From Sulfurospirillum diekertiae (GTDB lineage: Bacteria > Campylobacterota > Campylobacteria > Campylobacterales > Sulfurospirillaceae), in contig NZ_CP023275.1 in assembly GCF_002309535.1 (NCBI RefSeq), positions 496,001-560,000 of the forward strand: a stretch of DNA of 64,000 nt, read 5' to 3'. A program made the translations under genes and the position numbers. This document shows, one piece after another, positions 1 to 64,000 of this stretch. Every line of letters starts with the position of its first letter. Position 1 is the stretch's first letter. A model generated the notes under the pieces. It was not told the DNA's origin. It did no database searches and saw only the letters and a program-made list of their open reading frames with translations.

Positions 1-1
1 T

Positions 2-1348
2 TTTTTAGATCAATATGCGACATGGACCATTCAAAATGAGGCACTTTTTGGATCTGATGAGCAAAATGAATCTATTTTATTAGAATATGTGAGTGCAAAT
101 CCTACGGGACCTTTACATATTGGTCATGCAAGAGGTGCTGTGATTGGTGATGCATTGGCTCGTATTGGAAAGCATTTAGGGTATAAGATTACCACAGAAT
201 ACTATGTCAATGATGCAGGTAATCAGGTTGATCTTTTAGGTCTTTCTCTTTATCTCTCTGGACGTGAGCATATTCTAGGTTTTCCAGTAGAGTGGCCAGA
301 AGAGTTTTATCGAGGTGAATATATTATTGACCTCGCCCACGTTGCTTCTGCAGAATTGGGAAAAGCTATTTTTGAAGATGAAGCCAATATTCCATTGCTC
401 TCTGTTTGGGGTAAAGATAAGATGCTAGAACTTATCAAGTCTAATCTTGCCGATGTTGGTATTGAGTTTGAGCAGTTTGTCAGTGAAAAGTCGCTTTATA
501 ACAAGTGGGATGAAAGCTTCGCCAAACTTCAAAAAAGTGATAAAACTTATACTGAAGGTGGTAAAGTTTGGATTCGCTCTACTGAACTCGGAGATGAAAA
601 AGATCGCGTTGTTGTTAGAGAAGATGGCAGACCAACGTATTTAGCGGGTGATATTATCTACCATGACAATAAATTTCAACGAGGGTATGATAGCTATATC
701 AATATCTGGGGTGCTGATCACCATGGGTATATTACGCGTGTCAAAGCGGCTATTCATTTTTTAGGCTATGATGAGCAAAAACTTGAAGTGATTTTGGCGC
801 AAATGGTTTCACTTTTAAAAGGTGGTGAACCGTATAAAATGAGCAAACGTGCCGGTAATTTTATTTTGATGAGTGATGTGGTGAATGAAGTGGGAAGTGA
901 TGCTTTACGTTTTGTATTCCTCAGCAAAAAGTCCGATACTCATCTTGAATTTGATGTGGATGTTTTTAAACAAGAGGACAGTAACAATCCAATTTTTTAT
1001 ATCAACTATGCACATGCGCGAATCAATCAAATTTTTGCTAAAGCAGAAAAGACACTTGCCGACGTACAAAATGTTAAGCTCGAAAATTTAAGTGAAGAGG
1101 CTCAAAACCTTCTCTTTAGTGCACTGTTATTGCCAGAAGTTCTTGAAGATACCTTTAGTTCTCGTCAAGTACAAAAACTGACAGAATATCTTAAATCACT
1201 TGCTGCCGCTTTACATAAATTTTACAATGAAAATCGCGTTGTAGGTAGTGAGGATGAAGAAAAATTTCTCAAACTCTTTGCTGTTGTAGGACTATCACTG
1301 CGTGTTGGGCTCAAACTTATAGGTATTAATGCAAAAGATAAAATGTAA
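2..1348 (+). CDS. argS: Arginyl-tRNA synthetase, 5' end outside the window
   Basis: Class I aminoacyl-tRNA synthetase that charges tRNA-Arg with arginine in the cytoplasm. The reading frame is open from base 2, so the N-terminal part lies outside. A GTG at 89 falls in the middle of the conserved [16 protein letters not shown] block and is not the start. The HIGH signature (LHIGHARG) binds ATP, and the KMSKR loop is seen as [10 protein letters not shown]. The C-terminal helical DALR-type anticodon domain follows ([14 protein letters not shown]). The gene ends 3 bp before the nuclease gene, so the two are probably co-transcribed. Confidence 0.97.
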
Positions 1349-1351
1349 AGT

Positions 1352-2194
1352 GTGATCGTGAATAGATCACACTTTATTGCTTCTTTTCTTTCTTTTTTAA
1401 TTAAAAATCCCAAAGCTTTTCTTTTAGCGTTTCTTTTAGGAGGGCTATCATACTCGTATGAGTTTTTTATTGCACGTGATACAATGGTATTTCAAGGCAT
1501 ACCAAAAGCAATAGAAAACTCTTTGCACACATACACGCGAATCTTTCGTAATCGAGCTTATATGGTAGGTTATTCTGATCTAAAAGGAAACCCTTTATGG
1601 GTTGTTTATAAGCTCACACCTCCTTCTCAAAATGTATCACCTCTCAAACGACCGGATAGTTTTAATGCGGATTGGCGTAATATGGGATTCATTACATCAA
1701 GCGATTATACCAATAGTGGTTACGATAGAGGTCATATGGCTCCAAATCATGCAATGGCTCTTTTATACGGCAAAGAAGCGCAAGAAGAGACCTTTTTGAT
1801 GACAAATATTACACCTCAAAAACCTACCCTTAATCAAAAACTCTGGCAACATCTTGAAGCGATAGAGTTAGAATCCTTTGCTCCAAAATTTAAAGAACTT
1901 TGGGTTTATACGGGGCCTCTTTTTGATCTTAAAACCACGCGACTTAAAAGTTCATATTTTATTGAAATTCCCGATGCCTTTTATAAAATTTATGTAGGGA
2001 TAGAACACAGTGGAGAGATCAAAACACTTTCGTTTATCATTCCACAAAATGCAAAGGGAAATGATCATTTGGAAAAGTATTTGGTAAGTATCGATGAAGT
2101 GGAACACCGTAGTGGATTTGATTTTTTACATAAGTTAGATGATAAAATCGAAAATGTATTGGAAAAAAAGATTGATCAAAGTAGCTGGTTTTAA
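1352..2194 (+). CDS. DNA/RNA non-specific endonuclease (NucA/EndoG type), membrane-anchored or exported
   Basis: 280 residues. The motif DRGHMAPNHAM is the His-Asn-metal active-site signature of the NucA/EndoG family of sugar-non-specific nucleases. Residues about 18-42 form a hydrophobic segment (FLLAFLLGGLSYSY), so the enzyme is probably exported or held in the inner membrane facing the periplasm. The GTG start at 1352 lies just after the argS stop; a second GTG at 1358 is possible. The role is inferred: nucleotide scavenging, or processing of DNA in the periplasm. In naturally competent bacteria such nucleases can limit or assist DNA entry. It converges on the GGDEF-EAL operon, and an 18-bp palindrome sits between the two. 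Confidence 0.88.
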   Translation: MIVNRSHFIASFLSFLIKNPKAFLLAFLLGGLSYSYEFFIARDTMVFQGIPKAIENSLHTYTRIFRNRAYMVGYSDLKGNPLWVVYKLTPPSQNVSPLKRPDSFNADWRNMGFITSSDYTNSGYDRGHMAPNHAMALLYGKEAQEETFLMTNITPQKPTLNQKLWQHLEAIELESFAPKFKELWVYTGPLFDLKTTRLKSSYFIEIPDAFYKIYVGIEHSGEIKTLSFIIPQNAKGNDHLEKYLVSIDEVEHRSGFDFLHKLDDKIENVLEKKIDQSSWF

Positions 2195-2196
2195 TC

Positions 2197-2208
2197 TTTA
2201 CATGTAAA
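2197..2208. repeat. TTTACATGTAAA palindrome, copy 1
   Basis: Lies between the convergent nuclease and GGDEF-EAL genes. The dyad extends to 18 bp (2194-2211, ATC...GAT) and could fold as a 7-bp stem with a CATG loop. Confidence 0.95.
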
Positions 2209-2212
2209 GATA

Positions 2213-4120
2213 CTAGGAGGCTATGGTAGGAGTTGGTTCAGCAAAAAAGAGACCTTGTGAATACTCAATTCCTAAAGATTTTATTTTGTCATAAATCATC
2301 TCATTACTAACATACTCTGCAATAACTTTGATATGCGCTTCTTTGGCAAAAGAGACAATATTTTTAACCAGTAAAAATGAAATTTTGTCATCCAAAATCT
2401 TTTGAATGATAGTGCCATCAATTTTAATAAAGTCAGTTTTAATTTCTGTAAGATAGATAAAATTGGAGTAGCCACTACCAAAATCATCAATCAAAATTCT
2501 ATATCCTAATCTTTTGAGCATCAAGAGATTGTTTTTTGCATCATCTCGATGGGTTATCTCTTCGCTCTCTATGATTTCTAATCCCATTCTATGAGCGATA
2601 TTTTTTTGCTTTGCATAACTCTTTAAAAGAGTAAGGATTGCTTCATCAATAATATCATGTGGATTTAGATTGATATTAATAGCAATAGATGGTTTTTCAA
2701 TTAACTGTTCATAACAAATACGTAATACTTCTTTCGTAATGTTTCGTAAAACAAAAGTTCCTCTGATCGTTGGGAGAATTTTTTCAGGTAAAATAATAGA
2801 GCCATTTTTATCAATAATACGAAGTAAAGCTTCATAGTGCGACAATTTTTGTGTTTGTGTATCAACAATGGCTTGATAGTAGCAAAGGATTCTATTTTCT
2901 TCAATGGCTGCTTTTATTTCATTGAGTGATAAGCATACATCTTGGGTATATTCATTTTCATCGTAAATATCGATCGTATTTCTACCTTTATTTTTAGCAT
3001 TGTAGAGTGCTATGTCGGCTAACTTAAAGGCTTCAGAAAAGGTTCTTGATTTGTATGGTACTAAATTAACCCCAATAGAGACAGTGACATTGATCGATTC
3101 ATTGGGAGAAATATGAAATCTCGTTTCTTGGATGGTATGAGAAATCCTTTCAATAACATTCAGTGCGCTTAAGTGATCGTCTCTGCGTGTTTTGGCTAAG
3201 ATTAAAAATTCTTCACCTCCATAACGTATGACAATATCATCTTTATGGCGAATAGCGAGTAAGATCGTGTCTGCAACTTGTTTTAAAACTTTATCACCGG
3301 CATCATGCCCGTAGGTATCATTGACTTTTTTAAAATAGTCAATATCCAAAGTTGCTAAAATATAGTCATTGAGATTAATGAAATCTTCATATTTTTGAAG
3401 ATAATTTCGGTTGTAGACATTGGTGAGTTTATCAATAAAAGCAGTTTTTTTAACGGCTCGAAATCGTATTGCTTGAATAATTACAAAGAGCAAGATAATA
3501 AATATAACTGCCATAACTGCAAAAATACCATTTTGTATCATATGAATGATTTGGTTAATTTCTTCAATTTTTTGTATGGAAAAATCAATGGCCAAAATAA
3601 GTTCCACATTGTTTTGATACATAATGGGAACAAGGTAGCTCATTGAGAGTTGTTGGAGCATTGAATGCCGTATAATCAAAGCTTTTTTCTGAGCGTAGAT
3701 ATCAAGCCATTCTGGACTATCAGCATCAAATTTTTGGTCGATAAATGCCTTATCTTCATGCTTAGAAGCATCTCCAAGAAATCTAAATACGCCTCGGCTA
3801 TCTCTGTATAAAAGATAGGCATATTTTATATTGGGGGTGATTAAGATTTTTAAGCGCTCTTCAATTTTATGTTGAAGGGCACTATTAAGTTTGATATCAG
3901 AAGTATAATCGGTACTCTCTTTTAAGAGAGATTGGATTGATGAAGCACTGTTATTGGTAATCGAAAATACATCAGAAATTGAAATTTCAAATAGCTTTTT
4001 TTCAATGCTTTTTTCCAAATTGACTGTTGAAAAAAGCAATAGTGCTAAAATGGTTGCAATAATAAATGTTGGAATAATGAAATAGAAAGGATATTTTAAA
4101 AAGAGCTTGTCGCTATCCAT
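2213..4120 (-). CDS. Membrane-bound GGDEF-EAL protein (cyclic di-GMP synthesis/breakdown)
   Basis: 635 residues. A transmembrane helix at about 12-30 and another near 200-220 enclose a periplasmic sensor region of about 165 residues. A GGDEF domain follows with an intact RYGGEEF active site, then an EAL domain with the catalytic EALLR and DDFGSGYS motifs. Both halves therefore look able to act, making or hydrolysing c-di-GMP. The inhibitory I-site RxxD is shifted by one residue (RHKDD before IVIRYGGEEF) and may be non-canonical. It is last in a leftward operon, one base after the stop of a small periplasmic protein that may control it. Confidence 0.93.
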   Translation of the reverse strand: MDSDKLFLKYPFYFIIPTFIIATILALLLFSTVNLEKSIEKKLFEISISDVFSITNNSASSIQSLLKESTDYTSDIKLNSALQHKIEERLKILITPNIKYAYLLYRDSRGVFRFLGDASKHEDKAFIDQKFDADSPEWLDIYAQKKALIIRHSMLQQLSMSYLVPIMYQNNVELILAIDFSIQKIEEINQIIHMIQNGIFAVMAVIFIILLFVIIQAIRFRAVKKTAFIDKLTNVYNRNYLQKYEDFINLNDYILATLDIDYFKKVNDTYGHDAGDKVLKQVADTILLAIRHKDDIVIRYGGEEFLILAKTRRDDHLSALNVIERISHTIQETRFHISPNESINVTVSIGVNLVPYKSRTFSEAFKLADIALYNAKNKGRNTIDIYDENEYTQDVCLSLNEIKAAIEENRILCYYQAIVDTQTQKLSHYEALLRIIDKNGSIILPEKILPTIRGTFVLRNITKEVLRICYEQLIEKPSIAININLNPHDIIDEAILTLLKSYAKQKNIAHRMGLEIIESEEITHRDDAKNNLLMLKRLGYRILIDDFGSGYSNFIYLTEIKTDFIKIDGTIIQKILDDKISFLLVKNIVSFAKEAHIKVIAEYVSNEMIYDKIKSLGIEYSQGLFFAEPTPTIAS

Positions 4121-4121
4121 A

Positions 4122-4577
4122 TTAGATTCCTTCTATAAATTGATTGAAGGTTTGAGGCAAGACAATAGCCTTTTTATCAAGTCTATTTTTAATAAAAACA
4201 ATATTAGGCCTACTCTTGTTCCAAAAAAGTGCTCCATAGTATTTGTCATCTGATAATAATTTACGATAGTTGTTTGTAAAAAAGAGTCTTTTAGTATTGT
4301 CACATAACGTCTCACGCTCTACCGTTTTATTGACAAAAACAAAGTTAGATGTTTCACATTTTTGAGTGAGCGTAAAATATTGAGAATAGACTTTCCTTTC
4401 CATTTCTGACATATTGGGAATAAAAAGTTTGATCTCTTCATGAAGAGAGGATGTTGCAATTTCAGAGATGATTTTTGCCTCAAGTTCTATCTCTTTGCTG
4501 TAAGGTTGAACCAAAAAAGTATAGTTTTCTGCTGACAAAAGGCCAAAAAAAGTTAAAAGGAGGATGAGTCTTTTCAT
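4122..4577 (-). CDS. Small periplasmic protein, YfiR-like (DUF4154-like), putative regulator of the adjacent GGDEF-EAL protein
   Basis: About 151 residues with a signal peptide (MKRLILLLTFFGLLSAE). I chose the ATG at 4577 because it overlaps the TAA stop of the receptor gene by one base (TAATG), which implies translational coupling; an upstream in-frame ATG at 4589 would overlap the receptor gene by 13 bp. The core has alternating strands (NFVFVNK, RPNIVFIKNRLDKKAIVLP) resembling YfiR, which in Pseudomonas holds the diguanylate cyclase YfiN inactive from the periplasm. The assignment to that family is tentative and rests on pattern and context. Two cysteines (KCETS, TLCDN) could form a disulphide, as in YfiR. 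Confidence 0.6.
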   Translation of the reverse strand: MKRLILLLTFFGLLSAENYTFLVQPYSKEIELEAKIISEIATSSLHEEIKLFIPNMSEMERKVYSQYFTLTQKCETSNFVFVNKTVERETLCDNTKRLFFTNNYRKLLSDDKYYGALFWNKSRPNIVFIKNRLDKKAIVLPQTFNQFIEGI

Positions 4578-6484
4578 TAGAAAACCCACCTAAAGGAGAA
4601 AGTAACACTTCGATCATTGTCATCTAATGCAAAATTGGTTCTTCCAAAGTTTTCTAAATACAGTGACTTTGTCGATTTATCTAAAATATTGCTAGCTTTG
4701 ATACTATAACTCAAATCTTTTGTGACATGATAGGTCGCACCAAGGCTCATATCAAAGCTATCGGGAATATCAAGATTAAGGTATTCATAGCCATTTCGAT
4801 AGATTACGGAAGTGAAATAATCAAACTTTTGATACCCACCCATAAATTTGATAAAACCGCCTTTGGTTGAGTTATTGACGGTCTCGCTCAAATTGGAAGT
4901 ATAGTAATTGAGTTTAATTTTATCTCTATCGGAAAAGCTATACTCGTAGTCAAAAATAAGCCCATTTGTGGTGATAGTACGGTCAATATTGATAAATCCA
5001 ACAGGGGTAAGATAGAGAAAATTATCCATATCAACATGATTATAGTTGATACCAAATTTGGAATCTCCTTTAGTATAAACTGCTTCGAGGGTATAGATAT
5101 AATACTGCTGAGATTTTAGATTGGGTTTGGTTCTATCTGCATAATCGACATTATAAAAAGATGGAGGAAGGGCTGTTTGAGTATAAAAACTTTTAAACCC
5201 CCAATTTTCGGTTGGGGTATAGATAGCGCCAACTCTCAAAAGCGTTTCTGTGCTGTCTTGCAGGTAGGCATTACGATCATAGGAATCAAGTTTTGCATTA
5301 GCCACTAAAATAAGTGTATCGTTTAGTTTATAATTGTCTTGAAAGAGTACCGATGAAGTAGTCTCTTCATCAAAAGCGTTATAGTTTCCTACATTGCGTG
5401 TTTGATTCATGAAATTGGTGGTTTCACGGTTTTGCACATCATAGGTTTTATTTTTAACATTGAGTGCCGCGATGAATGTGTTGTCTTCAACATCAAATGA
5501 TTTAGAAAGATAAGCATTGGTTTTGACAAAACGTAGATCTTCGTTAAAATTTTTAGGAATGGTAGCTCCAAGATTGGAGAAATTTAAAACGGGGATGAGT
5601 CCTATACCTTGTGTATTTGCTTCATCATAACTTCGATCATTTACATCGACAGAGAGGTTGGCTTTAAGCGACTTGTCATCTAGAAAATAGTGTGTATAGT
5701 TAATGAAAAAATCTTTAGAAAGATTTTGCCCACTATCAGGCGTGGCATCAAGGGCGAGTCCCGCATAATTATTTTTAGAAACATCCGTATAGCCCATGTT
5801 GATTTTTGTGGTCTCATTACTAATGTCAGTATAAAGATATTTTTTATCACCATTGGTATTAAGTTTGTGACCATCGTAAAGTGTAGTGTGTTTAATCTGT
5901 TCATGGTTGAGAAACATTAAATAAGACCAACCATTTTCCAAACTTGAAGAGTTGGTAAAACTTTCTGAATGAGAACCTTTTGTTGTGACCAATCCATTGA
6001 GTTCAGAGCCATTCTCTTTCAGCGCTGATTTGGTGTAAATACGTACAAAATAGATACCGGTTTCATTGCCAAAGGAAAAGGAACTTTCACCGTAATAAAT
6101 CTCAACGTGATCAACAAAATCTAAAGGTAAATCGCTCCAAGAGAGTGAAGTGGATTGATCGTAACCTGAACTGATTTCATGGTCATTAATAAAAAATCTA
6201 AAAAAGCCACTGGTGGTTGTTTTAGAACCGATCAGAGAGTAATTGGTCAAGCCAAATTGGTTGGTATTAACGTTAAGAAGAGGGAGTTCTTTTAAAATAT
6301 CATTGAGTTTTGTGTATTGCATCAATCGAATTTCTTTTTGCGAATAAATAATAACATGTCCAATTTTTTCATTGACCGTTTGCAATGAATTATCGGAAGT
6401 TGTTTTATATTCTTGGAGTAAAGAGTCGAGTGAGTCAGCTAAAAGTAGACCGACACTTAATGCAATCAATAAAATAATTTTCAT
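4577..6484 (-). CDS. TonB-dependent-receptor-like outer membrane protein
   Basis: 635 residues with a signal peptide (MKIILLIALSVGLLLADS). A plug-like N-terminal domain follows (about 35-160, with VDHVEIYYGESSFSFGNETG, which matches the plug consensus VERIEVLRGPSS..G). The rest is a barrel with many alternating aromatic strands, ending in phenylalanine-rich VTFSFRWVF as expected for BAM-dependent insertion. It is first in the operon with the YfiR-like and GGDEF-EAL genes. That order suggests a signalling role, passing ligand occupancy across the envelope to c-di-GMP metabolism, rather than plain uptake. The ligand is unknown, and no siderophore or cobalamin genes are nearby. Confidence 0.82.
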   Translation of the reverse strand: MKIILLIALSVGLLLADSLDSLLQEYKTTSDNSLQTVNEKIGHVIIYSQKEIRLMQYTKLNDILKELPLLNVNTNQFGLTNYSLIGSKTTTSGFFRFFINDHEISSGYDQSTSLSWSDLPLDFVDHVEIYYGESSFSFGNETGIYFVRIYTKSALKENGSELNGLVTTKGSHSESFTNSSSLENGWSYLMFLNHEQIKHTTLYDGHKLNTNGDKKYLYTDISNETTKINMGYTDVSKNNYAGLALDATPDSGQNLSKDFFINYTHYFLDDKSLKANLSVDVNDRSYDEANTQGIGLIPVLNFSNLGATIPKNFNEDLRFVKTNAYLSKSFDVEDNTFIAALNVKNKTYDVQNRETTNFMNQTRNVGNYNAFDEETTSSVLFQDNYKLNDTLILVANAKLDSYDRNAYLQDSTETLLRVGAIYTPTENWGFKSFYTQTALPPSFYNVDYADRTKPNLKSQQYYIYTLEAVYTKGDSKFGINYNHVDMDNFLYLTPVGFINIDRTITTNGLIFDYEYSFSDRDKIKLNYYTSNLSETVNNSTKGGFIKFMGGYQKFDYFTSVIYRNGYEYLNLDIPDSFDMSLGATYHVTKDLSYSIKASNILDKSTKSLYLENFGRTNFALDDNDRSVTFSFRWVF

Positions 6485-6648
6485 CTGTTTATTCAGTGAT
6501 TCCTTCTATTTGATACTATATGCATATGGGACATATTAGTATAGGGAAGAAGAGCTTAATACTATATTTTTATATCACAAAAAGATTACAAGGCTGAGGA
6601 TGGTTTATTTTACTTGTTTGGGAAGCAGTGAAAATCAAATAGCTTTAA

Positions 6649-6660
6649 ATTACATGTAAA
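6649..6660. repeat. ATTACATGTAAA, one-mismatch copy of the palindrome
   Basis: In the gap between the receptor operon (start 6484) and the 3' end of nadD-rsfS (6674). Nothing else is recognised in this gap. Confidence 0.85.
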
Positions 6661-6673
6661 GAGAAGGCGTAGA

Positions 6674-7018
6674 CTATTCTACGCTTCTTACTTTTTTCAT
6701 TTCTTCTTCTCTCTCTTTGAGAAAGAGTTCTAAGTTATATTTGAGACGATATTGCGGTGTCATAAGGTGAATGAGAACATCGCCCATATCAATCACTGTC
6801 CAGTTGTCATCAGCATCAACATTTAAAAAACTTTCACCTGCGCCTTTAAGCTCTGTTTTGAGATGATCTAAAAGTGAAAGCCCGTGTCGCTCACCCATTG
6901 TCGTTGCTATAACAACAGTGTTAACAAAATAATCTTTGCCACTCATATCAAATACTTGTATATCTTCTGCTTTTTTGTCGCTTAGAGCAGTTACGATTCT
7001 TTCAATTCTATTATCCAT
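6674..7018 (-). other. rsfS: RsfS segment of the fusion with its own possible internal start
   Basis: 114 codons from an in-frame ATG. The Shine-Dalgarno-like AAGGA upstream and the full RsfS-family length suggest either an internally initiated separate product or a recent loss of the stop codon between the two genes. Which product the cell makes cannot be told from sequence. Confidence 0.5.
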
Positions 7019-7555
7019 TGGATTCCTTGTATAAAACGCTATCACTTCATTTTTGATGGCTTTTGGAATAAATCTTGGGTCCAAAAATGAGCGGAGCTTT
7101 GAAGAACTGATATTAACATTAATTGGTAAAATTTTCAAGCCTTTTGGAGGAGTAAACTCTCCTCTTGGTGCTACAACAAATTCAACAAGGTTACAAAGCT
7201 CATCGTAGCGGTTCCATTTAGGAAGTGCAGAAAAACTATCACTTCCAACGAGCAAAAAGAGTTTAGCTCCTGGGTACAAACGCTTTACATGTAAAACAGT
7301 TTCGATGGTGGGAACTTGTCTTTTTTGATCACATTCATATGAAAAAATTTCGACTTTCTCCATACCTTCAAACATCTTAGCCAGCCATTTTTGGCGCATA
7401 GCAGCGGGAGCACAAAAACTTTCTTTAAAAGGGCTGAGGTACGTAGTAACAACTAAAAGCTTATCAATATCAAGAATTTCAAGGGCTTTTTTAACAATGA
7501 GTTCGTGTCCAGAGTGAGGAGGATCGAAAGAACCTCCAAAGATAGCTATGTTCAA
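6674..7555 (-). CDS. nadD: Nicotinate-nucleotide adenylyltransferase fused to ribosome silencing factor (NadD-RsfS)
   Basis: 293 residues in one open frame. Residues 1-178 are NadD, which makes deamido-NAD from nicotinate mononucleotide and ATP. They carry the nucleotidyltransferase motif GGSFDPPHSGH and the SSSKLR motif. From residue 180 (MDNRIERIVTAL) the sequence is RsfS/YbeB, which binds ribosomal protein uL14 and blocks subunit joining (VNTVVIATTMGERHG, DDNWTVIDMGDVLIHLM). These are normally separate adjacent genes; here no stop divides them. The RsfS methionine codon is at 7018-7016 and has AAGGA five bases upstream, so a separate RsfS may also be made. The gene diverges from gap. One palindrome copy is read as LHVK in the NadD half. 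Confidence 0.92.
   Translation of the reverse strand: MNIAIFGGSFDPPHSGHELIVKKALEILDIDKLLVVTTYLSPFKESFCAPAAMRQKWLAKMFEGMEKVEIFSYECDQKRQVPTIETVLHVKRLYPGAKLFLLVGSDSFSALPKWNRYDELCNLVEFVVAPRGEFTPPKGLKILPINVNISSSKLRSFLDPRFIPKAIKNEVIAFYTRNPMDNRIERIVTALSDKKAEDIQVFDMSGKDYFVNTVVIATTMGERHGLSLLDHLKTELKGAGESFLNVDADDNWTVIDMGDVLIHLMTPQYRLKYNLELFLKEREEEMKKVRSVE
7284..7295. repeat. TTTACATGTAAA palindrome, copy 2 (inside nadD)
   Basis: Read on the minus strand as the LHVK of VLHVKRLYPG in NadD. Confidence 0.95.
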
Positions 7556-7611
7556 CTGTAAGACTCCATGTACTTTAAACTTTTTTATACATCATTTTTG
7601 CTAAAATAATT

Positions 7612-7617
7612 CGCTTT
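7612..7617 (+). promoter_or_regulatory. Probable -10 box of the gap operon promoter
   Basis: TTTTTGCTAAAAT has a TGC-extended -10 with a T-rich stretch upstream, the usual Campylobacterota sigma-70 layout. It lies about 50 bp before the gap start. Confidence 0.55.
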
Positions 7618-7666
7618 TCTAAAAGCTAGATGGATTAAAACGACTATTATATCAAAAGGAATACCT

Positions 7667-8668
7667 ATGGCACTCAAAATTGCTATAAATGGATTTGGTC
7701 GCATTGGAAGATGCGTTGCTAGAATTATTGATTCACGCGATGACGTTGAGCTTGTATGTGTGAATGACACAGCTGAACGTGCTACCACAAAACAACTACT
7801 TAAATACGATAGTGTCCATGGCGTTTTCCAAGGTCACGTTGAATTACTTGAAAATGATTATATGCAAATGGGAAAATCAAAAGTGAAGATGTTCTCAACC
7901 CGTGATGCCAAAGAACTTAATTTTGCAGATTATGGTGTGGATGTCGTTCTTGAATGTACAGGAGCACTGTTAACCCAAAAAGATATGCAGGTGTTTATCG
8001 ACAATGGTGTCAAAAAAGTGGTACTCTCTGCCCCGGCAAAAGATGATACACCCACTTTCGTTTTAGGTGTCAATGAACATACCTATGCAGGGCAAGCCAT
8101 TGTCTCCAATGCTAGCTGTACTACAAATTGTCTAGGACCTGTTGCCAAAGTGCTTGATGATGCGTTTGGCATTGACAAAGGGTTAATGACAACGGTTCAC
8201 TCGTATACGAATGATCAAAATATTTTAGATGTGAAACACCGTAAAAATGATTTACGTCGTGCACGTGCAGCGGCGGTTAATATGATCCCAACGAGTACGG
8301 GTGCAGCCAAAGCAATCGGCTTGGTTCTCCCACACCTTAAAGGACGTTTACATGGACAAAGCGTTCGTGTTCCAACACCTAATGTTTCTATGGTTGATCT
8401 GAACGTTGTCCTTAAAAAAGAGACAACCAAAGAAGAGATCAACGCGCTTTTTACGGAGCATGCTAACGGAAAACTCAAAGGTATTTTGGAAGTTGATGTT
8501 GAACAAAGAGTTTCTCAAGATTTCGTGACTACATCATGGAGCTCCATTGTTGCCGTTGATTTGACACAAGTGATTTGTGGCAATATGGTTAAAGTAATGG
8601 CGTGGTATGACAATGAGTGGGGCTATTCGACACGTTTGATCGATATGGCTGTTCACGTAAGTAAATAA
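7667..8668 (+). CDS. gap: Glyceraldehyde-3-phosphate dehydrogenase
   Basis: 333 residues, normal length. It oxidises glyceraldehyde-3-phosphate to 1,3-bisphosphoglycerate with NAD(P), or runs in reverse for gluconeogenesis. The N-terminal Rossmann motif is INGFGRIGR. The catalytic cysteine lies in SNASCTTNCLGP, and the C-terminal block WYDNEWGYSTR is intact. The ATG at 7667 has AAAAGGA upstream. First gene of gap-pgk-tpiA-fabI. Organisms of this group generally lack a complete Embden-Meyerhof uptake route, so the operon probably serves gluconeogenesis. Confidence 0.98.
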   Translation: MALKIAINGFGRIGRCVARIIDSRDDVELVCVNDTAERATTKQLLKYDSVHGVFQGHVELLENDYMQMGKSKVKMFSTRDAKELNFADYGVDVVLECTGALLTQKDMQVFIDNGVKKVVLSAPAKDDTPTFVLGVNEHTYAGQAIVSNASCTTNCLGPVAKVLDDAFGIDKGLMTTVHSYTNDQNILDVKHRKNDLRRARAAAVNMIPTSTGAAKAIGLVLPHLKGRLHGQSVRVPTPNVSMVDLNVVLKKETTKEEINALFTEHANGKLKGILEVDVEQRVSQDFVTTSWSSIVAVDLTQVICGNMVKVMAWYDNEWGYSTRLIDMAVHVSK

Positions 8669-8679
8669 AAGGATAGGGA

Positions 8680-9879
8680 ATGATTCGCTCTATTAGAGAT
8701 TTGGATATTGAAGGTAAAAAAGTTTTTATTCGTTGTGATTTCAATGTGCCTTTAGATGAGTTTACCAATATTACGGACGATAGACGTGTACGCTCAGCGA
8801 TCCCTACCATTCGTTATTGTTTAGATCATGGTTGCTCTATCATTTTGGCAAGTCACTTGGGTCGCCCCAAGGGTGCCGTGGATGAGAAATATTCACTTGC
8901 CCCCGTCCAAATGAGACTCAAACGTCTTTTAGACAAAGAAGTTGTTTTGGCTGCCGATGTGATTGGTAAAGATGCAACAGAAAAAGCAGCGGCGCTTCAG
9001 CCGGGTGAAATTTTACTTTTAGAAAATCTTCGTTTCAGCAAAGGTGAAACAGCCAATGACGAAGAGTTTGCAAAAGCGCTGGCGGATATGGCAGAAGTGT
9101 ACATTAACGATGCCTTTGGTGTATGTCATCGTGCACATGCTTCCGTTGAAGCGATTACCCACTATTTTAATGAAAAAAGTTCTGCAGCAGGATTTCTCCT
9201 TCAAAAAGAGGTTGAATTTTCTAAGAACCTTCTTCGTCGTCCAACACGTCCCTTTGTCGCCGTTGTCGGTGGTAGTAAAGTCAGTGGTAAACTTCAAGCG
9301 CTGGTTAACTTGCTCCCACGTGTCGATAAACTCGTTATTGGTGGCGGTATGGCATTTACATTCTTAAAAGCGCAAGGACTCGACATTGGCAATTCAATCG
9401 TTGAAGATGAGTTGCTGGATGAAGCAAACCGCGTTATGGAAGAGGCTAAACGTTTAGGGGTAAAAATTTACCTTCCAGTGGACGTTGTTGCTGCGCAAAC
9501 ATGCTCTCAAGATGCTACGATTAAGTTCGTTACCGTTCAAGAAATTCCAAAAGGTTGGATGGGCTTGGACATTGGACCTGCAACATCACGACTCTTTAGA
9601 GAAGCACTCGCAGATGCACAAACGATTCTTTGGAATGGTCCAATGGGTGTTTTTGAGCTTGAGAAATTCTCGAAAGGTAGTTTCAAAATGTCTCATGTGA
9701 TTGCAGAAGCCCATGCAACAACGGTTGTGGGTGGTGGCGATACCGCAGATGTGGTGGCGCGCGCTGGCGATGCCGATGAGATGACATTTATCTCTACCGG
9801 TGGTGGGGCAAGTTTAGAGCTTATTGAGGGTAAAGAACTTCCGGGCGTTAAAGTTTTAAGTAAAGATGAGACTGAGTAA
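8680..9879 (+). CDS. pgk: Phosphoglycerate kinase
   Basis: 399 residues, full length. It transfers phosphate between 1,3-bisphosphoglycerate and ADP. The N-terminal substrate motif is [12 protein letters not shown]. The sequence also has ASHLGRPKG, the nucleotide-binding block [10 protein letters not shown] and the C-terminal hinge [19 protein letters not shown]. It starts 11 bp after gap with AGGATAGGGA upstream and ends 2 bp before tpiA, so it is clearly in the same operon. Confidence 0.98.
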
Positions 9880-9881
9880 GC

Positions 9882-11430
<1,549 letters not shown>

Positions 11431-11439
11431 GGTAAACAC

Positions 11440-12405
11440 ATGAAATTAGTGCTGCAAAAACTTGGATATGTAGTACTAATGCTCTGTATCATCTCGTTAA
11501 TCTCTTTTGGAGCAATTCATCTTGCTCCAAACTCTTTCTTTGCCAGTGGTGAACTCAATCCTAACATTACACCAGAAGCATTAGAGCAACTCAAACACGT
11601 TTATGGACTTGATCAATCTTTGCCCGCACAATTTTTTGCATGGTTTAAAGCGATGCTCCAGCTAGACTTCGGTATCTCGTTTGCTAGTGGCAAGGCTGTG
11701 CGCGATGAAATTCTAGAGCGACTTCCTATCACCCTTTTGATGAATGTTGTTAGTTTAATTTTCGTCTTTATACTGGCTTTGTATTGGGGTATAAAATCTG
11801 CTATGAAACAATCAAGCCTTTATGATAAAAGCATCAAACAGTTTGCCCTTATCAGCTACGCAATGCCTTCGTTTTACCTCTCTTTGTTGTTGGTTATTCT
11901 TCTCTCGGTACAGTGGAAACTGTTTCCTATCTCAGGATTGCACTCACAAGGCATTAGTGGAAATGGTATTGTTTACATGGCGGATATGGCATGGCATTTA
12001 GCCTTACCAATCTTTGTAATGGTCTTTGGTGGGCTTGGAAGTTTGATTTTGTATGTGCGAAGTTTGACACTCAATATTTTAAAAAGTGACTATATCTTTT
12101 TTGCCAAAAGTAGGGGTATTGAGGGAAGGGCACTTTTAATGCGTTTTATTTTGCCGAATCTCTCACCTCCCATTGTGACGATTCTAGGACTTTCGCTGCC
12201 AGGACTTATCGGGGGTAGTGTGATTTTGGAGTCTATTTTTGCGATTAATGGCATGGGACTCTTGTTTTATCAAAGTGCATTGAGCAGGGATTATCCTGTG
12301 ATTATGGGAATACTGATTATTTCATCTTTTTTGACTTTATTTGGCAATATGATTGCCGATTTGATTTTAACAAAACTCAATCCTCATTTTAAACGACGAG
12401 GATAA
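11440..12405 (+). CDS. DppB-like ABC transporter permease (peptide/nickel family), orphan
   Basis: 321 residues with about six membrane helices. The N-terminal family block after helix 1 includes the motif ELNPNITPEALEQLKHVYGL, and the C-terminal BPD-type core contains FAKSRGIEG and a glycine-rich helix GLPGLIGGSVILE. It belongs to the inner-membrane permeases of oligopeptide/nickel importers. No DppC, ATPase or binding protein lies beside it, so its partners must be encoded elsewhere. It follows fabI by 9 bp with AAGGTAAAC upstream and shares the operon. Confidence 0.88.
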   Translation: MKLVLQKLGYVVLMLCIISLISFGAIHLAPNSFFASGELNPNITPEALEQLKHVYGLDQSLPAQFFAWFKAMLQLDFGISFASGKAVRDEILERLPITLLMNVVSLIFVFILALYWGIKSAMKQSSLYDKSIKQFALISYAMPSFYLSLLLVILLSVQWKLFPISGLHSQGISGNGIVYMADMAWHLALPIFVMVFGGLGSLILYVRSLTLNILKSDYIFFAKSRGIEGRALLMRFILPNLSPPIVTILGLSLPGLIGGSVILESIFAINGMGLLFYQSALSRDYPVIMGILIISSFLTLFGNMIADLILTKLNPHFKRRG

Positions 12406-12427
12406 ATAATTTTAAAAGGAGCCAACA

Positions 12428-12580
12428 ATGAAAAATATTCTTTTAGTGCTAGTAACCGTTTTATTAATGAGTGGCTGTGCGACATGGGGTGGTATTAAAA
12501 AAGATGCTAAAGATGGCGCCCAATGGACCAAAGAGAAGGTCAATCATGGTGCTGAATACGTGAAAGAAAAGACAGAGTAA
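12428..12580 (+). CDS. Small entericidin-like lipoprotein (50 residues)
   Basis: A 50-residue product starting at ATG 12428, preceded by AAAAGGAGCC. It has a short signal sequence with lipobox LMSGC (Cys17), followed by a charged helix (GGIKKDAKDG, TKEKVNHGAEYVKEKTE). Size and layout match entericidin-type membrane lipoproteins, though the identity is only by pattern. It lies 22 bp after the permease gene and ends just before a strong paired-palindrome hairpin, probably the operon terminator. Confidence 0.8.
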   Translation: MKNILLVLVTVLLMSGCATWGGIKKDAKDGAQWTKEKVNHGAEYVKEKTE

Positions 12581-12594
12581 GTTTGCAAAAAAGT

Positions 12595-12606
12595 TTTACA
12601 TGTAAA
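12595..12606. repeat. TTTACATGTAAA palindrome, copy 4
   Basis: First of two copies 22 bp apart, intergenic. Confidence 0.95.
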
Positions 12607-12616
12607 GCAAAAAAGC

Positions 12617-12628
12617 TTTACATGTAAA
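12617..12628. repeat. TTTACATGTAAA palindrome, copy 5
   Basis: Second of the pair, 7 bp before the nusA stop codon; the dyad extends outward with C...G. Confidence 0.95.
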
Positions 12629-12635
12629 GAAGTTC

Positions 12636-13760
12636 TTAAAGTCCGCCAAAAAGGTTTTTAAGGGCGTTTGGATCACGTTGTTCTGCTTGTTCATCACTGC
12701 TTGCATCACTGTTTGCAGTTGTTCCACCCGATTCGACCAATTCAATTTCAAATCCTGTTAACATCGAAGTAAGACGAATATTGATGCCATTCTTACCAAT
12801 TGCTTTTGATTTTTGATCGCTTGGAAGCGTTACAATGGCTTTACCATTTTGAATTTTGACATTGGAAATAATCGCAGGAGAAAGAGCACGTGCGATGAAG
12901 ATTTCAGGAATATTGGAGTATTCGATACAGTCAATATTTTCATTATGTAACTCTTTACTGACCGCATTAATTCTCACACCTTTTGTACCGACAGTTGCCC
13001 CAACAGCGTCAATATTAGGGTGCAATGAACTGAGTGCTACTTTTGCGCGTTCTCCTGGAATTCTAGCACTGCCAATAATCTTAATGAGTTCATCTTTGAT
13101 CTCAGGAACTTCAAGTTCTAAAAGAGATTCTAAAAATTTTGGACTGGTACGAGAAAGTTCGACATACATTCCTTGTGTTTTATCAATGAGAACTTTACGA
13201 ATGACACTTTTGACCACGTTGCCGACTTTAAATTTTTCACCTTTGATACGGTTTTTGCGTGGCAATACCGCTCTAATTTCTTCAATTTCAATATAGGTAT
13301 TTTCATCGTTATCAACGCGCACGACAGATCCAAAAACAGTTTTGCCTACAAGTTTTTGATATTTTTCAAAAATATTGTTTTCAAGGAGACGTTGAATGTG
13401 GTATTCAAGCTCTTTTTGAAGCGTTGCTGCTGCGGTTCTTCCTAGATTATCAAGTGGCAATTCATAGGTAAGTTCATCACCAATTTCGATCTCTGGGTCA
13501 ACCTCTTTAGCATCTTTAATAGCAATAAAATTTTCATTACCTTCTAAAAGTCTTGTATCATCAGGTTCAACGACAATGACTTTTTGATAGAGTTTAAGTG
13601 TTTTAGTGGCTGGGTCTATTTCTGCGCCATATTCGTATTCTGCGCCATAAATTCTTTTGGCTGTTTTGACAAGAGCAAGTGTAACGGTATTTTTAACTTC
13701 GTTAATATCCAACCCTTTTTCATGGGCAATAGATTCTATAATGTCTATAATTTTTTCCAT
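12636..13760 (-). CDS. nusA: Transcription termination/antitermination factor NusA
   Basis: 374 residues, the short form without C-terminal acidic repeats. It has an N-terminal RNA-polymerase-binding domain (about 1-125), an S1 domain (about 130-200, GKTVFGSVVRVDNDENTYIEI) and two KH domains (LHPNIDAVGATVGTKGVRI; SDQKSKAIGKNGINIRLTS). The tail contains Ala/Ser/Asp-rich TTANSDASSDEQAEQRDP. It binds RNA polymerase and nascent RNA and modulates pausing and termination. It is transcribed leftward and alone here; the gap upstream (13761-14011) holds its promoter and that of the HP0268-like gene. Confidence 0.97.
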   Translation of the reverse strand: MEKIIDIIESIAHEKGLDINEVKNTVTLALVKTAKRIYGAEYEYGAEIDPATKTLKLYQKVIVVEPDDTRLLEGNENFIAIKDAKEVDPEIEIGDELTYELPLDNLGRTAAATLQKELEYHIQRLLENNIFEKYQKLVGKTVFGSVVRVDNDENTYIEIEEIRAVLPRKNRIKGEKFKVGNVVKSVIRKVLIDKTQGMYVELSRTSPKFLESLLELEVPEIKDELIKIIGSARIPGERAKVALSSLHPNIDAVGATVGTKGVRINAVSKELHNENIDCIEYSNIPEIFIARALSPAIISNVKIQNGKAIVTLPSDQKSKAIGKNGINIRLTSMLTGFEIELVESGGTTANSDASSDEQAEQRDPNALKNLFGGL

Positions 13761-14011
13761 AGGTTTCCTTAATAAAGATACGTATTTTTATATCATGGTG
13801 TAATCGCAATGATGAAAAATCAAAAATGGAAATTTAAACGATTGCGGTGAAGAGTAAGGATTATAACTAAAATCTTCTTTTATTTTTCTTTATGAGAAGG
13901 TGGTTGTTTGCTTTTAATGAGGAATTTATTGAAATTAAAGTATACTTCGCGATATATCTTTGTGCGTGTTGTACACATACGATAATTTTTGCGATAGAAA
14001 AGAGGTTTACA

Positions 14012-14254
14012 ATGGAAATCAAATTAGCACGAAATGAAATTAATGGAAAACCAAAGACAATTACATTGGAGAAAGTGACCGAGATTATTGAAAAAGAGGG
14101 ACAAAAGATCTTCTATTTTGATAAAGAAAACTCTCATAAAGACCTCGTAAGCTTGGTAGAACACTTTGAAGCACAAGGGTTTAGTGTCTATTTAAGAGAT
14201 ATTCGCTACGGTTTGGGTGAGAGCGATTATATGTACGAAGTACACATTCTTTAA
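14012..14254 (+). CDS. HP0268-family nuclease
   Basis: 80 residues, the same length as Helicobacter pylori HP0268, a small Smr-like nicking nuclease/purine-specific RNase. Matching features are the MEIKLARNE start, FYFDKENSHKDLVSLVEHF in the middle, and the end YMYEVHIL. I set the start at ATG 14012, which has AGAGG 6 bases upstream. A longer open frame back to 13892 has no such site, and its extra residues look non-coding. It lies 9 bp before miaB and may be co-transcribed. The function is taken from the family and not visible in motifs here. Confidence 0.75.
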   Translation: MEIKLARNEINGKPKTITLEKVTEIIEKEGQKIFYFDKENSHKDLVSLVEHFEAQGFSVYLRDIRYGLGESDYMYEVHIL

Positions 14255-14263
14255 GGCTATATT

Positions 14264-15580
14264 TTGGGTATTTTAGAGGAAAAGAAACTTTATATAGAAA
14301 CACTTGGTTGCGCGATGAATGTGCGAGATTCTGAGCACATTATCGCCGAACTAGGTGATAAAGAAAATTATGTCTTGACCAATAGTCTGCAAGAGGCAGA
14401 TCTTATTTTGGTCAACACATGTAGTGTACGTGAAAAGCCTGTGAGTAAACTGTTTTCAGAGATTGGTAAGTATAACCTTCAAAAAAAAGAGGGTGCAAAA
14501 ATTGGTGTATGCGGATGTACCGCAAGCCACTTAGGAAAAGAGATTTTTAGACGGGCTCCCTATGTGAGTTTTGTCATTGGAGCACGTAATGTCTCCAAAA
14601 TCTCCACTGCCGTTAATACCGAAAAATTTTTAAGTGTCGACACCGATTATGATGAGAGTACGTACGCTTTTGGCGAGTATCGCAATAGTCTTTACAAAGC
14701 GTATGTGAATATCTCCATTGGGTGTGATAAAAAATGTACCTACTGCATCGTCCCGCAAACGAGAGGCGATGAGATATCCATTCCTGCAGAATTGATTGTC
14801 AATGAAGCACGCAAAGCTGCTCAAAATGGGGCTAAAGAGATTTTCTTACTCGGTCAAAATGTAAACAATTATGGCAGACGTTTTAGCGGTAACGTAGAGC
14901 GTTCCATGGATTTTTCAGACCTACTTAACCTTATCAGTGAAATCCCCGAAGTAGAGCGCATTCGTTTTACTTCTCCCCATCCCCTGCATATGGATGATAA
15001 ATTTTTAGAGACTTTTGCCAATAATCCAAAAGTATGTAAGTCAATGCACATGCCATTGCAGAGTGGTTCCACGCATATCTTAGAGCAGATGAAACGGGGT
15101 TATAGCAAAGAGTGGTTTTTAAATAGAGCTTTAAAACTTCGTGAAATGATTCCTGATGTCTCTATTAGTACCGATATTATTGTCGCTTTTCCAGGGGAAA
15201 GTGATGCCGATTTTGAAGATACACTGGATGTCATGCGACACGTGAAATTTGAACAGATTTTCGCCTTTAAATACTCGCCAAGACCTCTAACCAAAGCGGC
15301 AGAGTTTACCAATCAAATCGATTCGGAAGTAGGGTCACAGCGCTTAGAGCGATTACAACTTTTACAAGATGAAATTTTAGATGAGATTGCCGCGAAAAAC
15401 CTCAATAAAATTTATCCTGTTTATATTGATGAACTGCGTAATAGTGGTTTTTTAGCAGGACGAAGTGATAATAATGCACTGGTTCAGATTAAAGGTGATG
15501 AGAGTTTATTGGGACAAACCGTAAATATCAAAATTACCAACCCAAAACGTCTCTCCCTCTATGGCGAAATTGTTCTCTAA
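14264..15580 (+). CDS. miaB: tRNA-2-methylthio-N6-dimethylallyladenosine synthase MiaB
   Basis: 438 residues. Radical-SAM methylthiotransferase that adds a methylthio group to A37 of tRNAs reading UNN codons. The N-terminal UPF0004 domain has [13 protein letters not shown] and cluster cysteines (NTCSVRE, GVCGC). The radical-SAM triad is [15 protein letters not shown]. The C-terminal TRAM domain is about 375-438. The start is a TTG at 14264 with AAGG 7 bases upstream; no ATG fits the conserved N-terminus. Its paralogue rimO lies 5 kb downstream on the other strand. Confidence 0.96.
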
Positions 15581-16196
15581 AGAGTTTAAACGTAAACTCT
15601 TAGTGTGGATTGTTCCACCTCTTATTTATGCATTGATTAAACTTTTATTCTTTACATGTAAAAAGAAATTTTATCGTCCGCAGAATGGTTCTGCTACGCC
15701 GAGTATCTATGTTTTGTGGCATGGCGAGATACTGATGGCAGCCGCAGCTTACACATACTATACGAAACGTGTAGAGGCTGATACCATTGTCAGTAGTCAT
15801 TTTGATGGTGAATTGGCCGCAAGGCTAATGCAGCTTTTTGGTGGAGGAACGATACGTGGAAGCTCATCCAAGGGAGGGGCTTCTGTTTTAAGGCAGGCGT
15901 TAAAGTCACTTCAAAAAGGACGCGATATCGCTCTCACCCCTGATGGACCAAGAGGGCCAAGACACAGTGTAGCCGATGGTGCCGCAGTGCTTGCAATGAT
16001 GAAAAAAGTACCGATTATTACCATGAATTGCAATCCAACCTCGTATTGGAGCATGAAGAGTTGGGATCACTTTTGTATTCCTAAACCATTTTGTACGATA
16101 GAATTCTATTTTGGTAATCCTTTCTATGTTCATGAACTCTCACTTGAAGAGGCAAAATCATTGATCCAAAAGCGACTTTTAGAGCATGCGGTGTAA
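15561..16196 (+). CDS. DUF374 (LpxL-like) lysophospholipid acyltransferase family protein
   Basis: 211 residues. An N-terminal hydrophobic segment ([19 protein letters not shown]) is followed by acyltransferase blocks ([14 protein letters not shown] with the expected His, [38 protein letters not shown]). DUF374 proteins are thought to act in lipid A or phospholipid acylation at the inner membrane; the exact substrate is unknown. It overlaps the end of miaB by 20 bp. A palindrome copy is read as FTCK right after the membrane segment, at a spot with no evident constraint. Confidence 0.85.
15651..15662. repeat. TTTACATGTAAA palindrome, copy 6 (inside the acyltransferase gene)
   Basis: Read as FTCK. 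Confidence 0.95.
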
Positions 16197-16320
16197 GTCC
16201 CTTTGGGGATATGGTATTACTTTTGCTTGATATTTTACAAAACTTAAGCAATATTAGTCTAATATATAGTATCAATTCAAATTAACACAAGAGTCGTAAT
16301 GTGAACAAAGAGTCAGTAAT

Positions 16321-17400
16321 ATGGGCATAAGAACTGTTCTTCAGAAAAAATTTCAGAACCTTTTTGTGGCTATTGTGTTAAGTGAAACAGAATGTACATT
16401 AAGTTGTAAGGTACTTAAAAATGGTGCCATTATTAGAACTTTTTCCAAAACATTTGAGTTGACTCCTCCACTTGACGCGCTTGATAAATCACTTGAAAAT
16501 TATCTGATTTCTTTGCAAGAAGAGTATCAATTCGTGTATATCGCTTTTTTATTAAGCTCTTTAGGACAAGGTGCTATCTCGGGAACAGGCAATACAAGTT
16601 TTCATAAGCATAATGTTGATTTACAAAATGTTCATCATGTTGCTATGTTTAACCAATGGTCAGCATACGCATCATATATTGAAATTAAATGGGCAAAAAA
16701 CCTTTTTTCTGAAGTAGGACTTGATCTTGTATATTCGCCTTTTATTATACTCAGTGATTTTGTTGTTTCCCAAAAGCTTAAAAATAAACCAACCTGTTAT
16801 ATTTTAAATTGCCAAGATTTTTTTGTTTTAGCCATTTTTGAGGCGAAACAGCTTCACTTTGGAGCCTTTTTTAAGACACAAAGCGATATTTCATTTACAC
16901 GCAGTAACGATGTCAACGATTGGGAAAATGAGCAAGAAGAAGATGATATTGTTAGTTCTGATGAGATGCCAGAAATCAGTGCTGAAGAGCACGAAGATAC
17001 CGAGCATGAAGGTATAGAAGAACTCAGTGAATTTGGGGAATTAGGCGAATTGGAAGATATTGATGATTTACGCTCCACTGACTCCTTTTCAGATATTGAT
17101 GACAAAGCAATAAGTCCTTATAAAGAGATGAAGGATGTTAAAGAAGAAGATATGAGCCTAGAGCTTTATGGGCGCGATCTTTTAGTGTACAAATATCTCA
17201 AATCATCGCTTGAAGAGTATTATCATAACCCTTTGTATGTGAGTGAATTTATTGATGAGATTATCATTTTTGATGGCTATGAGATTAGTTCTGATTTAAT
17301 TCGTCAACTTGAAGATGAATTGATGATGGATGTTGAAATCCATAAAGTAGACGTCAGTGATCGTATGTGCGATATAGCTATAAAAGAGGTTTTTAAATGA
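16321..17400 (+). CDS. PilM-like cytoplasmic component of a type IV pilus / transformation / type II secretion platform, with acidic insert
   Basis: 359 residues. No motif gives the family alone, but its place before PilN- and PilO-like genes and the actin-like strand pattern (LFVAIVLSETECTLSCKVL at the start, IIIFDGYEISSDLIRQLE near the end) fit PilM or the GspL cytoplasmic domain. Residues about 200-265 form a strongly acidic, low-complexity linker (NEQEEDDIV, EEHEDTEHEGIEELSE). It ends with an ATGA overlap to the next gene. In Campylobacter, related genes belong to the Cts natural-transformation system. Function is inferred from order. Confidence 0.6.
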   Translation: MGIRTVLQKKFQNLFVAIVLSETECTLSCKVLKNGAIIRTFSKTFELTPPLDALDKSLENYLISLQEEYQFVYIAFLLSSLGQGAISGTGNTSFHKHNVDLQNVHHVAMFNQWSAYASYIEIKWAKNLFSEVGLDLVYSPFIILSDFVVSQKLKNKPTCYILNCQDFFVLAIFEAKQLHFGAFFKTQSDISFTRSNDVNDWENEQEEDDIVSSDEMPEISAEEHEDTEHEGIEELSEFGELGELEDIDDLRSTDSFSDIDDKAISPYKEMKDVKEEDMSLELYGRDLLVYKYLKSSLEEYYHNPLYVSEFIDEIIIFDGYEISSDLIRQLEDELMMDVEIHKVDVSDRMCDIAIKEVFK

Positions 17401-17918
17401 GACTAAGTTTCATAGCACCACGCGCAAAACCTTTCTTTTCACTCTTTAGTAAGATGTGGCTTGTTTTTATTAGCTTGATGTCCTGCTTTATGATTATTTT
17501 CAATTTTTATATCGTGATCGAGATGAGCTCTTTTAAACATGGTGTCGTTGATTTGACGAAAGAGCGTGAAATGCTAGAGAAAAAAATTGATGAAGATGAT
17601 GAATCTATCGGTCTTATTTTGCGCCAAAAAGCGATTTCTGAAGAGATCTTTTCCAATAATACCCTGCTTAAAGAGAGTATGAAAAATCTTTTTGATTTAG
17701 TTCCGGATCAAATTACGCTGAATAAAGTTCAAATGGAGCGAAACTCACTTATTTTATACGGTGTCTCACCAACACAAGACACTTTTAATTTCTTGTTAGC
17801 AGCTCCTTTAAAATCAATTTTTCACACGAGCAATACGACATTTTATTTAACCAAAGAGGGTTGGTATAATTTTGTGAGCATCAATAAAATTCTTGGCGAG
17901 GATGGTTTCCGTGAATAG
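17397..17918 (+). CDS. PilN-like inner-membrane protein
   Basis: 173 residues with a cytoplasmic N-terminus, one membrane helix (about 19-43, MWLVFISLMSCFMIIFNF), a coiled coil (LTKEREMLEKKIDEDDES) and a small periplasmic domain. That domain carries the PilN-type phrase DLVPDQITLNKVQMERNSL followed by LYGVSPTQDTFNFLL, seen in PilN/GspL ferredoxin-like folds. It overlaps its upstream neighbour by 4 bp and its downstream neighbour by a few bases, so the three proteins are probably made in equal amounts and form one platform. Confidence 0.68.
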   Translation: MRLSFIAPRAKPFFSLFSKMWLVFISLMSCFMIIFNFYIVIEMSSFKHGVVDLTKEREMLEKKIDEDDESIGLILRQKAISEEIFSNNTLLKESMKNLFDLVPDQITLNKVQMERNSLILYGVSPTQDTFNFLLAAPLKSIFHTSNTTFYLTKEGWYNFVSINKILGEDGFRE

Positions 17919-18450
17919 CCTTGATAGAAGCTTAGAAAAAATAGATATTATGAAATTGCTCATTTTTTTGATGGTGTTTATCATCATTACCTTTAGTTTT
18001 GTTTTCTTACTCATTATTCCTAATGTAAAAGAGCATCGTGTTCTTCAAGCAGAATATAAACGGGTCTTGGTGCATAAAACCAGAGTTGAGAACCTTTTCT
18101 TAGAGCGAGAAGCAGAGCTTTCCAAACTCAAAGCAGAAAATGTCCATATAATGAGTGCGTTCAAGCATCCTTTTACACAAGAAGAGTTTATTCGTTATGC
18201 GGGAACATTCTTTAAGCAAGTTTCTTTAACAGAAGTAACCAAATCAGACTATAAAAAAGAGTTTGTTGAGTACGAGCTCAATGTAACATCAACATTGAAA
18301 ACACCCACAAATTTTTATAACTTTTTAGAGGGACTTAACCGCTATTCCAGTATTGTTCAAGCAGATTTCCCTATTCATTTAGAATCTGGAAAAGAGAATA
18401 TTAGCTCTACCTTTAAGATTAAAGTGTATGATCTAAACGCAACGCGCTAA
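17911..18450 (+). CDS. PilO-like inner-membrane protein
   Basis: About 179 residues. One membrane helix (LLIFLMVFIIITFSFVFLL), then a coiled coil (VKEHRVLQAEYKRVLVHKTRVENLF, LEREAELSKLKAEN) and a periplasmic domain ending in a ferredoxin-like pattern (FYNFLEGLNRYSSIVQADF). This is the PilO/GspM layout. The open frame starts with TTG 17893, but GTG 17911 has GAGGA 8 bases upstream and overlaps the PilN-like stop, so I prefer it; ATG 17902 lacks a site. The 3' end overlaps tilS tail-to-tail by 32 bp. Confidence 0.65.
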   Translation: MNSLDRSLEKIDIMKLLIFLMVFIIITFSFVFLLIIPNVKEHRVLQAEYKRVLVHKTRVENLFLEREAELSKLKAENVHIMSAFKHPFTQEEFIRYAGTFFKQVSLTEVTKSDYKKEFVEYELNVTSTLKTPTNFYNFLEGLNRYSSIVQADFPIHLESGKENISSTFKIKVYDLNATR

Positions 18451-19423
18451 GATCAATATGCGAAGTAAAGAGGTAAGAGCGAATCTTTGAAGGAATGCGT
18501 GCTTGACGGCACCTCTCTTTAAATTTTTTATCCATAGCTTGCTTGAGATACGGTGCTATCAAAATCATTTTTTCTTCAAAACAGACTGCAATTTTTCCAC
18601 CCACCACACAGCTCTTCGTTTTTAAAATCTCATCCCTTTGCGCTTTTGATAAGAGAATACCGAGGAGTTTGACTATTTTATCAATATGACGAATATTGAT
18701 CAGGTCATCTTCATCTTTGGGAAGGAGAAATAAGTCTTTGATGCGAGTAGCCTGATGGGGTAAAAGACGTTTAGCATCTTCTTCCATATAGCGAAAACTT
18801 TTAGCGATACCCTCCTCATAATTTTCGATCAACGGATTGGCATAGTGATGGCGAAATTGGTTGCGTACATGTTTGAAAGAGGTGTTGCTTTCGTCAGTAA
18901 AGTAAGTAATTTTATAATTTTCAAGATAGGCTTGAAGTGTTTTTTTGTTGACATGTAAAAGAGGTCGGATCATCGTGTAATGCTCTCGCTCTTCTATCTC
19001 TTGCATACCCAATAATTCAACAAGCCCAGCACCACGAGTTAGCTGCATTAAAAACCATTCAAGTTTATCGTTTAAATGGTGTGCGCTTAAAAGTGAATTG
19101 TAGCCATGTTCTTGGATGATGTTTTCAAAAAAGGTATAACGCTCTTTCCTCGCAGAGTGTTCAAAATTGGCATTTTCAAGTTTACATGTAAAGGTGAAAA
19201 GTTGTTTATTGTAAGTATCGGCAAGTTTTTTTGCATACGCTTCTTCGACGTCACTTTGCTCTCTTGTTTGATAATTCACATGGGCAATATCAAAAGGGAT
19301 ATTCTGCTCAAGCAGTAAAAAGAAGAGGGCGGTAGAGTCTCCACCGCCTGAGAATGCCAAAAGATTTTTGGATGTTTTAAGAAGGTCAATCGTTGCGTTA
19401 TGCAACAGAGGTAATGGTTGCAA
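18419..19423 (-). CDS. tilS: tRNA(Ile)-lysidine synthase TilS
   Basis: About 334 residues. It joins lysine to C34 of the CAU-anticodon tRNA-Ile so that it reads AUA. The PP-loop ATP site is [13 protein letters not shown]; the family usually has SGGVDS, so the Gly is a conservative change. [20 protein letters not shown] is the second family block. The start is uncertain because no ATG fits. TTG 19423 has GGGAG 9 bases upstream, TTG 19405 overlaps the rimO stop, and GTG 19459 would overlap rimO by 62 bp without a good site. It is last in panC-rimO-tilS and holds one exact and one near palindrome copy. Confidence 0.92.
18948..18959. repeat. TTGACATGTAAA, one-mismatch copy (inside tilS)
   Basis: Read on the minus strand as LHVN in TilS. 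Confidence 0.7.
19181..19192. repeat. TTTACATGTAAA palindrome, copy 7 (inside tilS)
   Basis: Read on the minus strand as FTCK in TilS. Confidence 0.95.
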
Positions 19424-20708
19424 TGAGTTGATCTCCCGCACACTCCGTAATCGTTGCACGGTAGCAAAGGCCTACTTCAATGTTCTCAATATCGGAGTCA
19501 TTAACCAAGACTTCGCCATCAATGCTCGGTGCCCAGAGAAGCTCGCGTGCGCCCATAAAAAACTCATGCTCGCTACTTTCTCCTTCAACCAAGATGATCA
19601 CCTCTTTGCCGACCTCTTTTTCAAAACTTTTTTTCGTTTTGGCTTGGACGAGTTTGTCAAGTTGTTTAATGCGTTTATTGATCGTTTTGGTGTCGATTTT
19701 TTCATCCATTTCATAAGCGGAAGTGTCTTCTTCATCGGAATAGGCAAAGATGTTCACACGATCAAAATCAAACGTTTTGGTGAAGTCCAAAAGCTCTTGA
19801 AACTCTGCTTCACTTTCACCCGGGTGACCCACAATAAAGCTGGTGCGAATAAAGCTATTGGGCGCTTGGCGCATAAGGTTAAGTTGCTCAATGATACGCT
19901 CACGTCCAGCCCCTCGTTTCATACGTTTAAGCATAGAATCGCTGATGTGTTGGATCGGCATATCAAAGTAATTATGAAAGAGGGGAGAGCTAATAATGCG
20001 CTCAATTAAAGCATTGGATGTTGTCGTTGGATAAAGATATAAAATGCGCGCACTTTTCACGCCTTCGATTTGCTCTACGGCCTCAATGAGTTTAATCAAA
20101 CCCTCTTTTTCGCCCACATCACGAAGAAAGGAGCTACTATCCTGCGAGATAAAGCTAAAATCATAAAAACCTTTTGAAACGAGTGCTTTGACCTCTTTCA
20201 CTAAAGATTCCAATGTTCGAGAATGGAGTTTGCCTTTAAAGCCAGGAATAGCGCAAAAGCTACACGCTTGATTACAGCCTTCGGAAAGTTTGACATACGC
20301 ATGTGCATTTGAGCCTGTAATAATACGTTCTTCTTCGTTTAAAAGGTATGTTGCAGGGCTAAAACGGTTTTGGCGAAGTGCGATGATTTCATCAATTTTA
20401 TCATAATCCCCCACGCCCGTAAACAGATCAACCTCTTTGAGCTCTTTCGTCAAATCTTCTTTGTAGCGTTCGGTAAGGCAGCCTGCCATCACAAGCAACG
20501 AGCCTTTTTTACGGGCTTCATGCAGTGAAAAAATGGTGTTAAGACTCTCTTCTTTCGCAGGTCCAATGAAGCCACACGTATTGACGATCAAGACATCGGC
20601 CTGACTTGGGTCATCGCACATTTCATAGGCTTGAAGTTTGCCAAGCATGACTTCACTGTCAACGAGATTTTTGTTGCAGCCAAGTGAGACTAAATGTAGT
20701 TTTTTCAA
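19398..20708 (-). CDS. rimO: Ribosomal protein uS12 methylthiotransferase RimO
   Basis: About 436 residues. Radical-SAM enzyme that methylthiolates an aspartate of ribosomal protein S12. The N-terminal domain begins [19 protein letters not shown]. The radical-SAM cysteines are in [17 protein letters not shown], and a TRAM domain ends the protein. I prefer TTG 20708 over ATG 20726: AAGGA at 20718-20714 sits 5 bases upstream, and the family usually starts just before KLHLVSLGC. That site overlaps the panC stop codon. A YcaO homologue, implicated with RimO in E. coli, is encoded at 44.7-46.3 kb. Confidence 0.96.
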
Positions 20709-20716
20709 TGTATTCC

Positions 20717-21538
20717 TTAAATCCATAAATTATCAATGAGGCGAGTCGTGCCAACTTTGGCGCAGACGAGAATGATGGAGTTGCCTATTTCAATGGTTTC
20801 TATTGTATCAAAATCACGATTTAAAATTTCCACGTATTCTACATGTAAAGGTGCTAGGGTGCGCAACATTTCAGCTTTAATAGCCTCAATATGACGCTCT
20901 CCAGCGATAATGTCATGGGTTGCCACTTTGAGGGATTCGCACAGTAAAAGTGCCTCTTGGCGCTCTTTTGCATTTAGGTACACATTGCGACTAGAAAGCG
21001 CTAAATCATCATCTTCTCTGACGATTTCACAAGGAACAATTTCCAAATCCAGAAAGAGGCTTTTAACCATATTTTGAATCAAATAGAGTTGTTGCGCATC
21101 TTTTTTACCAAAATAAGCCCGTGTTGGTTTGGTCAAGTTAAACAGTTTCAGAACCACACGTAAAACACCATCAAAATGACCAGGGCGAGCTAGTCCTTCA
21201 AGAATATAGGCTTTAGCGCTTGGTGCTAGGATACTTGGCTCGAGAGAGGAGTACATTACTTCAGGGGTCGGCATAAATAAAATACTTACGCCTGCAAGTT
21301 CACAAATTTTAATATCGGCTTGAGTACGCTTAGGGTAGGTATTAAAATCTTCTCCTACTAGAAATTGGGTAGGGTTGACAAATACAGAGACAATGGCATG
21401 ATCATTTTGAGCTACAGCATTTTGCATTAAAGAGAGGTGTCCATTGTGCAATGCTCCCATAGTTGGAACAAAGCCTATGGTACCTTTTAACTCGCTTCTA
21501 GCGAGCTTGAGTTCATCAATCGTTTTTACTATTTTCAT
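20717..21538 (-). CDS. panC: Pantothenate synthetase
   Basis: About 273 residues. It condenses pantoate and beta-alanine with ATP to make pantothenate for coenzyme A. Class I nucleotidyltransferase fold with [15 protein letters not shown] (HIGH-like) and ALSSRNVYL (KMSKS-like). It also has [10 protein letters not shown] and [11 protein letters not shown] start it at ATG 21538 ([10 protein letters not shown]); an upstream GTG at 21547 adds three residues. First gene of the panC-rimO-tilS operon, divergent from prfB. Confidence 0.97.
20838..20849. repeat. TCTACATGTAAA, one-mismatch copy (inside panC)
   Basis: Read on the minus strand as LHVE in PanC. Confidence 0.7.
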
Positions 21539-21639
21539 TTTAGGCACTTTTGAGTAAAATATAAGACTAGACTTCTAAGAAACGGCTTTTGTTGGAGGTC
21601 TCTTAAATTGAAGCGAGTATTATAGCAAAAGGAAACCAT

Positions 21640-22734
21640 TTGGATAGTTACGAATACACCGAACTTCTCAAAAAATTAACCACAAAAGTGGATAACATCG
21701 CACAGATTATTAAGCCAGATGAGCTGATCTCAAGGCTTAAAGAGATCGAAACGATTGAACAAAACCCTGAGTTTTGGAATGATGCCAAAAAAGCAGCGGA
21801 GTTACAAAAAGAAAAAACAGCACTCAACTCTTTACTCAATCGTTATACCAAAGCAAATACGGTTGTTGTGGATGCCGTGGATTTATATGAAATGGCAAAC
21901 AGTGAAAACGATGAAACAACACTGGAAGAGCTTTATAAAGATGCACACCATTTGGAAGATCATATCACCAATTTAGAAATTGCCATGATGCTCAGTGGTG
22001 AAAATGACAATAACAATGCTATTATTTCTATTCATCCAGGCGCTGGTGGAACTGAGAGTCAAGATTGGGCGAGTATCTTATACAGAATGTATCTAAGATG
22101 GGCAGAGCGCTTAGGCTTTAAAGTCGAAGTCCTTGACTACCAAGAGGGCGAAGAGGCTGGGCTTAAAGATGTCAGCTTTATCATCAGTGGGGAAAATGCT
22201 TATGGCTACCTCAAGGTCGAAAATGGTATTCATCGTTTGGTACGTATTAGTCCCTTTGATGCCAATGCAAAACGTCACACATCGTTTAGTTCTGTCATGG
22301 TTTCTCCTGAAGTGGATGATGATATTGACATTGTCATCGAAGATCGTGATCTTAAAGTCGATACCTATCGCTCTGGTGGAGCGGGTGGTCAGCACGTCAA
22401 TAAAACGGACAGTGCGATTCGAATTACTCATATGCCAACCGGTATTGTGGTACAGTGCCAAAATGACAGATCTCAGCACAAAAATAGAGCAACCGCTATG
22501 AAAATGTTGAAATCTCGTTTGTATGAATATGAGCTTGAAAAACAACAAGCTGTGAAAGATGGTGTTGAAAAAAGTGATAATGGCTGGGGACATCAGATTC
22601 GCAGTTACGTTTTAGCACCGTATCAGCAAGTGAAAGACACTCGAAGCAATATTGCGTATTCTCAAGTGAGCAATATTTTGGATGGTGATATTTCAAAAAT
22701 GATTGAAGATGTACTCATTGCACAAAAACGCTAG
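21640..22734 (+). CDS. prfB: Peptide chain release factor 2
   Basis: 364 residues. It ends translation at UGA and UAA. The stop-codon motif is [15 protein letters not shown] (SPF type, hence RF2) and the catalytic loop is [15 protein letters not shown]. The whole protein is in one frame from TTG 21640 with AAGGA 7 bases upstream, so the programmed frameshift of E. coli prfB is absent, as is usual in this phylum. It leads a group of four rightward genes. Confidence 0.97.
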
Positions 22735-22781
22735 AGAACTTTGCATTTTGACGAATAAAAAATATTAAAAGGAAAAAACGT

Positions 22782-23105
22782 ATGGAAAAACAGGCGATCT
22801 TAACACAACTAGGTTATGGGGTTACTCCAAATGCACAAGCGCAACTTGAGCGCGTTATTAACAATACTATAGGTTTTGAACATATTGAAAAACATCTTCT
22901 TGCACTGCATGATGCCCTCAAAGTTCACCACTCATTTGTGGCGCTTTCTAGTAACAAAGATTACTTTAAAATCAAAAATGAAGCTACAGGTGAAGATCTC
23001 ATTGCTGAGGTGAATGAGTTAATTAGTAAATGGGCCACAAAGTTCAAAATTACTTTGGAAAAAGTTCCTAACAAAAATACCTATTATGTTATAGGTTATA
23101 AATAA
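22782..23105 (+). CDS. Conserved hypothetical protein, 107 residues
   Basis: I do not recognise the family. No signal peptide, no membrane helix and no cysteine; predicted helical N-terminus (HIEKHLLALHDALKVHHSF) and a strand-rich end (FKITLEKVPNKNTYYVIGYK). Cytoplasmic. It sits 47 bp after prfB with AAAAGGA before the start, and 12 bp before the DUF945 gene, so it is probably in one operon with both. Confidence 0.75.
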   Translation: MEKQAILTQLGYGVTPNAQAQLERVINNTIGFEHIEKHLLALHDALKVHHSFVALSSNKDYFKIKNEATGEDLIAEVNELISKWATKFKITLEKVPNKNTYYVIGYK

Positions 23106-23117
23106 TAAAGGCCCTGT

Positions 23118-24512
23118 ATGTCAAAAATAAAATATATCGTTATATCTTCTGTTGTGGTGGCAGCATTAGCTGCAACACCTCTTGTTGTTTCGCATAAAGT
23201 TGACAGTAGTATAGAAACCAACAGAGTATTGCTTGAACAAAATGGTCAAAAACTAGAGATTTTAAGTAAAAGCGGTTACATGACGGGCACACGAACCTTT
23301 AGTCTTGAAGTGGTTGATGCGAAAAAAGCACGCGACTTTTTGCTCTCGACATTGGTTGAAAAAAATGCTCAATATAAGCTCTTTGCAGAAAGCTTGAAAA
23401 CGGAAACTGATGAGGGTATCAATGACGCATTTGATGGTTTAAAATTTAAAGGTGAGATAACGAATTCAAATTTTTTACCCAGCGATGTCAAAGTCTCTTT
23501 GAGTCTTAATCAATTACCTCGTTCTATTCAGGAATCCATTGCGAATGATAAAGTGGCAAGTGATGCCATTTTACCCCTTTTAACGCGAGGTGTTTTAGCG
23601 CTTGATATGACATTTGGTAGTGACCAAAAACTCAAAGACGTGAAATTTAAAGATATCAAAGAAGAGATCAAAGCAGAAGGTACTGTTCTGAGCATTGATA
23701 CGGAAAAACAGATGCTGACACTGACAGAACGTGGTGGTAGTGTTCAAGGTGTTCTTGGTGTTGGCAAACAAAATTTTGGCATTAACAGTGATATGTTTAT
23801 GTTTAAAAGCGAGCTTCAAGACTTTGTTTATAACTTTAGCTATCAAGACGATCTCAATAACAAAGGTGACCTTAAAATTGGTAAGTACGCTTTTGAAATT
23901 AATGATGAATATACCAATGCCAAGTTTGATCTAGGTTCGCTCAAAGCCAACAGTAGTGTAGAAGATGTCAAAAAAGATCTTCAAATCAAAGCAGACTATA
24001 CGTTTGATGATATTGCTCTCAATAACAGTAGTGCAGATATCACACTCAAAAAACTTTTTGCAAAACTTTTCTTACGAGGCATTAATTCGGATACAATGAA
24101 AAAAGTACAAGCGGATTATAATATGTTGCTTCTTGGAACAACACCGCTTGAAGATAAAGTTCTTATTGATGATTTTATAGCACTTGTCAATCATGGGGTG
24201 AAGCTTGATTTAGGGATTGCACTGCAAGGGTTTAGCACAGAGATGATCAATCTTAAAGATGTCAGCATTGACACAACACTGGTTGTGGCAGAAAATAACT
24301 ATAGTGACAAACAAAGTCCTCTCGCACTTCTTGGGCTTTTAGATATTACTTCCAAAGTCAAAGTTCATAAAGAAGATCGTGCAACCCTTGAGAGCTTGGG
24401 TCTGACATCCGCTGAAGATTTTGCATTAGGAAAAGAGGAAGGTGACTTTTTCATTTACGAAATAGCAATGAAAAATGGTGCCATTAGTGTTAATGGTCAA
24501 ACGATTCAGTAA
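23118..24512 (+). CDS. DUF945 / YdgA-family periplasmic protein
   Basis: 464 residues. An N-terminal membrane anchor or signal (YIVISSVVVAALAATPLVV) is followed by a long strand-rich region with the family's DKVASDAILPLLTRGVLALDMTFG and repeated Lys/Asp-rich segments. DUF945 proteins (E. coli YdgA type) are exported and have no settled function. Neighbours are a 107-residue hypothetical upstream and an EI24 membrane protein 6 bp downstream, suggesting an envelope role. Confidence 0.75.
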   Translation: MSKIKYIVISSVVVAALAATPLVVSHKVDSSIETNRVLLEQNGQKLEILSKSGYMTGTRTFSLEVVDAKKARDFLLSTLVEKNAQYKLFAESLKTETDEGINDAFDGLKFKGEITNSNFLPSDVKVSLSLNQLPRSIQESIANDKVASDAILPLLTRGVLALDMTFGSDQKLKDVKFKDIKEEIKAEGTVLSIDTEKQMLTLTERGGSVQGVLGVGKQNFGINSDMFMFKSELQDFVYNFSYQDDLNNKGDLKIGKYAFEINDEYTNAKFDLGSLKANSSVEDVKKDLQIKADYTFDDIALNNSSADITLKKLFAKLFLRGINSDTMKKVQADYNMLLLGTTPLEDKVLIDDFIALVNHGVKLDLGIALQGFSTEMINLKDVSIDTTLVVAENNYSDKQSPLALLGLLDITSKVKVHKEDRATLESLGLTSAEDFALGKEEGDFFIYEIAMKNGAISVNGQTIQ

Positions 24513-24518
24513 ATTATA

Positions 24519-25268
24519 ATGACACAACCAATACCCAAAACGAATATTTTCGCACTGGCTCTTGGGGATACTTTTTCTCCAAGAGTTTTGCTGATTTCTC
24601 TCCTCTCTTTTATTCTCACACTCTTCGTCTTTATTGGAGCTATTTGGCTTCTTTTTGGAGGTGTTGGTGCTTTGTCTGCATGGATTGCACAGAGTTTACA
24701 GAGTTTTGAAGGCAGTGTGGAACAGAGTTGGTTTTTGAGTATGATTTCACTCCTTTTCATCACCAAAACGATCGTAGCCATTCTCTTTTTCTTTACGTCT
24801 GCTATGGTTGTTTACTATCTTTTTTTGATGGTCTATTCGGTGATTGTTGGACTTTTTGCAAGCTATTTTATCAAAGAGATAGGCATACTCTATTATCCTA
24901 GTGTGGCATTTCGAGGCATTGGTTTGCTTAGTTACGTGTGGATAGTGCTTAAAACGCTTTTGTGGACAACATTGATGTTTTTGCTACTTTCACCTTTAGT
25001 TTTTATTCCACTCTTTAACTTTGTGCTTTTAGTGCCTGTATTTTATCTGTTTCATAAACTTTTGGTGCTAGATGTCGCTTCAATGATTAATTCTAAAGAA
25101 GAGTATTTGGCGTTGAAGAAATTATATGCGGGGCAAATGAGAGGGATTTCTTTGATCTGCTTTGCCCTAACGGTGATTCCTTTTTTAGGGGTTGTGATCT
25201 ATCCGTACTATGTAATTGTCATGAGTCACTTTCTGTTTCGTAAAACAGAGGAGTTACGAGCCCTTTAA
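24519..25268 (+). CDS. EI24-domain (CysZ-like) inner membrane protein
   Basis: 249 residues with four or five strong membrane helices (VLLISLLSFILTLFVFIG, TIVAILFFFTSAMVVYYLF, LLSPLVFIPLFNFVLLVPVFYLF, GISLICFALTVIPFLGVVIY). The layout fits the EI24 family, which includes the sulfate transporter CysZ, but I see no proof of sulfate transport. It starts 6 bp after the DUF945 gene and overlaps the asparaginase-domain gene tail-to-tail by 4 bp. Confidence 0.75.
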   Translation: MTQPIPKTNIFALALGDTFSPRVLLISLLSFILTLFVFIGAIWLLFGGVGALSAWIAQSLQSFEGSVEQSWFLSMISLLFITKTIVAILFFFTSAMVVYYLFLMVYSVIVGLFASYFIKEIGILYYPSVAFRGIGLLSYVWIVLKTLLWTTLMFLLLSPLVFIPLFNFVLLVPVFYLFHKLLVLDVASMINSKEEYLALKKLYAGQMRGISLICFALTVIPFLGVVIYPYYVIVMSHFLFRKTEELRAL

Positions 25269-25762
25269 CAGAGCTCGAAAATTCCTTTTTGTCTATTTTT
25301 ATAGATACTTCCATGGCTGGCAATTGCCCCATGCATGGCAAGATTGACCCCATTTTTTTCTCGGCACATTAAATCACCCAACGCCATCATGAAATTGCTG
25401 GTTGCTTCAACGGTATCAATGCTAAAAGGCACCATGGCACCTGTGAGGGTAATGATCTTATCTTTTACATGTAACGCTAAAAAAGTAGCGGTAACATCCA
25501 TGGTATCCGTACCATGAACAATTAAAATTTTATGACATTGTGAAGATTGAATGGTTTTAACCATCAATTCACGATCCTCCTCACTCATCTCAAGACTGTC
25601 TTTGTGAATGATATTCAACAGTTCATAGGAGGTATTATAGCAGTAGCGTAAAATGGACTCTACGGCGATGCCATCTTGTGGAACTTCAAGCTCACCTTTA
25701 AGAGGATTGTAGCGTTTATTAAACGTGCCACCTGTGTTAATAATCAGGATTTTTTCCATCAT
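25265..25762 (-). CDS. Stand-alone asparaginase N-terminal domain protein
   Basis: 165 residues, half the length of L-asparaginase. Both catalytic threonine regions of the N-terminal domain are present: TGGTFNKRY and VHGTDTMDVTA, plus LTGAMVPF. The C-terminal domain is absent, and no remnant fits downstream because the EI24 gene overlaps the stop. It is therefore a genuine short protein, of a type I believe recurs in this phylum. Asparaginase activity is uncertain because the enzyme's tetramer uses both domains. It overlaps the dnaX stop and is probably co-transcribed with dnaX. Confidence 0.82.
   Translation of the reverse strand: MMEKILIINTGGTFNKRYNPLKGELEVPQDGIAVESILRYCYNTSYELLNIIHKDSLEMSEEDRELMVKTIQSSQCHKILIVHGTDTMDVTATFLALHVKDKIITLTGAMVPFSIDTVEATSNFMMALGDLMCREKNGVNLAMHGAIASHGSIYKNRQKGIFELC
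25464..25475. repeat. TTTACATGTAAC, one-mismatch copy (inside the asparaginase-domain gene)
   Basis: Read on the minus strand as LHVK. Confidence 0.75.
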
Positions 25763-27438
25763 TAAACCTTTTGGTGAATTTGAATTTTTTGTGGGTCAAA
25801 AAGCTCTGTTGCTCTTTGAACGAAAGGGGTATTAAGAACTTCTTTAGCGTCAATTTCCCGTTGACCTGCCATTATGGCTCCTGCGGCACAGCTGTCGCTT
25901 TGAGGTGCATCTTCAAACGCTACACTTTCGATCATCGAAGCGCTTTGATCGTTTGCGCTCAGTTCTGCTTCACTCATTTGCAATTCATAGTTAGGATCAA
26001 ACGAAGGTTCAGGTTTTGGCTCAGGTGGAAGCACGTGCATTTTAGTGATTTTTATTTTTGTTTCCAAACCAAAAAGCTCTTGGACAAAGTGCTTGATAAT
26101 GCTGTAATGAGTATTCAGCGTTTTACTCGCTTCTCCTTCTGCACTTGAACTGAGCATCAGCTGTTCTTCTGAAAAACTATCAAACCGAATATGCTTTTTA
26201 AAACAATCACCTAGCTCCGCGTTACGATCGAGCAATTTGTCGCACAGGCGGGCAAAAAGCATCTCCGAAGTGACGCCTTGATCTTTTACATGTAAAGATG
26301 TTTCTTCAACTTCCACAGGAGTTGTTGGTGCTTCTGAAACATCTGTTTTAGCATGAGCCGTTGTTGGAAGGCGAAATTTTTCATTTTCAAGTGAGTCGAT
26401 CATCTCTTCAATGGTTTTAATGTTGGTTGCTTCAATCATCTTAAAGAAGATTAACGAGAGCACAAAACCGTTGTTTGCATTGATGTACAAAAGACTTTTA
26501 GATTCACTGAGAATCTTGAAAAAACGTTCATACAGCAGTGTTGAAAAACGGCGATCTTGTGCAAAAAAGGCATTTTTAAGATAAGCAATTAACTCATCTA
26601 TGACGATTTCGCACTCATAACTTTCAAGCTCTTTAATAATGCCGAGCATCTCATTTTTATTGCCACTTAAAATCGTTGTAAAAATTGTTTCAAGTTGATT
26701 AGGATCTAAAAGCCCTAACATCGTTGCAACATTCTCAGGCGTAATGTAGCCTTTGGAATAAATAATGGCTTGATCCATGAGAGTCAACGTATCGCGCAGT
26801 GAACCATTGCCTGCACGGCTGAGCATCTCTAATGCCTCTTTTTCATATTCAATATTTTCAAGATGGAGAATATGGCAAAGGTGATTGACGACGTCACTTT
26901 GCTTAATCTGTTTAAAACGAAAGTGCTGTGCACGCGATAAAATTGTTGCTGGAAGCTTTAGAGGATCAGTGGTTGCAAGGATGAATTTCACATAACTTGG
27001 AGGCTCTTCCAGTGTCTTTAAAAGCGCATTAAACGCTTGCGTGGTCAGCATATGGACTTCATCGATAATGAAGATTTTAAAACGCGCACTGGTAGGTTTG
27101 TATTTGGTACTTTCAATGAGTTCACGAATGTCATCAATACCACGATTGGATGCTGCGTCCATCTCGATGATGTCGATATGACGGTTTTCGTTGGCACTTA
27201 AGCAGTGTTCACACACTTCGCAGGGTGTTGAGGTTGGACCTTGCTCACAGACAAGAGCCTTAGCAAAGATACGTGCTGTTGAAGTTTTTCCACTTCCACG
27301 AAGCCCAGAAAAGAGATAGGCATGAGAGAGTCTATCTTGGTTAAGTGCTAAACTAAGCGTTTGAGTAATCGACTCTTGGCCGATTAGCTTATCAAAGGAT
27401 GAAGGACGATATTTTAGAGCAAGTACTTGATGTGACAC
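25762..27438 (-). CDS. dnaX: DNA polymerase III subunits gamma/tau
   Basis: 558 residues. Clamp-loader ATPase of the replicative polymerase. AAA+ motifs are SGLRGSGKTSTARIFAKAL (Walker A), IIDEVHML (Walker B) and TLEEPPSYVKFILATTD (sensor 1). The zinc site has cysteines in CEQGPTSTPCEVCEHC. The C-terminal third (about 370-558) is the variable tau region, rich in Glu/Pro (PPEPKPEPSFDP). I did not locate a slippery frameshift site. It holds a palindrome copy in the variable region, read as LHVK. Confidence 0.97.
   Translation of the reverse strand: MSHQVLALKYRPSSFDKLIGQESITQTLSLALNQDRLSHAYLFSGLRGSGKTSTARIFAKALVCEQGPTSTPCEVCEHCLSANENRHIDIIEMDAASNRGIDDIRELIESTKYKPTSARFKIFIIDEVHMLTTQAFNALLKTLEEPPSYVKFILATTDPLKLPATILSRAQHFRFKQIKQSDVVNHLCHILHLENIEYEKEALEMLSRAGNGSLRDTLTLMDQAIIYSKGYITPENVATMLGLLDPNQLETIFTTILSGNKNEMLGIIKELESYECEIVIDELIAYLKNAFFAQDRRFSTLLYERFFKILSESKSLLYINANNGFVLSLIFFKMIEATNIKTIEEMIDSLENEKFRLPTTAHAKTDVSEAPTTPVEVEETSLHVKDQGVTSEMLFARLCDKLLDRNAELGDCFKKHIRFDSFSEEQLMLSSSAEGEASKTLNTHYSIIKHFVQELFGLETKIKITKMHVLPPEPKPEPSFDPNYELQMSEAELSANDQSASMIESVAFEDAPQSDSCAAGAIMAGQREIDAKEVLNTPFVQRATELFDPQKIQIHQKV
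26285..26296. repeat. TTTACATGTAAA palindrome, copy 8 (inside dnaX)
   Basis: Read on the minus strand as LHVK in the variable linker region of DnaX. Confidence 0.95.
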
Positions 27439-27550
27439 GTAAAGACCTTTATCTAATTTATAACCAATTTTACACTATTTTGAGATTTTTTCCAAAACCT
27501 TGCTCTGCCAATATCCTTGGCAATTTTTAGTGTCATAGTGGCTAACTCAA

Positions 27551-27606
27551 TCAAAAAAGTTTTGCTTTTTTGACGTTCTGAACTAGACTTTTAAAAAAAG
27601 TCTAGT
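27551..27606 (-). terminator. Two A/T-rich hairpins after rho
   Basis: Arms 27582-27592 and 27596-27606 form an 11-bp stem that contains the rho stop codon. A second stem is 27551-27559 with 27565-27573. In the minus direction both carry T-runs, consistent with termination after rho. Confidence 0.6.
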
Positions 27607-29017
27607 CATTCATAATAGAGAGTAGTTCTTCATTGTCCTTGGTTTTAAGCATTTTTGCATACAAGAATTTAAGTGCTTCAATGTCATCCATTTGGCTGAT
27701 AGCACTTCTAAGAGCCCAAATTTTTTGAAGACGATCAGGGGTAAGAAGAAGTTCTTCTTTACGTGTGCCAGATTTCATGATATTAATCGCTGGGTAGATT
27801 CTTCGATCTGAGATATTTCTATCAAGAACAATTTCGCTGTTACCTGTACCTTTAAACTCTTCAAAGATAACTTCGTCCATTCGACTTCCAGTCTCGATCA
27901 ATGCTGTTGAGATGATGGTTAAACTGCCGCCATTTTCGATATTTCTCGCCGCTCCAAAAAAACGTTTTGGTTTATGAAGCGCGTTGGCATCGACACCACC
28001 ACTTAAAACTTTACCACTGGAAGGGGTCACCGTATTGTAAGCACGAGCAAGTCTCGTGATAGAATCTAAAAGGATAATGACATCTTTACCCATTTCCACA
28101 CGACGTTTGGCTTTTTCAATGACAAGGTTAGCGACACGAACATGGTTCGATGCGGGCATATCAAAGGTTGAGCTATACACTTCACCTTGGACACAACGTT
28201 GCATATCGGTCACCTCTTCAGGTCTCTCATCAACCAATAAAACAATGAGTTCAGATTCAGGATGATTGCGAGCGATGCCGTGTGCAAGTTCTTTCATAAG
28301 TTCGGTTTTACCACTTCTTGGAGGTGCAACGATCAATCCACGTTGACCTTTACCGATTGGGGTAAAAAGATCCAGTACGCGACCTGTGATTTTCATTGGA
28401 TCGTATTCAAGTTTAATTTTTTCGGTAGGGTAAAGAGGTGTTAGGTTTTCAAAAAGAGGGCGTTTTTTGCTCTCTACAAGAGGGAGATAGTTAATGGCTT
28501 CAATTTTAAGAAGGGCGTAGTAACGCTCTTGGTCTTTTGGAGGTCTCACTTGTCCTGTGACAATGTCACCGGTACGAAGCGCAAATTTTTTGACTTGGGT
28601 ACTGCTGACGTAGGCATCGTTGGCGCTGTCTGAGAAGTTGGCATCGGTGGCACGTAGGAAACCATACCCTTCACCCGCAATCTCCAAAATACCCGTAAAA
28701 AGAATGAATCCACCTTGGTTAACTTGCGATTTTAAGATCTCAAACATCAAATCTTGGCGTTTAAGTTCATTGGGGTTTTCAATGCCAAGTTCTGCAGCAA
28801 TCTCTAAAAGTTTTTCAAGTGGCGTAGTTCGAAGCCCCTCTATTTTGTAACCATCTACGGGAATATGGGTTCGTGATTTGTTATAGTGTGTTGGTTTTGC
28901 TTGTACGTTTCCATTTGTATTACCGTTGGGTTGGGCTGTATTCGCGCAGGGTTGATTGTTTGAGGTGGGAGTGTTTCCGCTCATTGTGCCTTCTTTGTTG
29001 TTAGTTTGATCGTTCAT
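27602..29017 (-). CDS. rho: Transcription termination factor Rho
   Basis: 471 residues. Hexameric RNA helicase that ends untranslated transcription. The RNA-binding domain includes [21 protein letters not shown]. Walker A is [12 protein letters not shown], Walker B is [16 protein letters not shown], and the Q/R loops follow. About 50 residues before the conserved [11 protein letters not shown] are Asn/Gln/Thr-rich and look disordered ([20 protein letters not shown]). The start may be ATG 29017 or ATG 28984, which has GAAGG four bases before it; both are poorly placed. Confidence 0.97.
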
Positions 29018-29085
29018 GAAGCTAGAGTCTCTTAATATGGTGAAAGATTCCCAAAGATAGAGTTGCTTGAGTCGATTGTTATGAG

Positions 29086-29115
29086 ACTACTTTGTGAGAA
29101 TTTCTAAAAAGTAGT
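29086..29115. other. Inverted repeat between rho and uppS
   Basis: ACTACTTT (29086-29093) and AAAGTAGT (29108-29115) are exact inverted repeats with a 14-base spacer, in the shared upstream region. Possible operator or leader hairpin for rho; no regulator is identified. Confidence 0.4.
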
Positions 29116-29217
29116 GATGGTGTAATTTTAGTCAAAGTGGCAAGATTTGTCAAGGTGGGCTAAAGAGAAAAAAGATAAAATGGCGCTCATAAATTGTAAG
29201 CTCAAAAGAAGTAAAGA

Positions 29218-29895
29218 ATGAATGATTTAGTGCATTTGGCAATTATTATGGATGGCAATGGCAGATGGGCACAGCGTCAAGGCAAAGAGCGCTCTTTTGG
29301 ACACAAGGAAGGCGCTAAAAAGGTACGAGAGATTACCAAATATGCTGCAAAAATGGGCATCAAATACCTCACACTCTACGCCTTTAGCACTGAAAACTGG
29401 AATCGCCCAAAAGCCGAAGTTAGCGTTTTGATGAAACTGCTTTCCAAGTATTTGCACAGTGAAATTCCTATACTTCTTGAAAATAATATCTGTTTTGATG
29501 TCATTGGTGATATGAGCAAACTTTCATCTTCTTTGCAAAAAGAGATCGCTTATGCGAAAGAGGCAACACAGCACTGCACGGGGCTAAGGCAAATCTTGGC
29601 GATCAATTATGGTGCCCAAGATGAGATTCTTCGCGCCATCAATAAATCTTTACATGTAAAGGGTGAAATAACCAAAGAGATTTTAGAAGCGCATCTTGAT
29701 ACAGCAGGCATTCCGTCTGTGGATCTGCTCCTTCGAACAGGGGGCGATTGTCGTCTTTCGAATTTTTTACTATGGCAATCTGCCTATGCGGAACTTTTCT
29801 TCACAAAAACCTTATGGCCTGAATTTTCAATGGGAGAATTAGAAGCTATTATTTCCGAATATAAAACATCTGAAAGACGATATGGCAAAGTTTAG
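29218..29895 (+). CDS. uppS: Undecaprenyl diphosphate synthase (isoprenyl transferase)
   Basis: 225 residues. It builds the C55 lipid carrier for peptidoglycan and LPS from farnesyl and isopentenyl diphosphate. Conserved blocks are IIMDGNGRWAQRQGKERSFGHKEG, YAFSTENWNRP, LLLRTGGDCRLSNFLLWQSAYAELFF and LWPEF. It is slightly shorter than most relatives, as in Campylobacter. A -10-like TAAAAT at 29176-29181 precedes it. It carries a palindrome copy read as LHVK in the variable segment. Confidence 0.97.
   Translation: MNDLVHLAIIMDGNGRWAQRQGKERSFGHKEGAKKVREITKYAAKMGIKYLTLYAFSTENWNRPKAEVSVLMKLLSKYLHSEIPILLENNICFDVIGDMSKLSSSLQKEIAYAKEATQHCTGLRQILAINYGAQDEILRAINKSLHVKGEITKEILEAHLDTAGIPSVDLLLRTGGDCRLSNFLLWQSAYAELFFTKTLWPEFSMGELEAIISEYKTSERRYGKV
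29649..29660. repeat. TTTACATGTAAA palindrome, copy 9 (inside uppS)
   Basis: Read as LHVK in UppS. Confidence 0.95.
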
Positions 29896-29971
29896 TCAAG
29901 AAACAAAAGTATGACATTTTAAAAATGGTATAATTAGAAAGAATTACAAATATCAATAAACAGAATAGTGC

Positions 29972-29977
29972 TATACT
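29972..29977 (+). promoter_or_regulatory. Possible -10 box of the PhnD-PAS-GGDEF-EAL gene
   Basis: TATACT about 45 bp before the start codon; another candidate, TATAAT, is at 29929-29934. Confidence 0.4.
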
Positions 29978-30021
29978 AATGTGAGAAGTTTTAATAATTC
30001 GTTAAACTATAGTGAGTTATC

Positions 30022-33000
30022 ATGAAAAAAATAATTTTAATTGTCTTATTTTGCTTATGTCAATATGTAAGTGCTGAAGAGGCTCTTCGTCTTGGAATTT
30101 TAGCGTTTCGCCCAAAAGAGCAGGCGCTACTTCAGTGGCAACCTTTTGCAACTTACCTTCAAAATGCTATTGGGAAACCTATATCCCTTCACATCTATAA
30201 TTATCCAGAATTCACACAAGCGGTTGCCAATCATGAGGTTGACATCATCTTGACCAATCCAGGGCATTACATCGTTTTAAAAAATAAGTTCAAACTCTCT
30301 GCACCTCTTGTTACTCAAATCACACAAAAAGATCATTTTACACTCACCCAATTTGCAGGAGTAATGTTTACACGTCACGATTCACCGATTTTAACATTAC
30401 ATGATATGGAATATAAACAGATTGCTGTAACCGATACCAATTCTCTTGGTGGGTATCAGATGCAAGCCTATGAGTTGGCAAATAGCGGTATTGCTCCTCA
30501 TGATACACGTTTAGTCATAACAGGAATGCCCCACGACAAGGTTATTGAAGCAGTACTTTCGCATAAAGCCGACGTGGGGTTTGTTCGTACGAATGTCCTT
30601 GAAGATATGATTCAGGAGGGAAAATTAGCATTATCCGATATTAAAATTATCAATGAACAAACAGATCCAAAATTTCCATTTATTCACTCTACTAAACTTT
30701 ATCCCGAATGGCCTTTGGTTGTTGTGCCAAACTTTGATGAGCATATTGCGCGTGACTTAACCGTAGCGCTTTTAGCACTTCCCTCCCAGAGTGAAGCTGC
30801 TACTCGTGCTCATATTTATGGATTCACGGTTCCTGCGGATTACAAGGGGGTAGAAGATGCGCTGCGAATGCTTCGTGTACCACCTTTTGAAGAAGCGCCT
30901 AATTTTACCTTAGCAGATTTTTGGTCACGATATTCTAATTACATCACAGGGATATTAACTGTTTTCCTTGTTTTTCTTATGAGTAGCGCGCAGTTGTATA
31001 GGCAAAACAAACAAATACGTCAAAATGAAAAATACCTACTTTCGGCTCAAGATAGCTTGCAAAGTACTATAGATGCTATCCCAGATACGCTGTTTGAAAT
31101 GAGTTTAGAGGGTGTTTATTTTCGTGTGGGAAGAGCGCATGCTCATTTTTCTTCTATGTTGGAAAATTTTATTGGTAAAAATGTGAATGAGATTTATCCA
31201 AGTCACGTTGCCCTTGTTTTTATGGAAGCATTGCAGGAAGCCAATAAAAAAGGGCGTGCTTTTGGATTTCAGTATGCTTTAGAGGGGACTCATAAACTCT
31301 TTTGGTTTGAGCTTTCGGTCTCTAAGAAAAAAGAATCCCATGACATGGCACATTTTATTGTGTTATCGCATGATATTACCGATCGTAAAGAGACAGAAGC
31401 AAAACTCAAACTCGCCGCAAGTGTGTTTACGTATGCTAGGGAAGGTATTATGATTACCAATGCTTCAGGCGAGATCGTTGAGGTTAATGATACCTTTACA
31501 TGTATTACAGGGTATACCCATGAAGAAGTTATTGGGCACAATCCACGCCTATTAAAATCGGGAAGGCAAGGAGATTCTTTTTACAAGCAAATGTGGCAGT
31601 CGCTCCTTGAAAAAGGGCATTGGTATGGTGAAATCTCTAACCGCCGTAAATCGGGTGAAGTGTATATTCAGATGACCAGTATCAGTGCGGTTTATGATGA
31701 AAAAAGGGTTATCCAGTCATATGTTGCCCTTTTTACGGATATTACAACGATGAAAGAACATGAAAAGCAGCTTGAATACATTGCCCATTACGATGCACTT
31801 ACTTCCCTTCCGAATCGTGTTTTATTTGCAGATCGACTCAGAGAAGCGATGGTACAAACAGAGCGAAGGAAAAAAGAGTTAGCGGTTGTCTATTTAGATC
31901 TTGATGGGTTTAAAGCGATTAATGATCAATATGGGCATCACATTGGTGATGAGCTTTTAGTCATTATTGCAGAACGTATGGAGGAGGCTCTTCGTCAGGG
32001 CGATACGATCTCAAGGCTTGGTGGCGATGAGTTTGTTGCCGTCTTGACGGACCTTGAGAGTTTAGAAGAGTGTAGACCTATTTTAGATCGTCTTTTGCAA
32101 GCAACATCTGACCCTATTGTGATCAATGACAACATCATCCAAGTCTCAAGTAGCATTGGTGTTACGCTGTACCCAAAAGATGGTGTGGATGCAGAACAGC
32201 TTTTAAGGCATGCAGACCTTGCAATGTATCAGTCAAAACAGTCGGGGAAAAACCGTTACCACTTTTTTGATATAGAGTATGACAAAGCGATCCAACAGCA
32301 AAATGCAAGTCTTGGAAATATTTTATCTGCGATTGCAAACGATGAATTTATTCTCTACTACCAGCCAAAAGTAAATCTTAAAACACATGAACTTATCAGT
32401 GTTGAAGCGTTGATACGGTGGCAACATCCCGAGCAAGGCTTTTTGCTTCCACATGCTTTTTTGCCGATCGTGGAAGATCATGTCCTAAGCATTAAGTTAG
32501 GTGAGTGGGTTATTGAGCGAGCATTTAAACAGATGAGTGATTGGATCAAAAAAGGGTTACCTCTTGCTGTGAGCATTAACGTCGGTGCGAGACAACTTCA
32601 AGATGCGAACTTTACGGATTACATCCAAACCATGTTACTTCGCTATCCAGAGGTTCCATCACATCTTATTATATTAGAAATTTTAGAAACCAGCGCACTG
32701 GAAGATATGGTGCATGTTTCGCAAATCATGCATGCGTGTAAAGCACTGGGAGTTCGCTTTGCGCTAGATGATTTTGGTACGGGGTATTCGTCACTCAGCT
32801 ATCTTAGAAAATTGCCAATCGATATTTTAAAAATTGATCAAAGTTTTATTTGTAATCTTCTGCATGACCGAGATGACCTTGCTATTGTTGAAGCGATTGT
32901 GGGCTTAAGTAAAGCGTTTGATCTCCGTGTCGTTGCGGAAGGTGTTGAAACACAAGAACATGCAGAGCTTCTCTTAAAGCATGGCTGTGAGTTAGCACAA

Positions 33001-33072
33001 GGCTACGGCATCGCACGCCCCATGCACCCAGATGCTATCATCGATTGGAAAAAATCCAGTTCTTACATGTAA
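30022..33072 (+). CDS. Sensor protein with PhnD-like binding domain, PAS domains, GGDEF and EAL
   Basis: 1016 residues. In order: signal peptide (ILIVLFCLCQYVSAEE), a periplasmic PhnD/phosphonate-type solute-binding domain (about 20-290, RLGILAFRPKEQALLQWQPF, VTDTNSLGGYQM), one membrane helix (about 309-330), two PAS domains, GGDEF with SRLGGDEFVAVL, and EAL with SVEALIRWQHPEQGF and DDFGTGYSSLSYL. It probably binds a small ligand in the periplasm and alters c-di-GMP inside. The catalytic motifs of both domains look intact. The stop codon TAA lies within a near-copy of the palindrome, giving the C-terminus SYM. Confidence 0.93.
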   Translation: MKKIILIVLFCLCQYVSAEEALRLGILAFRPKEQALLQWQPFATYLQNAIGKPISLHIYNYPEFTQAVANHEVDIILTNPGHYIVLKNKFKLSAPLVTQITQKDHFTLTQFAGVMFTRHDSPILTLHDMEYKQIAVTDTNSLGGYQMQAYELANSGIAPHDTRLVITGMPHDKVIEAVLSHKADVGFVRTNVLEDMIQEGKLALSDIKIINEQTDPKFPFIHSTKLYPEWPLVVVPNFDEHIARDLTVALLALPSQSEAATRAHIYGFTVPADYKGVEDALRMLRVPPFEEAPNFTLADFWSRYSNYITGILTVFLVFLMSSAQLYRQNKQIRQNEKYLLSAQDSLQSTIDAIPDTLFEMSLEGVYFRVGRAHAHFSSMLENFIGKNVNEIYPSHVALVFMEALQEANKKGRAFGFQYALEGTHKLFWFELSVSKKKESHDMAHFIVLSHDITDRKETEAKLKLAASVFTYAREGIMITNASGEIVEVNDTFTCITGYTHEEVIGHNPRLLKSGRQGDSFYKQMWQSLLEKGHWYGEISNRRKSGEVYIQMTSISAVYDEKRVIQSYVALFTDITTMKEHEKQLEYIAHYDALTSLPNRVLFADRLREAMVQTERRKKELAVVYLDLDGFKAINDQYGHHIGDELLVIIAERMEEALRQGDTISRLGGDEFVAVLTDLESLEECRPILDRLLQATSDPIVINDNIIQVSSSIGVTLYPKDGVDAEQLLRHADLAMYQSKQSGKNRYHFFDIEYDKAIQQQNASLGNILSAIANDEFILYYQPKVNLKTHELISVEALIRWQHPEQGFLLPHAFLPIVEDHVLSIKLGEWVIERAFKQMSDWIKKGLPLAVSINVGARQLQDANFTDYIQTMLLRYPEVPSHLIILEILETSALEDMVHVSQIMHACKALGVRFALDDFGTGYSSLSYLRKLPIDILKIDQSFICNLLHDRDDLAIVEAIVGLSKAFDLRVVAEGVETQEHAELLLKHGCELAQGYGIARPMHPDAIIDWKKSSSYM

Positions 33073-33073
33073 A
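33062..33073. repeat. CTTACATGTAAA, one-mismatch copy providing a stop codon
   Basis: Overlaps the last codons of the PhnD-GGDEF-EAL gene, read in the third frame as YM-stop. Confidence 0.85.
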
Positions 33074-33077
33074 AGTC

Positions 33078-33091
33078 TTGATTGAGATCAA
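33078..33091 (+). promoter_or_regulatory. FNR/CRP-type operator upstream of hcp
   Basis: TTGAT-TGAG-ATCAA is a perfect match to the FNR consensus TTGATnnnnATCAA. It is followed by TAAGAT at 33118-33123 as a plausible -10. That places the box about 40-45 bp before the likely start of transcription, as at class II activated promoters. It points to control of hcp by oxygen or nitrosative state through a Crp/Fnr-family protein. Confidence 0.75.
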
Positions 33092-33151
33092 TCAATGACA
33101 TAAAACTATCCTCTTGCTAAGATGCTGGAAATTTTTGAAAGAGGATAAAAT

Positions 33152-34483
33152 ATGTCTTTAAACATGTTATGTGATCAATGCTCTATGAGTGCCATCGGTG
33201 GCTGTGGTTCAAAAGGTCAAGATGCGGGAACGTGCGGCAAAGATGCCAACTTGGCGAAACTTCAAGACATCATGATTTACGGTCTTAAAGGTCTTAGTGC
33301 TTATAGAACACACGCGAATGAATTTGGTGCAGACACCAAAGAAGTCGATGACGTCATCGCGCAAACGCTTTACTTCACCCTTACCAACGTCAACTTCAAC
33401 TTTGACGACCACATCGCTCAATTGATGAAAATCGGCTCTGCGGGTGTTAGAATGATGGATATTCTTACTGAAGCACACACGTCTCACCTTGGTGTTCCAA
33501 CGCCTGTGAGCATTTCTCAAAACAAGGCTGAGGGCAAAGGCATCTTGGTCAGTGGTCACAACCTTGACATGCTTTTAGAGCTTTTGCGTCAAACAGAGGG
33601 TAAAGGCATCAACATCTACACCCATTCCGAGATGCTTCCAGCGCATGGTTACCCAGAACTTCGCAAATACGCACATCTTAAAGGTAACATCGGTAAATCA
33701 TGGTTTGACCAAACCAAACTCTTTGAAGAGTGGGGCGGAACCATCATCGTGAACACCAACTGTATCGTGCCTCCAAAATCAAACTCAACCTATGTCGATA
33801 GACTCTATACCTACGACATCGTGGGCATCAAAGAAGGCAAAAAAATCCACAATAACGACTTTAGCGAAGTCATCGCTCAAACCTTAGCGCTCCCCGATGT
33901 CACAGGTTTTGACAGTGAAGAGACACTCGTAACGGGTCACCACTATAAAACCATCTTAGGTCTTGCTCCTCAAATTTTAGAAGCGGTACAAGCAGGCAAA
34001 ATCAGCCAGTTCTTCGTTATCGCGGGTTGTGATGCTCCTGGCTCAGGCGGCGAATACTACAGAAAAATGGCAGAGAGCCTTCCAAACGACTGCGTGATCT
34101 TAACATCAAGTTGTGGTAAATTTAGATTTAACGACATTGACTTTGGCACGGTGGCTGACACGGGTATTCCTCGCTACTTAGACCTTGGTCAATGCAACGA
34201 CAGTAACGGCGCTGTTCACATCGCTCTAGCGCTTGCTGGCGCACTTGGCGTAACGGTGCATGACTTACCAGTCTCTATCGTTCTTAGCTGGATGGAGCAA
34301 AAAGCAGTTCTTATTCTTCTAGGACTCTTTAGCCTTGGCATCAAAAACATCTACCTAGGACCAAAACCACCACAATTTGTGAACGATGACATCTTCTCAT
34401 TTTTGCAAGAGAACTTTAATTTGCATTTGACCGATGATGCAACATCAGATATGGAAAAATTATTGATTAAAAAACCTGCGTAA
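33152..34483 (+). CDS. hcp: Hybrid cluster protein (hydroxylamine/NO reductase), short form
   Basis: 443 residues, about 100 fewer than the 550-residue enzyme of E. coli or Desulfovibrio. It reduces nitric oxide or hydroxylamine and is linked to nitrosative-stress defence. N-terminal cluster cysteines are C-x2-C-x7-C-x9-C (MLCDQCSMSAIGGC then GTC). The hybrid-cluster ligands are seen in VSGHNLDML, THSEMLPAHGYPEL, NTNCIVPP, AGCDAPGS, TSSCGKFRF, LGQCNDSNG and SWMEQKA. The missing part lies between the N-terminal cluster and the first ligand block, as in the helix-bundle-lacking class III enzymes. Codon use appears more GC-rich than its neighbours. Confidence 0.93.
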   Translation: MSLNMLCDQCSMSAIGGCGSKGQDAGTCGKDANLAKLQDIMIYGLKGLSAYRTHANEFGADTKEVDDVIAQTLYFTLTNVNFNFDDHIAQLMKIGSAGVRMMDILTEAHTSHLGVPTPVSISQNKAEGKGILVSGHNLDMLLELLRQTEGKGINIYTHSEMLPAHGYPELRKYAHLKGNIGKSWFDQTKLFEEWGGTIIVNTNCIVPPKSNSTYVDRLYTYDIVGIKEGKKIHNNDFSEVIAQTLALPDVTGFDSEETLVTGHHYKTILGLAPQILEAVQAGKISQFFVIAGCDAPGSGGEYYRKMAESLPNDCVILTSSCGKFRFNDIDFGTVADTGIPRYLDLGQCNDSNGAVHIALALAGALGVTVHDLPVSIVLSWMEQKAVLILLGLFSLGIKNIYLGPKPPQFVNDDIFSFLQENFNLHLTDDATSDMEKLLIKKPA

Positions 34484-34507
34484 GGTTTTACATGTAAAAC
34501 AAGGAAG
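34474..34507 (+). repeat. Imperfect direct repeat, left copy (flanks the lipocalin gene)
   Basis: Shares ACCTGCGTA, then AGG plus the palindrome, then AGGAAGC with 35162-35198, about 31 matching positions. The left copy includes the last codons and stop of hcp. Confidence 0.6.
34487..34498. repeat. TTTACATGTAAA palindrome, copy 10
   Basis: Just after hcp; part of a longer direct repeat shared with 35162-35198. Confidence 0.95.
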
Positions 34508-34530
34508 CTTCAGGAGAGGCTTCTTTTGTC
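34501..34530 (+). terminator. Probable terminator after hcp
   Basis: GAAGC and GCTTC form a short stem with outer A-T and G-T pairs, followed by TTTT. The palindrome lies immediately upstream. Confidence 0.5.
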
Positions 34531-34601
34531 TCTAATGTATGCTAAATATTAAACACATAGGTTAGATTTAAGATCAGCATCAAAAGAGCCTTTTTTGAGT
34601 G

Positions 34602-34607
34602 TATACT
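34602..34607 (+). promoter_or_regulatory. Probable -10 box of the lipocalin gene
   Basis: TATACT after a T-run and TGAGTG. It lies downstream of the first in-frame start at 34599 and so supports the start at 34635. Confidence 0.5.
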
Positions 34608-34634
34608 TTTAACATCACTCAAAAGGGAGTCTCT

Positions 34635-35144
34635 ATGTTCAAAATATTCATTACTTTTATATGCTCCTTCATTTTTCTAGGCTGCGCAAAACACTATGCA
34701 CCACTTCCAACGGTCGAAAAAGTTGATCTAACCCGATACCTTGGCACATGGTATGAAATAGCACGGTACGACCACTCGTTTGAAAAAGGCTGTACCAATG
34801 TGTCGGCGACATACGCGTTAAATGAAAACGGAAGCATCAACGTCCTCAATCAATGCACCAAAGAAGATGGAACCCACAAAGAAGCCCAAGGCATCGCCTA
34901 CGCAGAAGATAAGACACATTCAAAATTAAAAGTGAGCTTCTTTAGACCTTTTTACGGTAATTATTGGGTGTTGATGCTCGATGAAGACTATACCTACGCA
35001 CTTATAGGTGAACCCAGCCGCGAATACTTATGGATACTTTCTCGCTCAAAAAGCATCGATGAAGCAACAAAACAGAAGATATTAACCAAAGCGCAAGAGT
35101 ATCACTACGACACCAGTAAGCTTTTGTGGGTGCAACAGAAGTGA
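34635..35144 (+). CDS. blc: Outer membrane lipoprotein, lipocalin family (Blc-like)
   Basis: 169 residues from ATG 34635, which has GGGAG upstream. Signal peptide with lipobox FLGC. Lipocalin motif 1 is YLGTWYEIARYDHSFEKGC, and later blocks include VSFFRPFYGNYWVLMLDEDYTYALIGEPSREYLWILSR. Bacterial lipocalins of this type sit on the outer membrane, bind lysophospholipids or fatty acids and are induced under envelope stress. It is a single-gene unit flanked on both sides by an imperfect direct repeat containing the palindrome. Confidence 0.93.
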   Translation: MFKIFITFICSFIFLGCAKHYAPLPTVEKVDLTRYLGTWYEIARYDHSFEKGCTNVSATYALNENGSINVLNQCTKEDGTHKEAQGIAYAEDKTHSKLKVSFFRPFYGNYWVLMLDEDYTYALIGEPSREYLWILSRSKSIDEATKQKILTKAQEYHYDTSKLLWVQQK

Positions 35145-35161
35145 AGAAAGTGTAATGATTC

Positions 35162-35198
35162 ACCTGCGTAGAAGGTTTACATGTAAAGATGAGGAAGC
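35162..35198 (+). repeat. Imperfect direct repeat, right copy
   Basis: Partner of 34474-34507. It carries the CCTGCGTA that in the left copy encodes the end of Hcp, although here it is non-coding. Confidence 0.6.
35176..35187. repeat. TTTACATGTAAA palindrome, copy 11
   Basis: Between the convergent lipocalin and PD-(D/E)XK genes, followed by a small hairpin at 35195-35210 (AAGCCT/AGGCTT) with a short T-run. Confidence 0.95.
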
Positions 35199-35222
35199 CT
35201 TTCAAGGCTTTTGCACAAAAAT

Positions 35223-37259
35223 CTAAGTTTTAGTCTCCTTTGCATGTTTTTTTAACTTTTTATACTCATTGTACGAATCATAGATATTATTTGTATCATA
35301 TTTCATAAATAATAGACCTAAAATATGATGAATTAAATTTTTATCATGCTCATTTTCGCTTAATAGCTCCAATGGGATAAATAAACTACTAAATAATATA
35401 TTGTCTAAATTATTGCTTTGATTAAGTTCTTCTATAATCTTAGTTAGCTTGTCTAAGTCTTTGTTTGTATCTGTAAAACTTTTAATAACATCAACTGGAG
35501 CCTCTTCTTTAAACGTAAACCTTATACGTATTAAAGCCAATAGCAGACTTTGAAGTCTATTATTCATTATGCTATACCAATTATTGGGAGATAAAGAAAT
35601 TTTAATGATTCTTTCATTATTGTAGTTGAGTACTTTACCATTTAAAAAATTTAATTGTTTTTTTTCTGTTAAATGCTTTTCATGTCTTAAAAGCTGTTGT
35701 TGTGAAGTTGCAAATGCTCTTATGAAATCTTGCAGAATATGCAAGTTTGACCCAGCAAAAGCATTTTTTGTGAGTGCTTTATTTTTGTTCTCAATAAATA
35801 CGATTTTGTCATCTATCTTAATAACCAAATCGCACTCATATACTTCTCTTTTTGATAGAGCATATTTTCCTGAATATATATCAAAATTATTGTTTTCAAA
35901 TATGGCTTCTACATAGTTATCTATATTCTTACCTATCTTAGTTGTAATATCTTCATCTATTTGAGATTTTATTTTTTCAACTAGGGCATTATAAAAGTAC
36001 ATTTTAAAATATTTAAAGCCAATAATATAATATTCATTTTTATAGTGAATGATTGGGTTGTGAACAAAAAGATTTTGCTCTTCAGTAGTATTTATAGGAA
36101 CAGAATATCTTGAATTGATATTTTTTGAATCAATACAAAAGAACTTAATAATCTGTTCAAAATGTTTAAAAACTGTTATGTCGAGTTTTATAATATGTTG
36201 ATTATTGCCAAATAGTTCTACTTGGTGCAGAAAATCAATTAAATTATTTTTTGAAAAGCCAAATTGTTTTTCAAATGTTGTGTTCAATGCAGAGTTACCA
36301 ATTAGATTATTTATATAATTTATAACTGTCGAAGTTTTGAGTGGATAACTGAGCAAATATAAACTAGAATGTAAAATTTGTTTTTTAAGTTTTTCTTGAA
36401 TATTTGTTTCATCAATAAATATATATTCCCATTGATTAAAAGATCTAAGTTGAAATAAATTAATAAATTGTTTGAAATAGTTTGTCATAGACTTTAGAGT
36501 TTCTAAATTCTTCTTTTTAAAATTTGAATGATGGATATTTTTTATTGCAATATTAATTATATAGTTGAATGGTATGGTTTTGTCATGACGGCTTTGACTG
36601 AGTATGAAATGAATAAAGTGAAATATATCAACTTGTTGCAATTTTTTTTCTATGATTGACGCGATTTTTTTATCTTGCCCTTTTTGAAAATTAATTTCCC
36701 CATCAATACAGTTTAAATTGATATTTACATACTTCTTAAAAAATATAATAGCATCGACAAGATGAGGGATTTCAGTATTATAATCTTCTCTTAGATTTGC
36801 AAAAAATCCATTTTGGCTCAATAAGTTAAGTAAATAGAGTTTTTTTATCAGTTCTTTCCAAAATAACTTGTTTGAAAAATCTATAATCTTTTCTTCGTTA
36901 TATATTCCATAATCTCTTATTGTTTTAGCTAAGGAATAATAAATATGTCCCTTTTCTAATTTCTTATCATTCACCAAATGATCTATATGAATTTGCTTTG
37001 ATACATGATATAAAGTACTCATATCCATAGTGCAATTATCTTGACTGGATAGTATAAATTGTTTAATTTGTTCTACAAATAAATCTTGAGCCTTGTTCCC
37101 ATTTATAGGATAATCTATTTCGTAATCGTTTAAAATCTTTTTTTCTATAGAAGGAAAGTCTAATTTTTTAATATTTTCTAATTCATTAAAATAACTTTTT
37201 TCAGTATCTAAAACATCATTTACAAGGTTGATAAAGAGTTGAGTATAGTTTTTGCTCAT
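35223..37259 (-). CDS. Large unknown protein with a PD-(D/E)XK nuclease-like motif
   Basis: 678 residues; I do not recognise the full-length family. The N-terminal two thirds is helical, Lys/Asn/Ile-rich and without signal peptide. At about 475-492 there is ECDLVIKIDDKIVFIENKNK, i.e. Asp477-x12-Glu490-x-Lys492, preceded by a helix with Glu (NYVEAIFE). This is the order seen in PD-(D/E)XK nucleases. A Gln-rich helix follows (LQDFIRAFATSQQQLLR). The DNA is markedly more A+T-rich than its neighbours; one 60-base line I counted had 22% G+C. Its ATG overlaps the stop of the NERD gene (ATGA), so the two are translationally coupled. A defence or DNA-repair role is an inference. Confidence 0.7.
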   Translation of the reverse strand: MSKNYTQLFINLVNDVLDTEKSYFNELENIKKLDFPSIEKKILNDYEIDYPINGNKAQDLFVEQIKQFILSSQDNCTMDMSTLYHVSKQIHIDHLVNDKKLEKGHIYYSLAKTIRDYGIYNEEKIIDFSNKLFWKELIKKLYLLNLLSQNGFFANLREDYNTEIPHLVDAIIFFKKYVNINLNCIDGEINFQKGQDKKIASIIEKKLQQVDIFHFIHFILSQSRHDKTIPFNYIINIAIKNIHHSNFKKKNLETLKSMTNYFKQFINLFQLRSFNQWEYIFIDETNIQEKLKKQILHSSLYLLSYPLKTSTVINYINNLIGNSALNTTFEKQFGFSKNNLIDFLHQVELFGNNQHIIKLDITVFKHFEQIIKFFCIDSKNINSRYSVPINTTEEQNLFVHNPIIHYKNEYYIIGFKYFKMYFYNALVEKIKSQIDEDITTKIGKNIDNYVEAIFENNNFDIYSGKYALSKREVYECDLVIKIDDKIVFIENKNKALTKNAFAGSNLHILQDFIRAFATSQQQLLRHEKHLTEKKQLNFLNGKVLNYNNERIIKISLSPNNWYSIMNNRLQSLLLALIRIRFTFKEEAPVDVIKSFTDTNKDLDKLTKIIEELNQSNNLDNILFSSLFIPLELLSENEHDKNLIHHILGLLFMKYDTNNIYDSYNEYKKLKKHAKETKT

Positions 37260-38008
37260 GAAGTACCTTTCACTATATTCCTACACTTCGGATATCCACT
37301 ACATCCATAAAATTCTTCCCCTGTTTGTCTATTGTGTCTTAAAACCATTTCTTTCCCACATCGTGAGCATATTTTAGTTGTTTGTGTTGGAGTAGGCTTG
37401 GTATTGTGTCGTGCAGATAAGTTTGCAACATGTTCCCTATCGGTTGTAAAACTTTGTTTGAGGCGTTTTTGGCTTAAGGTTTCAATCGTCATGTCAAATT
37501 GATACGCGGAGAGTTTTTCTTCTTGGAAAGATTGGATGTAGGAAGTGTATTTGGCGTTGATAAAAACATTTTTTGGCATCGTGGTTTTAAATTTGCAATC
37601 ACCGATAAAAACAACGATAGACATAATGTTTTCAGTCGGTAGTGCCAATATCTCTTCTAAAGCTTTGGTGTGTCGATAGTTTTGTCGTAAAGGGTTTTGA
37701 AAGCGGTGTTTTTCTTTGAAGATTTGCTGTGTCCACATACTCTGATGCTCATCTCCAAAAATCCACCCTTTCATGTTTTTGGTTTCAATCACAAAAACAC
37801 CATAACGAGAGACGATAATATGGTCTATCTGTGTGGTTGAGCCATCATTCAATTGCAAGGTGATGTTTCTAATATTGATATATTCGTTTTTGTTAAGATG
37901 CAAAGAAGTCGCAACATTCACCGTAAATTCGCCGACTTTACCTTTCATCCACGGTGTTTTAAATAAAATACCCAGCACAAAAACAGAACCAATAAGCCAG
38001 AAAATCAC
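37256..38008 (-). CDS. NERD-domain protein with topoisomerase-type zinc finger
   Basis: 250 residues from GTG 38008. A membrane helix lies at about 2-16. The NERD (nuclease-related) domain follows with KGKVGE (Glu27) and IDHIIVSRYGVFVIETKNMKG, i.e. Asp62, Glu75 and Lys77, a PD-(D/E)XK relative. The C-terminal zinc ribbon uses Cys214, Cys217, Cys236 and Cys242 (CSRCGKEM, YGCSGYPKCRN), as in topoisomerase IA tails. NERD proteins are thought to act on DNA, some in defence or plasmid settings, but no role is established here. The ribosome binding site AAAGG partly overlaps a palindrome copy. Base composition is closer to the chromosome than that of its partner. Confidence 0.85.
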   Translation of the reverse strand: MIFWLIGSVFVLGILFKTPWMKGKVGEFTVNVATSLHLNKNEYINIRNITLQLNDGSTTQIDHIIVSRYGVFVIETKNMKGWIFGDEHQSMWTQQIFKEKHRFQNPLRQNYRHTKALEEILALPTENIMSIVVFIGDCKFKTTMPKNVFINAKYTSYIQSFQEEKLSAYQFDMTIETLSQKRLKQSFTTDREHVANLSARHNTKPTPTQTTKICSRCGKEMVLRHNRQTGEEFYGCSGYPKCRNIVKGTS

Positions 38009-38018
38009 TTTATTTGCC

Positions 38019-38030
38019 TTTACATGTAAA
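38019..38030. repeat. TTTACATGTAAA palindrome, copy 12
   Basis: On the minus strand its right arm TAAA runs into GG, so it forms part of the Shine-Dalgarno sequence of the NERD gene. Confidence 0.95.
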
Positions 38031-38081
38031 AAATAAAATTACGTTATTGTATCTTTTTTGAAAAGAACCTTTCGCCTATCT

Positions 38082-38957
38082 TCACTCCTCCTCAACCAAC
38101 CTCTGCCTAATCGCCTGCAACTCTTCTTGTCGCTTGTCGTCCGCTTCAGGGTAGTGCATATCAAGTGCTTTGAAGGTGTCTAAAAGAATGTTTGAGATGA
38201 TGAGGCGGGCATTTTTTTTGTCGTCTGCGGGGACGATGTACCATGGGGCGTGTTTGGTGCTGGTGGCGCTGAGGCAGGATTCGTAGGCGTGCATGTATGC
38301 TTTCCAGTATTGGCGCTCTTCCAAGTCTGCGAGGCTAAATTTCCAGTTTTTATTGGGTTTGTCGATACGCTCAAGAAAGCGTTTTTTCTGTTCGTCTTTG
38401 GAGAGATGGAGAAAAAATTTGACGATTTTCGTGCCGTTTCGGTGCAGGTGATTTTCCAAGTCCATGATGGAGCGGTATCGCTCCCTCCAAATGCTCTCTT
38501 CATCTAACACGCTATCAGGCAGTCTTTGTCCTTTTAAAATCTCAGGGTGAACCCGAACGATGAGCACTTCTTCATAATACGAACGGTTAAAAACGCCTAT
38601 CTTCCCGCGTTCGGGTAAAACGCACGTCGTGCGCCAGAGAAAATCATGCGCGAGTTCTGTGGCGGCTGGGTGTTTGAAACTGAAAACCTGACAGCCTTGT
38701 GGGTTGATGCCTGAGAGAACATGACGAATCACGCCATCTTTCCCTGCCGCGTCCATCGCTTGAAAGATGAGTAAAACGGCGTATTTGTTGGAGGCATAGA
38801 GGAGTTGTTGGAGGTCGCTTAACGCTTCTATATTTTCCTTCAGCGTCTCTTCATACGCTTCTTTGGAGGCATAAAATGCTTTGACAAGCGTGGGGAATTT
38901 TTTAAGCTCAACTTTTGCGCCTTCTGGCACGAGGAAATCTTCGGTTTTTAGTTTCAT
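38082..38957 (-). CDS. ppk2: Polyphosphate kinase 2 family protein
   Basis: 291 residues, single domain. It transfers phosphate between polyphosphate and nucleotides. Walker A is [16 protein letters not shown], and downstream blocks are [54 protein letters not shown] and [11 protein letters not shown]. Length and blocks fit the one-domain PPK2 group; whether it prefers AMP, ADP or GDP cannot be decided here. The Shine-Dalgarno AAGGAG (38974-38969) overlaps a near-copy of the palindrome. Confidence 0.92.
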
Positions 38958-38971
38958 GATACGTTTTTCTC

Positions 38972-38983
38972 CTTACATGTAAA
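38972..38983. repeat. CTTACATGTAAA, one-mismatch copy at the ppk2 ribosome binding site
   Basis: On the minus strand it reads TTTACATGTAAGGAG. The departure from the perfect palindrome creates the AAGGAG site. Confidence 0.85.
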
Positions 38984-39060
38984 GAATCATAGAACCCAAA
39001 AAAGTCAAAAAGAACGTACGATCATTGTAACAAAATAGAGATCATTTTGGAGCTTTTACT

Positions 39061-39072
39061 TTTACATGTAAA
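39061..39072. repeat. TTTACATGTAAA palindrome, copy 13
   Basis: Five bases downstream of the stop of the membrane/kinase fusion gene. Confidence 0.95.
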
Positions 39073-39076
39073 GATT

Positions 39077-40363
39077 CTAGTGCGCAAAATCCTTCAGTAG
39101 CTCGATAATCTTTTGAGCTGCTTTTTCAGAACCGTACAAAGAAGCATCCAGCGTGACATGGTAGTTGGTTGCGTCTTTCCAATCGTGTTTGGTGTAGTGA
39201 AGGCAGTAATTGGCGCGATTTTTATCGGACATCTCTAAGTCTTTGTCGCTGCACGGTGGGGTGGCTTTGTATTTTTCATTGACTTTTGTTTTACGATACG
39301 CCATGTTGGCATGAATGAAAACATTGAAACAATTTGGGTCATCTTTTAAGATAAAATTAGCACAACGCCCGACAATCACACATGCATCTTTGGCGCAAAT
39401 ATCGCGGATAATCTTACTTTGCACCATAAACAAAACATCGGCAGGCGGAAGTTGGTCATCCACGTAGGCGTAGTTTTGTTCGTAGAGTTCATAAAGTAGT
39501 TCACTGGCTAAGTGTTGTTCGTTGGCTTGAATGTATTCCGCCGTGTAGCCCGTCTCTTCGGCGGTTAGTTTGATAAGCTCTTTATCGTAAAAAGGAATGC
39601 CAAGCTTTTGGGCGATCATCTCTCCTATCTCATGTCCGCCGCTACCGTACTCTCGTGAGATGGTAATGACCAGAGAATTGAGCGCTGCTTCTTGGGTGCT
39701 TTGAGTTTGAGGAGCGACATACGTCCCCAGCCATTGTTCGACAAACACCAATTTGGTGCTGTACAATTTAATCAACGCTCCAACAAGCAACGCCGCAACA
39801 ACACTGCCTTCGCGTATGCCCTCCAGGCGATTTAAAAAGGTAAACGAGCTGATGACACCAATGATGACCATCGAGCTGTCTAAACTGATTTTGACTTTAC
39901 CAAACTCTTTGTGGTACGTGTGCGAGATTGCAACCGCCAAACCATCGAGCGGTAAATAGGTCAGTTTTGTTTTTAAGAGTAAAAAAATGCCAAATGCCAA
40001 CACACTACACGCCGCTAAACACCAAAAAGCTTGTGCGACATACGACGTGGGGCTTAGCGAAGAGATCAGATGCATCGTCAAATCAATGCAGTACCCAAAA
40101 ACGATGACAGAAGGGAGTTGAACCAGTTGTGTCCATTGGTAGTTTTTGCGCAGAACCGCCATTTGCGAGGCAATAAAAACAAGGTTGAGCAAAATGGTCA
40201 ATTCGCCCAAACTAAGAGGCATCGTTAAGCTGTATACATACGGTACACACGAGATAGGCGAAACCCCAAGATTGGCTTTAACCGAGAGTGAGACACCTAA
40301 CGCCATAATGAATTGCCCTAAAATAAAAACGACAATTCGCTTCGTCATATTCAAATTTAGCAT
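39077..40363 (-). CDS. Fusion of a YczE/YitT-like membrane domain with a cytidylate-kinase-like domain
   Basis: 428 residues from ATG 40363, which has GGAAG 7 bases upstream; longer open frame upstream is ignored. Residues about 1-220 have five or more helices (VVFILGQFIMALGVSLSVKANLGVSP is the YczE-type opening). Residues about 230-428 form a P-loop kinase of the cytidylate-kinase-like family: ISREYGSGGHEIGEMIAQKLGIPFYDKEL, then VIVGRCANFIL and a lid with DKNRANYCLHYTKHDW. Neither substrate is known. The kinase glycine loop is GSGGHEIG rather than GxxGxGK, typical of this family. Confidence 0.85.
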   Translation of the reverse strand: MLNLNMTKRIVVFILGQFIMALGVSLSVKANLGVSPISCVPYVYSLTMPLSLGELTILLNLVFIASQMAVLRKNYQWTQLVQLPSVIVFGYCIDLTMHLISSLSPTSYVAQAFWCLAACSVLAFGIFLLLKTKLTYLPLDGLAVAISHTYHKEFGKVKISLDSSMVIIGVISSFTFLNRLEGIREGSVVAALLVGALIKLYSTKLVFVEQWLGTYVAPQTQSTQEAALNSLVITISREYGSGGHEIGEMIAQKLGIPFYDKELIKLTAEETGYTAEYIQANEQHLASELLYELYEQNYAYVDDQLPPADVLFMVQSKIIRDICAKDACVIVGRCANFILKDDPNCFNVFIHANMAYRKTKVNEKYKATPPCSDKDLEMSDKNRANYCLHYTKHDWKDATNYHVTLDASLYGSEKAAQKIIELLKDFAH

Positions 40364-40499
40364 AGTTGAGTCTTCCTTCATGAATGCAGTAGCGACAAAA
40401 AACGTTTTGAGGGTGCATGGGAGTGTTGAAATGAAGGAGAAACTATACTCCAAACTAAATTAGAGAAACAAAAGTTTTTTAAAGTAGATGCGTTTCATT

Positions 40500-40715
40500 T
40501 CACATCGAAATGGCTTCAACTTCGATGATTTCACCGCACGCTTCGATCTTTTCGCCTGCAACGATTTTCGCGCGCTTCCTCGTCTCTACTTCGCCGTTTC
40601 GCTTTACTTGTCCCTCTTCGATGAGCATCTTCGCTTGCGCACCACTTTCGGCTACGCCAGTGACTTTAAGCAGTTTAAACAATTCGATAAAATCTTCTTC
40701 TAATTCAAATGTCAT
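40500..40715 (-). CDS. S4-domain RNA-binding protein (YbcJ-like)
   Basis: 71 residues made almost entirely of an S4 RNA-binding fold: ELFKLLKVTGVAESGAQAKMLIEEGQVKRNGEVETRKRAKIVAGE. Similar stand-alone S4 proteins (YbcJ type) are thought to bind rRNA or stalled ribosomal RNA, but their role is not settled. It is transcribed leftward, opposite to petA, and lies 136 bp upstream of the membrane/kinase fusion gene in the same direction. Confidence 0.88.
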   Translation of the reverse strand: MTFELEEDFIELFKLLKVTGVAESGAQAKMLIEEGQVKRNGEVETRKRAKIVAGEKIEACGEIIEVEAISM

Positions 40716-40756
40716 TTTTATTCCTTTGTTGATGTGAAATCATATCCGAATCCATC

Positions 40757-40768
40757 TTTACATGTAAT
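40757..40768. repeat. TTTACATGTAAT, one-mismatch copy
   Basis: In the divergent spacer between the S4 gene and petA. Confidence 0.85.
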
Positions 40769-40801
40769 CCTTCTCAAACCTCTATTGATGAAAGTTTTTG
40801 G

Positions 40802-40807
40802 TAAAAT
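40802..40807 (+). promoter_or_regulatory. Probable -10 box of the Rieske/cytochrome b operon
   Basis: TTTTTGGTAAAAT with a T-rich upstream stretch, 30 bp before petA. Confidence 0.5.
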
Positions 40808-40837
40808 AGTCACACGCAAAGTGGGGAATAAAGGAAA

Positions 40838-41344
40838 ATGGGAATGGATAGAAACCGAAGAGTGGTGAATTACTCGCTCTTAGCATTGACGGGAACGGGG
40901 ATGTATTTTAGTATCGGTACGATGTTCCAAACCTTAGAACCACCCAAAAAAGCGCGACTGGATGCGGCTACGTTTATTGATACGACGACATTACCCTTGA
41001 ATGAAATCTCCTATTTTATGTGGCAGAAAAAACCGCTTTTTATTCTTAAAAAAGATGCTTCGATGACGCTTGATAAAAAGCGCGACATTCACATTGGTGA
41101 GTATTATTACACCTTAATGATTGGGATTTGCACGCATTTAGGCTGTGTGCCAAAGTACGATGCGAGCGTTAAACGTTTTATTTGTCCCTGTCATAATGGG
41201 CAGTTTGACTCCAATGGCAACGCCCTTGCGAGTCCTGTGAGCAAGCCCTTGGTGATTCCGCCGTTTAAACTAAACGGTGAGGTGATTATCGTCGGTGAAG
41301 TGGGCGAGGCGTACCTTCAACTCATGGAGGAAGCCAAGGCATGA
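40838..41344 (+). CDS. petA: Rieske iron-sulfur protein of a cytochrome bc-type complex
   Basis: 168 residues. An N-terminal twin-arginine-like, membrane-anchoring segment (RNRRVVNYSLLALTGTGMYFSIG) is followed by the [2Fe-2S] motifs CTHLGC and CPCHNGQFD, with both Cys and both His ligands. It takes electrons from (mena)quinol at the outer face of the inner membrane. It overlaps the cytochrome b gene by ATGA. The GTMFQTLEPPKKA hinge follows the anchor. It is the first of three coupled genes. Confidence 0.95.
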   Translation: MGMDRNRRVVNYSLLALTGTGMYFSIGTMFQTLEPPKKARLDAATFIDTTTLPLNEISYFMWQKKPLFILKKDASMTLDKKRDIHIGEYYYTLMIGICTHLGCVPKYDASVKRFICPCHNGQFDSNGNALASPVSKPLVIPPFKLNGEVIIVGEVGEAYLQLMEEAKA

Positions 41345-42501
41345 ATCTAAGACTGAAGAACTTCAATATTTTACTCTACACGGGCGCCATCATGGTGGTT
41401 TTGTGCCTGTTGCTATTGTGCTCAGGCATTTTCCTTGCGATGCATTACATTCCTGATGCGGATAAAGCTTTTGAGAGTGTTCATACCACGATTATGCAAG
41501 AGGTCAATTACGGTTGGTTGTGGCGCAAAATCCACGCGGTTGGCTCAACGTTTTTCTTTTTACTGCTGTACATTCACCTCTTAGGCATGCTCTATTTTGG
41601 GTTTTACAAACACGGCAAAACGAAGTATTGGTACAGTGGCATGGTACTTTATTTTTGTTGTATGGTCATCGGGTTTACGGGTTATGTGCTTCCGATGGGA
41701 CAGATGAGTTACTGGGCGGCGCAAGTCATCACCAGTTTATTAGAGTACATACCAGGAGCAGGTGAGGACATCGTACTGTGGGTACGAGGTGATTTTAGCG
41801 TGAGTGGCATTACGTTACTGCGCTTTTACACTTTGCACATTGTGGTGATGCCTTTACTGATTAGTCTGATGATTTTGGTGCATACGGATTTTGTGAAATG
41901 GTACGCCACGACAAAGCTTTCATGGAACCGCAAAGGCTTACATGTCTGCAAAGAAGAGCGTTTTAGTAAACGCGACATCAATCTCAAAGAGCCAAAACCA
42001 TTTTTCTCCAATGCTGTTTTAAAGCCACTACTGGCGTGTACGCTCTTTTTGGTACTCTTTTTTTATTGCGCTTTTTTTCACGATGAAATAGCGTTTGATG
42101 CGCTCAATCTCACCCCTGCCAATCCAAGCGATACGCCTGCTCATATCTATCCTGAGTGGTATTTTTTATGGATGTTGCAACTGTTGAAAAGCTTTTTCTT
42201 TGACATCGGCATGATCAAAGGCTCATACATCGGCATGGCGTCTTTGGTGGTGGTCAATGTCGGGTTTTTACTGATGCCCCTTCTTGATCGAAACCCTCGT
42301 CGCATTCCCGCGCATCAGCGTCCGTACTTTTTGGTGTGGTTTTGGGCGTTGGTCATCTCTTTGATAGGACTTACGATTCTTGGAAAACTGCCGAGTTCGA
42401 CGCTGACTTTGTGGGTTGGATTGTTCTTCTCCACGGTGCTGATGGCACTTTTTTTCATCTTGCCGTTTCTCTCCAAAAAGGAGTCTCATGCCAAATCTTA
42501 A
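41341..42501 (+). CDS. petB: Cytochrome b of a bc-type complex (N- and C-terminal halves fused)
   Basis: 386 residues with eight or so membrane helices. Haem-ligand histidines lie in RKIHAVGSTFFFLLLYIHLLGM and RFYTLHIVVMPLLISLMILVHTDF. The quinol-site motif is PEWYFLWMLQLLK. The second half (subunit IV-like) is fused, as in bc1 rather than b6f. The next gene starts 14 bp inside its end. No cytochrome c gene follows, which is unusual for this operon type. Confidence 0.95.
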   Translation: MNLRLKNFNILLYTGAIMVVLCLLLLCSGIFLAMHYIPDADKAFESVHTTIMQEVNYGWLWRKIHAVGSTFFFLLLYIHLLGMLYFGFYKHGKTKYWYSGMVLYFCCMVIGFTGYVLPMGQMSYWAAQVITSLLEYIPGAGEDIVLWVRGDFSVSGITLLRFYTLHIVVMPLLISLMILVHTDFVKWYATTKLSWNRKGLHVCKEERFSKRDINLKEPKPFFSNAVLKPLLACTLFLVLFFYCAFFHDEIAFDALNLTPANPSDTPAHIYPEWYFLWMLQLLKSFFFDIGMIKGSYIGMASLVVVNVGFLLMPLLDRNPRRIPAHQRPYFLVWFWALVISLIGLTILGKLPSSTLTLWVGLFFSTVLMALFFILPFLSKKESHAKS

Positions 42502-42760
42502 AATATTTGCAGCCATCGTTGTATGTGTTTTCGTTCTCGTTGTCGGGCTTGAGTGGTTACCCAAACAGTATGCCACACAAACAAGCGCCATTGTGACGGA
42601 GCAAACACTAAAGGCTCCAACGAATGAAGAAAAAGCGATTTATGAAAAAGAGATGAGCAGACGTGATGTGATCGGGTACAGCATCGTGGGGTACTTTTTG
42701 TTACTCTCAGCATTGCTATACTTTAAAATTTTGCTACAACGCTCCAAGCCAACGGAGTAA
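42488..42760 (+). CDS. Small two-helix membrane protein in the position of cytochrome c1
   Basis: 90 residues with two membrane helices (FAAIVVCVFVLVVGLEW and VIGYSIVGYFLLLSALLYF) and a charged loop between them (EEKAIYEKEMSRRD). There is no CxxCH haem motif. It overlaps petB and is therefore made with the complex, probably as a small structural subunit or an assembly factor. I do not recognise the family. The palindrome follows its stop. Confidence 0.8.
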   Translation: MPNLKIFAAIVVCVFVLVVGLEWLPKQYATQTSAIVTEQTLKAPTNEEKAIYEKEMSRRDVIGYSIVGYFLLLSALLYFKILLQRSKPTE

Positions 42761-42768
42761 CGAAACGC

Positions 42769-42780
42769 TTTACATGTAAA
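42769..42780. repeat. TTTACATGTAAA palindrome, copy 14
   Basis: Between the convergent small membrane protein and hemJ; dyad extended with C...G. Confidence 0.95.
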
Positions 42781-42782
42781 GA

Positions 42783-43298
42783 TTAGGGCTTCTTTTTTCC
42801 ATCCAAAATCACGTCGATAATCATGGCAAAGATGCCTAAGGTAATCAGTGTAAAAGCCCATGAAAAGCTCTTTGTGACCACATACCCGACAATCAAAATA
42901 GCCAATGCCGTCGGGACTTCGTTGTAGGCTCTGAAAAATTTGCCACTTTTGGTGCAGGTATCATGGGCAAGCTCTAGGCGGTACTTTTCCAGCGAAAAAG
43001 AGTAGAGTGCAAGGGTAATGAGTACAGTAAATTTCGCATAAATCCACCCACCACTTGAGAGCAGTTGAGGGTCAATTAAAATCATGCCAAGTCCACTAGC
43101 AAGGGTTGCCCAAAAGGCAGGAAGCCCAATGTATTTATAAATCTTGTACTCTTGAATTTTCACCACTTCCACAAACGCTTTTTTTTCGGCATATTCGACA
43201 TGATACACAAAAAGCCGTGGCAAATAAAACAACATCGCCATCCACGACATTAACGCGATAACGTGAAATGCAAGCAACCATTTATAGTGATCCACCAT
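42783..43298 (-). CDS. hemJ: Protoporphyrinogen oxidase HemJ
   Basis: 171 residues, four or five membrane helices. The N-terminal family block is LAFHVIALMSWMAMLFYLPRLFVYHVEYA with the conserved His, and the helix with the conserved Lys is WIYAKFTVLI. HemJ (formerly UPF0093) oxidises protoporphyrinogen IX in haem synthesis in many Gram-negatives lacking HemG/HemY. It converges on the cytochrome b operon, a fitting neighbour. Single-gene unit here. Confidence 0.92.
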   Translation of the reverse strand: MVDHYKWLLAFHVIALMSWMAMLFYLPRLFVYHVEYAEKKAFVEVVKIQEYKIYKYIGLPAFWATLASGLGMILIDPQLLSSGGWIYAKFTVLITLALYSFSLEKYRLELAHDTCTKSGKFFRAYNEVPTALAILIVGYVVTKSFSWAFTLITLGIFAMIIDVILDGKKKP

Positions 43299-43355
43299 TT
43301 ATCCTTTGACATTTTACAGACGTATTATAACACCAAAAACTTACCCTAAACTGCC

Positions 43356-43367
43356 TTTACATGTAAT
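43356..43367. repeat. TTTACATGTAAT, one-mismatch copy
   Basis: In the divergent spacer between hemJ and the DEAD-box helicase gene. Confidence 0.85.
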
Positions 43368-43432
43368 CCTTAAAACCTCCCCTAAAGTGAAACTATTCTA
43401 CAATGACGAAAAGACTCAAAGGATGCCAGCCC

Positions 43433-44674
43433 ATGCCATTTTCCACGCTCAAACTCTGCCCACAAATTCTCCAAGCACTGAGTGAAGTAGGACATACCAC
43501 TCCCACGCCGATTCAAAAAAAAGTGATTCCGCTTGTGTTGAAACGTAAAGATGTTTTGGCGAGGGCGCAAACGGGTAGTGGCAAGAGTGCTTCGTTTGTC
43601 CTGCCGATGTTAGAGCTTTGGAGTGCGAACAAAGGCGAGGGAAAAGCGAAGATCAAGGCATTGGTTTTAACGCCCACCAGAGAGCTGACCGTGCAAGTCG
43701 CTGAAGCGTTTACTACCTTTGGAAAATTTTTACATGTAAAGCCAAAGGTGGTGAGTGTCATCGGTGGCGAGAAGATCGGCGAGCAACTTTTTGACATCCA
43801 ACAAGGGTGCGACATCGTAGTCGCAACATCGGGTCGTTTGCTTGACATCATGAGCAAAAAGCAGATCAATCTCTCCAGTGTGGAGTTCTTTGTGCTTGAT
43901 GAAGCGGACAAGATGCTTGACCTTGGTTTTGAGCAAGAGTTAAGTTCCATTCTAGAAGCCTTACCAAAAGAACGCCAAAATCTTCTTTTCTCCGCGACGT
44001 ATCCCGAAAAGATGCAAACCATTGCTTCTAAAATAACCAAAAGTGCCGTGGAAGTGAGCATCGAAGCTGAAGCGCCAACGGTGGAACTGATCAAACAACG
44101 AGCTATTGAAGTCAATAAAGAGAACCGTGCTCCACTGTTGCGTCAGTTACTGCGTGAAAACAAATGGGAACTCGTCTTAGTTTTTATGGCAAACAAACGC
44201 GCTGCCGATAATATCGCTGTGAAGTTTCGCAAACATGGTTTTTTAGCCGAATCGTTTCATGGCGACCTCATTCAAGAAGACAGAGCGTGGACGTTGAAGT
44301 CGTTTAAAGAGCGCAAGATTCGCGTTTTGTTTGCCACGGACATCGCTTCACGTGGACTGGATATTGATGATGTGAGTTGTGTCATTAACTTTGATTTACC
44401 GCGTGCAACCGAAGACTACATCCACCGCATCGGACGAACAGGGCGTGCGGGGAAAGAGGGTGTGGCGATCTCATTTATCGACCATGAGGACAAAGCACAT
44501 TTTGCGTTGATCGAAAAACGTTGTGGCATAAAACTTAAAAAAGAGCAGATCAAAGGCTTTGAGCTTGAAGGTGAGGCACCTCAAAAAGAGAAAGGGAGCG
44601 CGCCCATCAAAGGCAAACGTAAAAGTAAAAAAGACAAGTTAAGAGAGCAAGCGGCTTGCAAACCTGCTCTTTAA
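43433..44674 (+). CDS. DEAD-box RNA helicase (RhlE-like)
   Basis: About 413 residues. All core motifs are visible: Q-motif region PTPIQKKVIP, motif I AQTGSGKS, Ia PTREL, II DEAD, III SAT (LLFSATYPE), IV VFMANKRAAD, V ATDIASRGLD and VI HRIGRTGRAG. The basic C-terminus (PIKGKRKSKKDKLRE) helps RNA binding. I prefer ATG 43433 with AAAGGA upstream; ATG 43403 lacks a site. It probably remodels ribosomal or messenger RNA. It holds one palindrome copy read as FLHVKPK. Confidence 0.95.
   Translation: MPFSTLKLCPQILQALSEVGHTTPTPIQKKVIPLVLKRKDVLARAQTGSGKSASFVLPMLELWSANKGEGKAKIKALVLTPTRELTVQVAEAFTTFGKFLHVKPKVVSVIGGEKIGEQLFDIQQGCDIVVATSGRLLDIMSKKQINLSSVEFFVLDEADKMLDLGFEQELSSILEALPKERQNLLFSATYPEKMQTIASKITKSAVEVSIEAEAPTVELIKQRAIEVNKENRAPLLRQLLRENKWELVLVFMANKRAADNIAVKFRKHGFLAESFHGDLIQEDRAWTLKSFKERKIRVLFATDIASRGLDIDDVSCVINFDLPRATEDYIHRIGRTGRAGKEGVAISFIDHEDKAHFALIEKRCGIKLKKEQIKGFELEGEAPQKEKGSAPIKGKRKSKKDKLREQAACKPAL
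43729..43740. repeat. TTTACATGTAAA palindrome, copy 15 (inside the DEAD-box gene)
   Basis: Read as LHVK. Confidence 0.95.
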
Positions 44675-44697
44675 ATCTTTACATGTAAAGATTTTTA
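44673..44697. terminator. Terminator-like 22-bp palindrome between convergent genes
   Basis: AAATCTTTA-CATG-TAAAGATTT with a T-run on the plus side: a 9-bp stem with a CATG loop between the helicase stop and the YcaO stop. Confidence 0.5.
44678..44689. repeat. TTTACATGTAAA palindrome, copy 16
   Basis: Core of the 22-bp palindrome at 44673-44694. Confidence 0.95.
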
Positions 44698-46317
44698 AGC
44701 GACGATAGACGCCTTCTTAACTTCGAGCCTATCGTACATATCGAGGATATTGACATAGTGCTGGTGCAAGCTAACGTCGATGAGGTAGGCTTTACCATCT
44801 AAGATGTTCACTGCGTGTTCAACGTTTTCTTTACCAAAAATGTCCCATAGGGCACTTTCATATTCACTCCAGATAAGATTTTGTCCCCTTAACGAGAGGA
44901 TTTCACACAGAAGTTTGCTCATAGGATTTTGACTAAAGCCAAGGAGCATGTGTGCCTCTTCGTAATTTTCCAAAAGGAGATTGACTTGTGCTTTAAGGTC
45001 AATCATCTGAAAATTTTGCTCAAAAATAACACCGATGTATTTTTCCATATTGAGTGAATCTTCTAATGGCTCAATGGTTTCTAAAAGCGTTTCGTGATTT
45101 TCTTCTTTGAAGTTCAGCACTGCATGACGGATGAATTTCCCACAGTTACGATTTTGGTAGACCATATCGTCGATAGGATAGACCTCAGAAATACTTGGCA
45201 CAATCATGTGGCATGAGTAAAAGTCTAAATAAGTGTATTCACGTAGGTAAATCTCTTTGTTCATAGATTTGACGATGTTGCACAAGAAGGCGTACTCCGC
45301 TTCGCTTCCCTCGTCCTTATACTTCCATGGAGCATATTCAAAACTTTTGGTTGCATTTAAAAAGCCAAAGCCTATTTTTCCGTTAGAATCGATGAAGTGT
45401 GCTTCAAGGTTAAACGTGTCTTCTACGATGCTCATGTCAAAGGTTGGCATCTCAAAAGCATCAAGGTTTTCAACACCTCTTCCTTGCATGAGTTCGCTCA
45501 TGGTGCGCTCTAGGCTTACTTCTAAAATGGGATGAGCACCAAATGAGACAAAGAGGGTGCCATTGCGTGGGTTGATGAGCGAGATAGCCGTTACGGGGAA
45601 TTTTCCACCCAAAGATGCATCCAGAATTTCAACAATGAAGCCTGCTTTTCTTAGTTCTATCACATCCGCATGCAGTTTCGGGAAAGTTGCGATGATACTC
45701 TCTGGATATATTGGAAGTGCATAACCATTTTTGATGATCTCAATTTTAGCATGACGTTCAAAGATTTCACTCAGAGCCTGAACTTTGGCTTCATCAGGCG
45801 TATTGCCACTGGCAAGTCCATTGCTGACGTAAAGATTGCTGAGGATATTTAAAGGAATGTAAACTTGCTCATTTCCAAAAAAGCTTTGAAACGGGAGTGC
45901 GACGATCTTATCGGTATAGTCGCTGTTAAAATCAACTAAGTCTTCGTTGCTCATTTCGTTGGATGGATTGTAGATTACATGTAAAGCAGGATTGAGGTAA
46001 TTTCCGCCAAATTCAAACACCTTTTGGTCTGGATAGTACGCACGATTGGGAAGGTGAAAGTCGATAAAACAGTTGTTGGTTTGAAGGCGCTCGATGTACT
46101 CACCCAGCGCGCTTGCTTTCGACGCCCCTGAAAGGGTGCCTTTGCCATTAGAATAAATATGATTGGGGGCTTCGGTGGAAGCTAAGTTTACTGAGTAGCA
46201 GTTTTGAAGAGGATGCTTTTCTGTTGCAAAGGTAATGCCACACCTAAGGTCACTTAAGATGGTTTCCATTTTTAAAATAGAGACTTCGAGTGGGGCGTTT
46301 TTTGAGAGTATATTCAT
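44695..46317 (-). CDS. ycaO: YcaO-domain protein (E. coli YcaO type)
   Basis: 540 residues from ATG 46317, with AAGGA upstream; an open frame back to 46440 adds a hydrophobic stretch without homology. YcaO proteins use ATP to activate peptide backbone amides. The blocks NGKGTLSGASKASALGEYIERL, GNTPDEAKVQALSEIFERHAKIEI and AAISLI-like region with FGAHPILEVSLERTMSELMQGR match the E. coli YcaO group, which has a C-terminal extension and has been linked to RimO-dependent methylthiolation of S12. rimO is present in this window. No precursor peptide or dehydrogenase gene lies nearby, arguing against a peptide natural product. Confidence 0.9.
   Translation of the reverse strand: MNILSKNAPLEVSILKMETILSDLRCGITFATEKHPLQNCYSVNLASTEAPNHIYSNGKGTLSGASKASALGEYIERLQTNNCFIDFHLPNRAYYPDQKVFEFGGNYLNPALHVIYNPSNEMSNEDLVDFNSDYTDKIVALPFQSFFGNEQVYIPLNILSNLYVSNGLASGNTPDEAKVQALSEIFERHAKIEIIKNGYALPIYPESIIATFPKLHADVIELRKAGFIVEILDASLGGKFPVTAISLINPRNGTLFVSFGAHPILEVSLERTMSELMQGRGVENLDAFEMPTFDMSIVEDTFNLEAHFIDSNGKIGFGFLNATKSFEYAPWKYKDEGSEAEYAFLCNIVKSMNKEIYLREYTYLDFYSCHMIVPSISEVYPIDDMVYQNRNCGKFIRHAVLNFKEENHETLLETIEPLEDSLNMEKYIGVIFEQNFQMIDLKAQVNLLLENYEEAHMLLGFSQNPMSKLLCEILSLRGQNLIWSEYESALWDIFGKENVEHAVNILDGKAYLIDVSLHQHYVNILDMYDRLEVKKASIVA
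45974..45985. repeat. ATTACATGTAAA, one-mismatch copy (inside ycaO)
   Basis: Read on the minus strand as LHVI. Confidence 0.75.
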
Positions 46318-46446
46318 AATGTAATAATTCCTTTTGGGTGTAACGCAATGTCGAAAATTGGGTAAAATTAAGTAGATTAGGAAGGTAACAGGGAGGAAAT
46401 AGAAGTTATGAAAACTCCCATTTTGCCGAGTTAAAATCAATTCGAA

Positions 46447-46822
46447 TGGTGGAGCTGTGGGGGATTGAACCCCAGTCCAAAAATAGCCACCTATGACGTC
46501 TACATGCTTAGATATTGTTGATAGTGTTTAATTTTGCTTCGTACAACAATCAGAAAACTACGCAAAACGAGCCTTTAACTTCGCTGCATGTAAAGGCGTT
46601 CATGCAGTATATCTATCATAGCTATGATACTTCTCAATCCTCCTTAGATAGCATTAAAGGGAGAAGCAGTCCTTATGTATTAAACTTATGCAGCTAGTGC
46701 GTAAGCAGGACGATAGTTACTGTTGTTAGCAGTTATTGTTTGAAGGTTGTGTAACGGAAGACCCTCACTTCCGACATGCAGCCATAAGCTAAAACTACTC
46801 CTGTCGAAGCCATGTCAGCCCC
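46447..46822 (-). ncRNA. ssrA: Transfer-messenger RNA (tmRNA)
   Basis: One-piece tmRNA that rescues stalled ribosomes. The 5' end GGGGCTGACATGG (46822 down) pairs with the 3' end CAGCTCC-ACCA (ending 46447, CCA encoded). The T-arm is visible as GGGGTTCAATCCCCC. The tag reading frame, 46730-46686, gives ANNSNYRPAYALAA then TAA, close in form to the Campylobacter tag ending in AA. A -10-like TAAAAT lies at 46840-46835 on the minus strand. Confidence 0.95.
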
Positions 46823-46863
46823 ATTCGGAAACGGATTTTACCATAATAAACAAAAAACTTTGC

Positions 46864-46869
46864 TATAAT
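46864..46869 (+). promoter_or_regulatory. Extended -10 box of the 46895 lipoprotein gene
   Basis: TTTGCTATAAT, TGC-extended, 25 bp before the start. It is divergent from the tmRNA promoter. Confidence 0.6.
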
Positions 46870-46894
46870 CCGCAAAAATGTATAAGGATTTGTT

Positions 46895-47398
46895 TTGAAA
46901 AGATTGATATTGCCTCTTTGTGTAGTTCTCTTGTTTATGTTTATACAAGGTTGCGCACCAAAATCACCGCCTCCAGCATCAACACTTAAAACCTATAATA
47001 CTGAAAAAGAGACAACTAACCCAAAACTCACTAAGCTGGTTGGTAAAAATTACATCAAGGGTATTGTTCGCACTTTGAAACAAGAAGCGAATTCGTCAAT
47101 GTGGAATTATGAAATTGATGGTATTGATAAAACCAATGGAAAATTATCTTATGTAAACTTCGATCATAAATCCGTGCTCGCCAACGAAGGAGATCTTGTC
47201 TATGCTTCTTTTGATGGTATGCATTTAACAGAGATGTTTGTAATCAAAGCAGTCAAAAATACGACCTATACACCGCCTTTAAAGAAAAAAAGTTCAGCTA
47301 AAAAGAGTAGCAGTGATGATGATGGCGGAGCTGGTAAACGTGATAAAGCACATCAAGTGATTGGTGTTCCACAAGAAGAGTCTATTAAATTAAATTAA
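46895..47398 (+). CDS. Lipoprotein of unknown function
   Basis: 167 residues from TTG 46895. Signal peptide with lipobox FIQGC (Cys20). A small strand-rich domain follows (about 45-125, GKNYIKGIVRTLKQEANSSMWNYEIDGID, LANEGDLVYASFDG), and a Lys/Ser-rich, probably disordered tail (KKKSSAKKSSSDDDGG). I do not recognise the family. It is followed by a hairpin terminator and converges on a histidine kinase gene. Confidence 0.85.
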   Translation: MKRLILPLCVVLLFMFIQGCAPKSPPPASTLKTYNTEKETTNPKLTKLVGKNYIKGIVRTLKQEANSSMWNYEIDGIDKTNGKLSYVNFDHKSVLANEGDLVYASFDGMHLTEMFVIKAVKNTTYTPPLKKKSSAKKSSSDDDGGAGKRDKAHQVIGVPQEESIKLN

Positions 47399-47482
47399 TT
47401 TTACTTTTGTTAACCGATCGTTTACTTTGAGTTTCTATACTTCTCTTAGCGAATTTCATATTTTCTTCTGAATTATGGAGAC

Positions 47483-49081
47483 TCAAAGAGGCGATCCGCC
47501 AAGCGCCTCTTTGAAACCTTTTTCTAACTCTATCGTAAAAATAGCCCCTCCATTTTCATTCTTCACTTCGAGTTTTCCTCTCATACTTTTTTCAATAATA
47601 AGCTTTGACATATAAAGCCCAATGCCCGTACCTTCATTTTGCTCTTTACTACTAATATAAGGTTCAAAAATCTTTTCAATAGGTTTTATTTGAATCCCAC
47701 CACCGTTATCTTGGATAATCAAACGTACCACATTTTCATCGCTCTCTAAGCTAATAGTAATCTTTCCGCCTTGTTGCCCTGTGGCAAGGATGGCATCTTT
47801 CGCATTGGAAAGTAAATTTAAAACAACTTGTTCATACTCATTTTTATATCCCACAACATACTCATCATGTGGAATGTTAGCTTCGACAGTAATCTCTTGA
47901 TTTGTAATAGACATACCAATAATCCTCAAGACTTCATCAATAGACGATTGTATACTAAATGTTTTTTTATCTTTATTGGGCATAAAGAAATTACGGAAGT
48001 CATCAATGGTATGCGACATATATTCGACAATATTTTCTGCCTCAATACATTTAATTTCCATCGCAGTTTTATCAAGTTTGTCCATATTATATTTGAGTTT
48101 GAGGGTCATCAAAAGAGCCGATAGTTGAGAGAGAGGTTGTCTCCATTGGTGAGCGATGTTGCTGATCATCTCTCCAAGTGCTATAAATTTAGACTTTTGG
48201 ATCAAAAGTTGTTCTTGTTCTCTGTTTTTTTGAATCTCTTCGCTGACACGGCTTTCCAGGGTACGATTAAGATTTTCAAGCTCAAGTGTTTTTTGCTGAA
48301 CTTGTTTATGGTAGGTTTGCAAAAAGCGTTCAATACGTTTTCCCAGCATAACGGCGAAAGTATTGGCAATAAGGGCAAAGAGCAAGAAGATAATAATAGC
48401 TGAAGTCACTTCAAGTTTCATTTTCTTTTGAAAATCAGCTTTAGCAATGCCTATCTCTTTTTCAATATCATCGGTATAGGCACCCGCTGCGATAATGAGG
48501 TTCCATTTTGGGTAGAGTTTAAAATAAGATACTTTTGGACGTATGATATTGCTCTCAGGTTTTTTGTACATGTAATTGACAAAAGAGTAGCCTTTCTCGT
48601 GAATATCTTGAAGAAAGATTTTACGAAAAGCTTTCCCGTTTTCATCCGTATAGGCATCGGAGATATATTCACCTTCTATATCGGGACGATTAGGATTAAT
48701 GAGCATTTTGGCAAATTTATTACCACCTTCTATCTGTTCAACTTGATAGACAAAAATATAGTTATGCTCTTCCCCACCATAACGAATATGGCGTATCCAG
48801 TCATAGACCTCTAATTTGAGCGCTTCTTCTTCTTTAGCGGAGGTCAATGGTTTTCTTTGTGTTTTGAATTCTATAAATTCGATGATTGCATCAACTTCGC
48901 GTTTTAAAACATTGCGTTTATTTTCAACAAACGTTTTTTTGCTGTCTTCAATTTGTGCGGAAAGAATTTCATACTGTTTGGTGATAAAAAAATAGCCATT
49001 AAACAGCATTAAAGAGCTAATAATAAAGATGTTACTAAAGATGATGATCGTAGAGATATTGCTCTCTTTGATAATTTTCAT
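47483..49081 (-). CDS. Sensor histidine kinase with periplasmic Cache domain
   Basis: 532 residues. Membrane helices near 12-33 and 222-243 enclose a single-Cache-type sensor (YNYIFVYQ-like HNYIFVYQVEQIEGG, INPNRPDIEGEYISD, FKLYPKWNLIIAAGAYTDDIEKE). After a coiled coil comes the phosphoacceptor block ALGEMISNIAHQWRQPLSQL, then N-box NLLSNAKDAI, G1 IQDNGGGI and G2 EGTGIGLYMSK. It is divergent from its probable response regulator. The neighbouring TRAP binding protein may present its ligand. Cache domains of this form often sense small organic acids. Confidence 0.93.
   Translation of the reverse strand: MKIIKESNISTIIIFSNIFIISSLMLFNGYFFITKQYEILSAQIEDSKKTFVENKRNVLKREVDAIIEFIEFKTQRKPLTSAKEEEALKLEVYDWIRHIRYGGEEHNYIFVYQVEQIEGGNKFAKMLINPNRPDIEGEYISDAYTDENGKAFRKIFLQDIHEKGYSFVNYMYKKPESNIIRPKVSYFKLYPKWNLIIAAGAYTDDIEKEIGIAKADFQKKMKLEVTSAIIIFLLFALIANTFAVMLGKRIERFLQTYHKQVQQKTLELENLNRTLESRVSEEIQKNREQEQLLIQKSKFIALGEMISNIAHQWRQPLSQLSALLMTLKLKYNMDKLDKTAMEIKCIEAENIVEYMSHTIDDFRNFFMPNKDKKTFSIQSSIDEVLRIIGMSITNQEITVEANIPHDEYVVGYKNEYEQVVLNLLSNAKDAILATGQQGGKITISLESDENVVRLIIQDNGGGIQIKPIEKIFEPYISSKEQNEGTGIGLYMSKLIIEKSMRGKLEVKNENGGAIFTIELEKGFKEALGGSPL
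47484..47525 (+). terminator. Terminator of the lipoprotein gene
   Basis: CAAAGAGGCG (47484-47493) and CGCCTCTTTG (47504-47513) form a 10-bp stem, followed by CCTTTTTC. It lies within the last codons of the opposing histidine kinase gene. Confidence 0.65.
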
Positions 49082-49103
49082 AAAAAACTCCCATAGCGAC
49101 TGC

Positions 49104-49109
49104 TATAAT
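49104..49109 (+). promoter_or_regulatory. -10 box of the response regulator gene
   Basis: TGCTATAAT. Transcription would begin near 49116, after the first in-frame ATG at 49111, which supports the later start at 49165. Confidence 0.55.
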
Positions 49110-49164
49110 AATGAAAAAGAAAAAGTATCATAGTGATTCTTTGGAGAAATGTAAAGGGTGTTTG

Positions 49165-49839
49165 ATGGATGAAAAGATGCTGAAAAAGCTTGCTCACTAT
49201 AGAGTTTTGTATGCGGAAGATGAAGTTGGAGTCAGAAAAAATGTCAATGAACTGCTCAGTCTTCTTTTTAAAGAGGTCTATTTGGCAAATGACGGAGAAG
49301 AAGCCTATAAACTTTTTTTACAGCACAAACCTGATCTCATTATCACCGATATCAAAATGCCACATTTAAGTGGTATTGAATTGACAAAAAAGATTCGAGA
49401 GAGCGATAGTAAAGCGCATGTTATTATTATTACGGCGTACACAGAAGTTGATTTTATGTTGGAGGCCATTGAACTCTCACTCCTTCGTTACATTGTTAAG
49501 CCTATTACGGAGACTAAACTCTTTGATGCGCTGGAAAAGTTTTTACAGTCTAAAGACAAAGCGCACCTCCAAGAGATAGCCCTTGATTGGTACTATGATT
49601 CAATGCAAAAAATGATTACACATAAAAATGAGATTTACGAATTAACCAAAAAAGAGGCTAAGCTCATTGAGTTATTGTTGGAAAAGGATTCAATTATTAC
49701 CTATGAAGAGATCGAACAATATTTGTGGGAAAGTGAATATATGAGTCTTAACGCCCTTCGTTTGATGATTAAAAACTTGAGAAAAAAATTGCCAGAGGGG
49801 ACATTGAAAAATATTCAAGGGATAGGATATAAACTCTAA
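49165..49839 (+). CDS. OmpR-family response regulator
   Basis: About 224 residues. The receiver domain has the acidic pocket LYAEDE, phosphorylation site DLIITDIKMPHLSG and switch residues ITAYTE and YIVKPI. The C-terminal winged helix contains LTKKEAKLIELLLEKDSIITYEEIEQYLW and LRLMIKNLRKKLP. I use ATG 49165, which has AAAGGG upstream and lies after the predicted transcription start. It is divergent from the Cache-domain kinase and probably its partner; targets may be the downstream TRAP-type gene or the porins. Confidence 0.93.
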   Translation: MDEKMLKKLAHYRVLYAEDEVGVRKNVNELLSLLFKEVYLANDGEEAYKLFLQHKPDLIITDIKMPHLSGIELTKKIRESDSKAHVIIITAYTEVDFMLEAIELSLLRYIVKPITETKLFDALEKFLQSKDKAHLQEIALDWYYDSMQKMITHKNEIYELTKKEAKLIELLLEKDSIITYEEIEQYLWESEYMSLNALRLMIKNLRKKLPEGTLKNIQGIGYKL

Positions 49840-49905
49840 AAATAAACCTTTAAAATAGCGTTACAAAAAGAAGCTTTTAAGAGCATAGTGATAGAGCTTT
49901 GACGA

Positions 49906-49917
49906 TTTACATGTAAA
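49906..49917. repeat. TTTACATGTAAA palindrome, copy 17
   Basis: Between the response regulator and the TRAP binding protein gene. Confidence 0.95.
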
Positions 49918-49974
49918 GAAAATTATTTTTCATCTATAATCAAATTTACACCTAAATCTATATAAGGAATCAAC

Positions 49975-50964
49975 ATGTTCATCTTTATTAGAGTGATAGT
50001 TCTCATAACGTTGTGTATCTCCTCTTCTATTTCAGCGGAATATACAATCAAACTTACGCATGTTGTAAGCCCCAATACACCCAAAGGGAAAGGTGCCATT
50101 TTCTTAGCCAAAAGAGTAAGCGAGCTCACACACGGTAGGGTAGAAGTCATTGTCTATCCCAATTCACAGCTTTATGGTGATGGCGAAGAGATCAAAGCTT
50201 TGAAACTAGGGAACGTCCACATTGCTATGCCAAGTCTCTCAAAATTTACCAGCATGGTACCTGAAATGCAACTTTTTGATTTGCCATTTTTGTTCAGAGA
50301 TGCAAACCATGTTCATGCCGTATTGGATGGAGAAGTAGGACAAATCATCAAAGATAAAGTAACAGCAAAAGGTTTTGTTGCCATTGATTATTGGGATGCA
50401 GGTTTCAAACATTTTTCCTCCAGTAAAAAAGCGATTATCATGCCTCATGATGCGCAAAGCCAAAAATTAAGAATTATGAAATCTCATGTCCTCGAATCTC
50501 AATGCAATGTCATGGGTGCTATTCCTGTCATTCTGCCCTTTGCTTCAGTCTATTCTGCTCTCCGTCAAGGAAGTGTCGATGGAGCCGAAAATCCACTTTC
50601 CAACTTTTATACAAAGAATTTTTACGAAGTACAAACGGACTTGACGCTGTCATCGCATGGTTACCTTGGGTATCTTGTCATTATGAGTGAGAGTTTTTGG
50701 AGAAAATTTCCAGCCGATCTCAAGCCGATGATACTGCAAGCCGTGAAAGAGGCAACTGCATATGAGCGCAAACTTGTGGCACAAGATGATGAAGAGACCT
50801 TGGCAAAGCTAGAAATGTATGCCAAAACGTCTAATCATTTTAAAATTTATACATTGAGTTTAGAACAAAAAGAAGTATGGCAAAAAACAATGGAAGCACT
50901 TTATCCACAGTTTTACAGTGTCATTGGTGAAGATCTTATTAAAAAAATACAAACAACAAGATAA
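49975..50964 (+). CDS. TRAP-type C4-dicarboxylate-like solute-binding protein (DctP family), without membrane subunits nearby
   Basis: 329 residues with signal peptide (VIVLITLCISSSISAEY). DctP-family blocks are IKLTHVVSPNTPKGKGAIFLAKRVSELTHGRVEV, YPNSQLYGDGEEIKALKLGNVHIAMP and the carboxylate-binding region KLRIMKSHVLES with Arg. It binds an organic acid in the periplasm. No DctQ or DctM gene is adjacent on either side. The divergent kinase/regulator pair upstream suggests that it works as a ligand receptor for the kinase, or feeds a transporter encoded elsewhere. Confidence 0.93.
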   Translation: MFIFIRVIVLITLCISSSISAEYTIKLTHVVSPNTPKGKGAIFLAKRVSELTHGRVEVIVYPNSQLYGDGEEIKALKLGNVHIAMPSLSKFTSMVPEMQLFDLPFLFRDANHVHAVLDGEVGQIIKDKVTAKGFVAIDYWDAGFKHFSSSKKAIIMPHDAQSQKLRIMKSHVLESQCNVMGAIPVILPFASVYSALRQGSVDGAENPLSNFYTKNFYEVQTDLTLSSHGYLGYLVIMSESFWRKFPADLKPMILQAVKEATAYERKLVAQDDEETLAKLEMYAKTSNHFKIYTLSLEQKEVWQKTMEALYPQFYSVIGEDLIKKIQTTR

Positions 50965-51082
50965 GTAAAATATATTTTACATAGCATTTAAAAGTTATTT
51001 TTTTTAATAACAATTTGATAACAAAAAGCGAATGAGTAGGGTGTTTATTGAAAGATTTATTGTAATTTATTATTTTTTGTGA

Positions 51083-51088
51083 TAGACT
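51083..51088 (+). promoter_or_regulatory. Probable -10 box of porin 1
   Basis: TATTTTTTGTGATAGACT: T-rich run then TGTGATAGACT, aligned with the porin 2 promoter. Confidence 0.5.
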
Positions 51089-51121
51089 TGTCTCGCCTTT
51101 AAAAAAATTCAAGGAGATAAT

Positions 51122-52447
51122 ATGAAATTAGCTAAACTTAGCTTGGCGGCTATCGTAGTTGCTGGATTAGCATCTAGCTCATTTGCAGAGAGCACAACTC
51201 TTGCAGATGCATTTAAAAACGGAAAAGTAAACGGCGAATTAAGAGCTTGGTACTTTGACAGAGACAATGGCACATCAACTGAAAATATTTTCAATACAGG
51301 TGTAAGCCTTGGTTATGTAACAGACTCACTTTATGGTTTAAGTCTTGGTCTCACAATGCAATCAAACTATTCTCCATTTGCAAATGATGCTGAGAAAACA
51401 ATGTATACTTCTGATTTGTATGGTTCAGGCGCAGTTCTTTCTGAAGCATATGTAGCCTATACAATTGGTAAAACAACGGCTAAAATTGGTCGTCAATACA
51501 TCGCTACACCTCTTGTAAATGGTTCTGGCTCACGTATGATTAAAGAATCATTTGAAGGTGCTGTTGTTGTTAACACAGATATTCCTTCAACAACAGTATT
51601 TGGTGGTTATGCTGATAAATTCCAAGGCAGAACAACAAACATTGATAAAAGTTTAACAGATAAGACTGCAAGTGATATTGGTGAATTCAAAAAAACAGCA
51701 GTATTCTATGGCGCAGGTACTACTGCAGGATCAAATGTTTTTGGATTTGATGGAGCCTACACAATGGGCGCAATCAACAACTCTATTTCAAACCTAACAT
51801 TAACAGCTCAATATTTATATGTTAATGATGTTAGTAAACTTGATGGCACTGTACTTGGTGATGCAAATGTTTTCTATGGCGAGGGTAACTATGTAGTGCC
51901 TTTAAGCAATATGAAAGTAATCTTAGATGCAGGCTATCGTGGTTCAAGAACAACGAGTCTTCTAGATACTGCACATCTTGAAGGTGATTTGTATCAAGGT
52001 CGTGTTGGCTTTAAAGAGCTAGCAGGATTTGGGGCATCTTTTGCATATAGTACTGTATCAAGTGACCAAAGCGTTCTTTTAGGTGCAGGTAATGGTCCAA
52101 CAACCTATACTGCTCCACTAATCAAAGCGGCTGAAGTAACTTCAGGTGCGAATACAGATGCGTATAAAATTGAAGCAACTTATGACTTCAGTAAAGTAGG
52201 TGTTACAGGTCTTAAAGTATTAGGACAATATGTATATGTTGATCAAGATGCAGTAACAGGTACTGTATTCAATGGCGTAGGTGCTAAGACAAAAAATAAA
52301 TTCTGGGAAGGACAAGTTTCATATGATATCCCAAATCTTAAAGGTTTAACATTATCTCTTGAGTATGAAAATGCTACAAAAGAAGTCGCTAATGCAGCTG
52401 ATGTAGATTCAAATGAAATGAGATTTAGAGCGAACTACAAATTCTAA
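51122..52447 (+). CDS. Outer membrane porin 1 (MOMP/OprD-like)
   Basis: 441 residues. Signal peptide MKLAKLSLAAIVVAGLASSSFA. The barrel has recurrent strands and the family blocks TLADAFKNGKVNGELRAWYFDRDNG, SEAYVAYTIGKTTAKIGRQYIATPLV and GSRMIKESFEGAVVVNTDIP, ending in MRFRANYKF with terminal Phe. It forms general or substrate-preferring channels. It has AAGGAGA before the start and its own terminator, so it is a single-gene unit. Its paralogue follows directly. Confidence 0.93.
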   Translation: MKLAKLSLAAIVVAGLASSSFAESTTLADAFKNGKVNGELRAWYFDRDNGTSTENIFNTGVSLGYVTDSLYGLSLGLTMQSNYSPFANDAEKTMYTSDLYGSGAVLSEAYVAYTIGKTTAKIGRQYIATPLVNGSGSRMIKESFEGAVVVNTDIPSTTVFGGYADKFQGRTTNIDKSLTDKTASDIGEFKKTAVFYGAGTTAGSNVFGFDGAYTMGAINNSISNLTLTAQYLYVNDVSKLDGTVLGDANVFYGEGNYVVPLSNMKVILDAGYRGSRTTSLLDTAHLEGDLYQGRVGFKELAGFGASFAYSTVSSDQSVLLGAGNGPTTYTAPLIKAAEVTSGANTDAYKIEATYDFSKVGVTGLKVLGQYVYVDQDAVTGTVFNGVGAKTKNKFWEGQVSYDIPNLKGLTLSLEYENATKEVANAADVDSNEMRFRANYKF

Positions 52448-52472
52448 TTTGTACCTCTCTTAAGTCTACAAA

Positions 52473-52505
52473 ACAGTGGCGATTTTCGCCACTGTCCCTT
52501 TTAAA
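52473..52505 (+). terminator. Terminator of porin 1
   Basis: ACAGTGGCGA (52473-52482) and TCGCCACTGT (52486-52495) form a 10-bp GC-rich stem followed by CCCTTTT. Confidence 0.85.
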
Positions 52506-52583
52506 ATCTTCTCTTACCTCTTAAATTTCTAAAAAGCTTATTTTTTCATCACACATTTTATTTTATTTTACTATTTTTTTGTG

Positions 52584-52589
52584 TATACT
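52584..52589 (+). promoter_or_regulatory. -10 box of porin 2
   Basis: TTTTTTTGTGTATACT: T-run and TGTG then TATACT. Transcription would start near 52596, after the upstream in-frame ATG at 52581. Confidence 0.6.
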
Positions 52590-52634
52590 TCGCCTTGTAA
52601 CCAAATGGTAATCAAACATTTTCAAGGAGAAAAT

Positions 52635-53870
52635 ATGAAATTAGCTAAACTTAGCTTGGCGGCTATCGTTGTTGCTGGACTCGCATCTAGCTCATTCGCA
52701 GCAGATACACTTGCTGACGCATTTAAAAATGGAACAGTAAATGGTGAGCTTAAAGCTTATTATTTTACAAATGATAATGGTAAATCAAGTGAAGATATTT
52801 TTAGTACAGGTGTTCTACTTGGCTATAAAACAGCTTCATTATACGGTTTGTCATTAGGATTAACATTCCAAGGTAGTGCTTCACCATTTGCTGATGATGG
52901 TGGGAAAGATAGATTTAATAGTAGTATGTACGGACCAGGTGCTGTTCTTTCAGAAGCATATGTAGCATACAACATTGGTAAAACAACTGCAATGGTTGGT
53001 CGTATGTTCTTAGATACTCCACTTGTTGCAAGTTCTGGTTCAAGAATTGTTAAAGAAGCATTTGAAGGTGCTGCAGTTATTAATACTGATCTTCCAAATA
53101 CAACTTTAATCGCTGGTTATGTTCAAAAATTTCAATCTAGAACAAATCGCGACGGCAAAATTGGTGAATTTACTAAAAGCTTCGCAACAAACTCTTGGAA
53201 TAATGTAGATGTTGAAGATGGCGCTTATACATTAGCAGCTATCAATAAATCAGTTACTGGTTTAACATTAACTGCTGCATATGCAGATGTAAATAATATT
53301 ATTCAAGTAGCATACGCTGAAGCATTGTACGAAGGAAAAGCTGGTGAGATTGGTTATACCCTTGGTGGTCAATACTACTACAATAAGCTAGATAGTAGCT
53401 TGGTTGCACCTGATGATACAATCGGCCTCTATGCTGTCAAAGCTGGATTAAGCTTTAAAGGTATCAATGGTACCGTTGCTTACTCAAAAGTAGGTAATGA
53501 TGATGTTGCTACTGGTGTTGTTATTTCTGGTTTAGGTAATGGTGCGGATCTTCTTTATACTGACGCAGTTATTGCGATGAACGGCTATAACAGAGATACA
53601 GCATCATATCTTGTTGATTTAAACTATGATTTAACAGCAGCTGCAAATATCGGTGCACGCTACGTTGTTGCAGACGGGTATTTGGATGCAGGTCTTGTTG
53701 GTGCTACAAAAACAACTACAGCAGACAAATATAAAGCTTCTTCTACAGCAGTTTACGGTACTTACAAATTTGAATCCCTCAAAGGCTTTAGCCTTGGCGC
53801 TCAATATGAACACCAAGATAAAGATGTAGATGGCGACGATCTTTGGGTTAAAGCTAACTACAAATTCTAA
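52635..53870 (+). CDS. Outer membrane porin 2 (paralogue of porin 1)
   Basis: 411 residues from ATG 52635 with AAGGAGA upstream; an ATG at 52581 precedes the promoter and is rejected. The signal peptide is identical to that of porin 1 at the protein level and nearly so in DNA, whereas the barrel has diverged (TLADAFKNGTVNGELKAYYFTNDNG, GPGAVLSEAYVAYNIGKTTAMVGRMF), ending DDLWVKANYKF. Tandem duplication with later divergence or gene conversion is likely. Confidence 0.93.
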   Translation: MKLAKLSLAAIVVAGLASSSFAADTLADAFKNGTVNGELKAYYFTNDNGKSSEDIFSTGVLLGYKTASLYGLSLGLTFQGSASPFADDGGKDRFNSSMYGPGAVLSEAYVAYNIGKTTAMVGRMFLDTPLVASSGSRIVKEAFEGAAVINTDLPNTTLIAGYVQKFQSRTNRDGKIGEFTKSFATNSWNNVDVEDGAYTLAAINKSVTGLTLTAAYADVNNIIQVAYAEALYEGKAGEIGYTLGGQYYYNKLDSSLVAPDDTIGLYAVKAGLSFKGINGTVAYSKVGNDDVATGVVISGLGNGADLLYTDAVIAMNGYNRDTASYLVDLNYDLTAAANIGARYVVADGYLDAGLVGATKTTTADKYKASSTAVYGTYKFESLKGFSLGAQYEHQDKDVDGDDLWVKANYKF

Positions 53871-53884
53871 TTTCTGCCTTTTAC

Positions 53885-53925
53885 TTCCACCCCTTTCTCG
53901 GGGTGGAACGCTTTTCTTTCTTTTT
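53885..53925 (+). terminator. Terminator of porin 2
   Basis: TTCCACCCC (53885-53893) and GGGGTGGAA (53900-53908), followed by T-rich CGCTTTTCTTTCTTTTT. Confidence 0.85.
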
Positions 53926-53997
53926 AATATTTCTTATCTGCATATTTTTTATACAACTCTTCCCAAACTTTACATTCAATCTTAAGTAACTTTTTTG

Positions 53998-54003
53998 TAC
54001 TAT
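53998..54003 (+). promoter_or_regulatory. Probable -10 box of livJ
   Basis: TTTTTTGTACTAT, T-run with TG-extended TACTAT, about 29 bp before the start. Confidence 0.5.
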
Positions 54004-54031
54004 ATTTCCATTACTACACTAAGGAGTATTC

Positions 54032-55150
54032 ATGAGAAAACTAGCTCTACTCGCTACATCTGTTGCGCTTTTAGCATCATCATCTTTTGCTAAAGACGTC
54101 AGTGTTGGTGTCGCCATGTCTATGAGTGGACCACTCGCGGCATATGGTCAAACTGCCTATGAAGGTATTGAGTTTGCAAATTCCTTGCAACCAAAACTTA
54201 AAAATGGGGATACCATTAAATTGGTGCTTATTGATACCAAAGGTGATAAAGTTGAGTCAGCCAATGCTGCAACGAGACTGATCAGTTCTGACAAAGTTGT
54301 GGGAATTCTTGGTGAGTTAACCAGTACAAACACGGCACAAGTCATGGCAATCGCTGAGAAAAAACAGATTCCAGTTATCTCTCCTGTTGCAACAAACGAC
54401 AAACTCACTGAGCAAAAAGAGTTTGCAAATCGTGTTTGTTTTACTGACTCATTCCAAGGTGCGGTTGTTGCAAACTATGCAACAAAAGATCTTAAACTCA
54501 AAACTGCGGTTGTTGTCGTTGATCAAGCGCAAGTTTATTCACTAGGTCTTGCAAAAGCATTTACGGATGCATTTACAAAAGCAGGTGGCAAAGTGATTAA
54601 AGAGATTAAAGTTAGCTCAGGTGACAAAGACTTTAAAGCCGTTGTCTCTCAAATCAAAGCAGCAAATCCTGATATGTTGTTCTTACCAATGTATCATCCA
54701 GAAGTTTCTATGATTGCTCGTCAAGCAAAACAAATTGGTTTGGTTAAACCAATGTTCTCAGGCGACGGTGTTGCCAATCAAACCTTTATTGACTTAGGCG
54801 GTGATGCGGTTGAGGGTTACATGTTTACAGACTTCTTTGACTATGCTGCGCCTCCAACACAACGCTCAAAAGATTTTATTGCAGCCTATGCTCAAAAAAC
54901 AGGAAAACAAGAGGTTAACTCTTTTGTTGCTCTTGGTGCAGATTCTTATAACGTTATGATTGATGCGATGAATCGTTGTGCAAATCCAGAAGACAGCGTA
55001 TGTGTCAACAAAGAGATTAAAGCTACAGCTAACTTTGAAGGTGTATCGGGTGTTATCAACATGGATAAAACGGGTAACTCTACACGTTCAGCTGTTATCA
55101 AAGTTGTTCAAAATGGTAAAGCGGTTTATAAAGCAACCGTCAATCCATAA
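54032..55150 (+). CDS. livJ: Branched-chain amino acid-type ABC transporter binding protein
   Basis: 372 residues with signal peptide (LALLATSVALLASSSFAKD). Type I periplasmic binding fold of the Leu/Ile/Val family: VGVAMSMSGPLAAYGQTAYEGIEFAN, LIDTKGDKVESANAATRLI, GELTSTNTAQVMAIAEKKQIPVISPVATN and DKDFKAVVSQIKAANPDMLFLP. It binds an amino acid or related ligand. Two hairpins separate it from livH, so it is probably made in excess over the membrane parts. Confidence 0.93.
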   Translation: MRKLALLATSVALLASSSFAKDVSVGVAMSMSGPLAAYGQTAYEGIEFANSLQPKLKNGDTIKLVLIDTKGDKVESANAATRLISSDKVVGILGELTSTNTAQVMAIAEKKQIPVISPVATNDKLTEQKEFANRVCFTDSFQGAVVANYATKDLKLKTAVVVVDQAQVYSLGLAKAFTDAFTKAGGKVIKEIKVSSGDKDFKAVVSQIKAANPDMLFLPMYHPEVSMIARQAKQIGLVKPMFSGDGVANQTFIDLGGDAVEGYMFTDFFDYAAPPTQRSKDFIAAYAQKTGKQEVNSFVALGADSYNVMIDAMNRCANPEDSVCVNKEIKATANFEGVSGVINMDKTGNSTRSAVIKVVQNGKAVYKATVNP

Positions 55151-55157
55151 TTGTTCA

Positions 55158-55193
55158 TCTCTCTTTACATGTAAAAGTGTAAAGAGAGATTTT
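55158..55193 (+). terminator. Hairpin after livJ containing a palindrome copy
   Basis: TCTCTCTTTACA (55158-55169) and TGTAAAGAGAGA (55178-55189), 12-bp stem, followed by TTTT. Likely a partial terminator or mRNA-stabilising end. Confidence 0.7.
55164..55175. repeat. TTTACATGTAAA palindrome, copy 18
   Basis: Its left half forms one arm of the livJ hairpin and its right half lies in the loop, so the palindrome and the larger hairpin are alternative folds. Confidence 0.95.
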
Positions 55194-55229
55194 AGAGCAA
55201 TCTCCACTTATAAAAGTGGGAATTGCTCT
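55194..55229 (+). other. Second hairpin in the livJ-livH spacer
   Basis: Arms 55194-55209 and 55214-55229 are complementary with two mismatches around an ATAA loop, ending just before the livH Shine-Dalgarno sequence. Possibly a processing or stability element. Confidence 0.6.
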
Positions 55230-55251
55230 AAAATATTTTAGGAGAATCTAT

Positions 55252-56148
55252 TTGGATTTAACAATGTTTATGCAACAGATGGTCAATGGCTTCAGCCTTG
55301 GCAGTATGTACGCGCTCATTGCCATTGGTTATACGATGGTATATGGAGTCTTAAGACTTATCAATTTTGCGCATGGCGATATTATGATGGTGGGTGGATT
55401 TTTAGGTTATTTTGGCATTGCCATTCTTGGTCTTCCTTTTGGTGCAGCAGTCCTTTTAGCTATTGTGGGTTCTGCCATTTTAGGTATGGCGAGTGATTTT
55501 ATTGCATACCGACCTTTGCGTAGTGCTCCAAAAATCTCACTTTTAATTACAGCGATTGGTGTTAGTTTTTTTCTTGAAAATGCTTTTAACGTCTTTTTCG
55601 GAGGCGTTCCTAGAGCCTTTCCGGTGCCTGCTTACCTTGAAGAAATTGTTGACATTATGGGTTTAACGATGCCTGTTTCCGCAATTATCGTACCTATTAT
55701 TACTGCTTTCTTATTGGCTGCAATTTTATGGGTACTTTTCAAAACAAAATACGGTATGGCGATTCGAGCTTTAGCGTTTGATGTTGGAACGGTTAATCTT
55801 ATGGGAATTGATGCAAACCGCATTATTACGCTGGTGTTTGGTATGGGTTCAGCCCTTGCCGCAGTTGGCGGTATCTTTTGGGCAGTTAATTACCCTTCCG
55901 TTGAACCAATGATGGGTGTACTTGTAGGTCTAAAAGCCTTTGCAGCAGCCGTTGTCGGTGGTATTGGAAGCGTCGGTGGTGCAGTGCTTGGAGGATTGAT
56001 TATTGGCTTTACAGAAGTGGTTGTTATTGCTTTTTTCCCAGAGTTGGGTGGATATAAAGATGCGTTTGCTTTTATCTTTTTAATTCTTATCCTTCTGTTT
56101 AAACCCACAGGAATTTTGGGTATTGATTTTGAAAAAAGTAGGTTTTAA
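55252..56148 (+). CDS. livH: Branched-chain amino acid ABC transporter permease LivH
   Basis: 298 residues from TTG 55252, with AGGAGA 6 bases upstream; the open frame before it is the hairpin region. About eight membrane helices. LivH blocks are QQMVNGFSLGSMYALIAIGYTMVYGVLRLINFAHGD, the coupling loop ALAFDVGTVNLMGIDANRII and FAAAVVGGIGSVGGAVLGG. It pairs with LivM in the inner membrane. Followed at 1 bp by livM. Confidence 0.94.
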   Translation: MDLTMFMQQMVNGFSLGSMYALIAIGYTMVYGVLRLINFAHGDIMMVGGFLGYFGIAILGLPFGAAVLLAIVGSAILGMASDFIAYRPLRSAPKISLLITAIGVSFFLENAFNVFFGGVPRAFPVPAYLEEIVDIMGLTMPVSAIIVPIITAFLLAAILWVLFKTKYGMAIRALAFDVGTVNLMGIDANRIITLVFGMGSALAAVGGIFWAVNYPSVEPMMGVLVGLKAFAAAVVGGIGSVGGAVLGGLIIGFTEVVVIAFFPELGGYKDAFAFIFLILILLFKPTGILGIDFEKSRF

Positions 56149-56149
56149 T

Positions 56150-57190
56150 ATGAACAGCCTTATCCTAAAAAAAGAGCTATTGATCAAGCTCACGATAGTT
56201 GCATTAACACTATGGTTTATTTGGTTTTCCAATACACACTTTGACGAATATACCGTAAGAATTTTAAACAATATTGCTATTTTTGTTATTCTAGCAGTGA
56301 GCTATAATCTCATTAACGGCGTAACCGGTCAGTTTTCTCTTGAGCCCAATGGCTTTGTTGCCATCGGTGCCTATGTAACGGCACTTTTACTAGTAAGCCC
56401 TGAGTCGAAACAGTATCAATATGCCATTGTTGATCCTTATCCGTTTATATTAACACTACATGCTAACTTTGTCGTAGCACTTTTATTGGGAGGTATATTT
56501 TCAGCCATACTGGCGGCATGTCTCTCTTTCCCTGTCTTTAGAGTACGTGGAGATTACCTTGCAATCGTAACACTTGGCTTTGGCTTTATTATCAAAATTT
56601 TAGCGATTAATGTACCAGAAGCAACGAATGGCTCACTTGGACTCAATGACATTCCTGAATTTTCTAATCTTTATTGGACAGGCGGCATTGCAATGATTGC
56701 GGTTATTGTTGTGCTCAATATCATCAATTCTAAATTTGGCCGCGCAATGAAAGCAGTTCGTGATGATGAAGATGCTGCCATTGCAATGGGCGTAAATACC
56801 TTTAAAGCCAAAACATTAGCTTTTTGCACCAGCGCCTTCTTTGAAGGCGTTGGGGGTGGGCTTTTAGCCGCACTCTTAACCAGTATTTCTCCTGATCTTT
56901 TTGACTTTTTCTTTACGTTTCAGCTACTTATTATTATCGTTTTAGGTGGTCTTGGTAGTACAACAGGCGCAATTATTGGTACGGTTTTAGTGATGGGTGG
57001 AAGTGAATGGATGCGTTTCTTGGATGAGCCAATACACCTCTTTGGCTACAATGCACCTGCAATGCCCGGTATGCGTATGGTTGTTTTTTCTCTTGGACTT
57101 ATTTTGATCATGCTCTTTGCACGCGAAGGTATTATGGGGAAACGAGAACTAACAGACTTTTTTAAACCACGTAAAAAGGGTGACAAATGA
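56150..57190 (+). CDS. livM: Branched-chain amino acid ABC transporter permease LivM
   Basis: 346 residues from ATG 56150. Membrane helices throughout. The LivM opening is LAVSYNLINGVTGQFSLEPNGFVAIGAYV; FRVRGDYLAIVTLGFGFIIKI and the coupling loop MKAVRDDEDAAIAMGVNTFKAKTLAF are intact. It overlaps livG by ATGA. The in-frame codons before 56150 overlap livH and are rejected. Confidence 0.94.
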   Translation: MNSLILKKELLIKLTIVALTLWFIWFSNTHFDEYTVRILNNIAIFVILAVSYNLINGVTGQFSLEPNGFVAIGAYVTALLLVSPESKQYQYAIVDPYPFILTLHANFVVALLLGGIFSAILAACLSFPVFRVRGDYLAIVTLGFGFIIKILAINVPEATNGSLGLNDIPEFSNLYWTGGIAMIAVIVVLNIINSKFGRAMKAVRDDEDAAIAMGVNTFKAKTLAFCTSAFFEGVGGGLLAALLTSISPDLFDFFFTFQLLIIIVLGGLGSTTGAIIGTVLVMGGSEWMRFLDEPIHLFGYNAPAMPGMRMVVFSLGLILIMLFAREGIMGKRELTDFFKPRKKGDK

Positions 57191-57960
57191 TCTTGAAAAT
57201 TGACAATGTCACTAAAAATTTTGGTGGTGTTACTGCCATAAAAGAGACTAGTTTTAGTGTTGCTCCTAAAGAAATTTTTGGACTCATTGGCCCTAATGGT
57301 GCAGGTAAAACGACGATGTTTAACATTATTACGGGTAATTATACACCGACATCAGGAGAGGTTATTTTTAGAAATGAAGCCATTAGCGGTTTGAAACCTC
57401 ACCATATTGTACGAAAAGGTATTGCAAGAACGTTTCAAAATATTAGACTTTTTTCAAGTATGAGTGTTTTGGACAATATATTAATCGGGTTTGATTTCCA
57501 GGCACATTATGGATTTTTAGAATCTATTTTGCGTTTCCCTCGTTTTATTGGGGAAGAAAAGCGTATTAAAACACGTTCGATGGAAATTTTAGACTATTTT
57601 GGAATGAGCTCCTATGCCCACGATAAAGCGGTTGATTTGAGCTATGGCCAACAACGTAAAGTAGAAATAGCACGTGCTCTTGCAACCAATCCAGATCTTT
57701 TGCTACTTGATGAACCTGCGGCTGGTATGAATCCATCTGAGACTGAAGAGCTGGGTGAGATTATTAAAAAGGCACGAGTTGATTTTGATTTGACGGTTCT
57801 TTTAATTGAACATGATATGAAGTTTGTCAATCAATTGTGTGATAAAGTTTTAGTTTTAGATTATGGTAAAACTATTTTTGAGGGTAAACCCGCTGATGCG
57901 ATACAAGACCCTGAAGTGATATCAGCGTATTTAGGAGATTTTCTTAATGATCAGTGTTAA
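57187..57960 (+). CDS. livG: Branched-chain amino acid ABC transporter ATPase LivG
   Basis: 257 residues. Walker A GPNGAGKTT, Q-loop TFQNIRLF, signature LSYGQQRKVEIARAL, Walker B LLLLDEPAAGMNPSE, H-loop IEHDMKF. The MNP/ETEEL insertion is typical of the LivG group. It drives transport through LivHM together with LivF, and overlaps livF by 14 bp. Confidence 0.96.
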   Translation: MILKIDNVTKNFGGVTAIKETSFSVAPKEIFGLIGPNGAGKTTMFNIITGNYTPTSGEVIFRNEAISGLKPHHIVRKGIARTFQNIRLFSSMSVLDNILIGFDFQAHYGFLESILRFPRFIGEEKRIKTRSMEILDYFGMSSYAHDKAVDLSYGQQRKVEIARALATNPDLLLLDEPAAGMNPSETEELGEIIKKARVDFDLTVLLIEHDMKFVNQLCDKVLVLDYGKTIFEGKPADAIQDPEVISAYLGDFLNDQC

Positions 57961-58642
57961 AAATTTACATGTCTATTATGGACTCATTGAGGCTGTTAAG
58001 GGAATTGATTTTGAAGTAAAAGAGGGACAAATCGTCTCTTTGATTGGCTCAAATGGTGCAGGTAAAAGCTCAACACTCAAAGCACTTCTTAACAGTGTTA
58101 AAAAAACAGGTGATATCAATTTCTTAGGTTACGATACCCATAACCATAAAACACATACTCTTGTACAACATGGACTCTCTTTAGTTCCAGAGGGAAGAAA
58201 GATTTTTATTAACTTAACCGTTGAAGAGAATCTTCGTATGGGTGCCTTTAATAATGATGAAAATTTTGATCATCTTAGGGATGCTATGTATGAGCTTTTC
58301 CCTCGTATTAAAGATAAACGCTATCAACTAGCAGGGACAATGAGTGGCGGTGAGCAACAAATGTTAGCGATTTCACGTGCCTTAATGGGTGAACCAAAGC
58401 TCTTAATGCTTGATGAACCAAGTCTTGGACTTGCGCCTAAAATTGTTGGTGAAGTTTTTGAGATCATTACACGATTACGTAGTGAGGGAATTACCATTCT
58501 TTTGGTTGAGCAAAATGCTTTTGCCGCTCTTAAAATTTCAGATTATGCCTATGTTTTAGAAAATGGTAAAATCGTGATGAATGGCGTTGCATCGGAGATG
58601 ATTGGCGATGATACTATTCGTAAAAAATATCTTGGTGGATAA
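57947..58642 (+). CDS. livF: Branched-chain amino acid ABC transporter ATPase LivF
   Basis: 231 residues. Walker A GSNGAGKSST, Q-loop region GLSLVPEGRKIFINLTVEENL, signature MSGGEQQMLAISRALM, Walker B LLMLDEPSLGLAPKI, H-loop VEQNAFAAL. Last gene of livJHMGF. Near its start NLHVYYGL is encoded by TTTACATGTCTA, a weak palindrome relative. Confidence 0.96.
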   Translation: MISVKNLHVYYGLIEAVKGIDFEVKEGQIVSLIGSNGAGKSSTLKALLNSVKKTGDINFLGYDTHNHKTHTLVQHGLSLVPEGRKIFINLTVEENLRMGAFNNDENFDHLRDAMYELFPRIKDKRYQLAGTMSGGEQQMLAISRALMGEPKLLMLDEPSLGLAPKIVGEVFEIITRLRSEGITILLVEQNAFAALKISDYAYVLENGKIVMNGVASEMIGDDTIRKKYLGG

Positions 58643-58915
58643 AAAATCCACAGCTTCTGTTTACATGTAAATCTCTCTTAGCGGAGGTTTACTATGTATA
58701 TTCTATCCTTTTATAAAACCTCGTCCCATTGATACCAAACAATCACAAGTTATTGTCGTAGATATTGTCCTTAAGGGAATGACAAATGAAATATAATAGT
58801 GCATCTTTTTTTGTTTTTTTAAATTCAACTACGCTCTTCAGGGAACATTTATGATTTATAAATTATTTACTCTAAAAAGGTAACATAACTTAATTTTTCC
58901 AGACAAGGGAGTTTT
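58643..58915. other. Spacer between livF and ccsBA
   Basis: 273 bp. It contains a palindrome copy at 58660 and an A/T-rich stretch before ccsBA that should hold its promoter. I find no credible gene. Confidence 0.6.
58660..58671. repeat. TTTACATGTAAA palindrome, copy 19
   Basis: 18 bases downstream of the livF stop. Confidence 0.95.
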
Positions 58916-61900
58916 ATGGATTTTGTATTGAAGCAGATTTTTTCGATGAAATCGGCTATCATCCTTATGGTACTTTTTGGACTTTTTTGTGGTGTAGCAA
59001 CGTTTATTGAAAATGATTTTGGTGTCGAGACAAGTTGGGCACTGATCTATACTGCATGGTGGTTTGAACTGATTCAAGTTGCGTTAGCACTCATTTTAAT
59101 CTTTAATATTATTCGATATAAACTCTACAAACTCGATAAATTACCTGCATTTTTATTTCACATTAGTTTTGTTTTTATTCTTATTGGTTCTGGCATCACG
59201 CGTTATTATGGCTTTGAGGGAACTTTACATGTAAGAAATGGTATGCAAGAGGACAAAGTTTTATCCAGTAGTACTTTTGTTCAAGTGAGTGCATTAAAAG
59301 AAAATAAAACCTATAGCTATAGTCATCCTCAACTTATTTCTCGTGCAGGAGGCAATGGCTTTTCATTCTCATTTGATGTAGGTGGTGACAAAGCAGAAGT
59401 AAAATTTAAACAATATCTCCCCAATGCTACTGCAAAAGTTGTCGATGATCCACAAGGTGTTCCAATGATTTCAATGATGCTCAGTGGGTATGGCGAAAGT
59501 CTCAATGTTGTTTTAAAAGAGGGCGATACTTACGAGTCAAGTGAATACATTTTTAGTTTTAATGCCCAAGCTCCTCAAACCAAGAAGACCATTATCCAAT
59601 TCACATTAGAGGATGGGAAATTTTATTTTTACTCCAAAGAAAAAATTGCATGGTTTAAAATGGCTGAAAACAAGCGTGGGGAATATGCAGCTGATAATAA
59701 GCAAGATTTTGTAATAGGGCAGCTTTATACCATTGGAAATGTGAATTTTGCACCACGTTATATTGGCCTTAAAGGGCAAGAAAAAGTTGTTGAAGATAAA
59801 AATCCTATGATAAAAGCAAATGGAGTATCGGCCATTATTGTCGATGCAAAATACAAAGGCGAAACAAAAGAAATCGCTATGTTTGGACAAGGAAAAGGGA
59901 GCGAAGGTGAGCCAACTAAGATCCTGATCGCAGGTGTCCCTTTCATTTTTGAGTGGGGTGCTCAAATTTTCACACTGCCTTTTGCAATCCAACTCAATGA
60001 ATTTCAGCTGGATCGTTATGCTGGATCAATGTCTCCAATGTCTTATGCGAGTGAAGTGGAAGTGGTTGACAGTGAAAAGGGGGTTCATGTGCCTTTTCGT
60101 ATCTATATGAATCACGTACTGGATTATCGTGGATTCCGTTTTTTCCAAAGTTCGTACGATAAAGATGAAAAAGGAACAATTTTATCTGTCAATAATGATC
60201 CTGGAAAGCTACCAACTTATTTTGGATATCTTCTTTTAGGCATTGGACTTTTCTTTAATTTACTCAATCCAAAAAGTCGTTTCCGCAAACTTGCAGGAAT
60301 GGTACAAAAAGATATGACTAAGGTAAAATCTGTCTTGGTGGCACTTATCTCAGTATTTGTTTTAAGCCAAGGAAGTGCACTACATGCCTATACTACGGAA
60401 GAATATATAGGATTTTTAAAACAGTACGATGTGAAACATGCTGATAAATTTGGGCGTGTTTTGGTGCAAAGCGTTGATGGAAGAATTAAACCAATCGATA
60501 CAATTTCAACAGAACTTCTCAATAAAATTTATGGTGGGTCCACCTATGAAGGGCTGAGTGCAAATCAAGTAGCCCTTAGCATGATGAGTTCTCCTAGCGA
60601 ATGGCAAGGCCTACCTATTATCAAAGTATTTCATCCTGATTTGAAAAAAATTATTGGTATTCCTGAAAATCAAAAATATGCCTCTTTCAATGATTTTTTT
60701 GAAAAAGAGGGTGATCATGCTTATAAGTTAACCAAATATTCCGAAGAAGCTAATCGTAAAAAACCAGCGCTTCGTAACCAATTTGATAAAGATATACTCA
60801 AAGTAGATGAGCGTGTTAACATTTGTTATATGGTTTATACAGGTGAAGTCTTTAAAATGATTCCTAAGCAAAACGATATTAACAAAAAATGGTTTGCACC
60901 TCAAGAAGCGGTTATGAACTTTTCCAAACAAGAAGGTGATGAAGTGAGAGCACTTCTTGGTGGATATTTTGATTCTATTAGCGAAGGGTTGGAAAAAGGA
61001 AATTGGGAAAATGCCAACAAAGCTATTGATAAACTTCAATCGTATCAAGAGCAGTATGGTTCTGAAATTATCCCAAGTGATAGTCGTATTAAAGCAGAAA
61101 TTTTCTTTAACCATGCGAAAATATTTGCACGATTGACCCCTGTGTATCTTCTCAGTGGCTTAGTCTTACTCTGTTTTATTTTTGCAAAAATGGTCAAATC
61201 CTCTTTAAATATTAAGCTGGCAACAAAAATTGTTTTAACCATTAATTTTATTGCTTTCTTAGCCCATACTGGAGGGCTCGGACTAAGGTGGTACATCTCT
61301 ACACATGCTCCTTGGAGTGATGGATATGAGTCTATGATCTACATTGCCTGGGCAATAGCACTTGCGGGTATCTTCTTTTCTCGCCAGTCTGTGGTTTCTC
61401 TTGCATTGACATCCATTCTTGCTGGAGTAACGCTTTTTGTGGCACACCTTAGTTGGATGGATCCACAAATTACCAATCTTGTACCCGTTTTAAAATCATA
61501 CTGGCTCAATATCCATGTTTCAGTTATCACAGCAAGTTATGGTTTCTTAGGATTATGTGCGCTTCTAGGCTTCTTTACTTTAATTTTATTTATCATAAGA
61601 AGCACAAAACCAACCAAACGTAACGTTGAAATTGAACGCAACATTATTGAAGCAACACGTATTAATGAAATGGCGATGATTTTAGGACTGAGCCTTTTAA
61701 CCATTGGTAACTTTTTAGGGGGTGTTTGGGCCAATGAATCGTGGGGCAGATACTGGGGATGGGATCCTAAAGAGACGTGGGCTTTAGTTTCAATTCTCTT
61801 TTATGCAGCTGTGGTGCATTTAAGATTTATTCCCAAATTTAATACACCTTTTGCGTTTGCAGTTGCTTCAACGATTACTTTCTCTTCCATTATTATGACT

Positions 61901-62053
61901 TATTTTGGCGTTAATTTTTATCTTTCAGGTATGCATTCCTATGCTGCAGGTGACCCAATTCCTGTGCCATCTTTTGTCTATTATACCGTTGCCATTGTTG
62001 CTCTTGTCATTGCTCTGGCGTATCCTAAACGGGGTATCTCTAAAACCTTATAA
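58916..62053 (+). CDS. ccsBA: Cytochrome c maturation protein, fused CcsB(ResB)-CcsA
   Basis: 1045 residues. System II cytochrome c synthetase, which exports haem and attaches it to CxxCH motifs in the periplasm. The N-terminal ResB part has helices (SAIILMVLFGLFCGVATFIE, FELIQVALALILIFNII) and a large periplasmic region with DYRGFRFFQSSYDKDEKG. The C-terminal CcsA part has six or more helices and the haem-binding WWD motif WANESWGRYWGWDPKETWAL with flanking histidines (HTGGLGLRW, HVSVITASYG). The fused form is typical of Campylobacterota. It holds one near-palindrome read as LHVR. Confidence 0.96.
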   Translation: MDFVLKQIFSMKSAIILMVLFGLFCGVATFIENDFGVETSWALIYTAWWFELIQVALALILIFNIIRYKLYKLDKLPAFLFHISFVFILIGSGITRYYGFEGTLHVRNGMQEDKVLSSSTFVQVSALKENKTYSYSHPQLISRAGGNGFSFSFDVGGDKAEVKFKQYLPNATAKVVDDPQGVPMISMMLSGYGESLNVVLKEGDTYESSEYIFSFNAQAPQTKKTIIQFTLEDGKFYFYSKEKIAWFKMAENKRGEYAADNKQDFVIGQLYTIGNVNFAPRYIGLKGQEKVVEDKNPMIKANGVSAIIVDAKYKGETKEIAMFGQGKGSEGEPTKILIAGVPFIFEWGAQIFTLPFAIQLNEFQLDRYAGSMSPMSYASEVEVVDSEKGVHVPFRIYMNHVLDYRGFRFFQSSYDKDEKGTILSVNNDPGKLPTYFGYLLLGIGLFFNLLNPKSRFRKLAGMVQKDMTKVKSVLVALISVFVLSQGSALHAYTTEEYIGFLKQYDVKHADKFGRVLVQSVDGRIKPIDTISTELLNKIYGGSTYEGLSANQVALSMMSSPSEWQGLPIIKVFHPDLKKIIGIPENQKYASFNDFFEKEGDHAYKLTKYSEEANRKKPALRNQFDKDILKVDERVNICYMVYTGEVFKMIPKQNDINKKWFAPQEAVMNFSKQEGDEVRALLGGYFDSISEGLEKGNWENANKAIDKLQSYQEQYGSEIIPSDSRIKAEIFFNHAKIFARLTPVYLLSGLVLLCFIFAKMVKSSLNIKLATKIVLTINFIAFLAHTGGLGLRWYISTHAPWSDGYESMIYIAWAIALAGIFFSRQSVVSLALTSILAGVTLFVAHLSWMDPQITNLVPVLKSYWLNIHVSVITASYGFLGLCALLGFFTLILFIIRSTKPTKRNVEIERNIIEATRINEMAMILGLSLLTIGNFLGGVWANESWGRYWGWDPKETWALVSILFYAAVVHLRFIPKFNTPFAFAVASTITFSSIIMTYFGVNFYLSGMHSYAAGDPIPVPSFVYYTVAIVALVIALAYPKRGISKTL
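59224..59235. repeat. TTTACATGTAAG, one-mismatch copy (inside ccsBA)
   Basis: Read as LHVR. Confidence 0.75.
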
Positions 62054-62057
62054 ATAC

Positions 62058-62084
62058 AAAGAGGGATATTAATCCCTCTTTTAA
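62058..62084 (+). terminator. Terminator of ccsBA
   Basis: AAAGAGGGAT (62058-62067) and ATCCCTCTTT (62072-62081) with ATTA loop and T-run. Confidence 0.88.
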
Positions 62085-62092
62085 GTTTGTGC

Positions 62093-62098
62093 TATAAT
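62093..62098 (+). promoter_or_regulatory. Extended -10 box of the 62126 gene
   Basis: GTTTGTGCTATAAT: TGC-extended consensus -10, immediately after the ccsBA terminator. Confidence 0.65.
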
Positions 62099-62125
62099 AG
62101 GCAAAAATTTAAGAGGCTCTCCGTC

Positions 62126-62572
62126 ATGCAAGAGAATTATCTCATAATAGCGATTGTTGCTGTTATTGCCATTGTTCTAATCACCTTATTTATTATTGTT
62201 GCAAATTTACAAAAAACTGTTGTTGTAGAAGTGACGCATCATACACAAGAACAAGAAGATAAAGCTCGAAAAGTAGTGATTGAAGAGTTAGTCGATATTG
62301 CTGCCAAACGTACTTCTTCTCGCAATGATCTTACCAATGCAATCCTCAAAGTAGCCAAAGAGTGCCCTTTTCCTAACAAAGAAAAAGGAATAGCGCCAAA
62401 ACTTTCTAAGGTCTATCTCAATTTTATCTTGCTTATTGCAAGCCATCGTAATGCTGATGCAAAATTGATAGCATTTATGGATGAAGAGCTTAAAAAAGCC
62501 AATCCTGATTATAAGCGAGAAATTGATTTGTATGAGAATGAGGGTATTAATCAAAGGGGTAATCGAATTTAA
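62126..62572 (+). CDS. Conserved hypothetical protein with one membrane helix
   Basis: 148 residues from ATG 62126, with AAGAGG upstream; the earlier in-frame ATG at 62087 precedes the promoter. One N-terminal helix (LIIAIVAVIAIVLITLFIIVANL), then a helical cytoplasmic domain (VVIEELVDIAAKRTSSRNDLTNAILKVAKECPFP, YLNFILLIASHRNADAKLIAFMDEELKKANPDYKREID). I do not recognise a function. It stands alone, upstream of a convergent tRNA cluster. Confidence 0.82.
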   Translation: MQENYLIIAIVAVIAIVLITLFIIVANLQKTVVVEVTHHTQEQEDKARKVVIEELVDIAAKRTSSRNDLTNAILKVAKECPFPNKEKGIAPKLSKVYLNFILLIASHRNADAKLIAFMDEELKKANPDYKREIDLYENEGINQRGNRI

Positions 62573-62582
62573 AGTAGGAAAA

Positions 62583-62657
62583 TGGCGACCCCAGGGGGAC
62601 TTGAACCCCCGTTCCCGCCTTGAGAGGGCGGTGTCCTAACCACTAGACGATGGGGTC
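62583..62657 (-). tRNA. tRNA-Glu (anticodon CTC)
   Basis: Acceptor GACCCCA/TGGGGTC with encoded CCA. Anticodon loop CTCTCAA on a CCGCC/GGCGG stem; T-loop GGTTCAAGTCC. It reads GAG. Last in the leftward cluster. Confidence 0.93.
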
Positions 62658-62682
62658 GCACAAGTGTGTTTGTTTAGGACAA

Positions 62683-62758
62683 TGGTGACCCGTGATGGAT
62701 TCGAACCATCGACCACCTCCTTAAAAGGGAGATGCTCTACCGACTGAGCTAACGAGTC
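62683..62758 (-). tRNA. tRNA-Lys (anticodon TTT), copy A
   Basis: Acceptor GACTCGT/ACGGGTC, CCA encoded, anticodon loop CTTTTAA. Identical over its whole length to the copy at 63088-63163. Confidence 0.95.
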
Positions 62759-62811
62759 ATGCTCAGACAGTTTCATAATACGATAAGAAAATGCTGAGGG
62801 AAAATAAAAAG

Positions 62812-62888
62812 TGGCGCGGCGGACGGGGCTCGAACCCGCGACCCCCGGCGTGACAGGCCGATATTCTAACCAACTGAACTACCGCCGC
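62812..62888 (-). tRNA. tRNA-Asp (anticodon GTC)
   Basis: Acceptor GCGGCGG/CCGCCGC, CCA encoded, anticodon loop CTGTCAC. Confidence 0.95.
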
Positions 62889-62895
62889 GCATAAA

Positions 62896-62971
62896 TGGTG
62901 GTCGCTATAAGACTCGAACTTATGACATCCACCTTGTAAGGGTGGCGCTCTACCAACTGAGCTAAGCGACC
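62896..62971 (-). tRNA. tRNA-Val (anticodon TAC)
   Basis: Acceptor GGTCGCT/AGCGACC, CCA encoded, anticodon loop CTTACAA. Confidence 0.95.
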
Positions 62972-62999
62972 ATTAGAAACACTAAAGAAGAAATATCAA

Positions 63000-63075
63000 T
63001 GGCGACCCCAAGGGGATTTGAACCCCTGTAACCGCCGTGAAAGGGCGGGATCCTGGACCACTAGACGATGGGGTC
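63000..63075 (-). tRNA. tRNA-Glu (anticodon TTC)
   Basis: Acceptor GACCCCA/TGGGGTC as in the CTC gene, CCA encoded, anticodon loop CTTTCAC. The main Glu isoacceptor. Confidence 0.95.
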
Positions 63076-63087
63076 GCACAGATAAAA

Positions 63088-63163
63088 TGGTGACCCGTGA
63101 TGGATTCGAACCATCGACCACCTCCTTAAAAGGGAGATGCTCTACCGACTGAGCTAACGAGTC
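63088..63163 (-). tRNA. tRNA-Lys (anticodon TTT), copy B
   Basis: First tRNA of the leftward cluster; same sequence as copy A. Confidence 0.95.
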
Positions 63164-63217
63164 ATTCACGTTCTTCTCGTAATGAGGCTGAAATTATAGA
63201 GAAAAAAAGTTCATTTG

Positions 63218-64000
63218 TCAAGACATTTTTTCACTTTTCAAAAAAATATTTTCACCTACATGTAAAAGCAACTTTAAGGCATGGTACGCACTTTGTGTTT
63301 GAATATACTCGCGATCACCTTCCAAAAGAAGTCTTTCAATGAGAATATTACCCTCTTTATTGCGAGCACCTACGTAGACCGTACCAACAGGTTTTTCAAT
63401 ACTTCCACCCGTTGGACCTGCGATACCGCTCGTTGCTATGGCAAAATCAGAAAGGCTAGCATTGAGAACTCCTTCAAGCATTTCACGCACACAGAGTTCA
63501 CTGACTGCTCCAAAGCGCTCAAGCGTGTCGTTACTGACTCCCAACCATGACTCTTTGATTTCATTAGAGTAAGTAACAAGCCCCCCTTTGAAAACAGCTG
63601 AAACGCCTGAACGTTTAGTAAGCATAGAGGCTATGAGTCCTCCGGTACAGCTTTCTGCAATACTGAGTGTCTTTCCATGGGCTTGAAGTGATTCTGCGAT
63701 ATGTTCAATGACATCAGGGTGATTGATTACTTTTTGAGGAAGAAGCGATTTTGCTGCTTTAAAAAAGCTTTCTAAATTGCCATATTTATTGGAGATTGCT
63801 TCGATGGTCATCCAGCCATCAATAATTTTTGCGGGAGTAATGCGAATCTCAAAATTTTGGGCTAAGGGTTCAAGTAAGATTTTAAGAGAATCTTCATCAA
63901 TATTGATAATGGAAAATAGGGCTGAACTATTTTTATTCTCGATTAAAACAGTAGGAAGCTTTTTATTTTCACTGGCTTTGATAACATTTATGAGTTTACT
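63218..64000 (-). CDS. cinA: CinA-family protein (C-terminal PncC-like amidohydrolase domain), 5' end outside the window
   Basis: At least 260 codons, open to the window edge; the internal ATG at 63811 is not a start, because coding sequence continues upstream without stops (PAKIIDGWMTIEAISNKYGN). The C-terminal CinA domain has AESCTGGLIASMLTKRSGVSAVFKGGLVTYSNEIK and ATSGIAGPTGGSIEKPVGTVYVG, with the Ser/Thr and Lys of the NMN amidohydrolase (PncC) site. It deamidates nicotinamide mononucleotide in NAD recycling. CinA is also named for its link with competence in other bacteria. A two-mismatch palindrome (63255-63266) is read as LHVG near the C-terminus. Confidence 0.9.
   Translation of the reverse strand, partial: SKLINVIKASENKKLPTVLIENKNSSALFSIINIDEDSLKILLEPLAQNFEIRITPAKIIDGWMTIEAISNKYGNLESFFKAAKSLLPQKVINHPDVIEHIAESLQAHGKTLSIAESCTGGLIASMLTKRSGVSAVFKGGLVTYSNEIKESWLGVSNDTLERFGAVSELCVREMLEGVLNASLSDFAIATSGIAGPTGGSIEKPVGTVYVGARNKEGNILIERLLLEGDREYIQTQSAYHALKLLLHVGENIFLKSEKMS

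What the first reader, a model, noticed from the sequence alone, without database searches (positions are those of the whole stretch)
2197..59235. Highly iterated palindrome TTTACATGTAAA throughout the window
I found 19 exact copies (starts 2197, 7284, 10493, 12595, 12617, 15651, 19181, 26285, 29649, 34487, 35176, 38019, 39061, 42769, 43729, 44678, 49906, 55164, 58660) and 10 one-mismatch copies (6649, 18948, 20838, 25464, 33062, 38972, 40757, 43356, 45974, 59224). My rough estimate from base composition is about 0.02 exact copies per 64 kb. Twelve exact copies are intergenic and seven lie inside unrelated genes (nadD, tpiA, acyltransferase, tilS, dnaX, uppS, DEAD helicase). An operator for one regulon would not be placed like that. 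Possible roles: a HIP1-like repeat, a DNA uptake or self-recognition sequence (pilus-like transformation genes and cinA are in this window), a site for a nucleoid or chromosome-organising protein such as Noc or SlmA, or a modification site around ACATGT. I know of no described element of this sequence.
Basis: partly seen in the sequence, partly recalled or inferred. Interest (0 to 1): 0.88.

Follow-up and report, generated by a model that had tools for sequence, protein, structure and literature searches.

The report
Genome-wide TTACATGTAA palindrome in Sulfurospirillum
Sulfurospirillum and some relatives carry one short DNA palindrome hundreds of times, kept in the same places between species and decayed in a few; it is probably an address word read by an unknown protein, perhaps to recognise their own DNA.

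Summary
All 29 listed sites are there. The complete 2.81 Mb genome has 774 exact TTTACATGTAAA; the reversed word has 0, and third- to fifth-order Markov models expect 0.6-33. The tight part is TTACATGTAA.

Half the copies lie in genes. Between genes the word is densest by far in convergent gaps, not in promoter-side DNA. It is kept in place: 11 of 12 sites intact in motif-rich relatives at 81% identity (random 10-mers: 22%). At the same divergence one sister genome kept 0 of 14 and another 4 of 20, about background. So a trans-acting system seems to maintain it and to have been lost at least once.

In 397 Campylobacterota genomes TACATGTA stands far above its control only in scattered groups. 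Two sampled genomes of a sibling genus use CTACATGTAG.

No reader protein was identified. An operator network, a ParB/Noc paralogue, MutL-dependent HIP formation and one solitary D12 methyltransferase as general driver did not pass tests here. My best reading is a palindromic DNA-uptake or self-recognition word (about 0.4).

The parts
2197..2208 (.). exact TTTACATGTAAA, in an 18-base convergent gap
   Evidence: ORFs
6649..6660 (.). one-mismatch copy ATTACATGTAAA, 10-base core intact
7284..7295 (.). exact copy inside nadD-like ORF 6674-7555
   Evidence: 10-mer in 7 of 12 aligned sequences, G000 included
10493..10504 (.). exact copy inside tpiA
   Evidence: 10-mer in 5 of 12
12595..12606 (.). 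exact copy, first of a pair in the convergent gap before nusA
   Evidence: 10-mer in 8 of 12
12617..12628 (.). exact copy, second of that pair
   Evidence: 10-mer in 8 of 12
15651..15662 (.). exact copy inside DUF374 (acyltransferase-like) gene
   Evidence: 10-mer in 8 of 12
18948..18959 (.). one-mismatch copy TTGACATGTAAA
19181..19192 (.). exact copy inside tilS-like gene 18419-19459
   Evidence: 10-mer in 7 of 12
20838..20849 (.). one-mismatch copy TCTACATGTAAA
25464..25475 (.). one-mismatch copy TTTACATGTAAC
26285..26296 (.). exact copy inside dnaX
29649..29660 (.). exact copy inside uppS-like gene
33062..33073 (.). one-mismatch copy CTTACATGTAAA overlapping the end of ORF 30022-33072
34487..34498 (.). 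exact copy, 3 bases past the stop of ORF 33152-34483
35176..35187 (.). exact copy, convergent gap
38019..38030 (.). exact copy, intergenic (same-strand gap)
38972..38983 (.). one-mismatch copy CTTACATGTAAA
39061..39072 (.). exact copy, 4 bases past the stop of minus-strand ORF 39077-40453
40757..40768 (.). one-mismatch copy TTTACATGTAAT
42769..42780 (.). exact copy, convergent gap
43356..43367 (.). one-mismatch copy TTTACATGTAAT
43729..43740 (.). exact copy inside DEAD-box helicase gene
44678..44689 (.). exact copy in a 20-base convergent gap
45974..45985 (.). one-mismatch copy ATTACATGTAAA
49906..49917 (.). exact copy, intergenic (same-strand gap)
55164..55175 (.). exact copy, 13 bases past a stop
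58660..58671 (.). exact copy, 17 bases past a stop
59224..59235 (.). one-mismatch copy TTTACATGTAAG

Best explanation
TTACATGTAA (usually within CTTTACATGTAAAG) is a genome-wide address word, read as double-stranded DNA by a dimeric protein not identified here, and its copies are actively maintained. Shown: it is placed without regard to gene function, kept in place between species beyond coding need, decayed to background in two sister genomes, and different in its flanks between genera. Inferred: the dimeric reader itself, and that it is a DNA-uptake or self-DNA recognition factor of natural transformation, so that DNA carrying the word is preferentially taken up and recombined. That would restore and spread intact copies, as proposed for the uptake sequences of Neisseriaceae and Pasteurellaceae, but with a palindromic word.
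For: Scale: 774 exact copies per genome and TACATGTA 1362 against 32 for its reversed control, about one per 2 kb. Sharp core: one-base variants at positions 2-6 total 9 against 111 exact in 464 kb. Held in place: 298 of 583 pairwise comparisons keep the 10-mer (7.8% for random 10-mers; pairs not independent); 11 of 12 sites against 22% background at 81% identity (the seven relatives' sequence there is one 16 kb locus each). Selection on DNA, not only protein: where the amino acid is kept, the motif codon is kept in 61 of 70 cases, 31.7 expected (three coding sites). Placement in G000 per kb: 10.9 in convergent gaps, 5.6 within 40 bases after a stop, 0.6-1.8 in divergent gaps, 0.27 in genes. 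Exact 12-mer rare (1 in 40 kb) in a region with relaxase, coupling-protein and defence genes. Dialects: CTCTACATGTAGAG in G008 and G002. ComEC family in 41 of 44 family genomes. Decay in G020 and G028.
Against: Published uptake sequences are not palindromes (PMC1939737, passages). No receptor was found, and no transformation of Sulfurospirillum turned up in the paper searches (listings only). ComEC is also present in genomes that lost or lack the word (G020, G010). The related Campylobacter jejuni discriminates by methylation of a short common site rather than by a rare word (PMC8468864, PMC8627207, passages). Spacing is random, not even (KS p 0.59, CV 1.23, first 100 sites). The mobile-gene region is poor in the exact 12-mer but still has 8 TACATGTA in 40 kb, where the genome average gives about 19. 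Of 12 genes with two or more core sites, the 10 scanned show no clear DNA-repair bias, although one looks like mutY with 4 sites.
Confidence: 0.4

Rival explanations
1. Binding site of a chromosome-organising or nucleoid protein: a dimeric protein binds about a thousand palindromes to compact, segregate or mark the chromosome.
For: Palindromic sharp site typical of a dimer; sites kept in place; placement blind to gene function.
Against: No ParB/Noc paralogue follows the motif: 33 of 33 genomes have ParB_N, 30 with one match; G015, G038 and low-copy G033 have more, G000 has one. No trend along the chromosome in 18 spread 20 kb samples: those between 1.1 and 1.7 Mb hold 4-9 exact copies, the others 1-10 (ori and ter not mapped), so unlike Noc, SlmA or MatP as recalled. 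A structural protein needed by the cell would not be expected to be so patchy.
Confidence: 0.25
2. HIP-like word created by methylation: a solitary adenine methyltransferase marks the CATG core, and a methylation-linked process multiplies the extended palindrome (Elhai's model, or a CtsM-like uptake mark).
For: All 15 genus-g1 genomes with the 62-100% identical MTase have 258-792 exact copies. The 9 without it have 14, 62, 112, 124, 144, 235, 271, 293 and 412, the last two in assemblies 77% and 86% complete. No restriction gene among the neighbours I annotated. Motif-rich G042, G038, G381 and G361 carry members on long branches (motif-poor G003 has one too). C. jejuni precedent CtsM (passages).
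Against: The MTase is neither necessary nor sufficient for the core word: TACATGTA is 1201 in G024, 1124 in G035, 782 in G391, 611 in G168, 379 in G008, 368 in G333 and 246 in G346, none with a full-length match, while other genomes with a 53-55% relative have almost none (G273 0, G288 0, G406 0, G217 0, G266 2, G062 8). G024 still has a sharp core, if less so than G000 (14 exact with 4 variants at positions 2-6, against 111 with 9). G008 (no relative) and G002 (54% relative) share one dialect. MutL family not found in 28 of 28 genomes, found in 11 of 14 controls.
Confidence: 0.12
3. Chi-like recombination signal, or a self mark that protects against a nuclease.
For: Density of one exact copy per 3.6 kb and wide placement.
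Against: Known Chi words are non-palindromic and strand-oriented (recalled); strong intergenic preference; no enzyme tested.
Confidence: 0.12
4. Operator of a very broad transcription regulator.
For: A 12-base palindrome looks like an operator; divergent gaps still hold more per kb than genes (0.6-1.8 against 0.27).
Against: Highest density by far in convergent gaps; about half the copies inside genes; in same-strand gaps exact copies lie near the stop (median 17 bases) rather than the start (59; 27 sites).
Confidence: 0.04

Closest known systems
DNA uptake sequences of Neisseriaceae and Pasteurellaceae (DUS/USS)
   Same: Hundreds to thousands of copies of a 9-12-base word, many inside genes, more in non-coding DNA than an unbiased distribution gives, dialects between related species sharing a small core (passages of PMC3630211 and PMC1939737; start of the abstract of PMC2346458).
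   Different: Palindromic here; no receptor known; different phylum; no uptake data. PMC3630211 does report overlapping DUS pairs with dyad symmetry in Simonsiella muelleri (passage).
HIP1 and alternative HIPs of cyanobacteria (Elhai 2015, PMC4390886; abstract, sections 2.3, 2.5.3 and 2.6 and the first part of 3.4 seen)
   Same: One highly iterated palindrome per genome, alternatives in relatives, one-off copies concentrated at the outermost positions.
   Different: AT-rich 10-12-base word; not explained by the candidate methyltransferase; no MutL found; strongly intergenic.
CtsM methylation mark of Campylobacter jejuni (passages of PMC8468864 and PMC8627207)
   Same: Same order, an adenine methyltransferase without a partner nuclease named, self-DNA discrimination.
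   Different: RAATTY has 28,482 sites in a C. coli genome and is not a rare iterated word; our MTase link fails outside the genus.
Noc, SlmA, MatP, ParB site sets (recalled)
   Same: Palindromic dimer sites spread on the chromosome.
   Different: Far fewer sites and regional bias (recalled); no matching ParB paralogue found.

Membership tests
DNA uptake sequence | 9-12-base word in hundreds of copies, far above expectation | tested here: met
DNA uptake sequence | dialects between related species around a common core | tested here: met
   TT-flanked core in most sampled genomes, CTCTACATGTAGAG in G008 and G002
DNA uptake sequence | non-palindromic word (stated in PMC1939737) | tested here: not met
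   perfect palindrome
DNA uptake sequence | a competence system is present | tested here: inconclusive
   ComEC family in 41 of 44, but also in genomes without the word; other competence genes not searched
DNA uptake sequence | specific receptor (ComP type) | not tested
DNA uptake sequence | the word raises uptake or transformation | not testable with these tools
   needs bench work
HIP (highly iterated palindrome) | one dominant over-represented palindrome, alternatives in relatives | tested here: met
HIP (highly iterated palindrome) | one-off copies at the outermost positions | tested here: met
   position 1 has 57, positions 2-6 together 9
HIP (highly iterated palindrome) | a methyltransferase for the word or its core wherever the word is abundant | tested here: inconclusive
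   not met for the D12 enzyme (against 70, 71) nor for PF01555 in G000, G035, G168, G008, G032; other MTase classes not searched
HIP (highly iterated palindrome) | mismatch repair as the proposed generator (Elhai's model, not a definition) | tested here: not met
   MutL family 0 of 28
Noc/ParB-type site | an extra ParB-family protein in motif-rich genomes | tested here: not met
   one match in 30 of 33, G000 included
CtsM-type methylation mark | solitary MTase needed for the word | tested here: inconclusive
   not met for the D12 enzyme; methylation itself and other MTases not tested
Transcription regulon | sites concentrated in promoter regions | tested here: not met

The most novel reading that the evidence does not exclude
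An unidentified dimeric DNA-reading protein, scattered among Campylobacterota, has written the same palindromic word about 350-1,700 times into the genomes of distantly related hosts (Sulfurospirillaceae and at least two other families of the order). The word is held in place by selection or conversion, differs in dialect between genera, and rots when the system is lost. This would be the first palindromic self-DNA address, possibly a palindromic uptake word, in this phylum.
Probability: 0.4. Interest if true: 0.88.

Novelty: new variant of a known kind. Interest (0 to 1): 0.76.

Why it matters
I know of no iterated uptake or address word described in Campylobacterota (recall, plus the searches listed in the full report); C. 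jejuni discriminates by methylation and H. pylori does not discriminate in that way (PMC8468864, passages). That makes a long-standing question, what makes and keeps highly iterated words, directly testable in environmental bacteria, and could bear on gene flow and genetic tools in dehalogenating Sulfurospirillum.

Tried and rejected
Solitary D12 methyltransferase as the driver: looked strong in the first sample, weakened out of sample (G034 has it with only 258 copies, G029 lacks it with 412) and failed as a general cause when the 8-base core was counted. I looked for MTases because of Elhai's paper, so the within-genus association is exploratory, and the genomes share ancestry. PF01555 MTases: no match in G000. 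ParB/Noc/KorB analogy from recalled site sequences: one ParB_N match in 30 of 33 genomes, extras not following the motif. Loss of ComEC as the cause of loss: not seen. Hairpin or terminator reading: only a few sites extend into long hairpins (mean pairs in the next 8 positions: 3.4 convergent, 2.9 same-strand, 2.4 in genes, 2.1 by chance). Close pairs: 5 gaps of 100 bases or less against 2.3 expected, weak. GTCTAGAC in L098, first taken for a dialect, is a CRISPR-like array. GCGATCGC in four loci of Helicobacteraceae or unplaced Campylobacterota contigs (L132, L134, L135, L144) is at most twice a third-order Markov expectation (10 against 5.4, and 7 against 5.5, 9.5 and 13.1). TATCATGATA in G010 is a weaker signal (13 against 1.1) and may be unrelated. 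My ORF caller misses some genes (the tilS-like one in the window), so gap classes are approximate.


Full report
WHAT WAS CHECKED. The 29 window sites are exactly as reported (shuffles mean 0.59, maximum 4). The genome holding the window is one contig of 2,814,086 bases with 774 exact TTTACATGTAAA and none of the reversed word. Markov models of order 1-5 built on 464 kb (20 stretches plus the window) expect 0.75-33 copies per genome, or 0.6-5.0 with exact copies masked. The window's pgk protein finds Sulfurospirillum records among its nearest relatives. G015, the same species, has a second contig; since a passage of PMC8865925 says plasmids were found only in strains ACSTCE and ACSDCE, the species may be 'Ca. 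S. acididehalogenans', which is inference.

ANATOMY. Aligned on 203 TACATGTA cores with full flanks (204 in the sample), the symmetrised consensus is C49 T75 T93 then TACATGTA, that is CTTTACATGTAAAG with information fading outward. One-base variants of the 12-mer are 57 at position 1 but 3, 2, 1, 2, 1 at positions 2-6, against 111 exact. ACATGT outside TACATGTA is rarer than chance: of 276 ACATGT, 204 are in TACATGTA and 72 outside, where base composition gives 154. The word is therefore TTACATGTAA, and nearly all-or-none.

PLACEMENT. By a simple ORF caller, 57 of 111 exact copies are inside genes, 51 between genes and 3 across gene edges, in DNA that is 86% coding; at least one, window 19181 in a tilS-like gene, was wrongly called intergenic. 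In genes 41 of 57 lie in the frame giving Leu-His-Val and 16 in Phe-Thr-Cys-Lys; the third frame has a stop. Density of the 10-mer per kb in G000: 10.9 in convergent gaps (11 of 22 gaps have one), 5.6 within 40 bases after a stop in same-strand gaps, 0.9 in the rest of those gaps, 1.8 and 0.6 in near and far parts of divergent gaps, 0.27 in genes; 10 of 177 sites fell in no class. In other Sulfurospirillum sequence: 8.4 convergent (11 of 32 gaps), 2.3, 2.4, 0.7, 1.7 and 0.25; 18 of 159 in no class. Convergent highest and genes lowest is repeated; the excess just after stops is not. In g4, G361 and f8 numbers are small (0-2 convergent sites each). For 27 same-strand exact copies in G000 the median distance is 17 bases to the stop and 59 to the start (KS p 0.02). 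Divergent gaps are not avoided relative to genes, but nothing points to promoters. Gaps between the first 100 sites fit an exponential (p 0.59, CV 1.23). Eighteen 20 kb samples along the chromosome show no trend (the two samples of the next sentences left out). A 39.5 kb stretch without exact copies (33.6-73.1 kb) lies in a region that holds TrwC relaxase, TrwB coupling protein, HATPase/Z1/AIPR/C5-methylase and Fic genes, but also ordinary ones such as a molybdopterin oxidoreductase, an ilvD-like gene and a ribonucleotide reductase subunit. The two samples covering it have 1 exact 12-mer and 8 TACATGTA in 40 kb, against about 11 and 19 at the genome average, so it is poor in the word rather than free of it.

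MAINTENANCE. In an alignment of window 6600-19960 with 11 relatives (L076 covering only part), 298 of 583 pairwise comparisons of a 10-mer site are exact, against 7.8% for random 10-mers (pairs share ancestry). Each member of the 12595/12617 pair is present in 8 of 12 sequences. Where the residue is unchanged, motif codons are unchanged in 61 of 70 cases, 31.7 expected from the same genes (three coding sites, 11 relatives, not independent). The G020 and G028 remnants carry changes at central bases too. I read this as loss of the maintaining system in these genomes, whose sites now drift; whether one loss or two was not tested.

DISTRIBUTION AND DIALECTS. 12-mer counts in 44 family genomes: genus g1 14-792, g2 0-8, g3 58, g4 7-310, g5 27-346. 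In 397 phylum genomes the 12-mer is high in few others: G361 338, G381 226, G168 86, G333 62. The 8-base core against its reversed palindrome shows a wider reach: g1 109-1727 (15 genomes, control 27-50), g4 443-1297, g5 1019-1110, G008 379/18, G361 1480/27, G346 246/25, G263 91/21, G221 848/57, G168 611/41, G354 527/42, G234 221/56, G366 113/49, G391 782/54, G156 608/30, G333 368/19, G201 99/29, G381 675/29. Most of the rest lie near or below control, including G010 (28/25); some show small excesses at low counts (for example G280 61/29, G313 54/21, G320 50/2, G309 45/8, G312 42/5, G414 36/8). Low 12-mer counts in some f8 genomes thus reflect different flanks, not absence. In samples of 15 genomes a TACATGTA-centred word is the top palindrome in 14; the flank is TT in most and CT in G008 and G002. 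G020 retains a weak remnant (12 against 1.6). S. cavolei has a looser flank, T then any base before ACATGT.

CANDIDATE MECHANISMS TESTED. (a) Methyltransferase. G000 has one D12 adenine methyltransferase and no PF01555 match; some of its phage relatives are annotated as ulcer-associated adenine-specific methyltransferase, which I recall as the CATG-specific hpyIM/NlaIIIM group. The neighbouring genes that I annotated in five genomes include no restriction gene. All 15 g1 genomes with the close version have 258-792 12-mers, the 9 others 14-412. But by core count G024, G035, G168, G391, G333, G008 and G346 are rich without a full-length match, and genomes with a 53-55% relative can have almost no copy. 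It may help in the genus; it is not the general cause. Only D12 and PF01555 families were searched, so another class of enzyme is not excluded. (b) MMR-driven HIP: MutL family 0 of 28, 11 of 14 controls. (c) ParB paralogue: 33 of 33 have ParB_N, 30 with one match; extra matches in G015, G038 and G033. (d) ComEC: 41 of 44; the three without a match are assemblies 81%, 86% and 90% complete. Presence therefore does not separate rich from poor.

READING. The data ask for a trans-acting reader and a benefit or drive attached to each intact copy wherever it lies. Uptake words have this signature: many copies, intragenic and intergenic, dialects. One passage of PMC3630211 reports DUS positions around folP shared between two species. 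Sharpness is comparable: 446 one-mismatch per 774 exact here, in the sample mostly at the end positions, against 764 per 1471 in H. influenzae (PMC1939737, passage). Palindromy, the absence of a receptor and of uptake data keep the confidence at 0.4. A nucleoid protein is the main rival.

NOVELTY. Searches of the held library for the 12-mer and 8-mer, for Sulfurospirillum with palindromes, natural transformation or methylation motifs, and for uptake sequences with Epsilonproteobacteria or Sulfurimonas found no description; for these I saw listings only, plus passages of PMC8865925. The library lacks most subscription journals, so prior description elsewhere is possible.

Noticed in passing
L098 3279-4191: GTCTAGAC repeated at 64-66 base steps: a CRISPR-like array in a Campylobacteraceae MAG contig, near the pgk region.
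   Followed up: yes
G015 contig C2, 1692-2600 (locus L156): The same-species genome carries a second, about 55% identical D12 methyltransferase on its second contig, possibly a plasmid.
   Followed up: partly
L169 (G020:C1 about 68,000-69,000): A 686-residue ORF that starts like a C5 cytosine methylase and holds a D12-type DPPY motif: apparently a fused methyltransferase, in the genome whose palindromes have decayed.
   Followed up: no
G000 C1 33,001-73,000 (L032, L033): Island-like region with HATPase, Z1, AIPR, C5 methylase, Fic, TrwC and TrwB genes, poor in the exact 12-mer.
   Followed up: partly
G010 samples L060-L062, L252, L467-L470: ATCATGAT (45 against 12) and TATCATGATA (13 against 1.1) over-represented in a genome without TACATGTA excess.
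   Followed up: partly
L326 300-560: Viral contig with clustered TTTACAC and CTTTACATGTAAAG repeats; looks like a local repeat region.
   Followed up: no
window 30022-33072: One ORF joins a phosphonate-type periplasmic binding domain, PAS domains, GGDEF and EAL.
   Followed up: no
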